Of a DNA stretch of 64,000 nucleotides, positions 1 to 64,000 are shown piece by piece. Position 1 is the stretch's first letter. Each line of letters begins with the position of its first letter. The DNA lies in the NCBI RefSeq assembly GCF_016097555.1, contig NC_054704.1, forward strand, positions 28,252,207 to 28,316,206, read 5' to 3'. The translations under genes were made by a program, and so were the position numbers. The DNA is from Gigantopelta aegis (lineage: Eukaryota; Mollusca; Gastropoda; Neomphalida; Peltospiridae). The notes below the pieces were generated by a model. It saw only the letters and a list, made by a program, of their open reading frames with translations. It did no database searches and was not told where the DNA came from.

Positions 1-990
1 GCAATTCAGATTCCTAACAGCTAGTTATAAAAAAAATCCACTGTTAAAATCTCAACCTCTCCATCACTGCTATTATCAAGTAACATCTTCTGAATAGGAA
101 ATAAGAGTACTTGAGCCAAGTGTCTCAATGAGAAGGATTGTGTTCCAATAGGCTTGTCACTAGCAGCATAATAAATGAGATATGCTATGGGGACTCGCCA
201 GTAACAAGGACTGTAGGGATGATAACAGGATACATGTTGCCACGGGGAGTCTCTGTATCACACTGCAGTCTGATGCAGGAACATGCTGCCGATCTCTTCC
301 CCTGCTAATCCCAAAGATAAGTCTCCCGCGGTGCACCCATGCCTGGAGAGGCACAGACCTGACATCAGCTTCCTGTGCATGCATTTTAATGAGGATTTAT
401 CTCTTAATGAAACACCAGGTTTCCACATAAATTACAAAGTGCACTCCAGTTTGTCAGTAATCAAGTTTTGGTTTTCTTGCTTTAAGAAAGTAATTCTAGG
501 ACAATTATGTACAATTATTTGATTCTTTAAAATGATATTCTATTTATGGATATAGAGTTAAATATGTGTGATAACTTTTATTCACCCCTCACCTCCAAAT
601 AAAATATACAATTAATGCTTTGAGGTTTTTTGTTGTGTGGGTAGGGGTTGTTTGTTTTTTGGGGGGGTTAATAACTTTTTACTGTTGGGTCTTTTATAGT
701 GATAATGCACACCCAGTTAGATGACAGCTCGGACTGAAGGCAATTGCAATTAATATAATAAAGGTTGATTTAAAAAATATATATCTAAATTATTTTTTCT
801 TTATGTTTTATCTGCTTTATTAAATGTATTCACATTTTTAAATGCACTTTTGATTAATCTGCTTTTTAAAAATATATATTACTGGTAGTGTTTATTACTT
901 TTTTTAAGCTGTACCAAAAAGAATAAACATTGGAAATATCCATTTAGATAATATATAAAGGATTCGTCACAAGTATTTTTGAATATGGAA

Positions 991-1072
991 AATATCAACT
1001 GAGTCTATGTTAATCCGTATTTGTCGAGGCTCTGCTGAGACAAATACTGATCAACTAGACGAGGTTGATATT
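991..1072. repeat. Foldback stem-loop 1
   Basis: A perfect 9-bp stem (GTATTTGTC at 1017-1025, GACAAATAC at 1039-1047) encloses the 13-nt loop GAGGCTCTGCTGA. An outer inverted pair, AATATCAAC (991-999) and GTTGATATT (1064-1072), extends the foldback. The loop is nearly the same as that of the larger foldback at 1391-1492. It may be part of a palindromic mobile element. No function is known to me. Confidence 0.55.
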
Positions 1073-1187
1073 TTAAATATTAAAAAACACAAGTAGCAAA
1101 TTCTATTCATCCTATAACACTTCTAAAATAAAATTTTAATTAAATTTTTAGTAAATCACAGTACTAAAGTCGCAGCCATCGGTAATA

Positions 1188-1670
1188 TGACGTCATCACG
1201 ATTAGCACAAATTAGTTTGACGTCATGCATTTTAAACAAATCTTTGAAAATGTTACGCTCATATACTCAGGTCTTGTTGGCTTGTAAGCAAATGACCCAT
1301 CCACAGCAATACATTACCTGGAGACCTTGCAAATTTGCATACCATTATTAACCGGGTTAATAAATAGAGGTTATTACCAGAGTGTTTTTCGGTATCATCA
1401 ATATCATATATTAGGAATAAAAATTGTATTATGCGAGCCTCTGGTGAGCATAATACATTATTTTTATTCCTAATATATGATATTGACTATACCAAAATAC
1501 ACGAAGGTAATAATCTCTTTATCATATAAGCTCAAGCTTAATACGTGTTTTTGTAAACTGTACACGCAACTTTAATTCCAGTCCGCTATTACTAGATATT
1601 CAAATGACGTAAGAATCTGTGGCGCAGTGTATTTTTTTATGGAAATGACGTCAAACTCGAACGACGTCAT
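1188..1670. promoter_or_regulatory. Cluster of CRE/ATF-like TGACGTCA palindromes
   Basis: Full TGACGTCA palindromes lie at 1188-1195, 1218-1225 and 1646-1653. A GACGTCAT lies at 1663-1670 and a TGACGTAA at about 1605. This octamer is the canonical CREB/ATF site. Four to five copies in under 500 bp is striking, but they may belong to a repeated element rather than an enhancer. Their position inside the putative peroxidasin intron 1 fits either reading. Confidence 0.3.
1391..1492. repeat. Foldback stem-loop 2, about 45-bp arms
   Basis: The arms 1391-1434 and 1448-1492 are near-perfect inverted repeats around the 13-nt loop GAGCCTCTGGTGA. The innermost 10 bp (TGTATTATGC / GCATAATACA) pair perfectly. 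The loop differs from that of stem-loop 1 at only two positions, and the two changes are complementary to each other. Confidence 0.65.
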
Positions 1671-2364
1671 TTTGGATGTCCTTACATCAAAATAAAGTTA
1701 TGCCTACGTTTTTTTTTTGAACGCTGGACAGCTTTCAGTGTCAAATTGCCATTGAAATGTTTTAATTTGATGACTATGAATGCATACATCAATCATGGAG
1801 TGTCACCCAAGTATGTTTGCTTAAATGTCAATAAACCTAGTACCGAGACCTCGACTAATTTACATCTAATTTGCAAAGTTATCAAATTCTTAAAGTATGT
1901 GATCTGAAAAATATCACATACTTTGATTGCACTGAAAATGTAAGATATTATATGATAAAGTAAATTATCATGTGGGTTTATGACATGGATATCATGGGTA
2001 AGTTATAGGATAAAATTATATATCTGTTATTTTAATTAGTCTGGAGGGACGTAGAAAGTGTGGTTAAGAAAAATATTGACTTAATGTGCCCCATGCACTA
2101 TTATTTTAATATGGACAAAATAATTAAAAACTGTAAGAGTTATTTTAATTATCAATAAATAAAATATTCTGATTCAAGTGACCGCACTTTGTAGCTTCCT
2201 TTTCAATTATTATGTTTATAACATTTTAAATTGTTAATAACAAACCTCATAAAATGAGATCTAAGGAGAAAGAAAAAACTTTAAAAACTGCTGACTCAAT
2301 AATAAACAGACAGCATACATATTATAACCTAACTAACAAAGGGTTAATATAACTGTCAACTCAC

Positions 2365-2543
2365 AGTATCGTGGTGTCTGGCGGAACTCGGGGAACGTGC
2401 TCCAGGTGAAGAAACATACACCTGACGGTCGTACGGAAACACAGACATCGGTGAGGACAGGTACTGCCCTGTGACAGAACCCCGCTTACCAGCACGGTAA
2501 ACACGGCCAGTCCGCACAGCACAGTCATAGCGGTATACCTCAT
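2365..2543 (-). CDS. PXDN: Peroxidasin-like protein, first coding exon (partial gene)
   Basis: The exon starts at ATG (2543, reading left) and encodes about 59 residues plus two bases of a split codon. A GTGAGT donor follows at 2364-2359, so the in-frame TGA just after it is intronic. Residues 1-25 form a signal peptide: a basic start, a hydrophobic stretch [13 protein letters not shown], and a small-residue cleavage region. Then comes a cysteine-rich LRR N-cap with spacing CPHRCLCF...VRC, followed by a [11 protein letters not shown] segment. This [14 protein letters not shown] pattern is typical of the peroxidasin N-terminus, a secreted heme peroxidase with LRR and Ig domains that forms sulfilimine cross-links in collagen IV. 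The LRR, Ig and peroxidase exons lie beyond the left edge. The assignment rests on the LRR N-cap alone, so another LRR protein is possible but less likely. Confidence 0.78.
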
Positions 2544-3120
2544 TGCTACTTCGCGCTACGTGCATATGCGTGCACCACACTCCACGCGAGTTTATTGTTT
2601 TGGTAGGTGATGATCACCGCTGAGGTTAACCTCGGTGTAGATTACGCCGCTCGTTCAAATAGTTCCTTAAGTTTTTACACCTGTCATTGGTTACGCGGTT
2701 TTAGACACCACTACGATTTTAGCTACAGATAAATGGTTTACGTCTGTTGAACTATAAAGGAGATGAAGCGCTATTGGTTAAAAGTGTTAAAACGGTATGA
2801 CGGTAGAAGTTTTTGAAAAAAGATGCGGATGAATATTTATATCCCCAAAGTTGACCCGCACGAGGGATTTTCCCTGTTTTATTGAGACAGTGATTCCGTG
2901 ACATGTCAAATAGCGACAAGCCGCGGGTTGTTCTATAACTCATCGTCGGTGTACAACACAATTGATATTTCATTTCGGGGTGGAAATCACAGTCATCAAA
3001 ACACGTCCATTCATTGTTAGATTTAATCAAATTATCCAGTTCGATAATTACATTAAGTGATTTAATCAAGGTGGTGTTTATCCAAAAATAACTAGTCGCA
3101 GGGCAGTCAACTTGTAGCCT
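2544..3120. other. Region 5' of the peroxidasin-like exon; possible promoter or 5' UTR
   Basis: This segment is less AT-rich than its surroundings. It contains the palindrome GAGGTTAACCTC near 2622. No clear TATA box was found in the leftward direction. A 105-codon open frame (2752-3069, minus) has no recognisable domain and is treated as non-coding. The 5' UTR and promoter of the peroxidasin-like gene should lie here. Confidence 0.3.
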
Positions 3121-3122
3121 AA

Positions 3123-3440
3123 AAGTTAAGTTTGGTTTGTTTTATAAATAAAACAACACTACTAAAACACATTGATTAATTAACCGTCGGCTGTTGGATG
3201 TCAAATATAAGGTAATTATGCCACAATTTTCGGAGGAAACCCGCTACAATGTTCCCTTAGCATCGAGTGTTTTTTTTTTTTTATCTGCACTTTACCACAG
3301 ATAGGACAGCACATACCTTGTGTTTTTATATACCAGTCGTGGTGCACTTGTTGGGTTGGGGGGAAACAGTTGGGGAATGGATCCACCATGGAGGGGTTCG
3401 ATTCTCCGACCCAAACACTTGGAGGCGAGCGATAAAAGAA
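3123..3440 (-). mobile_element. tRNA-derived SINE, family S1 (degenerate)
   Basis: The copy reads from its tail (TTTGTTTTATAAATAAAACA...ACACATTGATT) toward the body (GCACTT...CCAGTCGTGGTGCAC), so it lies on the minus strand. The same body recurs more than fifteen times in the window. A poly-T tract interrupts it near 3270. Confidence 0.65.
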
Positions 3441-3481
3441 TCATGTCACGATACTGGGTGGGGTTTTTTGTGTTCAGGGGC

Positions 3482-3790
3482 GAGATTTAGCTCAGTCGGT
3501 TGAGTGCTCGCTTGGGGTGCTTGCCTCGCAGGATCGAACCACCTCGGTGAATCCATTCGGCTGATTGGGTTTTTCCCCCCGTTCCAACCAGTGCACCACA
3601 ACTGGATAAAGACCGTGGTATGTTCTTTCCTGTCTATGTGGAAGTGCACATAAAAGATCCCTTGCTGCATTAGGAAACATTAAGCGGATATCCTCTGATG
3701 ACTACAAGTCATAATTACTAAATGTTTGACATTCAATAGCCGATGATTAATTAATCAATGTGCTCTAGTGGCGACGTTAAACAAAATAAA
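3482..3790 (+). mobile_element. tRNA-derived SINE, family S1
   Basis: The head has tRNA-like internal promoter boxes: an A box TAGCTCAGTCGGTTGAG at about 3488 and a B box GGATCGAACC near 3531. The conserved S1 body and a tail ending CTAGTGGCGACGTTAAACAAAATAAAC follow. It is divergent from other copies in its head but shares the body and tail. Confidence 0.75.
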
Positions 3791-3807
3791 CAAACTGTTC
3801 TGTGTTC

Positions 3808-4062
3808 TCTAAAGTTAAAGTTTGTTTTGTTTAGCAACACCACTAGAGCACATATATTGTTTATTAATCATCGGTTATTGGATGTCAAACATATGGTAAT
3901 TTTGACAATCATAGAGAGGAAATCCGCTCAGTTTTTAACGTGTAACAAGGGGTCTTTTATATGCACCATCCCACAGATAGGATAGCACATACAACGGCCT
4001 TTGATATACCAGCCGTGATGCACTGGCTGGAACGAGAAATAGCACAATGGGCCCATCGAAGT
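3808..4062 (-). mobile_element. tRNA-derived SINE, family S1 (head truncated)
   Basis: It starts with the inverted tail (GTTTGTTTTGTTTAGCAACACC) and runs through the body to GAACGAGAAATAGCACAATGGG; the tRNA-like head is missing. It lies tail to tail with the copy at 3482-3790, so the two could fold on each other in a transcript. Confidence 0.75.
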
Positions 4063-4090
4063 TTTAAAGTTAAAAATATGTTCTTTTTTT

Positions 4091-4296
4091 AAAGGCTCAT
4101 ATAGCCTGGATGCGGCGCGTGCGTGTGTGGTCCGACAAATAAATAAATAAATCGAAAGACATTAGTTTTAACGAGAGCGTCCAGCCGCAATAAAATCATC
4201 ATATATGGTGTATATGCCCAAAACGCAAGCCGCGAACGCATCAGAAGCAACAGTCGGACCGCACGCACGCGTCGCTTCCAGTCTATTTGAGCCTTT
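4091..4296. mobile_element. Foldback MITE, about 206 bp
   Basis: The ends form inverted repeats about 45 bp long: AAAGGCTCATATAGCCTGGA at the left, and the reverse complement of GTCTATTTGAGCCTTT at the right. The inner halves match as CGTGCGTG...GTCCGAC. There is no internal coding capacity, so it is a non-autonomous DNA element. Superfamily is not assignable because no clear target duplication is visible. Confidence 0.65.
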
Positions 4297-5880
4297 ACTT
4301 GGATCTCCTCAGAAAAAATTCTTCATCAACACCTGAGAATTATTTCAAAACGCAAAATCGGACGGTTTTTAACTCACTTCTACCCAGTCATAGGCGTCGG
4401 AAACGGGGCAGGGGAGACGGGCAAGTGACACTGCCCCCAACTGCAAATAACACATTGACCCTCCCCTCCCCCCTCCCCCTTCCATTTCTTGTCGGAACGG
4501 TAATTATTGTATTACAGACGACTCTAGTTGCTGGCACCTTCAGACGCTTATTAACGTTTTGAAAAAAGTATTTTCAAAACAATACAAATATCACGCATTT
4601 GAAAACAATTATTATACCTCAAGCGTTAAGCTCTATACTTAGGTCTGTATATGAACATATACAATATAACAAAGACAACCTGTCCACAAAGGCCAACAAG
4701 GATGGACAGACATTTTTAAAGAACAATTTATTCACCCAATTTCACATGAGTTCGCGTGGCCACATTTATGGCATTCAACGCATTTCATGTTTCAATGAAC
4801 TAATACATTTTATGGCTATTATTTTGTTTTCAAGGTGTAGAACTGCAAAAACAAAAAATTAATTACGGAGGAGCGGGGGTGGGTGTCATTCCCACACAGA
4901 CGCTCACACCCAGTGCCACGCGCCATATTAATTATCGATAATTAGTGCACGGTGTTGCAGTATCAAGTACGGAAGCTGTTTATGTATCATTCATCCGGAG
5001 ACAGAGTCAAGCTATTTGCGAATTTCCTTTCACAAACGTTCGAACGTGACTTCTGTTTCTAAAGTCAATCGAAGTGGTAAAGTTCAAACGTGATTCTGAT
5101 GCAACAACTGCCGAGTCGTGAATCATAGCACCGTCCATTAACGCTTCCACGATCGTTTGTAGCGGTTCATCACCGGATGGCGTTTCAAGCTTGAACTGGA
5201 GAAAAATGCGATTATGGAGGCTGTTTTTCGGTCTATGAAATGTGTTTCAGAATAGATAAAGCTCCAGTGGGGCTCCACAGGTGCTACATAAATAACAAAT
5301 AATAATAATAATTAAAAGCTATAGCTGACTCAAATTTAGTAGCATCCAGCCGCAAATATCAAATAAGAACCAGCCTTTCGCAAAATTGAACACCAGCGTA
5401 GCTAATAGCAAGGGTTATTCCAGAAAACACCATGAGCACCGATTATGTCATGTTTTACGTACACATTCTAAACAAGCTGTTGTAGCGCACGCCTGTCGTG
5501 GGCACAAGAGCCGGCCTTGGCCGGCTCCTCCGTCCATGACAGGAAAGGTGAGGGGAGGGGAGAGTAGGGACCGCCTGCACTGGCAGGTGCAAGGGAGCAC
5601 CAGCAGCCCGATCAAATCGGGTGGGGGTGTTGGTGGTGCTATGAAATTTGAATGGAGCAGTTAAATGCCAAAGAGAAAAGGGTGCGCAATTTTGATTGAG
5701 GGAATTTGGCGCAATTTTGAACGGTCGATCGAAAGGTAAATGGCCAAGCTAATATAGGTTTTGATATTAGTGAATCGAGAGTAGCTCGTTAATTTTAGAC
5801 CTCTACGATGCTGTGGTGTCTCCATAGGTTGCCCATAGGGCCCTTATAAAGGGCCTGACCGCTTCTGGTCGAGGCATCAC
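4297..5880. other. Non-coding stretch without recognised gene
   Basis: Open frames at 4287-4562, 4599-4862 and 5386-5664 show no family motif and no plausible splice context. The only recognised item is an interspersed repeat fragment at about 5440-5550. Confidence 0.5.
5440..5550 (+). repeat. Interspersed repeat fragment shared with 61065-61130
   Basis: The motif AAGCTGTTGTAGCGCACGCC (about 5474) and the preceding CGTACACATTC match the segment near 61090 (GCACATTCAGAGCAAGCTGTTGTAGCG). Family is not identified. Confidence 0.5.
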
Positions 5881-5964
5881 CAAGAACCAAGTTATTACCA
5901 GCAGCAAGTATTGGGGGTTTGGGTGGGGGAGGCCGATATTCTTTTGTTCAGCTTCCCCCGGGTG

Positions 5965-6050
5965 CACCGATTAGCAGCAACGGATCTTTTATATGCAGCA
6001 TCCTGCATACAGGATAGTGCATACCATGGCCTTTGGTACACCAGTTATAC
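5965..6050 (-). mobile_element. SINE S1 fragment
   Basis: The segment GATTAGCAGCAACGGATCTTTTATATGC followed by CAGGATAGTGCATACCATGGCC is the central S1 body on the minus strand. Both ends are missing. Confidence 0.6.
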
Positions 6051-6399
6051 TCGCATATAATATATAGAATAACGCTAGAGGACACTCGAGCTAGATTGGG
6101 CCGAGCCCTCTTATTTTTGGTCACGTTTTGTTTGATTATTATTATTATTATTGTCGTTCTGTTTTGTTTTGTTTGTTTTCTGGGAGGGGGGGGGGGGGCG
6201 AGGTAGGTGAAGATTCCTATTTATAAACGTCACCGAACAAAATTAAATACAACATGTTTAATACCCTTTCCCTAAAATCCCCGTCTAGATCATGATATAT
6301 GCGTTGGTAGCGGAGAAGGGTAGCAGCTCTGAAGATAATGCATTGTCTTCTTTCATTTCATTTCATTTCATTTCAACTTAGTTTCGTGCTTATATCCAA

Positions 6400-6746
6400 T
6401 TAAGGTTCAAGCACGCTCTCCTGGGCACACACCTCAGCTACATGGACTGTCTGTCCAGGGCCCCGTTCCACGAAACGAACTTAGCCCTAAGATTACCGTA
6501 AGCGTATAGCTACCTTATGCACTTAAGTTGATCTTAGAGCTAAGATCGCTTCGTGGAACGGGGCCCAGCACAGTGGGTTAGTTGTTAGTTGGTTAGTGGT
6601 TAGTGAGAGAGAAGTGGGTGTAGTGGCCTTACACCTACCCATTGAGCCCTTAAGAACTCGTTCTGTGTTGGAGCCGGTACCGGGCTGCGAACCCTGTACC
6701 TACCAGCCTGTAGTCCGATGGCTTAACCAGTGCGCCACCGAGGCCG
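6400..6746 (-). mobile_element. tRNA-derived SINE, family S2b, carrying a nested MITE
   Basis: On the minus strand it begins ACCGGCCTCGGTGGCGCACTGG with a B-box-like GGGTTCGCAGCCC and ends in a tail (AAGCACGAAAC...(GAAAT)n). It is homologous to 28065-28346. The copy is interrupted at 6458-6566 by a MITE; the 28-kb copy has the empty site. Confidence 0.75.
6458..6566. mobile_element. 109-bp foldback MITE nested in a SINE
   Basis: Perfect inverted ends GGGCCCCGTTCCACGAA / TTCGTGGAACGGGGCCC enclose further self-complementary sequence (CTTAGCCCTAAGAT, ATCTTAGAGCTAAGAT). Comparison with the uninterrupted SINE at 28160 (CTGTCCAGGACAGTGGG) shows the insertion point; a CAG on both sides is the likely 3-bp target duplication. 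Confidence 0.8.
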
Positions 6747-6779
6747 GTTTGTCTCCTCCAGTTGTAAAAACAAAATATA

Positions 6780-6905
6780 TAGCCAACCACCCCCACCCCC
6801 ACCCCACCCCCACCCCACCCCCACCCCTACACCCACCCCTATTCCCACCCCTACCCCTACCCCTACCCCTACCCCTACCCCTACCCCTACCCTGTACCCC
6901 CACCC
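6780..6905. repeat. C-rich simple repeat, (CCCCTA)n with CCCCAC variants
   Basis: About ten CCCCTA units follow imperfect CCCCAC units. It is a G4-capable, telomere-variant-like hexamer in an interstitial position. The high-Pro and high-Gly open frames here are repeat artefacts. Confidence 0.85.
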
Positions 6906-7319
6906 AGTCACTGTCATCTTCCGACGCCTATGCAGATCCGCGCCTGTCACATGTCGGTAATTTTAGAACTTGTTGGAAAGTGTTTGTGAATAGCAATGTT
7001 TTACTTTCACCGTGTAATCAGCAACTTTGAGCAAACAGAACACAGCGGCAAAACCCGTGGGGAAAACCCAAGCAGTTCTAATTTTGCTTTTCAACATTTC
7101 CATTATTTTCAGTATTGTAGATGATGTTGACAACTGGTTTAACGTGTTCATATACCACAGAGGTTTCGAACACGTCAGTATTGTAGAAAGTGTGTATATA
7201 TAGCATTTCTATTTGAGTGGTTGCTTTGCAAAACGAGGTAGGTTTAAAAATGATTTGCTAAACTTATTTGTAAAATTGAGCTACATGTATAATTATGAAC
7301 ATTAAAATTTTTCAGCGTA

Positions 7320-7475
7320 TGAAAATCCAGGCGCGCGTGGGGAAATTTTAGCTGGGGTGGTCTAGACTGTAGCGAGCGAAGTTTATAGGGGGTTGGGGGT
7401 GGGGGTGTCGAGTCAGGTTCCTCGGGAAATATATATTGGAGAAAAAAAAGAGGAAATTTTGCTTGAGTGAGGGAT

Positions 7476-7511
<36 letters not shown>

Positions 7512-8000
7512 ACTCCCCTGCATACACCACAAATAGGTCTACACACGTGTGTGTGTGTGTGTGTGTGTATAAACATAAGCGCGCATACTCGTACACCTAA
7601 CACAAACATTTACACATAGACACACACACACGCACGCACGCACACGCACACACGCACACACACACACACACAAAACCCTGCCCTTCAAAACATCCCCAAA
7701 GAGTAGTGCAATTGCAGTTTGACTATTTATTTAAAAACAATTAATGATAACATCTGTATATATATAGGGTGACTAATTAAAAAAACCCAACCAACCAACC
7801 AACCAACCAACCAACCAAAACAACACCAACTAACAGCCGTAATGGTGTTTTATTATTTGATTTTCAACATAAACTAGTTTTGTGCAAACTTGCAATGTTT
7901 TGTGAAGCATGTTTGGGGTTTTTAGCTGTATAATTAAAAATCCCAGAGGTGTTGTTTTTTTTGTTTTTTTTAATTATTATTATTATTATTATTATTATTA
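7320..8000. repeat. Simple repeat cluster: (CA)n, (GT)n, (CCAA)n, (TTA)n
   Basis: (CA)n lies at 7478-7510 and 7618-7672, (GT)n at 7546-7568, (CCAA)n at about 7788-7818 and (TTA)n at 7976-8000. The flanking sequence 7320-7440 resembles interspersed repeats elsewhere in the window (GTCTAGACTGTAGCGAGCGAAG). There is no gene here. Confidence 0.75.
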
Positions 8001-8092
8001 ATCACTTGATCTAATATTAAAATATATAGTATAAACAGCAAAAACAAATGTTGCGCAGCAGTACATAAAATTTATTTAAATATAAATTAATA

Positions 8093-8474
8093 AAGTAAAG
8101 TTTGTTTTATTTAACGACGCCACTAGAACACATTGATTTTTTTTCTTATCATCGGCTATTTGGACGTCAAACATATGGTCATTCTGACACTGTCTTTTTT
8201 TAAGAGGAAACCCGCTTTTACGACAGGCAGCAAGGTATATTTTATTTGCGCTTCCAACAGGCAGGATAGCACAAACCATGGCCTGTGTTGAACCAGATAT
8301 GGATCACTGGTCGGTGCAAGTGGTTTACACCTACCCATTGAGCCTTGCGGAGCACTCACTCAGGATTTGGAGTCGGTATCTGGATTAAAATTCCCATGCC
8401 TCGACTGAAATCCGAACCCAGTACTTACCAACCTGTAGACCGATGGCCTAACCACGACGCCACCGAGCCCGGTA
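8093..8474 (-). mobile_element. tRNA-derived SINE, family S2
   Basis: It is full length on the minus strand. The right end is the inverted tRNA-like head (CCTAACCACGACGCCACCGAG) and the left end is the tail TTTGTTTTATTTAACGACGCC. The body ATCGGCTATTTGGACGTCAAA matches S1, so the two SINE families share a 3' half. Confidence 0.8.
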
Positions 8475-8589
8475 TATAAATTAATAAAATCTGGAGAATA
8501 TAGTTTTCACTTATTATATCATATTAAATGTATGTTATTCCACAATTACATTCAACTATACACGCATAAATAATCAAATCAATAGTTTA

Positions 8590-9260
8590 CGGGAGGGCTG
8601 GGTTTTTTTTTTTTTCTTTGTTTGTTTTTCTTTGTTTTTTTATATATTTTTTTTAAATTATTATTATTATTAATGTTTTGGTTTTGTGTGTGTGTTTTTT
8701 GGGTGTTTTTTTTTTTTGTTTTTTTTTTTGGGGGGGGGGGGAGTGTTGGGGTTCTTATAGATAAGTAATGTAATTTTTAAGTATCATACATACGGTAACA
8801 TACCTTATATTATACTACCGGGTATACTACACAACATAATGGACCTACATAATGAACATTTGTTAAACAAAATACATACCAACCCGCTCAGGTCCATAAA
8901 TACCATAGCCTCCTTTTCTCCGCCTGCAGTCCGTAATAATACGTAATTCATGTATGAAACAAAGGACATAAATTATGTGCGACTGTTACTACAATGACTT
9001 GATGTTACTTTCATGTCGATGTATAGGCCGTTACAGGCACGGCAGAAGCAAGTGGGCATTGGTGTGTGTGTGGGGGGGGGGGGGGGGGGGGGGGGTCTGA
9101 CAGATCGAGGACGCAAAGCGAAGTTTCTAGGGAGTTCAAGGGGTATGCTCGCCCGTAAAATCTTGAAAAAAACTACATGTCCTGAAATGTAATTTCCTGT
9201 ATTCTACAAGTAAAATTCATCTCTGCCCCCAGTCCCCCCCCCCCCCCCCCCCCGCTCCGC
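8590..9260. repeat. Low-complexity T/G-rich tract and interspersed repeat with poly-G and poly-C
   Basis: T-rich and G-rich tracts fill 8600-8745. At 9069-9097 is a G run of about 27 and at 9232-9253 a C run. Between them the sequence (GATCGAGGACGCAAAGCGAAG...CTACAAGTAAAATTCATCTC) recurs at 26860-26990, showing a dispersed repeat of unknown class. Confidence 0.6.
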
Positions 9261-9357
9261 CGTGCCAGAATTAACCCTCTAAGGGGAGGGAATATCATGG
9301 TGTGCGTTACGTAACGTTTTCAAAATAATTGGTTACTTTTTATTCATAAACTAGTAC

Positions 9358-9992
9358 TATACTTTGATCATTGATGTTGAATGTTTGGGTGCGCGCTATC
9401 CCATGATTACTAATGTTAAATACATGGATATTGGAGACACGCCATTCTTTGATCATTGATGTTGAATGTTTGGGTGCGCGCTATCCTATGATTACAGATG
9501 TTAAATACAGGTGTTTTGGGGATGCGCACAATCATGTGATTATTGATATTGAATATTTGGGGTGCACACCATCCTTTGACTGTTTATGTTGAATATTTTG
9601 TGTGCGAACCATATTAATGTTGAATGTCTTGGTGCGCACTATATATTAAATTTTTTTGGGTGTACACCATCTTTTGGTTATTGGTATTCAATGTTTTTAC
9701 GGTGTGCAATGTTGACTGATATTTGATAATGAATACTTTTGGGTGCACACTGTACGTTGATTCCTTTTGCCGAATGACGCCACCAAAACGTTTTCTTGTC
9801 TCTGAAACACAAAAATAATAAACTATTTTCATCAGTAATTTGAACGACAATAAACCGAGGTGTATTTTTATTGAAATATATATTGTTTATATCAAAACGT
9901 TGTTTTTATCTCTGAAACACAAAACATTTAAATAGTTTAAACAGTAACTGAACGACAATAAACCGAGGTGTGTTTTATTAAAATATTGTTCA
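9358..9992. repeat. Degenerate tandem repeats upstream of OAS gene A
   Basis: From 9366 the motif TTTGATCATTGATGTTGAATG followed by TTTGGGTGCGCGC recurs about every 85 bp with growing divergence to about 9740. A separate duplication of about 110 bp (CTCTGAAACACAAAA...CGACAATAAACCGAGGTGT) occupies about 9787-9893 and 9897-9992. No leader exon for gene A could be recognised in this region. Confidence 0.6.
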
Positions 9993-10027
9993 AAATGTTT
10001 TTGTTTTATTTTATGTTATGTTATTTT

Positions 10028-10032
10028 ATTTT

Positions 10033-10077
<45 letters not shown>
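10028..10077. repeat. Poly-T tract 90 bp before gene A start
   Basis: An almost pure T run of about 50 nt. It may be the inverted poly-A tail of a retroposed sequence. It lies 70 bp before the probable acceptor of gene A exon 1 and keeps the frame open upstream, so it gives a spurious poly-Phe extension. Confidence 0.8.
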
Positions 10078-10167
10078 CCAATTCACTTACTGAATCATTA
10101 TATCGCAGGCGAAACATTTAATTTCGTAGAATTCTTGTTTTATTCCAGGTGTTCATTGTCATACACT

Positions 10168-10401
10168 ATGTATTCGAACCCTTCGACAGTGTATGCTCCT
10201 ATCGAGGATTCTCCCGTGACATTTACATGCGATTTCCCCAATGTCTTCAAAGGAATGGAAGAATATGAATCGATGGCCGATTTCATCGAGAGAGTGGTTC
10301 GGCCCGATGACGAGTACAACCGACGGTGTGAGGATCTGGTGAACAGGCTGAAGAAGTTCCTAGAAAACAACACTGGACTCGGTGTGAAAAGGGTGTTTGT
10401 C
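10168..10401 (+). CDS. OAS: OAS gene A exon 1: N-terminal helix region of the OAS core
   Basis: It encodes residues 1-78, with the block DFIERVVRP...[15 protein letters not shown], nearly identical to the end of exon 1 in genes B and C. The exon ends on a codon boundary before GTAAGT at 10402. The first residues, MYSN, match the start of zinc finger 1 in gene B, suggesting an internal deletion removed the fingers. Confidence 0.85.
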
Positions 10402-12942
10402 GTAAGTCCCTAACACATTGGGGTGTTTCTAGATAATAACATTGGACTGCGTGAAAAAAGGGTGTTTGTCTTAAGTACCTAACGAGTGTTTGGCACTAAA
10501 ATTGGGGGGTTTCTAGATAATAACATTGGACTCCGCGAAAAGGGTATTTGTTGTAAGTAGGTATCGTATGTTTGGCATTAAAATTGGGAACGGGGGGGGG
10601 GGGGGAGTAGATAATAACATTCGACTGCATGAAAAGGGTGTTTGTTGTTAGTGTTAAACGTGATTTTGGCATTAACGTTGAATAGGTTTCTAGAAAACAG
10701 TTATGGACTTCCACGTGAAAAGTTGTTTGCTGTAAGTATATGTATTTAACAAATTCAAGAGTAACCTCATTTATTATCAATGATAACATATTGTTATTGG
10801 CCTTCTTTTACATACGCTAAACATTCGATAATATGAAGAAAAAACCCATGGCCGCCATTGACCAAACATTATTAAAGGGACATACCCTAGTTTTTAAATA
10901 CTAGGACATATTTGTTTTTACTATTAGAGCCGTTTTTTGGTAACTGAAATCATACTTTATTTAGATTTTATTGTTTAGATTATCCATTTCTGTACATTCG
11001 AAGTGTTTTGGGTTATCCTGGTGTTTTTAATATAACAAAAGGCATTTCTCATAATTTTTAAAATGCACGTGCATCTGAGAAGTAACAGTCCAATTTTAGT
11101 CTATTTTTAGAGGGTATTTTACGATTTTAAAGTCACAGACTCATGTTTCACTCAATTGTAACTTTATTCAAATATGTTACAGGTTTGTAGATGAACTAAA
11201 CTAATTTTCACGGTTTGAAACTAGAGTCTGTCCCTTTAAATTCGAACACTTTGGGCCTATGGATATCAAATGGAAAAAATTTATTTCTGCTATTTGAAAA
11301 TTTCTCACATAATTCCTTTCTTGGCAACTACGGCCAGACATTGATACAACTTTTATTTTCAGGGTGGATCGGTGGGGAAAATGACAAGTCTATCACATTA
11401 TTCTGATGTCGATCTGATTGTTTTTATTGATGACTATCCCACCATGGTCGAGTTCCAAAAAAACCTGGACAGCGTTTTACAAAAACTGGAACAACACGTC
11501 CTGCACGACTTGAACTGGGCACAAGAAGTGGAACACACCCGCACCACACATCACGCCGTTCAGTTCAAGACAAAGCTGAAGGGATACACTGACGCTGTCC
11601 TGCGGAAAGTTGATCTCTTGCCAGCGTTAGATCGACTTGATCAAGGTACATCCAAAAATTGTCTGGTAGACTACAACTGCAGACGCGTGTGTAGGAGGAG
11701 GGTTCCGGAGTTCGAAACCCCTCCCTGCTTAAGAAAATTTAGTTTTTTTCTCAATATATTTTCCGGGGGAGCATAACTCTACTCCACCAATGAACTTCGG
11801 TCCCCACAGTCTAGACCCTTACATCCACCCATCGCAGCTACAATTCTTGCACGCGCCTCTGATCTGGGACATTTGCTTGCCTTGGCGTTTAAATTACCAA
11901 ATAGATGAAAACCAAGATATGAAAGCTAATACAATATTGAATTTGGAACTTAAATATTTATTTCAGTGCCCATGGATCACGTCTACAACGAAATGAAGGC
12001 ACTGTCGGCCAAAGAACGAAGATACTACTCTGTATGTTTCACCGAGGAGCAAACAGAATTTGTCAAATCCATGCCACATGAAGTTAGGGATTTGATACGA
12101 TTTGTGAAGTACTGGAAAGAGGTATGATGTTGTATAAAAGTCAGATATTAATTCCACCACTCAGTCTTCATATACACTACGTTCCAGTAAGATCTGACAC
12201 ATGATTGATGAATTTTGGCATCTTCTCTACAATGAAATTGTAAATAGATATTCTATCACGTGGTCATCACTGTTTTTATAAATTTGTTTGAATGGAATGA
12301 ATGCATGTTTAACGACACCCCAGCACGAAAAATACATCGGCTATTGGGTGTCAAACTATGGTAATGCAAACAAATAAAGTGAAAATCAACATCAATATAA
12401 AAATTCAAGATTTAAAAAAAAACTCAGTGTAAAGAACTGTGCAAAAATACAAATATCACAGATAGATATTGACTTTTATTCAAAATTTTAATTGTATCTC
12501 GAAGAAAACCAGGGGATTTGTGCTGTATTGGCCATTCTCAAAGAGAATGTTACCCCTGCACCACGGTGAGGTTACAGCACGCGCAGGGGAAATTTGTTTG
12601 AATAATGAAGGAATGAACGAACGAACGAACGAACGAATGAATGAACGAAGGAAAAATCGGCTACTGGATGTAAGAAAATGTGTGAACGAACGAAAGTTCA
12701 TACATTTTGTGCTCAAAACAATATATGGATCTATACCTAAATTTTGAACCCAACAAATTAAAACATTTAAAACCCAACACCCGTTATAGAAAGTAAAAAC
12801 ATATCAATGCTCATTGAACTTATTTAAACATTTTAAAAAGATACTGGAATGCTACATTCGCTACTCTTATAGAAAAATCACCACGGTTTGAAAAAGTGAT
12901 CGCATGTATAAATAAATAAATAAAATGCAAAGAATAGAAAAT

Positions 12943-13035
<93 letters not shown>

Positions 13036-16000
13036 GAACAAGTACTGTGTTGTTAACACCATTTATCATAGAATGTTTATGCATTAATATATCCATGTAT
13101 ATTAGTACTGTTGTAATATGCTATAATTACCGTATATATCTATATTATTCATATTTTATCGTTTGTCATAACATGACTGTAAGGTAGTGATATCAGGGCC
13201 CCATCCCTGACACTATCATATTTGTTTTTGGGGTAATAAACTTGTTAAACAGAAACAAAAAACCAAGTACTGTGTGTCATTGTTGACATTTTAAAAAGTA
13301 ATCATTACGTTAATGGGTTGCTGGTTTCTAATATATTTAGACTGTAGATTAAATATGTCAGTTTTCAATAATTTAAGTGGCATTTGCATATGGTACTTTT
13401 TCCCCCTCAGACAAATGACCTTCCAGTGAGGTCATATTTCCTGGAGCTGCTCGTTATATACATTTGGAGTGAAAGGCGGCAAAGATTCGAAACGTTCTGC
13501 GTTTGTTCCATGTTTAAACGAGTAGTTTATGCACTGAGAAACATTGCCCAAATGGAGATAACATGGCCGGACATATATACCTCTACAGACTACTCTCCTC
13601 TGCCGTGAGTTTTTTAAAATCATTGTTAGTCCACAAAATGTATCCTTGTTAGTCCACAAAATGTATCCTTGTTAGTCCACAAAATGTATCATTGTTAGTC
13701 CACAAAATGTTACGACACTGTAGCACATTATGTAATAATCTACTATTAGATGTTAAACATAAGTTATTTGTGTTTGAGTACAAGACAAATTAATATTTTT
13801 ACGGCTATAGTATAGTTATTAGCTTTAAGCCTTCCGGCTCATTGTCATACATTTTATATACAAATCAATAACATTTGACAAGTTGTACATATATAGTTTA
13901 AACAATATTTATTCCATTTGCTTGTGGGATTGGTCGACAGGCTACAAGCCTATATTAGAACCTTTCCCTACATGTTTTACAAGCAAACTGACAAGATGAC
14001 AGACAAAGTACAATTAATAATTAACAATAATAATAATAAAACATAATAGTAGATGAATAACATAAAAGCGAGCTACAGAAAGGAAAGGTACATACATAGA
14101 AATAATGCAGGTAGAGAAATGTAACAGTGCTAATAAGTTTCAAAACGTTTAGTGCTTACAATAAAGTCATGAACGGATTTAAAAATGTCTAAATTTTCCT
14201 GATTAGTTAAGTGTAGATCGCCAAATAATAAAATGTTATAGTTAACATGTAGATATTTCTGTAGATGGGTATTTCAATGCACCCTGAACAGAGGGCAATG
14301 ACACAAGAAATGTTCGACATCTTCCACATGATGCCCACAAACACATTTTGGATTATCCAAGATATGACGCTTAAATTTATCAGTGGTACATATATGAAGG
14401 ATGGACAATTAAATATGTTGAGAGCGTAAGCACAATGCATTTTAAAGATATAAATTTACCAATATTACCAATATTCTGTTCTGAGCAGACAACATGTTTA
14501 AACACAGATGGTTTGCGCCAGAAGTATTTATTAATATATGCCCTTCAAAAAAAGTAGGGGAACCTGAAATATTAATGTTAATATCAACTATTAGACCGAA
14601 CATACGTTTTCACCACAGACATCCTAGTAAACAACGTTCAGGTCTGTTTATCAACACTCCGAAACACATTCCATAGTTTGCACATGCATTACGCAGTTGC
14701 GCCGTACACGTGCGTGGGATGTCATTCTCGAGTTTGACAATTTCCATGAAGGTCCATTAATCACTGTGGAATATTATTTCTGTCAATCTGTTTCATTCGG
14801 TTGATCATACTGTTGTTATTGTTTTGTTTTTAGTCATTTTTATTGTTTGAATTTGCTATTTAACCCAATCGTCCTTCAAGATCTTTGGTGGTCATAAAAC
14901 CTACTGTAATACTGAACTACCGGTTGTAATGTTTGCCCAATTAATTTACTATTATCATATATCCATTCCCCACAGCTAATATACCTTACAATTTTGGCAA
15001 TTGTAAATTCTTATTATAGTTCCCCTACTTTTTTAAGAGTATATATTGCATGTACAATGGACATTTCAAAATAAAGTGACATTCATCATCTATATCATTC
15101 TGATTACACATCTGACATTTCCGTTGCGACATTTCAAAACCATAATATCCAGGCCTGATGCAGGGGGGGGGGGGGGGGGGGTCGTAATCGACGGCCCCAA
15201 GGACCGGACTTGCTAGGGGGGTCCGGAGGCATGCCTTCCGAAACATTTTTCAATCTAGAATGCAGGAGATGCATTTTCCTGCATTCTGGGAAGTAAATTT
15301 GAAATGTTTCTTTGTCTCAAAATATGTTAAATATATTTTTACACATCCACGGACGGACCTTGGCAGACTATGGGGGTGCGTACGCACCCCTCGCCCCCCC
15401 CCCCCCCCCCCCCCCCCTGCGTACGGGCCTGATATCTACCTTGTTCAACAAACAGCTGGTGAGAAGAAACACGTAACTTTGTGATAAAGAGTAGTGTAAC
15501 ATTCTGGCAATGATATTCTAAGATAGTACTGCAAGTAAAACATATCTATTAAACACTTATATACATTACATTTAGGAGAGTTTTCTAGCATAATGTCTCT
15601 GGTTTTGAATAAAGTTATCAGTTTGTACATTTAAAAAAAAATAGTTCAGTACTATTGACATGCTGATTACCCTGACCAAACGAATACAAAATATAGAAAA
15701 CATTAATGAAAAAATGAAGACAGAAAGATAATTTACCAACTATAGGTAGTACTAAATCAAATAACTTCCGGCTGGGTCAAAGTTCGAAGTGCACCGAACT
15801 TTTGATAGAGAAGTTAACACCACAAGTCCTGTGATTGGTGATAAATGTATGTTGGGTGTAAAAAGAATAGTTTCATCTCGGCAACAAATGTATGCAATTT
15901 TACATCATCTAGTACCACTGTTTCAATTAGCATTGAGTTTGAAACATGTGAAGGGTACCTGTAAAAAGAATTACTCACATTTTGTACGGAACTAGGGTAG

Positions 16001-16379
16001 TCACAGACGCTACCCTTTATCTCTGAAATGAGCAGCTTCACCCCCATTTTTTTCCGATTCACTTTAAGAATTATATCTGTGGTGTTTATGTCGATTGATA
16101 CGCTTTAGGTAGGAGATTTAGCCACATATGTTACTATTGTCGTCAATGGGATTTGATTTGGTAGTATACACCCTGTTTACATTATTTTAAAATATTTTCC
16201 TTTTTAGACCTAAACCAGTTCTGCTGGATCCGATGAACCCCTACAACAACGTAGCGCCATCTGGTGATGATTTGGAAGAAATTGTTGACAAATCGATAGA
16301 TCTTCTGATCAGACTCGAGGATCTGATGTCAAAGGATACATTTGAATTTCACAAAGATGCCTGCTGTGTCTTGAGTTAA
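10168..16379 (+). CDS. OAS: 2'-5'-oligoadenylate synthetase-like protein, gene A (345 aa, five exons, ends in CaaX)
   Basis: CDS = join(10168..10401, 11363..11645, 11967..12121, 13411..13604, 16208..16379), all with GT-AG introns, phases 0, 1, 0, 2. OAS enzymes polymerise ATP into 2'-5'-linked oligoadenylate on binding double-stranded RNA. The core is complete: GGSVGK (79-84), SDVD with metal ligands D93 and D95, third ligand D162 in [11 protein letters not shown]1 C-terminal motif SVCFTEEQTEFVKS (exon 3), SYFLELLVIYIW (exon 4) and KPVLLDPMNP (exon 5). Length resembles single-domain OAS1. Unlike B and C it has no zinc fingers. It ends CCVLS, a perfect CaaX box, which predicts farnesylation. 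The start is uncertain: the frame is open upstream to a possible acceptor at 10148-10149, so an upstream coding exon could exist. The product's downstream effector in molluscs is unknown to me. Confidence 0.9.
10425..10745 (+). repeat. Tandem copies of the exon 1 end plus splice donor
   Basis: After the true donor (GTAAGT, 10402), the sequence TTTCTAGA..AACA...GGACT...GAAAAGGGTGTTTGT is repeated four more times. The position equivalent to the donor falls at 10471 (TTAAGT), 10553 (GTAAGT), 10647 (GTTAGT) and 10732 (GTAAGT). Spacing is 69-94 bp. Reading past the first donor meets an immediate stop, so later donors would give truncated products. Decayed copies of the same unit follow exon 1 of gene C. 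Confidence 0.85.
10876..11235. mobile_element. piggyBac-like MITE (TTAA target), family M2, 360 bp
   Basis: It is flanked by TTAA at 10872-10875 and 11236-11239. The ends are AGGGACATACCCTAGTTT and the imperfect inverse CTAGAGTCTGTCCCT. A second copy lies at 57353-57717. There is no coding capacity. It sits in intron 1 of gene A, about 125 bp before exon 2. Confidence 0.85.
11363..11645 (+). CDS. OAS: OAS gene A exon 2: catalytic core
   Basis: It follows the acceptor TTTTATTTTCAG. It encodes GGSVGK, the D93-x-D95 pair and D162. It ends CAAG|GTACAT in phase 1. In genes B and C the exon continues for 15 and 19 more residues after the equivalent Gln, so A lacks a linker present in its paralogues. 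Confidence 0.92.
11967..12121 (+). CDS. OAS: OAS gene A exon 3: start of OAS1 C-terminal domain
   Basis: It follows TTTATTTCAG and restores frame from phase 1. It encodes VYNEMKALS...SVCFTEEQTEFVKS...LIRFVKYWKE, matching the OAS1_C family block, and ends before GTATGA. Confidence 0.92.
12295..12605 (-). mobile_element. SINE, family S3
   Basis: The inverted head is at the right (reverse complement CCCCTGCGCGTGCTGTAACC) and the tail at the left (TGTTTAACGACACCCCAGC). A second copy lies at 49310-49574. It sits in intron 3 of gene A. Confidence 0.8.
12605..13040. repeat. (GAAC)n and (CT)n simple repeats in gene A intron 3
   Basis: AACG/AATG tetranucleotides lie at about 12612-12650, and a pure (CT)n of about 42 units at 12948-13031. 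The Arg/Glu-rich open frames on the reverse strand are artefacts. Confidence 0.9.
13411..13604 (+). CDS. OAS: OAS gene A exon 4: C-terminal lobe
   Basis: The acceptor is TTTTTCCCCCTCAG. It encodes LPVRSYFLELLVIYIW...VVYAL...MEITWPD and ends CTGCC|GTGAGT in phase 2. By hand count this exon is only about 54% identical to gene B, against about 80% for exon 2. Confidence 0.9.
13622..13711. repeat. 23-bp tandem repeat, four copies, just after exon 4
   Basis: The unit TTGTTAGTCCACAAAATGTATC occurs four times at exact 23-bp spacing (starts at 13623, 13646, 13669, 13692), beginning about 18 bp after the exon 4 donor. Confidence 0.9.
13715..14540 (-). mobile_element. Decayed non-LTR retrotransposon (LINE) remnant
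   Basis: The reverse complement of about 14285-14375 reads DNPKCVCGHHVEDVEHFLCH with CPLF after it. This is the zinc-knuckle motif at the C-terminus of many LINE reverse transcriptase proteins. The rest of the reading frame is broken. Boundaries are approximate. Confidence 0.6.
14543..15037. mobile_element. TIR DNA element, about 495 bp, non-autonomous
   Basis: The left end CTTCAAAAAAAGTAGGGGAA and right end TTCCCCTACTTTTTTAAG are inverted repeats. Flanks on both sides carry ATATAT. It looks Tc1/mariner-like from its ends and TA-rich flanks, but that is tentative. It separates two different LINE remnants in gene A intron 4. Confidence 0.65.
15040..15245 (-). mobile_element. LINE 3' remnant with poly-G
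   Basis: On the minus strand 15045-15135 encodes FEMSQRKCQMCNQNDIDDEC then HFILKCP, the CxxC..D.CHFIL.CP reverse-transcriptase tail motif also seen near 39900, 43150 and 55280. A poly-G run lies at 15163-15181. Confidence 0.6.
15246..16207. other. Remainder of gene A intron 4
   Basis: It contains a C run at 15396-15417 within a CGTACGCACC-rich fragment and otherwise unique-looking AT-rich sequence. No exon is recognised. The intron ends with the acceptor TTTTCCTTTTTAG. Confidence 0.6.
16208..16379 (+). CDS. OAS: OAS gene A exon 5: C-terminus with CaaX box
   Basis: Phase 2 entry encodes PKPVLLDPMNPYNNVAPSGD, equal to the RPVILDPxxP block that closes the OAS1 domain. A short helical tail and HKDACCVLS then the stop follow. 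The CVLS end is the same tetrapeptide as the classical H-Ras farnesylation box, with an extra Cys just before it. Confidence 0.9.
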
Positions 16380-16758
16380 CCGAGACTGGTTGTCGTTTGT
16401 TGTCACGATTAACAGGCCTTTTGAAGATTAGTTAAAAAAAACAAACAAAAAAAACAAACAAACCCACAGAACTTTCAACTGGAGGACACGATTATATTAC
16501 TGTGAAGCGTCAACACAAGCAGAACACATAGATTTAGAAATAAAGGCAATGATGCCAATTTCGGAGAGGATTACGTTGATTAATTTACTTAGTAAATGGC
16601 AGGTACCAAATCAAACATAATTTCCTTTGCTTGACAAGCAAAATTATTTGATGTCAAGATACGATAAAATGGTATCATGCAGAGCAGAAACAATAAATAG
16701 GGTATATGATAATGATAGATGGCATAGTACTGTAAGTCGTGTAATTATATGGCTATTT

Positions 16759-16829
<71 letters not shown>

Positions 16830-17386
16830 TATGAGTGTATGTCGCCCATAGTCGACTCCTTCCAAGAAGCAGCAAACTATATATCCCCATCTAGATAGGG
16901 CAGTAATTACCACAGTCTATTGTTGAGTTGATTGTCAAAGGATACATTTGAATTTCACAAAGATGCCTGCTGTGTTTTGAATTAACCGAGACTAGTCGTT
17001 TTTTGCCACGATTAACAGGCCTTTTGAAGATTAGTTAAAAAAAGTTGTTTTTTTTTAAACCCCAGAACTTCCAACTGGAGGACAAGATTATATTACTGTG
17101 AAGCGTCAATACAAAGAGAATACATAGATTTAAAAATAAAGGCAATGATGCCAATTTCGGAGAGGATTATGTTGATTAATTTATTTTACAGGTAATTACA
17201 GGTACCAAATCAAACATCAGTTTCTTTGCTTGACAAGAAAAAATTATTTGAAGTGCAGAAAAAACAGTACTGCAAACAGTAGGTAGGGTATATGAAAATG
17301 ATATATGGCATAGTACTGTAAGTCGTGTAATTACATGGCTATTTTGATACGCACTTTCCCATCTAAATAGGGAAGTAATTACCACA
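16338..17386 (+). repeat. Tandem duplication of gene A last-exon 3' end and 3' UTR
   Basis: Copy 1 is about 16338-16915 and copy 2 about 16936-17386. Shared blocks include GTCAAAGGATACATTTGAAT, the CaaX codons, AATAAAGGCAATGATGCC and GTAATTACCACAG. Copy 1 alone carries a (GA)n tract at 16763-16826. Copy 2 would encode a CVLN end instead of CVLS but has no visible acceptor, so it is probably a non-coding relic. Confidence 0.88.
16539..16544 (+). promoter_or_regulatory. Probable polyadenylation signal AATAAA of gene A
   Basis: AATAAA lies 160 nt after the gene A stop. The signal is repeated in the downstream copy of this 3' end at about 17135. No cleavage site can be fixed from sequence alone. 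Confidence 0.45.
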
Positions 17387-17394
17387 GCGCGGTC

Positions 17395-18065
17395 GTTTGG
17401 GATCGATCTCCTTCGGTGAGCTCATTGGGCTATTACTCGTTCCAGCCAGTGCACCACGACTGTTATTTCAAAGGTCGTGCTATGTGCTATAAAGACCTTT
17501 GTTACTAATGGGACAATGTAGCGGGTATGCTCTAAGACTGTATGTCAGAATTACTCAATGTTTGACATCCAATAGCCGATTATTAATAAATTAATGTGCT
17601 CTAGTAGTGTCATTAAACAAAACAAAGTACCCTCTACATTTTTCCATTAGTAGCAAGAGATATTTTATATGCGCCATCCCACACACTGTATGACACATAC
17701 CACGGCCTTTGTTATACCAGTCGTGGTGCACTAGCTGGAACGAGAAATACTAGTAGCCCAATGGGCTCGACCCTAGACCGACCGCGCAGGCGCTTTACCA
17801 CTGGGCTACATACAAGAATTTAAAATATATATCTCAAATTTGAATGTGCTAATGGTTTTTATCGTTCAAATGAAATACAACTTCAGTGGCTGTAAGGGCT
17901 GCACATAGCTCACTAATAAAGCGCTCGCCTGATGCACGATTACTCTAGGATCGTTTCCCGTCGGTGGGCTCATTGGGCTACTTATCATTCCAGAGCTGCC
18001 TTTGCTCCACAACAGTTACTGGTGTAAGAAATGCAGTGGTATGTACTCTCCTGTCTTTGAGATAG
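17395..18065. mobile_element. Cluster of three SINE S1 copies (plus, minus, plus)
   Basis: A plus copy runs about 17395-17628 (CAGCCAGTGCACCACGACTG through GTCATTAAACAAAACAAAG). A minus copy runs about 17629-17815, ending in the inverted head CGCTTTACCACTGGGCTACA. A plus copy starts near 17900 with CACATAGCTCACTAATAAAG and is truncated near 18065. A fragment of S2b tail lies at 18095-18135 and a poly-G run at 18178-18196. Confidence 0.75.
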
Positions 18066-18362
18066 TGATTATAGATTGGATTAGATAACATATTAACGTG
18101 CCTATATCCAATTAAGGTTCAAGCACATCTCTAACTTTGCCAGTGAATGGGTCCGGGACAGAAGGTGGGGGTGGAGCGGGGGGGGGGGGGGGGGGTGGAT
18201 TGGAAATGGGCAGAATTTTGGAATAACAATTAGTGAAAAAGATAATATAATTTTTTTATATAAAAAGTTAACTAGCCAAAAATAAAAAGGAATTGACTGC
18301 CCGGCCGAATATTATTTATATAATTATATAATTTGGAGCATTTTAGAAGGGCAGTCCAAAAA

Positions 18363-18892
18363 CAATCAGATTAAAATTAGCTCTACTGGTCTACCGGTAG
18401 AGCTAACAGCATTGCGTGTCCAGGTGACAATTTAAATATCGACCAATTACACTTCACCTTTTATAGCGTTATTCGGGAGCATACAACTTCTAAAAATATC
18501 AGGCGAGACTATTTATGCAATAGGCAAACTTGTTGGCCTATTTCAACATTAAAAACAGGGGGTGCAGTAATAAATTCTGGATTGTATACTAGTATAAACA
18601 GATTTTATGGCTATACCATCACGGGTTTTTTTTTTTTTTTCTTGAAACGAATTTTATATAAAATTTTATATTGAAATTAGTTTCCGCAGACTTCGTAATA
18701 CACCCGAATCATTTCGTATACCCTCGGCATAATCCCGAATGTTTTCAAATTCTTTTCCAATCACTGGCATGATTTTGCAAGTAAGATTTTGATTGGTCGA
18801 ATGAAAGGTCAACTGGACATGAGCTCCAACGGGGTGCTGTTAGATCCACAGGTAATGGTAATTAACCAGTGGAGCTAATTTTAATTAGATTG
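18363..18892 (+). mobile_element. TIR element family T1, copy 1 (530 bp, 9-bp target duplication)
   Basis: The ends CAATCAGATTAAAATTAGCT and its inverse (AGCTAATTTTAATTAGATTG) are TIRs. It is flanked by perfect 9-bp direct repeats GTCCAAAAA at 18354-18362 and 18893-18901. A 9-bp duplication points to Mutator-like (MULE) transposition. A second copy lies inverted at 23184-23735. It is non-coding. Confidence 0.85.
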
Positions 18893-18901
18893 GTCCAAAA
18901 A

Positions 18902-19131
18902 TATAATAATTGAGAATAAGAAGAGAGGATCGGACTATTTAATAATATAGAAAAATCAAGTAATTTTGAACGAAGGTCTAAACGTTTTAAAGTCTGATAT
19001 AAGACCGTTAAGGTGTACAGTTAGTAGGGACGAGGTGGGTTGCATCCCGTCAAGAAAACCCCTCGAGTGACAGTCATTAGATGCGGAAGGTGTAGTGCTG
19101 TGTGGAAATACAGTTTTTGAGAAGCCGAAGT

Positions 19132-19165
<34 letters not shown>

Positions 19166-19227
19166 GTCCAACTATAAATAAAGGTAAAAATGTGGCTTGA
19201 TTCCCCGACACACCAACTATCCAGGTT

Positions 19228-19293
<66 letters not shown>

Positions 19294-19741
19294 GGTGTCT
19301 TCGCTCCTATGGGCCTGCATATATGACTATAAATACGAATGTGTTCAATACGTCGTTAAATAAAAACAGTTCTTTCTTCCTTTCTCTTTCCAATACCTCG
19401 AGTTGGATTATCGACCGACAGTTCCAGACCCAATAGGTATGTGCCACGTTCAGTCGAGTACAATTATAGAATCATCAGCAATGGAAATACCCGACCAGCC
19501 ATTTGTCGCTAATGCTTGCTAGACTAATTTGTATTCTACACTGTCGTCGAATCGGAATTGGTCAAAATAGTTGTTTTATTTTTTAAAAATTAAATAAAAT
19601 AAAATAGGAAAATAAAAAAAGGAAACAAAATTGAAAAAAATCCGGTTGGCTGACCATATACAAGACCAGGCCTATTTTAATTTGTGTTGCTCGTAATGTG
19701 TAGAAAATCCATAGATGTTTCGTTAGTACGTATATACAATT
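18902..19741. repeat. Simple repeats upstream of gene B leader: poly-T and (CA)n
   Basis: A T run lies at 19135-19164 and (CA)n of about 31 units at 19230-19291. The rest of the stretch shows no gene. Confidence 0.7.
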
Positions 19742-19812
19742 GTTGTCGTCGTCGTCGTCGTTGTTGTTGTTGCTGCTGTTTTGGCGAAGAACAACATTGA
19801 AATGAAATCGAG
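19742..19812 (+). other. Candidate non-coding leader exon of OAS gene B
   Basis: The segment ends GAAATGAAATCGAG|GTACGT, a good donor 2.6 kb before the gene B start codon. It aligns with segments at 38961-39023, 40568-40603 and 46985-47037: each has a TTGTTGT/GTCGTCG tract, then GAAGAACAA-like sequence, then GGAAT/GAAAT...AG|GTANGT. That the same module precedes genes B and C suggests a shared 5' UTR exon. No TATA box is evident here. RNA evidence would be needed to confirm it. Confidence 0.42.
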
Positions 19813-20224
19813 GTACGTTCTACTTCCCGTTATAAAATACAGACAAATATAGATAAAAATGTGTTTATGTTAAATTTATCTCGGTAATTTTACAGAATAC
19901 CGACTTCGTGTGGATTGTCAATGTTTGAAATAACCAATAGATGTTGACTTACTTATTTTATTTTATTTTATTTTATTATTATTAGTTTTATTTTATCATT
20001 ATTATTTTTATTTTTATTTATATTTATTTTTATTTTCTTTGGGGGGGGGGGGGGAGGCGAGGAGGAGTCATGGGAACTGGCCCCTATATTTGCACAGTAT
20101 ATTGTATCGTATATTGAAACATTTACGTTTTCTCGTTTTAATTCGGTTATATGAAGAAGGACATATGGTTGAGGACCATAGAGGTAATTATATAGGAAAC
20201 CTGCTGCCCCCACACAGTGGGCTA

Positions 20225-20412
20225 CACTTTTAGATTAGCACCAATCTTAAATATATGCATTTCCCCACAGATAGGATAGTACATTCCGCGGCCTTTGTTA
20301 TATCAGTTGTGGAGCACTGGCTGAAACGAGAACGCGTAATGGGTCCATCGAATGGGATCGACTCGAGATCGATCACGCATCTGGCGAGCGTTTTACCAAT
20401 AGGCTACATCCC
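20225..20412 (-). mobile_element. SINE S1 fragment (minus)
   Basis: Body and inverted head are present (CCACAGATAGGATAGTACATTC, GTGGAGCACTGGCTG, GCGAGCGTTTTACCAATAGGC). The tail half is missing. A poly-G run precedes it at 20041-20055. Confidence 0.7.
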
Positions 20413-20517
20413 CCATCCCCCATCTACACCAATTTGTTTTTCAAAAGATGCATGCATTACTGTTGTAGCGTATATTTATCTCTGTTTAATGAACTCATAC
20501 TTGCGACAGTGAATTCA

Positions 20518-20520
<3 letters not shown>

Positions 20521-20613
<93 letters not shown>
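20521..20613. repeat. (CT)n microsatellite
   Basis: About 46 CT units, interrupted near the start only by a CG. Confidence 0.95.
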
Positions 20614-20616
<3 letters not shown>

Positions 20617-20814
20617 GTCAAAGTTGTGATAAGCCTACCAAGTTTAGCGTCACAACACGAGAGCCGACTTTGCGATTATTTTGGCTTAATAAACACATAG
20701 ACTAAATCAATGAATGTATCAACCACTAGACTGACCAACTGAACCAATGGACGTTTAACGACGCTTCAGCTATTGTATGTCAAATTAAGATACACACAAA
20801 ATAGCTATGAAACA

Positions 20815-21447
20815 GTGACATTCGTGAAAGAAACTGTGACGCATATGAATATACATAATCACATTCGTGAAAGACACTGTGACGCATATGAATATAACAT
20901 GATCACATTCATGAAAGACATTGTGAGATATATGAATGTAACATAATCACACCCATCAAAGATACTGTGACGTATATGAATATAGCATAATCACATTCGC
21001 GAAAGACACTGTGACGCATATGAATATAACATAATCACACCCGTCAAAGACACTGTGACGCATATGAATATAGCATAATCACATTCGTGAAAGAATCTGT
21101 GAGATATATGAATATAACATAATCACACTCGTGAAAGACATTGTGACGCAAATGAATATAACATAATCACACTCGTGAAAGACACTGTGACGCAAATGAA
21201 TATAACATAATCACAATCGCGAAAGACACTATGACGCATATGGATATAACATAATCACATTCGTGAAAGACATTGTGACGCAAATGAATATAACATAATC
21301 ACACTCGTGAAAGACATTGTGACGCAAATGAATATAACATAATCACAATCGTGAAAGACACTGTGACGCAAATGAATATAACATAATCACAATCGCGAAA
21401 GACACTATGACGCATATGGATATAACATAATCACATTCGTGCATATG
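20815..21447. repeat. 44-bp minisatellite, about 14 copies
   Basis: The unit begins CACATTCGTGAAAGACACTG and continues TGACGCATATGAATATAACATAAT. Variants alternate CGCATATG, CGCAAATG and GATATATG. It lies about 1 kb upstream of gene B exon 1, inside the putative first intron. Confidence 0.9.
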
Positions 21448-21959
21448 AATATCACATACCAAAAATAAAATCTTCAAAAAGATGAAAGCAAACGTTATCG
21501 TTAGAAACAGTGTATAAATGGAGCTGTCGTAAACATAAAACAACAATATAGTATCGAATTATCAACACAATTCGTCACATAACATTTTAAATCTATAGGC
21601 CTATAGTTGCGAAAACATTATCACAGATGCTTATAGAATTAATTAAATATTTATGACACTGATGAATATGTGCAGTATTCGTCATCCTTATAAGAAAAAC
21701 CACAAAGGAAAAAAATTATAAAATAAAATAATCCCCGAACCCGATTTTTGTTTTAAATATAAAAAATCCAACACCATGATAATGTTGCCACCCTTTACCA
21801 CGGCGAAGAACGGCACTCACAGAGGCCTACAGACAGAATATGATTCATTACAGTTCAAAATACATATTCATGACTTCATGACGAAAAGGTATCTAGTGAA
21901 TCTAACGTTAGTATAGTAAATTTTTAAGTACTTAGAAATGTGTTCTTTATCATAGAACA

Positions 21960-22146
21960 CTCGTTTTTAGACTTCCCATAAAATAGATCCAAGATTTAAA
22001 AATGAAATTTGCCATCGTGGTTCAATTAAAATATTTTGGATGATACAATAGCGAGATTTCGTTTCCACAAATAAATGTAATTTCCATTTATAATCCATAT
22101 TTAGAGAAATAGGGCCCTGTAAATCCGTGATTGAATGCCTTTAGTT
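21960..22146. mobile_element. MITE family M3, 3' fragment
   Basis: GATACAATAGCGAGATTTCG, AATGTAATTTCCATTTATAA and TAGAGAAATAGGGCCC match the right half of the complete copy at 25099-25435, and it ends TGAATGCCTTTAG. The left TIR is not recognised. Confidence 0.55.
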
Positions 22147-22385
22147 TAATAATAGATTATAACGTACTTTTAACTCTACCATGATATACCAAGTTTTCTC
22201 AGAAAATGTTGACATTGTCGGCAATAGATTTTTGATTTGGTCCAACAGAACCCGAAATCTGGTAAATAAATACCGAGCCTGATATTGGTCAAATACTTTG
22301 CACTCAATCAAGTATCATTTTAAAAGTAATTATTATTAAATGTGTATTCGTGTTCTTTTGTTCCGGGTAAATATAGCAGTGAACA

Positions 22386-22991
22386 ATGGACGAAGAGAAC
22401 AGATACAACGAAGCTCTACAAAATGGAATTTGTATGTATTCGAATTGCCCTACATATGACGGTGGCGATTTGAGAACTCATATGAAAAAATATCATCAAA
22501 AGTATCATTGTCCTGCATGCGACCGATCATGTTTTCTGAAAAATGGCCTTAAACAACACATTATTGACACCGGACACTTCGTCAAAGCTGAATTCATTAC
22601 CAAAAATGATCTGAACGAGCACTTAAAAGAAGAGAGACATTATCGCCCAAAACAACAATACAACAACACACGACTTAACCGATCTTCTAATGTATCACAG
22701 TTGACTCAACCAATTCGAGAGCAACCTCGTCCGAGAACCTTATTCACATCGAGTTCCAGATCCTCTTCTGTTTCAAGTCAGCTTATTCCCAAAGACCATT
22801 CTGCAGTTACTCTTACAGGCAACCTTCCTAAAATCCTCAAAGGTATGGAACATTACGCGTCACTGAAAGATTTCATCGAGAAAGTAATTAGACCGAGCGA
22901 CGAGTACAACACACGGTGTGAGGATCTGGTAAACAGGTTGAAGAAGTTTCTAGAAAACAACACTGGGCTCCACGTAAAACGAGTGTTTGTT
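22386..22991 (+). CDS. OAS: OAS gene B exon 1: zinc fingers, linker and N-terminal core
   Basis: It encodes residues 1-202. The donor is GTACGT (22992), a weaker variant of the GTAAGT used in A and C. The ATG lies just after ATATAGCAGTGAACA; an acceptor AG about 12 bases upstream may join it to a leader exon. Compared with gene C, about five residues including the CxxC of finger 3 are deleted near residue 66. Confidence 0.9.
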
Positions 22992-25900
22992 GTACGTATT
23001 TAATATCATACCATAAAATACCATACTATTAGTATAGCATATGATACCATACACCAATTCCAAATCATATATACAATGGAATCTCGTTAATCCGGGCAGT
23101 ATGGTCAAGAAGATGGTCTTAATGTCATAAGCACTGAAGGCTCGAGGTACCATTTGGCAAGAGAAGGAATTTACTGTTTTATACAATCTAATTAAAATGA
23201 GCCCCACTATTATATGTGGATCTAACAGCAGCCCGTTGGAATTCATGTTCAGTTGACCTTTCATTCGACCAATCAAAACTTAACTTGCAAAATCATGCCA
23301 GTTATTTGAAAAGAATTTGAAAAAATTCAGGATTCTGTCGAGGGTATACGAAATGATTCGGGTGAATTACGAAGTATGCCGGAAACTAATTTCAATATAA
23401 AATTTTATATAAAATTCGTTTCAAGACGAAAAATAAAACCGTGATGGTATAGCCATAGAATCTGCTTATACCAGTATACAATCCAGAGTTTATTACTGCA
23501 CTCTTCCCCCTGTTTTTTTAATGTTGAAACAGACCAATAAGTTCGCCTATTGCATATAGTCTCGCCCGATATTTTTAGAATTTGTATGCTCCCAAATAAC
23601 GCTATAAAAGGCGAAGTGTAGTTGGTCGATATTTAAATTGTTATTTATAGATGAAATGTCACCTGGACATGTGAGTCCACGCAATGTTGTTAGATCTACT
23701 GGCATATACCAGTAGAGCTAATTTTAATCAGATTGTGATTTACACACACAGGGTACACAAAGTGACTGACAAAAAAAGAAGAAATATGGTGTATTTAATA
23801 AAGCACTCGGCACATTTTAATTACTAACGGGGATCGACCCTAGACCGATCGCGCATCAGACGAGCGTTTTACCATCCAAGAATAATATTTCTGTCTGTCT
23901 GTGTCAGGGCGGCTGACACAGACAGACCTGGAAATATTGGTCTTGGTTGTTGCTTTTTTGAGGTGGTTGTTTTTGAGGTGTTGGGGTTTTTTTTTTTTAT
24001 TATTTAGCAGAACTATACACATTGCGCAGGAGTTAAAATGACTACGCTCAGGGTCTTTTTTCTGCAATGCTCGCCTATCATAATTTGTTTTGCAGGGAGG
24101 CTCGGTAGGGAAAAAGACAAATCTATTAAACTATTCTGACGTCGATCTGATTGTCTTCATTGATGACTATCCCACCATGGTCGAGTTCCAAAGAAATCTT
24201 GACAACGTTTTGGAAAGTCTAGAGCGACATGTCCTGCACGACTTTAACTGGGCGAGAGAAGTTGAACACATCCGCACCACAAATCACGCCGTTCAGTTCA
24301 AGACAAAGCTGAAGGGATACACTGGTAACGCCATGATGAAAGTGGACCTCCTGCCAGCGTTAGATCGACTTGGTCAAGTCGGGTCCTTCGATTCATGGAA
24401 TAAGAAAATTAGTTCGGCTCAAGGTAGAATTTTACTGAATACCATATACTGCTTATTTCGATGTTTCTCAAGAAACTCATGGGCTCATAAACACTGGCAT
24501 AGCCATCCACACTATGTGTGTATTGATGTATGAATATCTATATATTGTATGTATGTCGTATTTTGACTATTACATACATATGTATTAACGCACTGGCGCA
24601 GGGGGTAATTAAAATCCTTTCTGTATGTATGTATGTATTCATGTATGAATATCTATATATTGTATGTATGTCGAGGTTGACTGTTACATACATAGATATT
24701 AACGCACTGGCGCAGGGGATAATTAAATCCTTTCTGGCCTCACAAATTGTCTCGTGCCGTTGTTGGGACTCGAACCTATGGCACCGAATAGCCCGCAACT
24801 TTGCAGACTTTCCATGATACCATTTGTATGTATGTATGTATGTACGTATGTATGTATGTATATATGTATGAGTTTGGAAAATGTAATACAGTTTTTATTT
24901 TTTATTGTTTGATGGGTGTGGGGTGTGGGGGGGGGGGGGGGGCATGACCCCCGTGGCTCCCCACTCCTGGCTACGCCACTGCTCATAAACGAAATGATTT
25001 TTGTTTTATATTTAACGAAACTATAACATATTTTAAATAATATTTTTGCATGCTTATTTGACAGTATAGGCGTCGGAAACGAATACTAGTGGTGTTAAAG
25101 GCATATTGTCACAGACCACTGACCTATTACATGGCCTAACAAAGTCTTACTTAAAAATCTATATATTTGATTTGTCCCCAAATATACTTTATTCAACCAT
25201 CTACGTAACCACCATACACCACTTATTAATGATATTTTGTTTAAATAATTGAATTATGGCAAATGGTCCATAATTCAAAAACTAACATTACTGAGAGGGT
25301 TGACATGGATTTCACTCTATCATAGTGCAGTTAAAGTGATGCAATAGCTAGATTTGGTCTGTAAAAATTAATGTAATTTCGATTTATTATTCATTTTTAG
25401 AGAAATAAGGTCCTTAAATCTGTGACAGTATGCCTTTAAGCAAGGAACGCATGTCCTCCAAACCTGAAGATCATGTACCAACCCACCCACCCCCACCCCC
25501 GCCCCCCCCCCCCCCCCCCCCTCCCACAGAGGAAAGACGAATTAATACAGTTGACCCTTTCTTGTTGCTGGTTTCTTCCAACGCCTTTGAACAGAGAGGG
25601 AAAAAAAGCCGCTTCCGTCACATATTTTTATTAATATTTCAGTCTTAGATTTAATCTACAAGGAAATGAAGACTCAGACAGACAGCGAAAGACAATACTA
25701 TTCTGTATGCTTTACTGAGAAGCAAACAGAATTCGTGAAGTCCTTGCTGGATGAAGTTAGAGATTTGATTCGATGTCTCAAGTACTGGAAAGAGGTCTGT
25801 TACGATTTCTTAGTCATATGTGTAACAGTATTTGTATTTGATAGAAGCGGTCTTTATGCATGTTTAATTATTGATGTTACAAGCGACCTTTGTTTGGTCT

Positions 25901-28628
25901 TGGCGAACCGCAATGTTGAATAAATGCAAATCAGTCGAATTCAAACTATCGAATATTGTTTGTGTTGGTGACACAAAGCAACATGAAACAGTATGATCGA
26001 GTACAGTCAACCCTGTGATAAACGGACTATACTCAGTCTGCTGCCATTGTACATAACATGTTGACGACATATTTTCTTGTTTAGAATATCAGTGTCTGTA
26101 TAAAGGTGTTTGTTGTCATCGAATTTGACCTTCCAATAATTTCGTAAAAAAAACAACCCCAAAAACCACAGACAGGTAGGTGCAAATTACAGGTCAGTTT
26201 TTATTTATATTTTAATTTGGGAAATAGGTGGGGGGGGGGGGGGGGGGGTTGAAGAAAATTTGGTACTTTGTTTTGGTATATATCGTATTTCTGTAGGCCT
26301 AAAGTAATCTGGACATTCCATAATATTTGTTTTTGAACTGCTACGGTTCATTGATATTACACACACACACACGCACGCACGCACACACGCACCATCATAA
26401 CATAACCCAACTCTCCTTAGTTCATCAAGATAAACATCGAGTGCAAGCGCAAGCACTTACGCTCGAGGTTAAACTTGGTGTACTACATCCTCATAAAATA
26501 CAAAATACAATCGGTGCTCACATTGATGTTGTTTTTCAGACTGAAAAGGTACCTGTAAGATCATATTTTCTGGAGTTGTTGGTTAAATACAAGTGGCAAG
26601 AAGAGTGGCAAAACCCGGAAAAATTACATGGTCGTAACAACTTTATAGACGTCATTTATGCACTGATGACCATTAATGAAATGGAGATAGTATGGCCCGA
26701 CAGATATACCGTTACAGAGTATGCTCCCTTTCCGTAAGTACATGGTAGTAAAACTAATTAATTATTCGTATTAAGAGGTTATTAAAACGATAAACACGGC
26801 GAAGGCAAGTGTGTGTGTGTGTGTGTGGGTGGGGGGTGGGGGTGGAGGGAGGCTGACTGAGATCGAGGGCGCAAAGCAAAGTTTTTAGGGGGTTTGGGGT
26901 ATGCTCCCTACGTAACATTTTAAAAGCTAGATGTCATGAAACGCGATTTTCTGCTTTCTACAAGTAAAATTCATCTCTGCCTTAAGATTTACTACCAATA
27001 ATTTGTTATTTATTTAGAATTATTAGGAGGCTAGAACCTCCGCAGCACCCACACACACACACACACACCCGCTCCGTCGTGCCTAAACGATAATGATTTT
27101 CAAACTATATAATATTTTTAAGCAATACCTTATCAAACAAATGAGAAAGGAAGGGAATGCGATATCTCATTCTCGGGATATTTAATTTAGTTTAATTTAT
27201 GGTTTCTAATTGTGTAGTAAAAATACTTGCCAAACCTAAAATAATGAAGGGGAGGGGAAGAACAACAACCAAAAGGCAGTGATGGCGCACTAATTCTCAA
27301 CACAATTAATTTACGACCAGTAGACGTTTTGGTCACAGATGCGTTCTAAAAGAAATTTGAGTAAATTTTGACCACTGATGCACGTTTTGAATGCTTTGTA
27401 AAACAAAATACAAATGTATTTTGTAGCATATTATACATGACTGTATATCATTATGGGATACTTTTGAAAATATCTACTGGCTCTTATCTAATTTTGTTGA
27501 GTATATAAGGTCTTCTTTAGCTACACAAAATACTGTACTTTTAAACGAAAAAGGTAACTTTTTGTATTTTTTCACATATGGGACTTGTAACATGACAAAG
27601 GCTTGGATCTAGCTCGGTTGCTAGGGCGCTCGTTTGAGGTGGGTGTTCCCGTTCGTACCAGTGCCCCACGATTGACATATCAAAGGTTGTGGTATGTGGT
27701 GTACTGTTTGTGACAAAGTGCATATAAATGATTCTTTGCTGCTAATAGAAAAATGTAGCGGATTATTCAAAGAATATTTGTCCAAAATGACCAAATGTTT
27801 GACATCCAATAGCCGATGATTAATAAATCTAGTGGCGCTCTGGTGGTGTCGTTAAACACAAAACACTGTCACTTTTAACTTTTGTAACTTTAAATATTGG
27901 TATATAAATATGTAAACCAGTTAGGATTTGATTGTGGGTGAATAACCTGGAGTGTCTGAAATCATGCTTAAACACATCTACTCAGTTGCTATTATATTTG
28001 TATTGATTTCGTGTCTGCTTTAGAAAATTTCTCTTAAAACTCTGGTTAAGCCTACTAACGTTTCAATTCATTTCAACTTATGTTCGTGCTTATAATCCAA
28101 TTAAGGTTCAAGCACGCTGTCCTGGACACATACACACACCCACACACACACACACCTCAACTGTCTGTCCAGGACAGTGGGTTAGTTTGTTAGTGGTTAG
28201 TGAGAGAGAAGAGGGTGTAGTGGTCTTACACCTACCCATTGAATCGTTAAAACTCGCTCTGGGTGGGAGCCGGTACCGGGCTGCGAACCCTGTATCTACC
28301 AGCCTTATGTCCGATGGCTTAACCACGACACCACCGAGGCCGGTCTGACGTTTCTAACAATTGTTTCCTGGGCCCATTTGTTCAAACATTAGTTAGCTTA
28401 ACCAGTGGTTAAAAGAACATTTTGAAAAATAAATCATGATTTGGAACGATTTAAGGTAACCACATACAAAGAAATCCAAAATGTAATATGTATTTATTAA
28501 CAAATACTTACAAGAAACGTATTACACTAATGCTAGTCTTATACTGTCAACTGTCACGACGAAGTTGCCCAATTCGACGGTTGCGTTGTGTACATAAGAT
28601 GAGACTTTAATAAAATATCTGTCTGTAA

Positions 28629-28662
<34 letters not shown>

Positions 28663-28976
28663 CTCCCGACTTACGACGGGTGAGCTCAGATTAACAACGA
28701 ATGGGTTATACGACGAGAATGAGCGCCCGGACTAGCAACTGGACTAGCAAGTTGGCCAACTTTGTTGTGGCAGTTGGTAATGTGAGACTAGCATTAGCGT
28801 AACCGTGTTTTGAAACAACTGGCCTAATATTTATAAATTAATAACAAATCTGTTGCTGCCAAATATACTTCTTCTTCCTATTAATAATTGTATCACAAAT
28901 GTGGAACATTTTAGAACATTTGATCTGGCAGATATCAAAGCACAAATTGAACACAGAGAGAGAGAGCGAGAGCGAG

Positions 28977-29013
<37 letters not shown>

Positions 29014-32000
29014 ACTTCTGTTATTTTGTCTTTGTATTTTTAAAATATAGAAGAGATCTTAATATATAGTTAATAAAAGTTAGAAGTTAGAAGTCGGGGT
29101 CTAGGGACTGCAGATGCATGATTATGTCCAGAGCAAAGTCCTGGTCAAGGGGTCAAGGGGTCAAGGGGTGGGGGTGGGCTGGCGTGGGCGAAGCACTAGA
29201 AGCCCTCTTCGGTAAAAACAGGTGGGGTTTTTGTGTGTGTTTAAGCCCAAAATTATCATCTCTGGAAAACTTTTTCACAACATTAAAGGAAAAGAGAATT
29301 TACTTACTTTAACAGATAATCCTCTTACTTAGTGAAAATGATTCTGAATACCAGATTATTTGGGAGTACTTTCATCTTTTGTGAACACCTGATATCATTA
29401 CTGTCTTGACGCGGGGCGGGCCGTAGCCTTGTGGTAAAGTACTCAATCCCCATCGGTGGGTCGATTGAGCTATTCCTTGCTCCAGGAGTGCACCACGACT
29501 GGTATATCAAAGGCCGTGGTATGTGTTATCTTGTCTGTGGGATAGTGCATATAAAATATTCCTTGCTACTAATGAAACAAAATGTAACGGGTTTCCTCTC
29601 TAAGACTGTGTCAAAATTATCAAATGTTTGATATCCAATAGCCGATGATGTATAAATCAATGTGCTCTGACAAAACAAACTGTTTTGACAGTGGTTCATG
29701 AATGCCATCACCGCTGCCTTTCTCACTCTCTCAATACATGCATATCCATTGAGCTCTGCCTGGTGCAAGTTTAGATTTGTCCAACCAGTCTTGGGGTGGC
29801 AGTCATACAGACGACGTACGGGTGTAGTGACCTGGCGGTGGTATGTCCAGCCAACTTGGGATGGCAGTCACTCTGGCGACGTACGGGTGTAGTGACCTGG
29901 GGAGTGGCATGCCCAACCAGTCTTCGGGTATCAGTCATACTGGCGACGTACGGCTGTAGTGACCTGGGAGGTGGCATGTCCAACCAGTCTTTGGGTGTCA
30001 GTCATACTGCCGACGTACGGGTGTAATGACCTGGGGGGGGGGGGGGGGGGCATGTCCAGCCAGTCTGGGGTGGCAGTCATACAGGTGACGTACGGGTGGA
30101 ATGACCTGGGGAGTGGCATGTCCAACCAATCTTGGGGTGGCAGTCATACAGGCGACGTACGGGTGGAGTGACCTGGGGAGTGGCATGTCCACCTAGTCTT
30201 CGGGTGGCAGTCATACAGGCGACGTACGGGTGGAGTGACCTGGGGGTGGCATGTCCAGCCAACTTGGGATGGCAGTCACTCTGGCGAAGTACGGGTGTAG
30301 TGACCTGGGAAGTGGCATGTCCACCTAGTCTTCGGGTGGCAGTCATACAGGCGACGTACGGTTGGAGTGACCTGGGGAGTGGCATGTCCACCTAGGCTTC
30401 GGGTGGCAGTCATACAGGCGACGTACGGGTGGAGTGACCTGGGGGTGGCATGTCCAGCCAACTTGGGATGGCAGTCACTCTGGCGAAGTACGGGTGTAGT
30501 GACCTGGGGAGTGGCATGTCCAACCAGTCTTCGGGCATCAGTCATACTGGCGACGTACGATTGTAGTGACCTGGGGGGTGGCATGTCCAACCAGTCTTTG
30601 GGTGTCAGTCATACTGCCGACGTACGGGTGTAGTGACCTGGGGGGGGGGGGGGGGCATGTCCAGCCAGTCTGGGGTGGCAGTCATACAGGCAACATAAGG
30701 GTGGAGTGACCGGGGGGGGGGGGGCATATCCAACCAGTCTTCGGGTGGCAGTCATACAGGCGATGTACGGGTGGAGTGACTTGGGGAGGGGCATGTCCAG
30801 CCAGTCTGGGGTGGCAGTCATACAGGTGACGTACGGGTGTAGTGACCTGGGGGGGGGGGGGGCATGTCCAGCCAGTCTGGGGTGGCAGTCATACAGGTGA
30901 CGTACAGGTGGAGTGACCTGGGGAGTGGCATGTCCAACCAGTCTTCGGGTATCAGTCATACTGGCGACGTACGGGTGTAGTGACCTGGGGAGTGGCATGT
31001 CCAACCAGTCTTGGGGTGTCAGTCATACTGGCGACGTACGGGTGTAGTGACCTGGGGAGTGGCATGTCCAACCAGTCTTCGGGTATCAGTCATACTGCCG
31101 ACGTACGGGTGTAATGACCTGGGGGGGGGGGGCTTGTCCAGCCAGTCTTTGGGTGTCAGTCATACTGCCGACGTACGGGTGTAGTGACCTGGGGGGGGGG
31201 GGGGGGGGGCTTGTCCAGCCAGTCTTGGGGTGGCAGTCATACAGGTGACGTACGGGTGTAGTGACCTGGGGAGTGGCATGTCCAACTAATCTTGGGGTGG
31301 CAGTCATACAGGTGACGTACGGGTGTAGTGACCTGGGGAGTGGCATGTCCAACTAATCTTGGGGTGGCAGTCATACAGGCGACGTACGGGTGGAGTGACC
31401 TGGGGAGTGGCATGTCCAACTAATCTTGGGGAGGCAGTCATACAGGCGACGTACGGGTGGAGTGACCTGGGGAGTGGCATGTCCAACCAATCTTGGGGTG
31501 GCAGTCATACAGGCGACGTACGGGTGGAGTGACCTGGGGAGTGGCATGTCCAACCAGTCTTGGGGTAGCAGTCATACAGGCGACGTACGGGTGGAGTGAC
31601 CTGGGGGGTGGCATGTCCAGCCAACTTGGGATGGCAGTCACTCTGGCGACGTACGTGTGTAGTGACCTGGGGAGGGGCATGTCCAACCAGTCTTCGGGTA
31701 TCAGTCATACTGGCGACGTACGGGTGTAGTGACCTGGGGATTGGCATGTCCAGCCAGTCTTGGGGTGGCAGTCATACAGGCGACATACGGGTGGAGTCAC
31801 CTGGGGAGTGGCATGTCCAACCAGTCTTGGGGTGTCAGTCATACTGGCGACGTACGGGTGTAGTGACCTGGGGAGTGGCATGTTCACCCAGTCTTCGGGT
31901 GGCAGTCATACAGGCGACGTACGGGTGGAGTGACCTGGGGGTGGCATGTCCAGCCAACTTGGGATGGCAGTCACTCTGGCGAAGTACGGGTGTAGTGACC

Positions 32001-35000
32001 TGGGGAGTGGCATGTCCAACCAGTCTTTGGGTGTCAGTCATACTGCCGACGTACGGGTGTAGTGACCTGGGGGGGGGGGGGGGGGGCATATCCAGCCAGT
32101 CTGGGGTGGCAGTCATACAGGCGACGTACGGGTGTAGTGACCTGGGGAGTGGCATGTCCAACCAGTCTTTGGGTGTCAGTCATACTGCCGACGTACGGGT
32201 GTAGTGACCTGGGGGGGGGGGGGGGGGCATGTCCAGCCAGTCTGGGGTGGCAGTCATACAGGCAACATAAGGGTGGAGTGACCGGGGGGGGGGGGGTGGC
32301 ATATCCAACCAGTCTTCGGGTGGCAGTCATACAGGCGATGTACGGGTGGAGTGACTTGGGGAGGGGCATATCCAGCCAGTCTGGGGTGGCAGTCATACAG
32401 GTGACGTACGGGTGTAGTGACCTGGGGAGTGGCATGTCCAACCAGTCTTGGGGTGTCAGTCATACTGGCGACGTACGGGTGTAGTGACCTGGGGAGTGGC
32501 ATGTCCAACCAGTCTTGGGGTGTCAGTCATACTGGCGACGTACGGGTGTAGTGACCTGGGGGTTGGCATGTCCAACCAGTCTTTGGGTGTCAGTCATACT
32601 GCCGACGTACGGGTGTAGTGACCTGGGGGGGGGGGGGGGGGGGGCATGTCCAACCAGTATTTGGGTGTCAGTCATACTGCCGACGTACGGGTGTAGTGAC
32701 CTGGGGGGTGGCATGTCCAACCAGTCTTTGGGTGTCAGTCATACTGCCGACGTACGGGTGTAGTGACCTGGGGGGGGGGGGGGGCATGTCCAGCCAGTCT
32801 GGGGTGGCAGTCATACAGGCGACATACGGGTGGAGTGACCTGGGAAGTGGCATGTCCAACCAGTCTTTGGGTGTCAGTCATACTGCCGACGTACGGGTGT
32901 AGTGACCTGGGGGGGGGGGGGGGCATGTCCAGCCAGTCTGGGGTGGCAGTCATACAGGCGACATACGGGTGGAGTGACCTGGGGGGTGGCATGTCCAACC
33001 AGTCTTTGGGTGTCAGTCATACTGCCGACGTACGGGTGTAGTGACCTGGGGAGTGGCATGTCCAACCAGTCTTGGGGTGTCAGTCATACTGGCGACGTAC
33101 GGGTGTAGTGACCTGGGGAGTGGCATGTCCACCCAGGCTTCGGGTGGCAGTCATACAGGCGACGTACGGGTGGAGTGACCTGGGGGTGGCATGTCCAGCC
33201 AACTTGGGATGGCAGTCACTCTGGCGAAGTACGGGTGTAGTGACCTGGGGAGTGGCATGTCCAACCAGTCTTTGGGTGTCAGTCATACTGCCGACGTACG
33301 GGTGTAGTGACCTGGGGGGGGGGGGGGGGCATGTCCAGCCAGTCTGGGGTGGCAGTCATACAGGCAACATAAGGGTGGAGTGACCGGGGGGGGGGGGGGG
33401 GGTTGGCATATCCAACCAGTCTTCGGGTGGCAGTCATACAGGCGATGTACGGGTGGAGTGACTTGGGGAGGGGCATATCCAGCCAGTCTTGGGGTGTCAG
33501 TCATACTGGCGACGTACGGGTGTAGTGACCTGGGGAGTGGCATGTCCAACCAGTCTTGGGGTGTCAGTCATACTGGCGACGTACGGGTGTAATGACCTGG
33601 GGGGGGGGGGGGGGATTGCCCAGCCAGTCTTTGGGTGTCAGTCATACTGCCGACGTACGGGTGTAGTGACCTGGGGGGGGGGGGGGGGGGGGCTTGTCCA
33701 GCCAGTCTTGGGGTGGCAGTCATACAGGTGACGTACGGGTGTAGTGACCTGGGGAGTGGCATGTCCAACTAATCTTGGGGTGGCAGTCATACAGGTGACG
33801 TACGGGTGTAGTGACCTGGGGAGTGGCATGTCCAACTAATCTTGGGGTGGCAGTCATACAGGCGACGTACGGGTGGAGTGACCTGGGGAGTGGCATGTCC
33901 AACTAATCTTGGGGAGGCAGTCATACAGGCGACGTACGGGTGGAGTGACCTGGGGAGTGGCATGTCCAACCAATCTTGGGGTGGCAGTCATACAGGCGAC
34001 GTACGGGTGGAGTGACCTGGGGAGTGGCATGTCCAACCAGTCTTGGGGTAGCAGTCATACAGGCGACGTACGGGTGGAGTGACCTGGGGGGTGGCATGTC
34101 CAGCCAACTTGGGATGGCAGTCACTCTGGCGACGTACGTGTGTAGTGACCTGGGGAGGGGCATGTCCAACCAGTCTTCGGGTATCAGTCATACTGGCGAC
34201 GTACGGGTGTAGTGACCTGGGGATTGGCATGTCCAACCAGTCTTTGGGTGGCAGTCATACAGGCGACATACGGGTGGAGTCACCTGGGGAGGGGCATGTC
34301 CAGCCAGTCTTGGGGTGGCAGTCATACAGGTGACGTACGGGTGTAGTGACCTGGGGAGTGGCATGTCCAACCAGTCTTGGGGTGTCAGTCATACTGGCGA
34401 CGTACGGGTGTAGTGACCTGGGGAGTGGCATGTCCACCCAGTCTTCGGGTGGCAGTCATACAGGCGACGTACGGGTGGAGTGACCTGGGGGTGGCATGTC
34501 CAGCCAACTTGGGATGGCAGTCACTCTGGCGAAGTACGGGTGTAGTGACCTGGGGAGTGGCATGTCCAACCAGTCTTTGGGTGTCAGTCATACTGCCGAC
34601 GTACGGGTGTAGTGACCTGGGGGGGGGGGGGCATGTCCAGCCAGTCTTCGGGTGGCAGTCATACAGGCGATGTACGGGTGGAGTGACTTGGGGAGGGGCA
34701 TATCCAGCCAGTCTGGGGTGGCAGTCATACAGGTGACGTACGGGTGTAGTGACCTGGGGAGTGGCATGTCCAACCAGTCTTGGGGTGTCAGTCATACTGG
34801 CGACGTACGGGTGTAGTGACCTGGGGAGTGGCATGTCCAACCAGTCTTGGGGTGTCAGTCATACTGGCGACGTACGGGTGTAGTGACCTGGGGGTTGGCA
34901 TGTCCAACCAGTCTTTGGGTGTCAGTCATACTGCCGACGTACGGGTGTAGTGACCTGGGGGGGGGGGGGGCATGTCCAACCAGTATTTGGGTGTCAGTCA

Positions 35001-37287
35001 TACTGCCGACGTACGGGTGTAGTGACCTGGGGGGGGGGGCATGTCCAGCCAGTCTGGGGTGGCAGACATACGGGTGGAGTGACCTGGGGGGTGGCATGTC
35101 CAACCAGTCTTTGGGTGTAAGTCATACTGCCGACGTACGGGTGTAGTGACCTGGGGGGGGGGGGGGGCATGTCCAGCCAGTCTGGGGTGGCAGTCATACA
35201 GGCGACATACGGGTGGAGTGACCTGGGGGGTGGCATGTCCAACCAGTCTTTGGGTGTCAGTCATACTGCCGACGTACGGGTGTAGTGACCTGGGGGGGGG
35301 GGGGCATGTCCAGCCAGTCTGGGGTGGCAGTCATACAGGCGACATACGGGTGGAGTGACCTGGGGGGTGGCATGTCCAACCAGTCTTTGGGTGTCAGTCA
35401 TACTGCCGACGTACGGGTGTAGTGACCTGGGGGGGGGGGGGGGGGGCATGTCCAGCCAGTCTGGGGTGGCAGTCATACAGGCGACATACGGGTGGAGTGA
35501 CCTGGGGAGGGGCATGTCCAACCAGTTTTGGGGTGGCAGTCATACTGGCGACGTACGGGTGGAGTGACCTGGGGAGTGGCATCTCTTCTCTAGATAGAGC
35601 ACCTGACAGCGATTCGTGGAAACAATCACAACGTTTTCAAAATGCCCTTTCCTTGTGTGGAAATAGGATATTGATGATGATAACGGTTTTGTCATTCAGA
35701 TTGAAGATGTACAGTCATTTGTGTCTACCATTTTCAGGCGGTAATTTGGGAGTACAATTATTAACTCAGATGATGAAACGCTGTTTACTTTCTATATACC
35801 ATATTGTAATTCATGGTGGCATTATTTTATTTTATTATTAATTTGTTTTCAACAGTTCCTTAGTTTGTAGCAAGGTCTTTGAGATTCCGGATTGGCCATT
35901 TTAAAGATGTTATAGTACCTACTTGATCAGAATATAATTCCATTCAGCTTTATCATACAAACCACGATTATAAAGTATTTATATTTTTTAAAAAGCGTGA
36001 GATTATAGTGGTGTTGCATGAGAGCGTGATCTTTGTTACAAATGCGTGATACTCACGCCAAATGCGTGAGAGTTGACAGGTATAGGACTAACTGTTCGCG
36101 TTCAAACGTCACACGGACACTACTATACTGGACACTAATCGGGGCACAGTTGTTCAAAGCATGGTTACGTTTACTTTGGGTTAGTGTAATGTTATTCTTG
36201 TAAGTATTCAGTGCCGCCGGAATGATTATGACATTGGGGCGGCGGACTAGCGATGTTGAGGGCTACGAAGTGGCCCGAATTTGCTAGGGGTGTCCGGGGG
36301 CATGCTCCCCCGGGAAAACTTTGAAATATAGATACTAGAAAAAAGATTTTAATGGCTTCTGGACATTGTAAATAATATTTGATTGTTATATTTGCTATTT
36401 TATATTTTAAAAAATGCTAATTATATAGTAAAACATTAAGGAGCGTTTATGCGGGATGTAGCCCAGAGGTAAAGCGCTCGCTCGATGCGCAGTCGGTCTA
36501 GGATCGATCCCCACGACTGGTATATAAAAGGCCGTTGAAATATTTTATTTAACGACGCACTCTTTTATATGCACCATCCCAAAGACAGGATAGTACATAC
36601 CACGACCTTTGTTACACCAACTGTGGAGCACTGGCTGGAACGAGAAATAGCCCAATGAATGGGTCCATCGACGGGGGTCGATCCTGGACCGACCGCGCAT
36701 CAAGCGAACGCTTTACCACTGGGCTACGTCCCGTCCCCTGTGGGATGGTGCATATAAAAGATCCCTTGCTGCTAATCGAAAAGAGTAGCCCATGAAGTGG
36801 CGACAGCGGGTTTCCTCTCTCAATATCTGTGTGGTCCTTAACCATATGTCTGACGCCATATGACCGTAAATAAAATGTGTTGAGTGCGTCGTTAAATAAA
36901 ACATTTCTTTCTTTCTTTTTTTTTAGAAAAAGACCTGTTCTTTTGGATCCTTTGAACCCTTACAACAATGTGGCGCCATCTGGTGATGATCTCGATGAAA
37001 TTATGACCAAAGCAGAACGTCTTCTAACTCAAATAGAACAGACATTAAAAGCCGATGCAATACCAGAAGATTGTGATACGAAACGAGCGCTAGTTGATGA
37101 ACCACAATCAGAAGACTTGACTGAAACTATGACTAACTCAAACTATCGTCCAACTCAAAACTCAAAACAGACACAAGAAGACGATTCAATATCAGATGAT
37201 TATGATGAGAAACATCCACTCATGGAACCAAAATCAGAAGATGACCAAGAGAGCTCTAACTCTGTCTGCGAGTGTGTAATCATTTAA
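22386..37287 (+). CDS. OAS: Zinc-finger 2'-5'-oligoadenylate synthetase-like protein, gene B (546 aa, five exons, ends in CaaX)
   Basis: CDS = join(22386..22991, 24096..24423, 25643..25794, 26540..26733, 36927..37287), phases 0, 1, 0, 2. ATG context is AACAATGG. Zinc finger 1 (C16, C21, H32, H37) and U1-type finger 2 (C42, C45, H58, H64) are complete. Finger 3 keeps H79 and H85 but has lost both cysteines. A Ser/Arg-rich linker leads to the OAS core: GGSVGK (203-208), D217, D219 and D286 as metal ligands, [45 protein letters not shown]. An acidic tail of about 80 residues contains a twice-repeated module and ends CVII, a CaaX box predicting prenylation (terminal Ile favours geranylgeranylation). 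The fingers are of a kind known to bind double-stranded RNA in other proteins; that role here is inferred. Confidence 0.92.
23184..23735 (-). mobile_element. TIR element family T1, copy 2 (inverted relative to copy 1)
   Basis: The ends are CAATCTAATTAAAATGAGC and GCTAATTTTAATCAGATTG. The internal sequence is the reverse complement of 18363-18892 along nearly its whole length. Flanking 9-mers TGTTTTATA and TGATTTACA agree at seven of nine positions, consistent with an old 9-bp target duplication. It sits in gene B intron 1. Confidence 0.85.
23820..23938. repeat. SINE S1 head fragment and a long perfect hairpin
   Basis: 23820-23878 is an inverted S1 head (GACCCTAGACCGATCGCGCA). 23893-23927 is a hairpin with a 15-bp perfect stem (GTCTGTCTGTGTCAG) and loop GGCGG; outer AATATTT/AAATATT extends it to 23883-23938. 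Confidence 0.7.
24096..24423 (+). CDS. OAS: OAS gene B exon 2: catalytic core with extra linker
   Basis: The acceptor is TTTGTTTTGCAG. It encodes GGSVGKKT, D217-V-D219 and D286. After the Gln at which gene A exon 2 stops, it runs 15 residues further (VGSFDSWNKKISSAQ) and ends CAAG|GTAGAA in phase 1. Confidence 0.92.
24530..24985. repeat. Short duplication, (GTAT)n and an interspersed repeat fragment in intron 2
   Basis: A unit of about 118 bp (TGAATATCTATATATTGTAT...AACGCACTGGCGCAGGGG) occurs twice (about 24530-24640 and 24645-24725). (GTAT)n follows at 24825-24870. A G run with GGCTCCCCACTCCTGGCTAC (about 24925-24985) is an end-type fragment of a dispersed repeat. Confidence 0.7.
25099..25435. 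mobile_element. piggyBac-like MITE (TTAA target), family M3, 337 bp
   Basis: TTAA flanks at 25095-25098 and 25436-25439. The ends AGGCATATTGTCACAG and CTGTGACAGTATGCCT are TIRs. It lies in gene B intron 2, followed by a C run at 25498-25520. Confidence 0.85.
25643..25794 (+). CDS. OAS: OAS gene B exon 3
   Basis: The acceptor is TTAATATTTCAG; it restores frame from phase 1. It encodes LDLIYKEMKTQ...[14 protein letters not shown]...LIRCLKYWKE and ends before GTCTGT, an unusual donor (GAG|GTCTGT) compared with GAG|GTATGA in gene A. Confidence 0.9.
26540..26733 (+). CDS. OAS: OAS gene B exon 4
   Basis: The acceptor is TTGTTTTTCAG. It encodes VPVRSYFLELLVKYKW...VIYALMTINEMEIVWPDRY and ends TTTCC|GTAAGT in phase 2. 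It has the same length (194 nt) as gene A exon 4. Confidence 0.92.
26815..27600. repeat. Interspersed repeat (copy of 9095-9250) and AT-rich filler
   Basis: GATCGAGGGCGCAAAGCAAAG and CTACAAGTAAAATTCATCTC match the repeat near 9100-9220. (GT)n precedes it and (CA)n follows at about 27048-27067. 27080-27590 shows no gene. Confidence 0.6.
27600..27865 (+). mobile_element. SINE S1 copy
   Basis: Head GGATCTAGCTCGGTTGCTAG, body ATCAAAGGTTGTGGTATGTG, tail TGGTGGTGTCGTTAAACAC. It is moderately decayed. Confidence 0.75.
28065..28346 (-). mobile_element. SINE S2b copy (uninterrupted)
   Basis: It is homologous to 6400-6746 but lacks the MITE, so it preserves the empty site CTGTCCAGGACAGTGGG. A (CA)n tract at 28129-28154 lies within the tail. 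Confidence 0.78.
28347..29405. repeat. Gene B intron 4 segment with poly-C, (GA)n and GTCAAGGG repeats
   Basis: A C run of about 33 lies at 28630-28661, (GA)n at 28955-29010 and three GGTCAAGG units at 29145-29168. No exon is recognised. Confidence 0.7.
29410..29693 (+). mobile_element. SINE S1 copy
   Basis: Head GGGCCGTAGCCTTGTGGTAA, body ACGACTGGTATATCAAAGGC, tail ATCAATGTGCTCTGACAAAA. It ends about 85 bp before the minisatellite array. Confidence 0.8.
29780..35590. repeat. 67-bp minisatellite array, about 86 units, in gene B intron 4
   Basis: The unit contains CGACGTACGGGTGTAGTGAC, then CTGGGGAGTGGCATGTCC, then AACCAGTCTTGGGGTG and TCAGTCATACTGG. Period 67 bp is exact over long stretches. 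In many units GGGGAGTGG is replaced by an uninterrupted G run of roughly 10-25. A block near 31.1-32.5 kb recurs near 33.6-34.9 kb at an offset of 2483 bp (37 units), giving a higher-order repeat. Because 67 is not a multiple of three, all frames stay open for long distances; the resulting proteins are artefacts. Confidence 0.95.
35591..36450. other. Unique-looking intron sequence and an interspersed repeat fragment
   Basis: No gene. 36220-36330 (GGCCCGAATTTGCTAGGGGT, CGGGGGCATGCTCCCCCGGG) resembles the fragment near 15185-15240. Confidence 0.5.
36451..36922. mobile_element. Composite of three SINE S1 pieces ending at the exon 5 acceptor of gene B
   Basis: Plus head 36451-36545 (GGATGTAGCCCAGAGGTAAA), then a minus body and head to about 36733 (CGCTTTACCACTGGGCTACG), then a plus body with tail to 36922 (GTGCGTCGTTAAATAAAACA, (TTTC)n). 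The pyrimidine-rich tail runs directly into the TTTTTTTTAG acceptor of exon 5. Confidence 0.82.
36927..37287 (+). CDS. OAS: OAS gene B exon 5: end of OAS domain, acidic repeated tail, CaaX box
   Basis: Phase 2 entry gives PKRPVLLDPLNPYNNVAPSG. After DLDEIMTKAERLLTQ the tail holds two tandem modules, each with an E.MT start, a D(C/Y)D(T/E)K centre and a P(Q/K)SED end. The last residues are SVCECVII and stop. Gene A exon 5 is about half as long and lacks the repeated tail. Confidence 0.92.
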
Positions 37288-37988
37288 CAAGAGCGTTGTT
37301 GCTGTGTAAATTCTGAATCCATAAAACACAAAATTGCACTAACAAAAAAGAGGTTAGAATGCTGAAAAAAGGAAACCAGAACTTGTTATTGTAATACTCC
37401 AACCATATTATATAATATATATTTCAAAACGAAGTCAACTAAAAGAGATGTCAGGTAGGGCGGAACTTTAGTCATCACCATCCGCTCCATACCCAAGCCC
37501 ACTCAAAAATATATTGCCAGCATTTGTCATGTGAAGTTTACTAGTAGAATACAGGAAATGGCATGTTAGGACATCTAGCTTTCAAAAATGTTTGGGGAAG
37601 CATCCCCCTCCCCCCATCCCCCATCCCTTCTAGGATTGACCAAAACAAAAAGTGTTGCCCAGGGAGTCGAACCAATTCTGAAATTTTTTTAAATTAAAAA
37701 TAACAGATTGCAAAATGATCGATTTTAAACATTATTAATAGTTAATTTGTTTGCAATGCGTAACCCAATTGTAACGGATTACGTGACTGCATAAGATGTC
37801 GTAAGATATCGGTAACTGGGGAGGGGGAGGTGGGCAAACCGGAGGGGCCAGTTATTAAACGTGAGGTCATATGATACATGGGAAAGTTATGGATTTTTTT
37901 GTTACTAATATTCTTTATATTGTAACGAATCATTTGATTGGATTGGATCGTACAGTTGTTCAGCGTAAGTAATTGTTTCATATAATCT
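37288..37988. other. Gene B 3' flank with interspersed repeat fragment
   Basis: The likely 3' UTR follows; no canonical AATAAA lies close to the stop (CATAAA near 37318 is a weak candidate). 37450-37680 (GCGGAACTTTAGTCATCACC, CCCCCTCCCCCCATCCC) resembles other dispersed repeats. Confidence 0.45.
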
Positions 37989-37989
37989 G

Positions 37990-38266
37990 AAGTCTGTTTC
38001 ACAAAATATCGTAAGTTTACGTCTGCTACTAGCAGTTATATCGGCCGTGCGTTTACATGTGTTTGGTGCCGTATCTATTTCACGCAAAAATTTACATCAT
38101 AACGGAAAATGGTGAATTTTAAAGACAAAAGAAAATGAAATATGTGTATTTCTGACTATATTTGTTGTAGGCCCTACTATAATTGTAATAAAATGGTGTT
38201 TTAGTCGTAGATTTACGTTTACGTGCAAAACTAGGCTTACGATGTTTTGTGAAACTGGCCCCAGGT
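37990..38266. mobile_element. Foldback MITE with GTTTCACAAAA ends
   Basis: The left end GTTTCACAAAATATCGTAAG (37995) and right end CTTACGATGTTTTGTGAAAC are inverted repeats, followed by TGGCCCCA. No coding capacity. Confidence 0.65.
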
Positions 38267-38377
38267 CCATGACTATGGCGTTTATAATATAATCAAACAT
38301 AATATATCGCAAAAAAATGCATTTAAAAAGTATTTCATTTACAACATTGGTGGTGCAGAATTTTAAACGTAGGAAGG

Positions 38378-38545
38378 AAGGAATGTTTTATTTAACGACG
38401 TACTCGACACATTTTAATTAATATGGCCACGGACATAGGTTAAGGACTATGCAGATAATGAGACAGGAAACTGTACACACCATGGCCTTTGTTACACCAG
38501 TTGTGGAGCACTGGCTGCAAAGAAAAATAGCCTAATGGATTTGTG
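38378..38545 (-). mobile_element. SINE S1 fragment
   Basis: Inverted tail ATGTTTTATTTAACGACGTA and body CACCAGTTGTGGAGCACTGG; the head is missing. A poly-A run follows at 38586-38607. Confidence 0.7.
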
Positions 38546-38960
38546 GTCAGAATATGCTGAAGATTTTAAAATATGTTGCACGGTAAAAAAAAAAAAAAAA
38601 AAAAAAATCCCATGCTAAACTTGGTTTGTATTTCAATTTGTATAACGTGTGTGCCTCGGAAAAAAAAAAGAGAAGTATTTCCTTGCATACTTACTTAGCA
38701 GCCTGGACTGTCTCTCCAAGACAGTATTTCCCCTGCTAACTACTGGGCTGACTTTGTACACGCGAACCTCGACTACGAAATGATGTCACTTACAGCATAA
38801 GTATAGTTGCTTACATCAGTATCGGGGAAAACCTAGTTCGACCTAGTTTCGTGTTTCATGTGGGTTTTCTTTTCGTTTTTGATATGTCCGTAAACACTGA
38901 CCAGACGTTTGTCTATAGAATACACTCGTATGTGTGATATATATATAGATTAAAATACAA

Positions 38961-39023
38961 TTACTGTCAGTTCTTGTCGTCGCCGTTGAATCGGTGGAAA
39001 AACAAGCGTGAAATGGAATCCAG
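38961..39023 (+). other. Leader-exon-like copy upstream of gene C (copy 1)
   Basis: TTCTTGTCGTCGCCGTTGAA...CAAGCGTGAAATGGAATCCAG followed by a GTATGT donor. It is similar to the candidate leader exons of genes B (19742) and C (46985). With the following 40 bp it is duplicated at 40568-40660, where no MITE interrupts it. It could be an alternative promoter of gene C or a relic of a lost gene. Confidence 0.35.
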
Positions 39024-39035
39024 GTATGTATTTAA

Positions 39036-39417
39036 AGGGACATTCCTGAGTTTGCTGCAATTTTTAAGATGTTATCGACTAACAAAGACTTTTTAACGAT
39101 TGTAATTACATATCAAATATATTTTTCTGCATACAATATTAGTGGCTGCATATTAAACGTGTTTCTGATAGTTCTAATATTTGTGCTAGGTTAAATTTCA
39201 TTTTATTTTCTAAAAAGGATTTTTTTGTACGTACGAAATTATTTGAAGACAAAATCCAGTTTTGGCTTCTTACAAATATTAAGACGACCAGAAACACATT
39301 GAATATACAGACACTGATATTCTAAACAAGAAAATATATTTAATATGTAAGTTTAATCGTAGAAATATTTTATTAGTCGGAAACATCTTACAATGCAGCA
39401 AACTCGGGAATGTCCCT
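39036..39417. mobile_element. piggyBac-like MITE (TTAA target), family M1, 382 bp
   Basis: TTAA at 39032-39035 and 39418-39421; ends AGGGACATTCCTGAG and CTCGGGAATGTCCCT. The centre carries the palindrome TTCGTACGTACGAA or a near copy. Other copies: 42269-42650 and 62265-62647. The empty site is preserved at 40607-40620 (GTATTTAACATTTAC). Confidence 0.9.
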
Positions 39418-39488
39418 TTAACATTTACTATATGTATGTAGGTTTTACAGTAGTTCTAGATTATATATATATTTATATATATATATGT

Positions 39489-39492
<4 letters not shown>

Positions 39493-39558
<66 letters not shown>

Positions 39559-39570
39559 GTGTGTGTGTGT
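39493..39570. repeat. (CT)n and (TG)n microsatellite
   Basis: About 31 CT units followed by a short TG tract. Confidence 0.95.
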
Positions 39571-39571
39571 A

Positions 39572-40553
39572 AAGTAAAGTTTGTTTTATTTAACGACGCC
39601 ACTAGAGTACATTGATTTTTATCTTATCATCGGCTATTGGACGTCAAACATATGGTCATTCTGACACTGTTTTTTTTAGAGGAAATCCGCTGTCGCCACA
39701 TAGGCTACTCTTTTACGACAGGCAGCAAGAGATCTTTTATTTGCGCTTCCCACAGGCAGGATAACACAAACCATGGCCCTTGTTGAACTAGTTATGGATC
39801 ACTGGTAGGTGCAAGTGAGAATTTGTGCACATAAATTAAATATTGAGTCTGGTAGGTATAAAAATATCGAAAGGGCACAAAGAATATGTACTTTATGTAA
39901 CTGTAATGAGATTGAGGACGAATTTCATTTTATCCTTCAATGTCCAAGATACGAAACTTTAAGAAAGAAATTCATTAAAAAATACTACTTTAAGCATCCC
40001 AGTACTTTGAAATTAATACAACTCTTATCAACCGGAAACAATAAAGAGATAAACAACCTAGGAAAATATTTATTACAAGCAAACAGAACTAGGGATCAAC
40101 TATTACTGGAAATAAACTAAAATGTTCTCATTTTATCATTACCCTAGCCGCTGAGGATAACCTGTAAAATAACTTATCTTTATTCTGTTTTGTTTTTTCT
40201 ATTATATATGTGTGTTTGTGTGTTTGGGTGTGTATTTGTGTCTGCGTGTGTGTGTGTGTGTGTGGGTATGTGTGTGTATATATGTATATATGTAAGTCAC
40301 TCTCCACCATTGTTCCGCACTATTGTATATATTAATGTTTGTTCATTGTTATAATGCTGATAAGTTGAACAACTTAAAGCAATAAAAGAACTTGAACTTG
40401 AACTTGAAGTGGTTTAAACCTACCCATTGAGCCTTGCGGAGTATTCACTCAGAGTTTGGAGTCTGTATCTGGATTAAAAATACCATGCCTCGACTGGGAT
40501 CCGAACCCAGTACCTACCAGCCTGTAGACCGATGGCCTAACCACGACGCCGGT
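39572..40553 (-). mobile_element. SINE S2 split by a LINE insertion
   Basis: The tail-side half is 39572-39817 (GTTTTATTTAACGACGCCAC to GATCACTGGTAGGTGCAAGTG). The head-side half is 40408-40553 (GTGGTTTAAACCTACCCATT to CCTAACCACGACGCCGG). The intact S2 copy at 8093-8474 shows the two halves are normally contiguous. Confidence 0.85.
39818..40407 (+). mobile_element. 5'-truncated LINE with reverse-transcriptase C-terminal frame
   Basis: An open frame to 40120 encodes the end of a LINE polyprotein: [20 protein letters not shown] then EFHFILQCP, the CxLC..EIEDEFHFIL.CP zinc-knuckle block. The 3' UTR has (TG)n and ends in AACTTG repeats. AAGTG flanks both sides, a possible short target duplication. 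Confidence 0.78.
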
Positions 40554-40567
40554 ATTGTGTGTGTGTG

Positions 40568-40660
40568 TAGTTTGGTGAAAAACAAGCGTGAAATGGAATC
40601 CACGTATGTATTTAACATTTACTACATGTATGTAGGTTTTACGGTAGTTCTAGATCATCA
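40568..40660 (+). other. Leader-exon-like copy (copy 2) with MITE empty site
   Basis: GGTGAAAAACAAGCGTGAAA...ATCCAC|GTATGT, then ATTTAACATTTACTACATGT, matches 38995-39035 joined to 39418-39460. It shows the pre-insertion state of MITE M1. Confidence 0.6.
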
Positions 40661-40847
40661 TGATCATGTATATATAGTTCCCGATTATTTTATCTCGGTG
40701 ACAGCAGCTTTTATTATAGGTACGTATACGTCAACTTGCCTAATAATTGTGTTTTGCTAGGATGCGAAAAAGATGTCTTTGTTATGATTACAAATAAATA
40801 TTTTATACAAATCAGCATTGTTTTTTCGGTTGCTGTTTGAGATAACG

Positions 40848-41152
40848 AAAGTTAATGTCTGTTTTGTTTAACGACACCACTAGAGCACATTGATTTATTA
40901 ATCTTCGGCTGTTGGATGTCAAACATTTGTAATTTTGACATAGTCTTAGAGAGGAAACTTACTACATTTTTCTGTAGTAGCAAGGAATGTTTTATATGCA
41001 CGATCATACAGACAGGATAGCACATACCACGGCCTTTGATATATTAGTGTTGGTACACTGGCTGAAGCGAGAAATAGCCCAATGGGCCAACCGACGGGGA
41101 TCGATCCTAGACCGACCGCACACAAGGCGAGCGCTTTACCATTGGGATAACA
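40848..41152 (-). mobile_element. SINE S1 copy
   Basis: Full length: inverted tail GTTTTGTTTAACGACACCAC, body, and inverted head CGAGCGCTTTACCATTGGG. First of three minus copies in a row. Confidence 0.85.
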
Positions 41153-41155
41153 AAA

Positions 41156-41473
41156 GTTAATGTTTGTTTTGTTTAACGACACCACTAGAGCACATTGATT
41201 TAGTAATCATCGGCTATTGGATATCAAACATTTGGTAATTCTGATAAAATCTTAGAGAGAAAACCCGCTGCATTTTTCCATTAGTAGCAAGGGATTTTTT
41301 TATATGCCCTATCCCACAGACAGGATAGCACATACCACGGTTTTTGATAGGCCAGTCGTGATGTACTAGCTGAAACGAGAAATAGCCCAATGAACCGACC
41401 GACGGAAATTGACCCTAGACCGACTGCCCATTAGACGAACGCTTTACAACTGGACTACGTTCCGCCCCCTTAG
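41156..41473 (-). mobile_element. SINE S1 copy
   Basis: Full length, from GTTTGTTTTGTTTAACGACA to the inverted head GGACTACGTTCCGCCCC. The flanking GATAACAAAAGTTAATG before it repeats GATAACGAAAGTTAATG at 40840, so it may have inserted into, or been duplicated with, the neighbouring copy. Confidence 0.85.
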
Positions 41474-41496
41474 AATAACAAATACATTCATTTAAA

Positions 41497-41755
41497 GGAA
41501 ATGTTTTAATAAACGACGCACTCAACACATTTTATTTACGGTTATATGGCGTTGGGCATATGGTTAACGACCACACAAATATTGAGAGAGGAAACCCGCT
41601 GTCGCCACTTCATGGGCTACTCTTTTCGATTAGCAGCAAGGGATCTTTCATGTGCACCATCCCACAGACAGGATGACACATATCACGGCCTTTGATATAC
41701 CAGTCGTGGTGCACTGGCTGGAGCGAGAAATAGCCCAATGGGCCCACCGACTAAG
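41497..41755 (-). mobile_element. SINE S1 copy (tail type b)
   Basis: Inverted tail ATGTTTTAATAAACGACGCA, body CGTGGTGCACTGGCTGGAGC and part of the head; the end is truncated at GGGCCCACCGACTAAGG. Confidence 0.8.
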
Positions 41756-42131
41756 GACTTCCTTTATAAAAAAAAAATGTAATAATTATAAAATTAGTTC
41801 ATTTTTTTTATTTGTCATGTGTGCCCCCCAAGGTCTAAATTCGGCCCTGGTCAAGCGGGTAGTGTAGTTTTAATAATAAAACGTTGTCTTCACTAGTTAT
41901 ACAAAAAAAAAAAAAAAAAATTATTAAAGGAATGAATTATCAACAACACCAAGCACAATGAAAAATTGGTAATTCGGTTTGAGAAAAAGATATGTGAACG
42001 AATGAAAGTTGTTCCAAACGGTTTATGACGAACTCTCCGTCTGCGGGGTAGTGAACTTTATACCGTTAGTGGACACTCGAAATACTACCGTGACATCAGT
42101 ATCGGGAGTCAGTCTCAGGCAGGGACAGCTT

Positions 42132-42269
42132 ACCGAGCGGATTCTAGCAGCCAATTCCTAGCAGCCAATTACGCTAGCAGACAATTTCAGCAGACACACA
42201 TTGCGACGTTCTAAACACCGGACTTATACGCCTTTCGATTGTTACCTATATTTCCCACACTTTTTTAAA
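42132..42269 (+). repeat. Left terminal inverted repeat of the MULE-like element
   Basis: ACCGAGCGGATTCTAGCAGC to CCACACTTTTTTAAA. Direct sub-repeats of CTAGCAG(C/A)CAATT lie at 42143-42186. Confidence 0.88.
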
Positions 42270-42650
42270 GGGGCATTCCTGAGTTTCCTGCAATTTTTAA
42301 GATGTTATTGACTAACAGAGACTTTTTGACGATTGTAATTACATACCAAATATATTTTTTTGCATAAAATATTAGTGGCTGTATATTAAACGTGTTTCTG
42401 ATGGTTCTAATATTTGTACTACGTTAAATTTCATTTTATTTCCTAAAACATATTTTTTCGTACGTACGAAATCATTTGAAGACAAAATCCAGTTTGTGTT
42501 TTTTACAAATATTAAGACGACATGAAACACATTGAATATACAGACACTGATATTCTAAACAAGAAAATATATTTAATATGTAACTTTAATCGTAGAAATA
42601 TTTTATTAGTCGGAAACATCTTACAATGCAGCAAACTTGGGAATGTCCCT
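42269..42650. mobile_element. piggyBac-like MITE M1 nested at the inner edge of the TIR
   Basis: TTAA at 42265-42268 and 42651-42654; ends AGGGGCATTCCTGAG and CTTGGGAATGTCCCT. It is 382 bp, the same length as the copy at 39036-39417. Confidence 0.88.
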
Positions 42651-42676
42651 TTAAGCACACTGTTGTCCTAATTATT

Positions 42677-42764
42677 AGTATTCACAGAACAGAACAGAAC
42701 AGAACAGAATTTATTTACACTCTGGCCGTTCAGCAACGGCATAGGAGGGCTACATAATATAAAG

Positions 42765-42798
<34 letters not shown>

Positions 42799-43617
42799 GA
42801 AGAATTTGGGATTTACAATATAAATGTATATATGTACACACATTCACTTCACAATATACACATGACAAGATGGTGGTTGACAATATATGCAGTAAATAAG
42901 TTATTTTCCAGTATAAACAATACAATCCTTAAATACTGTTAGTTTGGGTGCACTGGGAGCGTTTAAAGATATTAGTAATAACATTTATTAATTTTGATAA
43001 ATTATTTAATACACTGATTCGTTTACTGTTCATGAGTTGTTTGAATTTGAAAGTATTTGGTCGTGTATAATAATATGGATGTAGAAACTGGACCCTGGAA
43101 TCATGAAAATATTTACAGACGGAAATATAATGGTATTCGTCACCAATGTCTATTTCATCACATAGGTTACATAGCCTGTCTTTCTTAGGTATGTTATTCC
43201 AGCGTCCAGTTTCAATAGGCAAATAGTGATTAGATAATCAGAATTTCAAAATAATTGTCCACATCTTTTCAGGGATAATAGTAAAATATTTTTCTAGACT
43301 GAGGTGTTCTTTGTAATATCTGTATGTAGTGCCTTTCGGTGAGAGTTCTATTTCGTTACTCCATGTTTGTAAATATTGGTCATATTGTCTATTTTTTATT
43401 TGTTGAGAGAGGACCTTAACTGATACAAAAGATTGGGAAAGCCAGACATCGCTCATTCCTAAATTATTCAGGATATGTTTTACTATAGTGATCCAGTTAT
43501 AATTGGTATTATTGCTAAGATGGTCTAATAACATTGCTCTATATAATAAGAAAGATAGTTTAGATTGTTTCCCCGATACAATTCGTGCCCATAACTTAAG
43601 AATTTTAGAGTTTTAAA
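42677..43617 (-). mobile_element. 5'-truncated LINE, minus strand
   Basis: The 3' end at the left carries TTCTG repeats (reverse complement of ACAGAACAGAACAG). Frames at 43238-43534 and 42929-43222 encode the LINE C-terminus, including KKDRLCNLCDEIDIGDEYHY and NTFKFKQLM. A frameshift or stop lies between them. It belongs to the same family as 54820-55700. A (TA)n tract lies at 42767-42793. Confidence 0.78.
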
Positions 43618-46255
43618 GAGTATCTTTATAAAAAATACACATATTTCTCGGCCGCTCTGTAATAATAATCAAGTAGCGTTTTAAAAGCCTGTTTGTTCCA
43701 TACTAAGATGAGTATACCTACTACATACCCATATAACCCAAACGCCGTCAAATTCTTTATAACGGCTAGTAGATACAGGGTGAAATTTTGAATATCGCAA
43801 TTTCTATACAAAATACATACATTTCTCGGCCGCTCTGTAATAAGAATTAAGTAGCGTTTTAAAAGCCTGTATGTTCTATACTAAGATGGGTATCCCTACT
43901 ACATACCCATATAGGCCACACCCCGTCAAATTCTTTATAACGGCTAGCAGACACAGGGTGAAATTTTGAATATCGCAATTTCTATGCAAAATACACATAT
44001 TTCTCGGCCGCTCTGTAATAAGAATCAAGTAGCATTATAAAAGCCTGTATGTTGTATACTACGAGGGGTATACCTACTACATACCCATATAGGCCACACC
44101 CTGTCAAATTCTTTACGACTGCTAGCAGACACAGGATGACATTTCTACTATCACAATTTCTATACAAAAAACACATATTTCTCGGCCGCTCTGTAATAAA
44201 ATTCAAGTAGCATTTTAAAAGCCTGTATGTTGTATACTACGAGGGGTATACCTACTACATACACATACAGGCCACACACCGTCAAATTCTTCATAACTGC
44301 TACCAGACACAGGGTGAAATATCGAATATCGCAATTTCTATACAAAATACACATATTTCTCGGCCGCTCTGTAATAAGAATTAAGTAGCGTTTTAAAAGC
44401 CTGTATGTTCTATACTAAGATGGGTATCCCTACTACATACCCATATAGGCCACACCCCGTCAAATTCTTTATAACGGCTAGCAGACACAGGGTGAAATTT
44501 CGAATATCGCAATTTCTATACAAAATACACATATTTTTCGGCCGCTCTGGAATAAGAATCAAGTAGCATTTTAAAAGCCTGTATGTTCTGTACTAAGGTG
44601 GGTATCTCTACTACATACCCATATAGGCCACAACCCGTCAAATTCTTTATAACGGCTAGCAGACACAGGGTGAAATTTCGAATATCGCAATTTCTATACA
44701 AAATACACATATTTAACGGCCGCTCTGCAATAAAAATCAAATAGCATTTTAAAAGCCTGTGTGTTCAAAACTTAGATGGGTATCCCTACTACATACCCGC
44801 ATAGACCAAACCCCGTCAAATTCTTCAAAACGGCTAGCAGACCCAGGGTGAAATTTCGAATATCACAATTTCTATGCAAAATACACATATTTCTCGGCCG
44901 CTCTGTAATCAGAATTAAGCAGCGTTTTAAAAGCCTGTATGTTCTATACTAAGATGGGTATCCCTACTACATATCCATATAGGCCACACCCCGTCAAATT
45001 CTTTATAACGGCTAGCAGACACAGGGTGAAATTTTGAATATCGCAATTTCTATGCAAAATACACATATTTCTCGGCCGCTCTGTAATAAGAATCAAGTAG
45101 CATTTTAAAAGCCTGTATGTTGTATACTACGAGGGGTATACCTACTACATACCCATATAGGCCACACCCCGTCAAATTCTTTATAACTGCTAGCAGACAC
45201 AAGGTGAAATTTCTACTATCGCAATTTGTATACAAAAAACACATATTTCTCGGCCGCTCTGTAATAAAAATCAAGTAGCATTTTAAAAGCCTGTATGTTG
45301 TATACTACAAGGGGTATACCTACTACATACACATATAGGCAAGACACCGTCAAATTCTTTATAACTGCTAGCAGACACAGGATGAAATTTCTACTATCAC
45401 AGTTTCTATACAAAAAACACATATTTCTCGGCCGCTCTGTAATAAAATTCAAGTAGCATTTTAAAAGCCTGTATGTTGTATACTACGAGGGGTATACCTA
45501 CTACATACACATATAGTCTACACCCCGTCAAATTCTTTATAACTGCTACCAGACACAGGGTGAAATAACTGCAATTTCTATGCAAAATACACATATTTCT
45601 CGGCCGCTCTGGAATAAAAATCAAGTAGCATTTTAAAAGCCTGTATGTTCTGTACTAAGGTGGGTATCTCTACTACATACCCATATAGGCCACAACCCGT
45701 CAAATTCTTTATAACGGCTAGCAGACACAGGGTGAAATTTCGAATATCGCAATTTCTATACAAAATACACATATTTCACGGCCGCTCTGTAATAAAAATC
45801 AAGTAGCGTTTTAAAAGTCTGTATGTTCTACACTAAGATGGGTATCCCTACTACATACCCGCATAGACCAAACCCCGTCAAATTCTTCAAAACGGCTAGC
45901 AGACCCAGGGTGAAATTTCGAATATCACAATTTCTATGCAAAATACACATATTTTTCGGCCGCTCTGTAATAAGAATCAAGTAGCATTTTAAAAGCCTGT
46001 ATGTTGTATACTACGAGGGGTATACCTACTACATACACATATAGGCAAGACACCGTCAAATTCTTTATAATTGCTAGCAGACACAGGCTGAAATTTCTAA
46101 TATCGCAATTTCTATACAAAATACACATATTTCTCGGCCGCTCTGGAATAAGAATCAAGTAGCATTTTAAAAGCCTGTATGTTCTGTACTAAGGTGGGTA
46201 TCTCTACTACATACCCATATAGGCCACAACCCGTCAAATTCTTTATAACGGCTAC
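43618..46255. repeat. 178-bp satellite array, about 15 units, inside the MULE-like element
   Basis: The unit contains ACACATATTTCTCGGCCGCT, AAAAGCCTGTATGTTCTATA, ACTACATACCCATATAGGCC and CGTCAAATTCTTTATAACGG. At least two alternating subtypes differ in CTAAGATGGGTATCCC against CTACGAGGGGTATACC. Open frames of 60-78 codons on the minus strand are repeat artefacts. Confidence 0.92.
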
Positions 46256-46372
46256 CCTGTGTATGCTAGCCGTTATAAAGAATTTGACGGGGTGTGGCCT
46301 ATATGGTATGTAGTAGTGATACCCATCTTAGTACAGAACATACAGGCTTTTAAAACGCTACTTGATTCTTAT
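46256..46372. repeat. Inverted partial satellite unit closing the array
   Basis: After TTTATAACGGCTACCCTGTG the sequence turns and reads GCTAGCCGTTATAAAGAATT...GCTACTTGATTCTTATTA, the reverse complement of the last unit. This makes a hairpin with arms of about 110 bp and a loop of about 12 nt. Confidence 0.85.
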
Positions 46373-46660
46373 TATTAGACTGACCGAGAAATACGTTTTT
46401 TTTTTTTTTATAAACATTAATTTCATCCATCTGCTGTCGCTTTGATAATGTGTATTGGGTTTTGGTCTATACGAATAGTTGTTGGACTCCCCATATAACC
46501 GTAATACAGAACGATTTTAAAGTGATACTTCAGATATTAAAAAAGTGGTTAATAAAACGGTTAAGTTGTATTTATACGGATATTAGTAACAATAAGACTA
46601 TGAAAATACTCTTTAAAAAATTAAGTTATAGTGAATACTAATAATTAGCATAATAGTTTG

Positions 46661-46799
46661 TTTAAAAAAAGTGTGGAAAATACAGGTAACAATCTAAAGG
46701 CGTATGAGTCCGGTGTTTAGAACGTCGCCATGCGCGTGTGCTGAAATTGGCTGCTAGCGTAATTGGCTGCTAGGAATTGGCTGCTAGAATCCGCTCGGT
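46661..46799 (-). repeat. Right terminal inverted repeat of the MULE-like element
   Basis: It mirrors 42132-42269: TTTAAAAAAAGTGTGG to GCTGCTAGAATCCGCTCGGT, with the same CTAGCAG sub-repeats. Confidence 0.88.
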
Positions 46800-46871
46800 G
46801 GACAGCTTGCCACGTTTTATCGGCTAAAAATATACCAACGTCACGATTTGTTAAACCGGGAAAACCCCGAA

Positions 46872-46879
46872 TATAAAAG
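46872..46879 (+). promoter_or_regulatory. Candidate TATA box of OAS gene C
   Basis: TATAAAAG lies 113 bp before the candidate leader segment at 46985 and 73 bp after the MULE end. A start site near 46903 would be expected. Support comes only from the motif and position. Confidence 0.35.
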
Positions 46880-46984
46880 CTTATTAGATATATTCGCCCA
46901 GTTCCTTTTTGTGTTCTGTGTTAAACATAATCATTCATTAATATGTCACTAGTGTGTATATTTATGCATGTTTATTTGCAGTTA

Positions 46985-47037
46985 TTGTAGACTGTTGTTG
47001 TTGTATTAACGAAGAACATGCATGGGATTGAATTAAG
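46985..47037 (+). other. Candidate non-coding leader exon of OAS gene C
   Basis: TTGTAGACTGTTGTTGTTGT...GAAGAACATGCATGG...AATTAAG followed by a GTAGGT donor, 1.6 kb before the gene C start codon. It aligns with the gene B candidate leader at 19742-19812. The coding exon of gene C is preceded by a good acceptor (CTTTTATTCCAG at 48660), which a leader exon would need. Confidence 0.45.
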
Positions 47038-47438
47038 GTAGGTTTACTTACGTTCTAGTAGGCCTACCTCACTATCAAAACTAAGGTGGCTGTTTTGTTT
47101 GTTTGGGGGGGTTTTCGGGGGGGTTTTCGTGTGGGGTTTTTCGTTTTTTGTTGTTGTTGTTCTTGTTGTTGGGTTTTTGGTGTTTGTTGTTAAGTGTTTT
47201 CCACTAAAAAGATTGACAATAATCATGTTAATCTACTCACCAGTAATACACACATAAACAATATAAAAGCTGTAACATACATGACGATTACGAATATGCT
47301 GTTAGATAATTATTCAACACCGTATTACTGCACAAGACTGATTCCAAAATAAGTGATTACAGTCGTGATAATTTGCAGCTATGATTCGCCGCCCGGTGGT
47401 TTGTCTATTGAGGGTAGATGTTGCAACCATGCTATATG

Positions 47439-47577
47439 CAGGGCCGTAGCTAGCATGGGGGCAAGGAAAAAATTCGGAAAGCATTAAAGAAACTTAAAGA
47501 AAAGGAGTTTTAGACTATTAACTACTCCGTTGCCCCCCCCCCCCCCCCCCCAACACAAAATCCTAGCTACGGCCCTG
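47439..47577. mobile_element. hAT-like MITE with CAGGGCCGTAGCTAG ends, 139 bp
   Basis: The left end CAGGGCCGTAGCTAG and right end CTAGCTACGGCCCTG are perfect inverted repeats; ATATG occurs on both sides. The inside has a C run at 47535-47551. CAGGG-type ends suggest hAT. Confidence 0.75.
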
Positions 47578-47829
47578 ATATGGTTCCATCTCAGTTTCAA
47601 GGCTGATCCTGTTCATAGCAAAATTAGTCAACTGATAATTTTTGTTTATACAACATGGCTATAACATTTAATATTTAGTCGATAACATTTCTATAAATTA
47701 GCTTCTTTTGAATAATTTCCAAGCCAATAATCTATATATCTGAAAACTGGCTAAAACAATATTCTTTCCAGTGTGAGCCATGCGTCTGAAGGTGCCAAAA
47801 ACCTATCTACAACTTCCGTAAACAAAAAG

Positions 47830-48140
47830 ATACAATTTTGTTTTGTTTAACAAAACCACAAGAGCACATTGATTTATTAATCATCAGTTATTAGATGTCA
47901 AACATTTGGTAATTCCAACATAGTCTTAGAGAGGAAACCCGCTACATTTTTCTATTAATAATGGATTTTTAATATGAATCATCCCACAGATAGGATAGCA
48001 CATACCATAGCCTTTGATACACCAGTCATGGTGCACTGGATGGAACGATAACTAGTCCAATTGGTACCAGCAACGGGGATTGATCCCAGACCGACTCCGC
48101 ATCAGGCGAGCGCTTCACCATTGGGATACGTTCCGCCCTC
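47830..48140 (-). mobile_element. SINE S1 copy
   Basis: Full length: inverted tail TTTTGTTTTGTTTAACAAAA, body CAGTCATGGTGCACTGGATG, inverted head GCGCTTCACCATTGGGATAC. Confidence 0.82.
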
Positions 48141-48381
48141 TCCGTAAACAAACGAACGTCTGAATATGCATACAGATGTACATATAATAAAACTAAAAAC
48201 AAGGACTTTTACGTATTCTACAGAAATATTTCAAAAATTATTTCAAGATCAAGTACCTTTAATATCCCAAAAAATAACAAAACAGATCAAATATTTATTT
48301 TATTATCTTATTTTATGTGTCTACCAGATTTTATTGTAATTAGCTTTTCTATGTTAACAAAAGCTATGTACTGGATTGGTG

Positions 48382-48382
<1 letters not shown>

Positions 48383-48445
<63 letters not shown>

Positions 48446-48455
48446 GTCTGTCTCT

Positions 48456-48515
<60 letters not shown>
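48383..48515. repeat. (CT)n microsatellite with a CTGT island
   Basis: CT units interrupted by CTGTCTGTCTGTCTCTG at about 48440. It lies 160 bp before gene C exon 1. Confidence 0.95.
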
Positions 48516-48519
<4 letters not shown>

Positions 48520-48676
48520 AAGATTTCAGAGAGATTCAATGTTTTATTCAGAGGTTTCCATCAACCATTCATAGAACTATATCACTAATCACCAATCCAC
48601 TTTTTAAATGAAATAATTCGATAATACACATAATAATATAGTCGTGCTCTTTTATTCCAGGTAGATAGATCAAACA

Positions 48677-49270
48677 ATGGATGAAGTAGACAGATATAAA
48701 GAAGCTCTGAACACTGGAGTATGTATGTACAGGCATTGTCCCTATTCATTAGGATATGATGATGTTAAAACTCATATGCAAAAATATCACCAGGTTTATG
48801 ACTGTCCTTCATGTGATCGATCGTTTTTTCTAGAGCAGGCTCTCGCCGATCACATTGACGCAACTGAACACTACTTTGTCTGTTGTGCTTGCAGTGAAGA
48901 ATTCGTTACGAAAGATGACCTCTCAATACACATAAAAGCAAAGGGACACAACCGCCGCCAGCAACAGGGGCCCCATGTCTCTTCGTCCCCTCGAACGGTT
49001 CGAGAGGAACCTGTTTTGACATCTTTCACATGCAGTGACAGATCCACGGTGTCGTGGCTTTCTATTCCCATTGAGAATGCTCCGGTTACATTTAAAGGCC
49101 ATTTTCCAAATGTCTTCAAAGAAATGGAAAAATATAAATCGGTGACAGATTTCATCGAGAAAGTTATTCGGCCTAATGACAAGTACAACAGACGGTGTGA
49201 AGATTTGGTAAACAGGCTGAAGAAGTTCCTAGAAAACAACACTGGGCTCCACGTGAAAAGGGTGTTTATA
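48677..49270 (+). CDS. OAS: OAS gene C exon 1: three zinc fingers, linker, N-terminal core
   Basis: Residues 1-198. It follows acceptor TTTTATTCCAG (48660) after a 16-nt 5' UTR piece. Finger 3 is intact, unlike in gene B. The exon ends GTGTTTATA|GTAAGT on a codon boundary. Confidence 0.92.
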
Positions 49271-52200
49271 GTAAGTACTGAACATGTGTTTGGTATTAAC
49301 GTTGAAGAATGAATGAATGAATGTTTAACGACACCCCAGCACGAAAAATACATCGGCCATTGGGTGTCAAACTATGGTAATGCAAACAAATAAAGTGATG
49401 ATCAACATCAATATAAAAATTCAAGATTTAAACAAAAACAGTGTAAAGAACAGTGCAAAAATACAAATTTCACAGAGATACTGACTTACTCAAAATGTAT
49501 TTGTGCTGTATTGGCCATTCTCAAAGAGAATGTTACACCCCTGCACCGCGGTGAGGTTACAGCACGCGCAGGGGTAACGTTGAAGAAGTTCCTAGAAAAT
49601 AACACTTTACTCCACATAAAAAGGGTGTTTGTTCCAAATATTTTAGTTGCGTATGTTTGGTATTAACGTTAAATTAATTTCTAGAAACCAACATTGGACT
49701 ACATAATATGACAAGAGTGTTTTTCGTGTTTAACGTGACGTGTTTGACATTAACAATGAACATAACCCAACACAACACTGGATGTCTCGGGGAAAAGACT
49801 ATCTTTAACGTATTTAACGTGTTCACATTTTCATAAACTTGCTCGCATATATTACGGCCGTTGGAAAACAAGTTTGGTGAACTTGTTGGAACGAAAAGTA
49901 ATATAAATGGATGAACTTAGTACGGTCGGTGCGTGCGCTCATGTGTTGATGAATGGGGAGATGGATGGATAAAGACAATGAGAGAAATATACATGTATAG
50001 ATAATCAACAGACAGGCAGACAGATGGATGGATGGATGGATGGATAAAGACAGTGAGATAGAGAGATATATAGATAGGCAAACAGACAGGTAGACAGGCA
50101 GACAGGTAGACAGGCAAGCATATGGATGGATGGATGGATGGATGGACGGACGGACGGACGGATGGATGGATGGATGAATGGGTGGCTGGGTTTTTGGATG
50201 GATGGATGGATGGATAAATAAAACTTTGGACCATTTTCTGTTTGTTAATGTCAGCTTATTGATTCTAATTTTGATTTCAGGGCGGATCGGTAGGGAAAAA
50301 GACTAATGTAATGAACCATTCTGACGTCGACCTGATTGTCTTCATTAATGACTATCCCACCATGGTCGAGTTCCAAAGAAATCTTGACAGCGTTTTGAAA
50401 ACTTTAGAGCGACATGTCCTGCACGACTTTAACTGGGCGAAAGAAGTTGAACACATCGGCACCACACCTTACGCCGTCCAGTTCAAGGCAAAGCTGAAAG
50501 GATCAACTGATGACGTCATGATGCACGTGGACCTCCTGCCAGCGTTAGACATACTTGATCAAGTCAGGTCATTCAAACCACAGCACTGTGGAAGGTCTAA
50601 TCATCAGAGTTCAGCTGAAGGTAGATGTTCGATGAATATTCAGCATTTAGTGTTATTTAAAGGTGCTATGTCAAAGTTGCAATAATGGTGGTTCCCGCCA
50701 ATGATAGGGTTTTTTTCTTCTTTGAAACATAAAGTTTATACCTTCAGCTATATCCTTATAAAAATTACAATCAAATAGTTTCATTTACTAGTAAAAAAAT
50801 ATGTATTTTAGGGGGAATCTTGAGATAATGCCACACGCATTAACCAGTAACGTCACTGTTTTATGCGTACACATTCAATACACTAAGGTCTCACTACACA
50901 GATCACTTCCGGGTGAGAGTTCATTCATCACGGTCCTAATTGTGACACAAGTTATGGTTCACATATTCACTTCTAGGAAATGGTGAAGAATTAAAATAAT
51001 ATGTATGCTTAATGGTATGCCTTCTGGCTGTATTTTGCCCATGTTATTTTGTAATATTGTGCATTGACCTTTTGGGACATGGGTGTATAGCACAAGAAAC
51101 AGCTGGAGTGAATCGGTTAATGAACCACCTGTTCGGATCGGTACTACAGCCAGATGTGGTTATATAGCAAAAAACTGAGACGGAAATGTTCTCAATTTTG
51201 GAGTGAAAATAAATGCTTATATAATGTATGTTCGCAATGGTGTATGTTGTTAGTGCCAACGAGAACCCGTTCTATTGGAAATCTTCATTTGAAGTTGAGC
51301 AATTTAACATGGGTTTCAATGGCAGATGGCATCTGTGTAGTGGAGACCTAAGATAACTGACAAAGAAATAAAGAAGGTGACCATGCTATATGGCCTCAGA
51401 TTACAGTTATCTTCCCATTTGGAAATCCGGAAATTTGACCGCGCAAGTAGTCTGCTGTTTGACTGTGATTATTTCATGGCAGACAGCTATGAAGTGGCAA
51501 CTGTTTGACTGAAGTGACAGGGGATAGCATGTAGTTTGTAAACATGTGTAACTTGTTGACATTGAAGACTTGTTTGTGGTAATTCTGGCCCATGCAAAAG
51601 TAGTGCTTTTTGTGTAAAATGGGTATACTCCGGCCTGGTTTAGAGGGTGTGTCTGTTTAAACCAATATGCTGGGAGAAAGAGCCGGACAACAGGGGTTGT
51701 CCTTTTCAGGGTATGTGTCCCCCATGCAGGCAAAGGTACATACAAAACTGCACGGGCCTGCTGATATTAATAAAAATGTTATAGCCACTAAGGCTATATA
51801 GAAACATATAGCGAAATTAATTATGGTCTGAGGCCATATTTAGCTACAAATTATTCGGGAAACCCCTCTTGTCGTCCAGTACAAGAGTTTTAAAAATATT
51901 ACTGTTAAGTTAATTATGGAAAGATTATGCGTGGATTCGATTAACAAATAAATGTGAAAATATCAAAATATTGTAGTTTCAACTTTGACATAGGACCTTT
52001 TTGGCGGGACATAGCCCAGTGGTAAAGGGTTCGCCTGATGCGCGGTCGGTTTAAGATTGATCCCAGTCGGTGGACCCATTGGGATATTTTTAGTTCTAGC
52101 TAGTGCATGTTCAGCGGCCACAATAAGTTACCACATAGTCTGTTTGCCAAACAGTCATTTTTGGCTGAACCTTGCAATTTGGTACCCATAATTCTTCTTA

Positions 52201-54289
52201 CACTTGAAGTAAACATTATTGTTTGGGGATGAAATAGAATGTAACATACATCGACCTTTTTTACTCTTGTCTGTCATTTGTATGGCCATCTTGGATTTGA
52301 ATGATGATGCAATATCTCATTTATGTATTAGCAAGAAGTTGTTATAAATGAGTTCATTGACCCATAAATCTCAGTTACTAATATCATAATTTCCCCTAGT
52401 TATGTAAAATGCGATACATTACAATTTCACTGTTCTGGCTACGCTAGTAGAGACCATCTTGGAGTTAAATGGTGTGGCAATACCTTGATTAGCTGGGGGT
52501 AGTTCTTTAACCAATCAACACTTTTGTCATAGGTAATAAAGCATCTGAGATAGTGTTAGTTCTGTGTTTTGGCAGATTTTGGACAGCTTTGTCTGAACCT
52601 CACGTGGATATTGGCATGTAAATGAGTTAAGTAAGTAAGGAGAGAAAACAATCTGATGAGAGAATAAATTTCAAATGTCCAGAGTTAATAAAGTTTGTTT
52701 TGTTTAACATTTCAGATTTATTAATCACCGGCTATTGGACGTATAGTCTTAGAGTAAACGTACTACATTTTTATATTAAAGGAAGGGACAATTAAGGCAT
52801 TTGGCCTGGTATGCATATTCAACGATATATAACGCACATTATTGTTTAATATCAACAAGTATTATCGTATAGTTAATTAATAAAACGCTTAAATGTGACG
52901 GCTATTATATATAACGGGCGCAGCCATTTTGTACCATTCCAGTGAATACGCCTTCTGGCGAGCTGGTGGTTACCTAATGCCTAACTGAAGAAACAAAACA
53001 TACGTGATTTTTGCAGATGCATCGCAATGTTCTGTAATAATATCCAACCTAGTAAGCCGGCAACAAGTATATATATTTTTGGTGGTCTTTTCTTTCCGTG
53101 GCCTGTACCTGTGGTTCCTGATTGGCAGGTGTATATTTAGACGGTCCCCAAACACTATGTCTAGACACACTAAAAAGACGTGTCTCTTTTATAAAGATCA
53201 CAAGGTATTTTTTGATAGCCGCACGGACGCCCCTCAAATCGTAATGGACATTATCACTTTATTACTGTAAGTAATTTTGTAAAACCCTTGATTAAGTAGA
53301 CTTTCCCATCTAAAATCACAAAACTGACCAATTACGTAGTCCCAAAGAAAAGAAAATTATCACTTGGGTATCGTGAGTGGTCGTTTTTTGCTCGAACGTA
53401 CCCTACCAATAGGCCTAATAATAAGCATTTTTTCTGTGAATTTTTTTTTAAAGAGAAAATATTATAACTCCATTTCGTTCTATTGATGCAAATTGAAATA
53501 TATTGAGTTAAATAGTTTATTATACTATCAAGTCATTTATGTTGTTTTACAAGTCAGGTTGATGAAAGCGAAACGCCTTGTCGTAATTTAGAGCGTGTGT
53601 TTACACTGTGCTTAAGAGGAGTTGGACAGAGCTGATGTCATTTCGCCCTAAGCTATACCACCGGACGTCACAAAACCGAAACAAAATGGCTGCCACCCAG
53701 TTAGCAGGAATAATCATGTTTTTTTATTAACTCTAAAATTATGCGTTTTTCATTTGTTAAAGTGTCAGTATGTGTTGGTGGTCCGGGTATGCATCTTTCC
53801 AACACATAAGGCTCTTATTTGAGTTTACCCTCCCTTTAATAGCAAGGGATCTTTTGAATACAGTTTACCGAGGGGTTTCGATCCCAGGCCCGTAGCCCCC
53901 CCCCCCCCCCCCCCACTGGTGACTTCGTTTTTTTTCAATATTTGTCAACACAAAATTGCAACTCGGGCACTTTGCCATAAACCTAAACCCCCCCCCCCCC
54001 NNNNNNNNNNNNNNNNNNNNNNNNNNNNNNNNNNNNNNNNNNNNNNNNNNNNNNNNNNNNNNNNNNNNNNNNNNNNNNNNNNNNNNNNNNNNNNNNNNNN
54101 NNNNNNNNNNNNNNNNNNNNNNNNNNNNNNNNNNNNNNNNNNNNNNNNNNNNNNNNNNNNNNNNNNNNNNNNNNNNNNNNNNNNNNNNNNNNNNNNNNNN
54201 CGTAATGTTTACATTCATCGAGATATGAACAAGCTCCCGTTGCTACGTCTGGACCAATGGAATGATGTTATATTGGATTGAATGCAACG

Positions 54290-54366
<77 letters not shown>

Positions 54367-57300
54367 GTATATATATATATATTACTATAATACATAATTA
54401 GAATTTTGAAGCGAAACATGCAAATGGTGCACAACACTAATGTTATAACAGCATAGTAGAACATGGACAATTTATAAAGTAAATCGCTCTGATAAGATGA
54501 TGAAATTGTGTTTTAATATCAAAACCGCTATATAGTTTTAAAAAGTGGGTGGGTGGTGAGGGATTGCCCTCCTAGTGCCTGGTACTGGAGCAAACCCTCA
54601 AAACTGGGCAAACATGATAGATAATCGGGCAAAATGTGCTAACCTCCGACCTTTTTACCATGTATTTTCATCACTCTACTCTCAAAATTAGTTGTAATCC
54701 ATGTAAAAATGCATTGTGATCGTTTGCAACCCTATATAGATGTTCGACAGTAATGCTAATGTAAAAAAACTAATATTTTTATCCCGATTCGGGCATTTTG
54801 GCTTATTCGGGCAAATGCCAGTCTTTTATATATTTGATAATATACTGTAGAATGGTTTTTTTTTGGGCTCGACTCCTAATAGATCAAAGTACAAAATTAT
54901 TCCTGTGTATTTATAAACTAATGTTTTACGACTTTATTCAATATGGCACAGAATATAAATGGATTGTACATATTAGAGACGTACTTTACAGACTTGGTTA
55001 TAGAAATATATGGGATTCGCAATGTTTTGTGTCTATGTCACATTTAAAAAGAACTGTAAAATTACGACCAGCAGACCAGTTTACTCAAAACTGGCATAGT
55101 AGCATTACTGAATCAGGAAAGTGTTCCATATACATACTCTCTAAAGAGAAAATATAATTTGAATGCTATTTTAACATCTTAAATTAAAAAAAATATTACT
55201 TTTCTCCGATTTCGTCCATCTAGTTATTTCTTACCAACTGAGAAAGGTAGATGGTCAAGTGTACCGAGGGAACAAAGGATATGTACATTATGTAATATAG
55301 ACGATATCGGAGATGAATTTCATTATCTGTTTATATGTAATAAACTCAAAGATGCGCGAATGAGACTGCTAAACAAATATTATTTTGTGAGACCTAATGT
55401 GTTCAAAATGACAGAACTCTTCAACTGCAAACTTGTCAGTACTCTTAAAAACTGTGAATTTATTAATATTATAAATAGTAATTTTTCCTTCTGTAAACCT
55501 ATTTCATTCTGCTTGATTTTCTGTTATTGATTTTTAAAATGTGTATCTATTTATGTTCATACTTATACTATAGAGATATGACTCTTGCAATCTTTACGTA
55601 TGTGTATATATAATTATTTATTTGTTATATGTTTATAAGCCTCTGATGCTACCGGTCGGTGACCTTGAGCGAAATAAAGATCTATTCTGTTCTGCCAAAC
55701 GGCTATATAGGGTTGCAAACGAATCATTACGCATTCTTACATGGCTTGCAACTAATTTTGTGGGTAGATTCATGCAAATACATGGTAATAACGTCTCAGT
55801 TTACCACATTTTCCTCGAATATCTTTATAATTCTTGCCCGAACTCCAACACTGAGTAAGAGGGGGAGCCACCCACACACCGCCCCCTCTTCCTCATGTCG
55901 TGTACGCTTATGTGCTCGTCTTTGGACATAATTTCTATGCTCTTTGACATCTTCTGAACAATTTCGAGTACTCGTAATGCATCCATCAGCACTGTTCAGT
56001 TCGTTTTTTTTTTTTATGAAATGTGTCGATTACGTTGACTTAACAAACCGGCCTCGTTGGCGTAGTGATTAGGCCATCGGTCTACAGGCTGGTAGGTACT
56101 GGGTTCAGATCCCAGTCGAGGCATGGAATGTTTAATCCAGATACCGACTCCAAACCCTGAGTAAGTGCTCCGCAAGGCTCAATGGGTAGGTGTAAACCAC
56201 TTGCACCGACCAGTGATCCATAACTGGTTCAACAAAGGCCATGGTTTGTGCTATCCTGCCTGTGGGAAGCGCAAATAAAAGATCCTTTGCTGCTAATCGG
56301 AAAGAGTAGCCCATGTAGTGGCGACAGCGGGTTTCCTCTCAAAATCTATGTGGTCCTTAACCATATGTCTGACGCCATATAACCGTAAATAAAATGTGTT
56401 AAGTGTGTCGTTAAATAAAACATTTTTTTCTTTCTTTCTTTGACTTAACAAACCGGCCTCGGTGGCGTCGTGGTTAGGCCGTCGGTCTACAGGATGGTAG
56501 GTACTGGGTTCAGATCCCAATCGAGGCATGGAATGTTTAATCCAGATACCGACTCCAAACCCTGAGTAAGTGCTCCGCAGGGCTCAATGGGTAGGTGTAA
56601 ACCACTTGCACCGACCGGTGATCCATAACTGATTCAACAAAGGCCATGGTTTGTGCTATCCTGCCTGTGGGAAGCGCAAATAAAAAATCCCTTGCTGCTA
56701 ATCGGAAAGAGTAGCCCATGAAGTGGCGACAGCGGGTTTCCTCTCAAAATCTGTGTGGTCTTTAACTATATGTCTGACGCCATATAACCGTAAATAAAAT
56801 GTGTTGAGTGCGTCGTTAAATAAAACATTTCTTTCTTTTTTTCTTTGACTTAACAACCCCTTTTGTGCGTTTAAGTATTTCAATGCATTTTAAACGCAGG
56901 TGTATAAAACTTAGTGATGTTGATTATACGCGTGTAGCATAAACTTGTTTCGTAATTTGGTTACTAAAATACACACGGCTGTTTTGGATAGTTACACGCA
57001 GTTAAGGGATAAACACCTTTCGTACATTCGGCCCAAGGAATTTGCTTAAAAATATATATTTTTGCTAGTTTCCGAGCAAGATATGATAACAATATATTTT
57101 AACACGTCGTTATAGCGTAAACCATAAACGTAAGCAAAATTTTAGGCTTTTAAGCTTGGTTTTAAATTTCAGAAGAACCGGAGGACATCTACAAAGAAAT
57201 GAAAACATTATCCGAGGAAGAACGACAATATTATTCTGTATGTTTTGCCAAGAAGCAAACCGAGTTCGTGAAGTCCGTTCCACCAAATGTAAAACATCTG

Positions 57301-57863
57301 ACAAGACTCGTCAAGTACTGGGCAAAGGTAAAGTAACGTGTCAGTGAGTTAAAGGGACATACCATAGTTTGTAAACACTAACGCATATTTTTTTACTATT
57401 ATAGCCGTTTTTGATAACTTAAATCATACATTACTTAGATTTTATTGTTTAGATTATCAATTTCCGTATATTCGAAGTGTTTTTGGTAATTCTGGTGTTT
57501 TTAATATAACAAAATACATTTCTCATATTTTTTAAAACGCACGTGCGTCTAAGAAGTAACAGTTATGGAGTCAAGTTTTAGTTTATCTTTAGAGGGTATT
57601 TCACCATTTCAAAGTCACAGTTGTAACTTTATCCAAATGTGTTACAGGTTTGTAGATTAACTAAACTTAACTAAACTTAGTGTTAATTTTCACGGGTTGA
57701 AACTAGGGTATGTCCCTTTAACTACTTGCATGTAAATAATTTTATGGACCTATTAGTTGTTAACCATGCATGTTTTACTATCGAATGTACATTTATATGA
57801 TTGTTGTTTTTGTTTTTGTTATTGTTCGTTTGAGTGTTTTCAGTGGCGGATCCAGAAAATCCA

Positions 57864-57894
<31 letters not shown>

Positions 57895-59342
57895 TCCAAT
57901 GACATGAGGCGGAATGCCAAGGGAACTTTTGGGGATGTTTGGAGGGGGAATGAAAATTAATATATAATAAAATTAAAACTGTCGCAAAATTTAGGGGTGG
58001 GGGTGGGCCCCTGGGGCCCCCTTATATCCGCCTCTGGTTTTGTACAATAAAGTTGAACTGAATTGTACGTTAAACGTATGTAAAAACATGTAAAGAGATA
58101 GGCGTATGAGGTCCTATTTTTATAGGGTGGGGGAGGGGTGGGTGAGGCAGTCTGATTTTTGCTCGAATTAAACAAAAATGCTCGAAACGAAACTTAAATA
58201 CGAAGAAACGACACAAAGGGAGATAAATTAATCACGAAGGAAGGAAATGTCTTATTTAACGACGCACTCAACACATTTTATTTACGGTTATATGGTGTCA
58301 GACATATGATTAAGAACCACACAAATATTGGAGGAAACCCTCTTTCGCCACTTCATGGACGACTCTTTTCGATTAGCAGCAAAGGATCTTTTATATCATG
58401 CACCATCACATTGACAGGATAGCACATACCACGGCATTTGATGTACCGGTCCTGGTGCACTGGCTGGAGCGAGAAATAGCCCAATGGGCCCACTGACGGG
58501 CATCGATCCCAAACCGACCGCGCATCAAACGAGTGCTTTACCACTGGGCTACGTCTCACCCAATTTAATTATGCACTTTTACAAAGAAGTAAATACGATT
58601 TCTATATTGTCACTGTAGCTAAAATACAGTGGAAATATGACTTTTCACCGGATATCACTGTTATGGAAAGGAAATAGGAATAGACGACGACGCACTCCAC
58701 ACATTTTATTTACGGTTATATGGCGTCAGACATATGGTTAAGGACCACACAGATATTGAAGGAGGAAACCCGCTGTCGCCACTTCATGGGCTACTCTTTT
58801 TCGATTAGCAGCAAGGGATCTTTTATATGCACCATCCCATAGACAGGATAGCACATACCACGGCCTTTGATATACCTGTCGTGGTGCACTGGCTGGAGCG
58901 AGAAATAGCCCAATGGGCCCATTAACGGGGATCGATCCTAGACCGACCGCGCATCGAGCTAGCGCTGTACCACTGGGCTACGTCCCGCCCCTCACTGTTA
59001 TGGTTTCTGTAGATCTATATATTTCATTACTATATATTTCCTTTATTTCTTTATAGTACATGAGAGTTTATTTCATTTGATTTGATTTCTATTTCTATTT
59101 CGTTTCTGTTCTTGTCTATTCCTCTTTTTGATTTAATTTCAGACTGATAATGTCCCAATGACGTCATATTTCACTGAACTCTTCGTTATTGATTCGTGGA
59201 AAAGTTGGGGGAAACCTGATGAATTCCCCATTGAGGAAAAGTTCCTGTCGTGCATCCACAGACTGGAACACTTATCCGATTTGAGGAGGATACGATGGAA
59301 AGAAAACTACACTACCATGAAAACATTTCCAGACCTTCCACC
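48677..59342 (+). CDS. OAS: Zinc-finger 2'-5'-oligoadenylate synthetase-like protein, gene C (429+ aa, 3' end outside window)
   Basis: CDS = join(48677..49270, 50281..50620, 57173..57327, 59143..59342), phases 0, 1, 0, then an open phase-2 end. Three complete fingers precede the core: C16/C21/H33/H38, C43/C46/H59/H65 and C69/C72/H85/H91, the last two with U1-type C-x2-C-x12-H-x5-H spacing. The core has GGSVGK (199-204), D213, D215 and D282, [14 protein letters not shown] and a diverged [12 protein letters not shown] block. The fifth exon (RPVLLDP block and C-terminus) was not found to 64000, so it should lie beyond the edge. ATG context AACAATGG is good. The last visible exon is the most diverged of the three paralogues, so dsRNA or product preference may differ. 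That is inference. Confidence 0.9.
49310..49574 (-). mobile_element. SINE S3 copy with 13-bp target duplication
   Basis: Flanked by TAACGTTGAAGAA at 49297-49309 and 49575-49587, a clean 13-bp target-site duplication. It is homologous to 12295-12605. The insertion split the repeat unit that follows exon 1. Confidence 0.9.
49582..49740 (+). repeat. Decayed tandem copies of the exon 1 end after gene C exon 1
   Basis: AAGTTCCTAGAAAATAACAC...AAAAGGGTGTTTGTTCC and AATTTCTAGAAACCAACATT...AAGAGTGTTTTTCGTG repeat the exon end, but the donor positions are degenerate (no GTAAGT). They match the array at 10425-10745 in gene A. Confidence 0.78.
49960..50220. repeat. (GGAT)n / (GACA)n simple repeats in gene C intron 1
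   Basis: GGAT tetramers lie at 50025-50043, 50123-50175 and 50198-50215 with CAGACAGGTAG units between. The long minus-strand frame rich in HPSIHPS is an artefact. Confidence 0.9.
50281..50620 (+). CDS. OAS: OAS gene C exon 2: catalytic core with extra linker
   Basis: Acceptor TTTTGATTTCAG. It encodes GGSVGKKT, D213-V-D215 and D282; after the shared Gln it adds 19 residues ([19 protein letters not shown]) and ends GAAG|GTAGAT in phase 1. Confidence 0.92.
50661..51997. mobile_element. TIR DNA element, about 1.34 kb, non-coding
   Basis: Left end AGGTGCTATGTCAAAGTTGC; the right end is the inverse of AGGTCCTATGTCAAAGTTGA. No transposase frame was found. It occupies gene C intron 2. Confidence 0.65.
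52003..52110 (+). mobile_element. SINE S1 head fragment
   Basis: GGCGGGACATAGCCCAGTGG (A box) and GGTTTAAGATTGATCCCAG (B box) are followed by truncation at CTAGCTAGTGCATG. It is the clearest head sequence in the window. Confidence 0.8.
52111..52790. other. Gene C intron 2, no recognised gene; SINE tail fragment at 52690-52780
   Basis: 52690-52780 is a minus S1 fragment (AAAGTTTGTTTTGTTTAACA, CACCGGCTATTGGACG). Nothing else is recognised. Confidence 0.5.
52790..53840. mobile_element. Probable TIR element, about 1.05 kb
   Basis: The left end TTAAAGGAAGGGACAATTAA faces the right end ACCCTCCCTTTAAT (inverse ATTAAAGGGAGGGT). The inside includes an 88-codon frame at 53004-53270 with no recognised domain. 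The TIR match is short, so this is tentative. Confidence 0.45.
53887..54200. other. Poly-C tracts and assembly gap
   Basis: C runs at 53888-53914 and 53990-54000 lead into exactly 200 N (54001-54200). The round number indicates an arbitrary gap size. The gap falls in gene C intron 2, so missing sequence is probably repetitive. Confidence 0.95.
54294..54364. repeat. (TA)n microsatellite
   Basis: About 35 TA units, with a second short run at 54369-54382. Confidence 0.95.
54820..55700 (+). mobile_element. 5'-truncated LINE, plus strand
   Basis: 54840-55157 encodes [15 protein letters not shown] and [15 protein letters not shown], matching the LINE at 43238-43534. 55230-55450 (frame broken) gives the [18 protein letters not shown] block. 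The 3' end is AAATAAAGATCTATTCTGTTCTG. Confidence 0.75.
55701..56036. other. Gene C intron 2, nothing recognised
   Basis: Short open frames only, with no motif. Confidence 0.4.
56037..56848 (+). mobile_element. Two SINE S2 copies in tandem with three target-duplication copies
   Basis: Copy 1 (about 56048-56438) and copy 2 (about 56452-56836) both start CCGGCCTCG(T/G)TGGCGT and end in AATAAAACATTT plus (TTTC)n. TTGACTTAACAA (the leftmost preceded by G) occurs before copy 1, between the copies and after copy 2. B box GGGTTCAGATCC is intact in both. Confidence 0.9.
57173..57327 (+). CDS. OAS: OAS gene C exon 3
   Basis: Acceptor TTTTAAATTTCAG. It restores frame from phase 1 and encodes [17 protein letters not shown]...[14 protein letters not shown]...[10 protein letters not shown], ending before GTAAAG. 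Length 155 nt equals gene A exon 3. Confidence 0.92.
57353..57717. mobile_element. piggyBac-like MITE (TTAA target), family M2, 365 bp
   Basis: TTAA at 57349-57352 and 57718-57721; ends AGGGACATACCATAGTTT and CTAGGGTATGTCCCT. It inserted 25 bp after the gene C exon 3 donor. Confidence 0.9.
57841..58036. mobile_element. hAT-like MITE with CAGTGGCGGAT ends
   Basis: Left end CAGTGGCGGATCCAG; right end inverse CAGAGGCGGATATAAG. GTTTT is shared by both flanks. A G run lies at 57866-57893. A related copy lies at 59484-59735. Confidence 0.65.
58240..58560 (-). mobile_element. SINE S1 copy (tail type b)
   Basis: Inverted tail ATGTCTTATTTAACGACGCA, body and inverted head GTGCTTTACCACTGGGCTAC. Confidence 0.85.
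58668..58993 (-). mobile_element. SINE S1 copy (tail type b)
   Basis: Well preserved: CGACGCACTCCACACATTTT at the tail side, CGTGGTGCACTGGCTGGAGC in the body, and inverted head CGCTGTACCACTGGGCTACG ending GTCCCGCCCC. Confidence 0.88.
59143..59342 (+). CDS. OAS: OAS gene C exon 4 (last visible exon)
   Basis: Acceptor TTTTGATTTAATTTCAG. It encodes [16 protein letters not shown]...[19 protein letters not shown] and ends CTTCCACC|GTAAGT in phase 2. It is 200 nt against 194 in A and B, with a two-residue insertion, and is clearly the most diverged exon. Confidence 0.88.
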
Positions 59343-59483
59343 GTAAGTTTGTAAATGCTAGCAGTAAAAGATGAAACGAAGAACACAAGAAATTACTGAA
59401 TTTTTGGAACAACAAATTCCTCTGAAAGTCTATGTGTGATTATCAGTTAATGAAAACTACAAAACTACTTGAATTCCATGTCC

Positions 59484-59735
59484 AGTGGCGGATCTAGAAA
59501 ATTCATTTAGGGGGGCCCCAATGACATGAGGCGGAATGCCAATGGAACTTTGGTGGAGGTTTGGCGGGGATCGTAAAAAAATGAAAATTAATATATAATA
59601 AATTATAAAATTTTCTCGCGAATATCTACATCATTTGTGCGCGAATTTGAGGTTTTGCTCCAGCACTGGGAGTGGGGGTGGAGGTGGGGGCGTTTGCCTC
59701 CCCCTAACACCACTGTCTTGTACGCTTATGGCACT
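59484..59735. mobile_element. hAT-like MITE copy related to 57841-58036
   Basis: CAGTGGCGGATCTAGAAAAT and CCAATGACATGAGGCGGAAT match the 57.8-kb copy; the right end is decayed (TCTTGTACGCTTATGGCAC). Confidence 0.55.
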
Positions 59736-60436
59736 AGATTCCTGTTTTATCAAGTCGTAACAAATCTTACAAAATACGTGAATCTACAAAATTTTGAAAA
59801 TTAACTGTCGGTAACAAGATAAGAGCCCTCGGAAAGAGACGAGTTGAACAAGGCGAAAAACAACGCCGTAATGGTTAACAACTAGCCGTAACTAGGGCGT
59901 GTTCCTTTAATTGTTTTTAATGAACAGCTGTTGAATACAAACTTTATTGCCTTTATAGATTTTGATTTGATGATGATTGAAGAATCGGTCTATGGAAGAA
60001 GTGATTTGAGATAAATGAGAAATATTTTAATATAATAATAATATGCAAAAAGATAACAAATTATTTTTGAATTGGTGTTAGATAAAAAAATGAGCTATTT
60101 CTTTCTTTATATTTTAAATTTCTGTATTTAGAAATGATGTAGAGGACTTTATTATAGTTAATATAATAAGGTAGATATGCTAGGCACAGTTGCATCTATG
60201 TTTAAAAAAGCATGTAGTATTACCTAGAACTGTGTATATTACTTGTAAATACTCCTACACACCCACACCCACCCACTAGGTAAGAAGGTCTTAGGTTTGC
60301 ACATTTCCCCCGAATATCTGCATCATTTTTGCACGAATTTTAGTTTTTGCATTAGCACTATGGAGGCAGTTATACAATAGCCATGTAAGAGTCACTTGAC
60401 GCGGTTAATCGTTTAAACGTTAGCAGACTTCTTAAT
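59736..60436. other. Gene C intron 4, no recognised gene
   Basis: AT-rich, no exon matching the OAS fifth exon and no named repeat. Confidence 0.5.
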
Positions 60437-61028
60437 GACGCCTATCAATATAGCAAATTACTACATGCAGCAAACTATCCAACCTGGGACACCTATATTC
60501 AAAGGCTGCCAGAGCTGCAGAGCAACAAGATATCCCAGTTCCAAGTTCATTTAACACACACATTGTACATATCCTTAAAGATAAACAGTCTACATCATTC
60601 AAAAACTGTCTTAACGAACAAAATATATAATTCTCCGAAACCTGAAACATACAAATTACGACTGACAACTTTGACAAGCGTCTGCATTGCTTAAACACTA
60701 TCAAAAACCAAAACTATAGGTAAGCTTTAACAAAACTACGTATATCTGCACAGAACCTGGAAATAAAAAAGGACCTCCGAAAAATGTTGCTAGAGAATTC
60801 AGACTTTAAAAAATATGTGGTAAAGATATATAGAGCGAAATCCATTTTATATGGAAATGTCCCATACTGGAAAATACACATAATAAACTTTTCTCATACA
60901 TAGAAGTAGAACATAAACATTTCAAATCATTGAGTGATTCTGATAAAGTAAAACTTATTATTGAATATAATCCAAACACAACGCAGCGAGTATCAAAATT
61001 CATACACGAATTAATAGTACAAATATAA
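60437..61028 (+). mobile_element. Decayed LINE remnant
   Basis: 60440-60530 reads AYQYSKLLHAANYPTWDTYI and 60845-61028 reads HFIWKCPILENTHNKLF with KLIIEYNPNTT...FIHELIVQI at its end. The HFIW.CP block is the reverse-transcriptase tail motif. Frames are broken. Confidence 0.55.
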
Positions 61029-61059
61029 AACAAACCCTATGCAGACCCCTTGGCCAAAT

Positions 61060-61480
61060 CACAGGTCAGGTCAGGTCATAGGGCTTTACTTGCACATTCA
61101 GAGCAAGCTGTTGTAGCGTACGTCACCGAATCACAGGAGTTGGTGGAGTAATTATACGCCCGTCTATGATTGGTCCTATTATGGTATGGCGTTGTCAGTT
61201 TGTTAACTTTTTCTTGTCCGGACCATATCTTACATACATATGCACACAGGATCATCAAACCTCACATGTAGAAGCAACATGGGATGGCGGTGTGTCGCGT
61301 ACTATTACTAGGTCACTGTGACCTACTTCTCACGGTCTACTGCACATAACAGTAAATCCTTGTCCGGACCATGTCTTGCATACAGATGCATACAGGACCA
61401 TCAAACCTCACATATAAGAACAACTTGGGATGGTGGTGTGTCACATACTAGGTCACTGTGATACAAATAAATACAATAAT
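61060..61480. repeat. Interspersed repeat with an internal duplication
   Basis: GGTCAGGTCAGGTCATAGGG starts a segment shared with 5440-5550. TTGTCCGGACCAT.TCTT...CATCAAACCTCACAT...GGTCACTGTGA occurs twice (61209-61322 and 61361-61461). Confidence 0.6.
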
Positions 61481-61604
61481 TTGTCTATATTCTGAACATC
61501 ATATGGTTTTCCATCAAACTGACGGGCGTATCATGTACCTCACCGGTACTCTTGTTGTATATAGCTGTTTGACATGTCATTACTATATTGTTAGCTTAGC
61601 TTAG

Positions 61605-61649
61605 CTTAGTGTGTGTGTGTGTATATGTGCGTCTGTCTGTCTGTCTGTC

Positions 61650-61742
<93 letters not shown>

Positions 61743-61745
61743 TTA
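61605..61745. repeat. (GT)n, (CTGT)n and (CT)n microsatellite
   Basis: Compound simple repeat; the VCVCVC and SLSLSL frames are artefacts. Confidence 0.95.
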
Positions 61746-61799
61746 ATGTAAATGTGTGTGTGCGCGAATGTACGTGCGTACGTGTGTGTATGTATATTT

Positions 61800-62240
61800 A
61801 TGTCAGTGTTCGAAATAAGGACTTGTCCGTTTGTCCCGACAAGTGAAAATCTATTTGGACAAGCAAAATGTGCCTCGGTGGTTGTCCAGTGGACAAGTAA
61901 AAAATTTCAGTGCAGTTTCAATTTTAGCATTTTGAATAAAACAATCCGTTTATTTGCACGAGTGAAAATATTGGCGGTCAAGTAGATTTCTAGATGTATA
62001 TTTGTCCGGTGGACTAGTAACATTTTTTTGCTTATTTCTATCACTGTATGTATGTGTAGCATATGTATGCAGATATGTGTATTAAAGCTGTTGTTTCCTG
62101 TTGCTATAACTAGTTCTTATGTTTGCTTTCTCTTTCTGTTTGAAATGGGAATCTGTCCTCTTAACCAGTGTACTCATACAATGCCTGAAATAAAGATCGT
62201 ATTGTATTGTATTGCATTGTATTGTATTGTATTGATAGGT
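61800..62240. repeat. Probable LINE 3' end with (ATTGT)n tail
   Basis: The segment contains ATTTGGACAAGCAAAATGTG-type internal repeats (several GACAAGT and TGTCC boxes) and ends GAAATAAAGATCGTATTGTA with ATTGT pentamers to 62235, a 3' end style seen in LINEs. No coding frame is recognised. Confidence 0.4.
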
Positions 62241-62264
62241 GATGCTGAACATACAGTATATTAA

Positions 62265-62647
62265 AGGGACATTCCTGAGTTTGCTGCATTGTAAGATGTT
62301 TTCGACTAATAAAATATTTTTACGATTAAACTTGCATATTAAATAAATGTTCTTGTTTAGAATATCAGTGTCTGTATATTCAATGTGTTTCTGGTCCGCT
62401 TAATATTTGTCATAAGCCCAAAGTGAATTTTGTCTTCAAATAATTTCGTACGTACGAAAAAAAAATATTTTAGGAAATAAAATGAAATTTAACCTAGTAC
62501 AAATATTAGAACGATCAAAATCACGTTTAATATACAGCCACTAATATTTTATGCAGAAAAATATATTTGATATGTAATTACAATCGTTAAAAGTCTCTGT
62601 TAGTCGATAACATCTTAACAATTGCAGCAAACTCAGGAATGTCCCTT
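62265..62647. mobile_element. piggyBac-like MITE (TTAA target), family M1
   Basis: TTAA at 62261-62264 and about 62648-62651; ends AGGGACATTCCTGAG and CTCAGGAATGTCCC. It lies in opposite orientation to the copy at 39036-39417. Confidence 0.88.
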
Positions 62648-62754
62648 TTAAAACCGCTCGATATTTATTTTTATTTATGTCTAAAACCGTCATGTCATGT
62701 TCCCGAGTCACCAAACTCGTTATCTCGTGTTTATTAGTCAACTCAGCAAGGAAA

Positions 62755-63065
62755 TCACTAATGAGGGTGGTGGTGGTGGTGGTGGTCGAGTGGAGTGGGT
62801 GTCAAGGAAATCACTAATGAGGGTGGTGGTGGTGGTCGAGTGGAGTGGGTGTTAAGGAAATAACTAATGAGGGCGGCGGTGGTGGTCGGGTGGAGTGGGT
62901 GTCAAGGAAATAACTAATGAGGGTGGTGGTGGTGGTGGTGGTCGAGTGGAGTGGGTGCCAGGAAATAACTAATGAGGGCGGCGGTGGTGGTCGGGTGGAG
63001 TGGGTGTCAAGGAAATAACTAATGAGGGCGGCGGTGGTGGTGGTCGAGTGGAGTGGTTGTCAGAA
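62755..63065. repeat. GGT-rich minisatellite, about 60-bp unit, five copies
   Basis: The unit is (GGTGGT)n, then TCGAGTGGAGTGGGTGTCAA, then GGAAATAACTAATGAGGG. The number of GGT triplets varies between copies. Confidence 0.88.
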
Positions 63066-64000
63066 AGGTGGGGCCCACTATATTACAGGGTAATACCGTA
63101 TCAGATTTTCGTTTTTGAAAAACCCAGGGGTTCTAAAAATCGCACTCCTCAAAATTCTTACGGGGGGGGGGGGGGGGGGGGGGGGGGGGAAATCACACTC
63201 GTCAAAATAACCAGAATTAGAAGCAAGAGACCGAGAGGAATTGCACCCATGAACATGATTAAGTTTGAGGAGTAATAGTTCCTAAATTAAATATCTTAAG
63301 GGTTAATGTTTTGTGTTTTCAAAATAAATATCCTAATTTAACTAATATGATGGTTGTTCTCAAAGATGGAAGGAATGGGTCATTGCAGTCTTATACAAGA
63401 AAAAGAAACACCATGAACACAACATTTGTCGATTTCTTATGTATTATATGCATATCATGTTGCATTAAAATTCCGAATCATGATAATCTGTTAACTATTT
63501 ATGAATAAGGAATTGAAACTGATTTGTTTGTGCTTATTCTGTTTTATTTAAACAAGTACAATAATTTTAGTTTTCATCGCAGAATGATATGATTTCTCCA
63601 TGGACACAAACCTGTGAACTGAATGTAAAAGTGTAACAACCACGTGACACAGGGTTATCACATTTATCATAATATCATAATATACATGTTATGTACCTGC
63701 AAATTCTCTATTTTAAAAAATAATAATAATGTCATAACAGATGTCAACATCTATTGTTTTCTACCCAAATATATCTTACTACAATTTTTATAAATATATA
63801 TTTTTACAAACAGAATTAACTTTGATTATCGGTGTACTGTAGTTAACACGTCATTTATTATACTACTAACTCGAATCATAGCAACCCATAAAAAAACACA
63901 CAAAAAAACCACAAAAACAACAACAAAAAACCCAACCTAATGTAAATTTAATTTTAAAATATACATGCTTTATACTCGGTAAATTCGATTTACTGAGTTG
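63066..64000. other. Gene C intron 4 to window edge, no recognised gene
   Basis: A G run lies at 63164-63189, then AT-rich sequence. No RPVLLDP-type exon was found, so the last exon of gene C lies further right. Confidence 0.5.

Follow-up and report, generated by a model that had tools for sequence, protein, structure and literature searches.

CaaX-type C termini on diverged 2'-5'-oligoadenylate synthase paralogues of the vent snail Gigantopelta aegis

Introduction

Two complete oligoadenylate synthase (OAS) genes of the deep-sea vent snail Gigantopelta aegis, here called A and B, encode proteins that end in a CaaX box. They lie in a window of 64 kb, by which we mean the whole stretch of DNA that was analyzed, and all exons described here are on its forward strand. 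The question raised by this locus is whether the two ends act as prenylation signals that hold the enzymes at membranes and, if so, whether they are an old trait shared with the box of human OAS1 p46 or a separate acquisition. In human cells, p46 depends on its box for Golgi location, for which the box also suffices, and mutation of the Cys abolishes the effect on SARS-CoV-2 (PMC8357416, PMC7612834), in agreement with the role in membrane location and antiviral action that a sequence-only reading of the window had cited for it. Prenylated OAS1 p46 has also been linked to protection against severe COVID-19 (PMC7612834). For CaaX ends on invertebrate OAS we found no paper in the open-access literature, where the descriptions of prenylated OAS1 p46 that we found were all from vertebrates. 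The closest published statement that we found is that diverse vertebrate OAS1 proteins share a CaaX motif (PMC8357416), and the terms CaaX and prenyl are absent from the main text of a 2018 survey of OAS evolution (PMC6307210).

Results

Gene models and C-terminal sequences

Splicing by GT-AG sites and exon phase assembles gene A (10168-16379) into a reading frame for a protein of 345 aa that ends in HKDACCVLS, with the stop codon ending at 16379. This protein is identical across all 345 residues to the database entry P0001 ('2'-5'-oligoadenylate synthase 2-like [Gigantopelta aegis]'). Exon 1 (10168-10401) holds the start of the OAS core and lacks zinc fingers; exon 2 (11363-11645) encodes the nucleotidyltransferase with residues D93, D95, and D162; exons 3 (11967-12121) and 4 (13411-13604) follow from splicing; and exon 5 with the stop codon (16208-16379) ends in DACCVLS, giving CVLS as the CaaX box and an additional Cys immediately before it.

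Gene B (22386-37287), spliced in the same way, encodes 546 aa in five exons and ends in NSVCECVII, with the stop codon ending at 37287. Its exon 1 (22386-22991) combines an N-terminal C2H2-like finger, which scores under the Pfam cut-off, with the start of the OAS core, and exon 2 (24096-24423) encodes the nucleotidyltransferase with D217, D219, and D286. Exons 3 (25643-25794) and 4 (26540-26733) were again placed by splicing, and exon 5 with the stop codon (36927-37287) carries a long tail to VCECVII, in which CVII is the CaaX box and an additional Cys lies two residues before it. No matching model for gene B was present among the 72 database proteins retrieved, so that support for its gene model comes from homology, from splice phase, and from the purifying selection seen in comparison with A. 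The two genes agree in exon lengths modulo 3, and dN/dS is 0.31 over 345 aligned codons, indicative of purifying selection; in exon 5 alone (56 codons) dS is 1.05 and dN 0.42. The claim that A and B end in frame in CCVLS and CECVII is hence confirmed by GT-AG and phase splicing and, in the case of A, also by P0001.

Both proteins are recognizable as OAS. The OAS1_C domain (PF10421) is found above its curated cut-off in each (E 9e-19 for A and 3.3e-15 for B), and the catalytic aspartates, a DxD pair plus a third Asp, occupy columns that are invariant across five Gigantopelta paralogues in stretches aligned to human OAS1. The predicted structure of A has a mean pLDDT of 88.7, and its ten best PDB matches are all OASL, OAS1, OAS2, or OAS3 (TM 0.62 to 0.73 on the query), with human OASL and pig and human OAS1 as the best matches and bacterial CD-NTase and NF90-NF45 next at weaker scores. 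The model predicts with high confidence that A has the OAS fold. The last 12 residues (334-345) have a pLDDT under 50, and the C terminus of A is predicted to be flexible, disordered, and exposed, as would suit a CaaX protein.

C2H2-like fingers precede the OAS part in B, in P0004 and P0006, and in a further locus of the window, 'gene C,' which is treated at the end. Their spacing is mostly CX2CX12HX5H, that of JAZ-type dsRNA-binding fingers. The Pfam zf-C2H2_4 cut-off is passed by C and missed by B, and matches to Pfam JAZ lie under the cut-off in C and P0004 and just over it in P0048, an OAS of the coral Porites. Among these paralogues, a finger and a CaaX box are known to occur together in B alone.

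Survey of CaaX ends among OAS-like sequences

A CaaX end was defined as a Cys fourth from the end, aliphatic residues at a1 and a2, and an accepted X. This pattern is found in CVLS and CVII and also in CIII, the box of a third Gigantopelta paralogue, P0007, which lies outside the window, is known from a partial model of 195 aa, and ends in SCGCIII. Altogether 74 sequences were examined, comprising the 72 database proteins and B and C from the window, and 44 complete C termini were chosen among them via a regular expression for the LDPxNP motif. The other 30, which include P0036, a sea-star OAS, were excluded because they were truncated, not OAS, or unmatched by the motif, and as they stand none of them has a CxxX end. 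The final protein search scored the best-ranked 7993 candidates (those with the most shared words), so that the survey is partial. The number of Gigantopelta paralogues is a lower bound. Vertebrate C termini were taken from papers, and the survey samples few named groups. The gene models of relatives may carry wrong or alternative last exons.

CaaX boxes terminate three of the six complete Gigantopelta C termini and 1 of the 38 others, a difference with a Fisher p of 0.006 that should be read loosely because the test treats relatives as independent. Outside Gigantopelta the box is absent from all 27 complete ends from Haliotis (3), Mytilus (5), Saccostrea (1), corals (9), sea stars (8), and a springtail (1), some of which are isoforms of one gene; the 1/11 among the remaining surveyed sequences is P0051, which ends in CSLQ. 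Among closer relatives, the complete ends of Gigantopelta P0003 (PTWSTE), P0005, and P0006 and of Haliotis P0017 and P0021 lack the box. By this count, CaaX ends are commoner in Gigantopelta than chance would give, at a p value that ignores kinship.

Two other assignments were considered and not adopted. An independent gain in P0051 was judged doubtful, since it sits on a long branch and has a tail of usual length (34 residues). Rab-type CC or CxC signals sit at the extreme C terminus, and such a signal was rejected for A and B, whose Cys pairs are not at the extreme end.

Phylogeny and divergence of the tails

A tree of 47 rows, including one human and one rodent row, was computed after removal of the tails and most N-terminal parts. 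A single clade (bootstrap 98, SH-aLRT 90) unites A, B, and P0007, with the P0007 row filling 41% of the tree columns. This CaaX clade is nested in a group of eight Gigantopelta rows (100/100), whose nearest relatives are two Haliotis rows. At least two changes are required on the tree, on the branches to the snail clade and to P0051. Counting changes does not distinguish gains from losses; on a tree rooted outside the snail group, a single gain is the straightforward interpretation. Gene C, a mosaic row, and P0004, both outside the set with complete C termini, branch between P0003 and the CaaX clade, so that the gain may date back one or two further forks.

Beyond the LDPxNP motif, the tails measure 42 residues in A, 73 in P0007, and 105 in B. 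Among CaaX-less tails the median length is 32 residues, with 36 of the 40 falling within 24 to 43, three at 57, 57, and 176, and P0005 the shortest at 19. On these figures the term 'extension' applies to B and P0007 only, the tail of A being within the CaaX-less range and some ten residues longer than usual. In A and B the first approximately 30 residues past the motif still align, and farther on both sequence and length differ. Nonetheless, A, B, and P0007 share the same terminal arrangement: a Cys followed by an aliphatic pair, a permitted X, and the stop, and another Cys shortly ahead of the box. The synonymous distance between A and B in exon 5 amounts to about one substitution per synonymous site. 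In a neutral simulation of the 15-base end, CaaX plus stop was kept in 0.6 to 1.7% of runs at the A-B dS of 0.78 to 1.05 and in 5% at a distance of 0.52. Retention of the end is a better argument against chance than the Fisher count, and tail length is weaker evidence.

Discussion

Our reading starts from the ends themselves, their sharing by three diverged paralogues of one clade, their absence from the 27 complete OAS ends listed above, the conserved aspartates, and the predicted fold of A with its disordered end; within the survey, the trait is seen in one species. We consider it probable that A and B are OAS-fold enzymes, that the last exon gained C(x)CaaX in the ancestor of A, B, and P0007, and that the proteins are prenylated and held at membranes, independently of p46. 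In such a scenario, the last exon of that ancestor would have come to end in C(x)CaaX on a flexible tail, and the box Cys would be prenylated, with farnesyl on CVLS and with geranylgeranyl or either lipid on CVII and CIII. The neighboring Cys, possibly palmitoylated, might provide a second anchor. So anchored, the enzyme would sit on the cytosolic side of membranes, in a position to encounter RNA from agents replicating on organelles and to start oligonucleotide signaling at that same membrane. For the snail proteins we infer prenylation, membrane location, and antiviral action.

The sequence-only reading had left open whether membrane-anchored OAS is ancient or has arisen convergently. Of these, the convergent side is favored by the survey and the single nested clade, and the ancient side is disfavored: the box would have been gained once in the snail lineage and retained as the tails diverged, convergently with vertebrate OAS1 p46, given the box-less relatives, the nested position of the clade, and the differing exon layout. 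In the snail models the box is in exon 5 together with LDPxNPYNN, whereas the human isoforms have five exons in common and carry the box on one version of an alternatively spliced exon 6 (PMC8357416). The partial survey does not point to common ancestry of the snail CaaX tail with p46. Were the early animal OAS already prenylated, the box must have been lost in most lineages and kept in A, B, and P0007 and in vertebrate OAS1. OAS1 'from diverse vertebrate species' does carry CaaX ends (PMC8357416), and loss of the box is known in mammals, namely horseshoe bats (PMC7612834), but with 0 of the 27 complete ends from the groups listed above, a box nested within this snail's own paralogues, and its location at the end of exon 5 rather than on an alternative exon 6, we regard an ancient trait as very improbable. 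Slightly less remote, and still improbable, is that an ancestral tail happened to end in Cys-aliphatic-aliphatic-X and does not serve as a prenylation signal. The tree allows a single origin for all three boxes, which are hence not three independent events, and a CaaX-like end occurs elsewhere as well (P0051). Against such an accident stand the retention of the Cys, the aliphatic pair, the stop, and the second Cys next to a stretch that varies in length and sequence, as well as the fact that CVLS is a known farnesylation box and that boxes with Ile as X are known substrates (PMC11152559).

What the anchored enzyme would be for is a separate matter. The prenylation may be real and the enzyme nevertheless have a purpose other than detecting viruses, such as action at phagosomal membranes or those enclosing symbionts, or a role in regulation, which we think rather unlikely and yet the most serious of the alternatives considered here. 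Some GBPs are prenylated. GBPs act on microbes within cells (PMC7240152), and Gigantopelta harbors two gammaproteobacterial endosymbionts (PMC7895826); the 64-kb window, however, gives no hint of a symbiosome. Moreover, according to the 2018 survey, oyster and limpet have OAS, with no RNase L, interferon, or STAT1/2 found there, and sponge OAS works without dsRNA; its authors infer that early OAS acted as regulators rather than as antiviral proteins (PMC6307210). An antiviral role of snail OAS is consequently not to be taken for granted, and RNase L should not be assumed as the output of the snail enzyme.

With anchoring by prenylation kept as the preferred reading, the lipid can be predicted from the boxes. 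CVLS is the box of H-Ras and is farnesylated by human FTase (PMC11152559). In that study, it was unmodified by human GGTase-I in a lower-expression yeast test and, in another comparison, was modified better by human than by yeast GGTase-I. A is therefore likely to be farnesylated, and the earlier prediction of farnesyl for A is well founded. The string CVII is absent from the main text of PMC11152559, and, among the boxes tested there, the closest to CVII and CIII that we noticed is CTII, which was near-completely geranylgeranylated and was also fully prenylated with human FTase. The corresponding prediction of geranylgeranyl for B stands as likely but not as exclusive; B (CVII) and P0007 (CIII) are likely to be geranylgeranylated or to accept either lipid. 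Palmitoylation beside the Ras2 box is mentioned in the same paper (PMC11152559), and by analogy the second Cys near the snail boxes may be palmitoylated as a second anchor.

Human OAS1 p46, with its geranylgeranylated CTIL box, resembles the snail proteins in its OAS fold, its OAS1_C domain, and its CaaX C terminus. It differs from them in box sequence, the snail boxes being CVLS, CVII, and CIII with an additional Cys before, and probably in origin, which the survey suggests was separate. Mouse Oas1a, Oas1f, and Oas1g and bovine OAS1Y are similar in that the box is present in some paralogues (3/8 in mouse and 1/3 in cattle; PMC7612834); these are mammalian, and their box presumably derives from the vertebrate trait. 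H-Ras shares its last four residues, CVLS, with A, but A is not a GTPase, and the tail signal alone is common. ZAP-L and the GBPs have folds unrelated to OAS, and comparison with them is functional only. They are, like the proposed snail enzymes, lipid-anchored proteins of innate immunity (for ZAP-L, see PMC8568172).

A separate gain in a snail, if true, would imply that membrane placement of OAS has been repeatedly favored. The genome of Gigantopelta offers paralogues with and without the box for comparison. Such a gain also makes the targets of mollusc OAS products, without RNase L, directly testable. Conceivably, a mollusc lineage independently evolved a membrane-anchored OAS in which, at least in the case of B, an N-terminal C2H2-like finger spaced like those that bind dsRNA, the enzyme, and a tail with two lipidatable Cys residues are joined, a proposal that we advance only tentatively. 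If correct, such an enzyme would sense RNA on the surface of organelles in a group of animals from which no RNase L has been found; anchoring to membranes would then be a solution reached repeatedly, and its downstream receptor would be yet to be discovered.

Gene C and other features of the locus

Exons 1 and 2 of 'gene C' (48677-49270 and 50281-50620; together 48677..50620) encode three C2H2-like fingers and a nucleotidyltransferase and are of the A/B type. Exons 3 and 4 (57173-57327 and 59143-59342; together 57173..59342), given to C by phase, are of the CaaX-less P0003 type, with identities of 90% and 82% to P0003 against 62 to 67% and 30 to 31% to A/B. Between exons 2 and 3 lies a run of 200 N (54001-54200) that is likely a scaffold join, and C is either the product of recombination or a pair of genes that the assembly has fused over the gap. 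The database model of C, P0002, agrees with it over 311 residues before running on into intron 2. A search of 59343-64000 for an exon 5 gave no match. Exons 3 and 4 would predict a P0003-like end without CaaX. As these exons are of the CaaX-less type and lie across the gap from the A/B-like exons 1 and 2, reading the end of C would be a weak test of the CaaX rule, and C was rejected as an extra CaaX test.

Exon 2 of B (24096-24423) and that of C (50281-50620) differ by a dS of 0.24, compared with 1.1 to 2.6 for exons 1, 3, and 4, a contrast suggestive of gene conversion or of a mosaic. Just downstream of exon 1 of C, the end of that exon recurs in another short copy (18 residues) at 49580-49633. 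Short repeats after exon 1 of gene A, at about 10420-10740, apparently resemble this copy when compared by eye. Exon 1 of A (10168-10401) is without the finger block, and, compared with B and C, its start, MYSN followed by PSTV, has the look of an internal deletion.

Downstream of gene A, the final coding bases and 3' flank are duplicated in tandem (16324-16762 and 16929-17348; 444 columns, 83%). The copy of the gene A end in this duplicate, at 16938-16982, reads KDTFEFHKDACCVLN-stop; it was rejected as an alternative last exon, being inside the duplication with no exon 5 core matched upstream. At 29778-35582, within intron 4 of gene B, a 67-base unit recurs in an array of about 85 copies.
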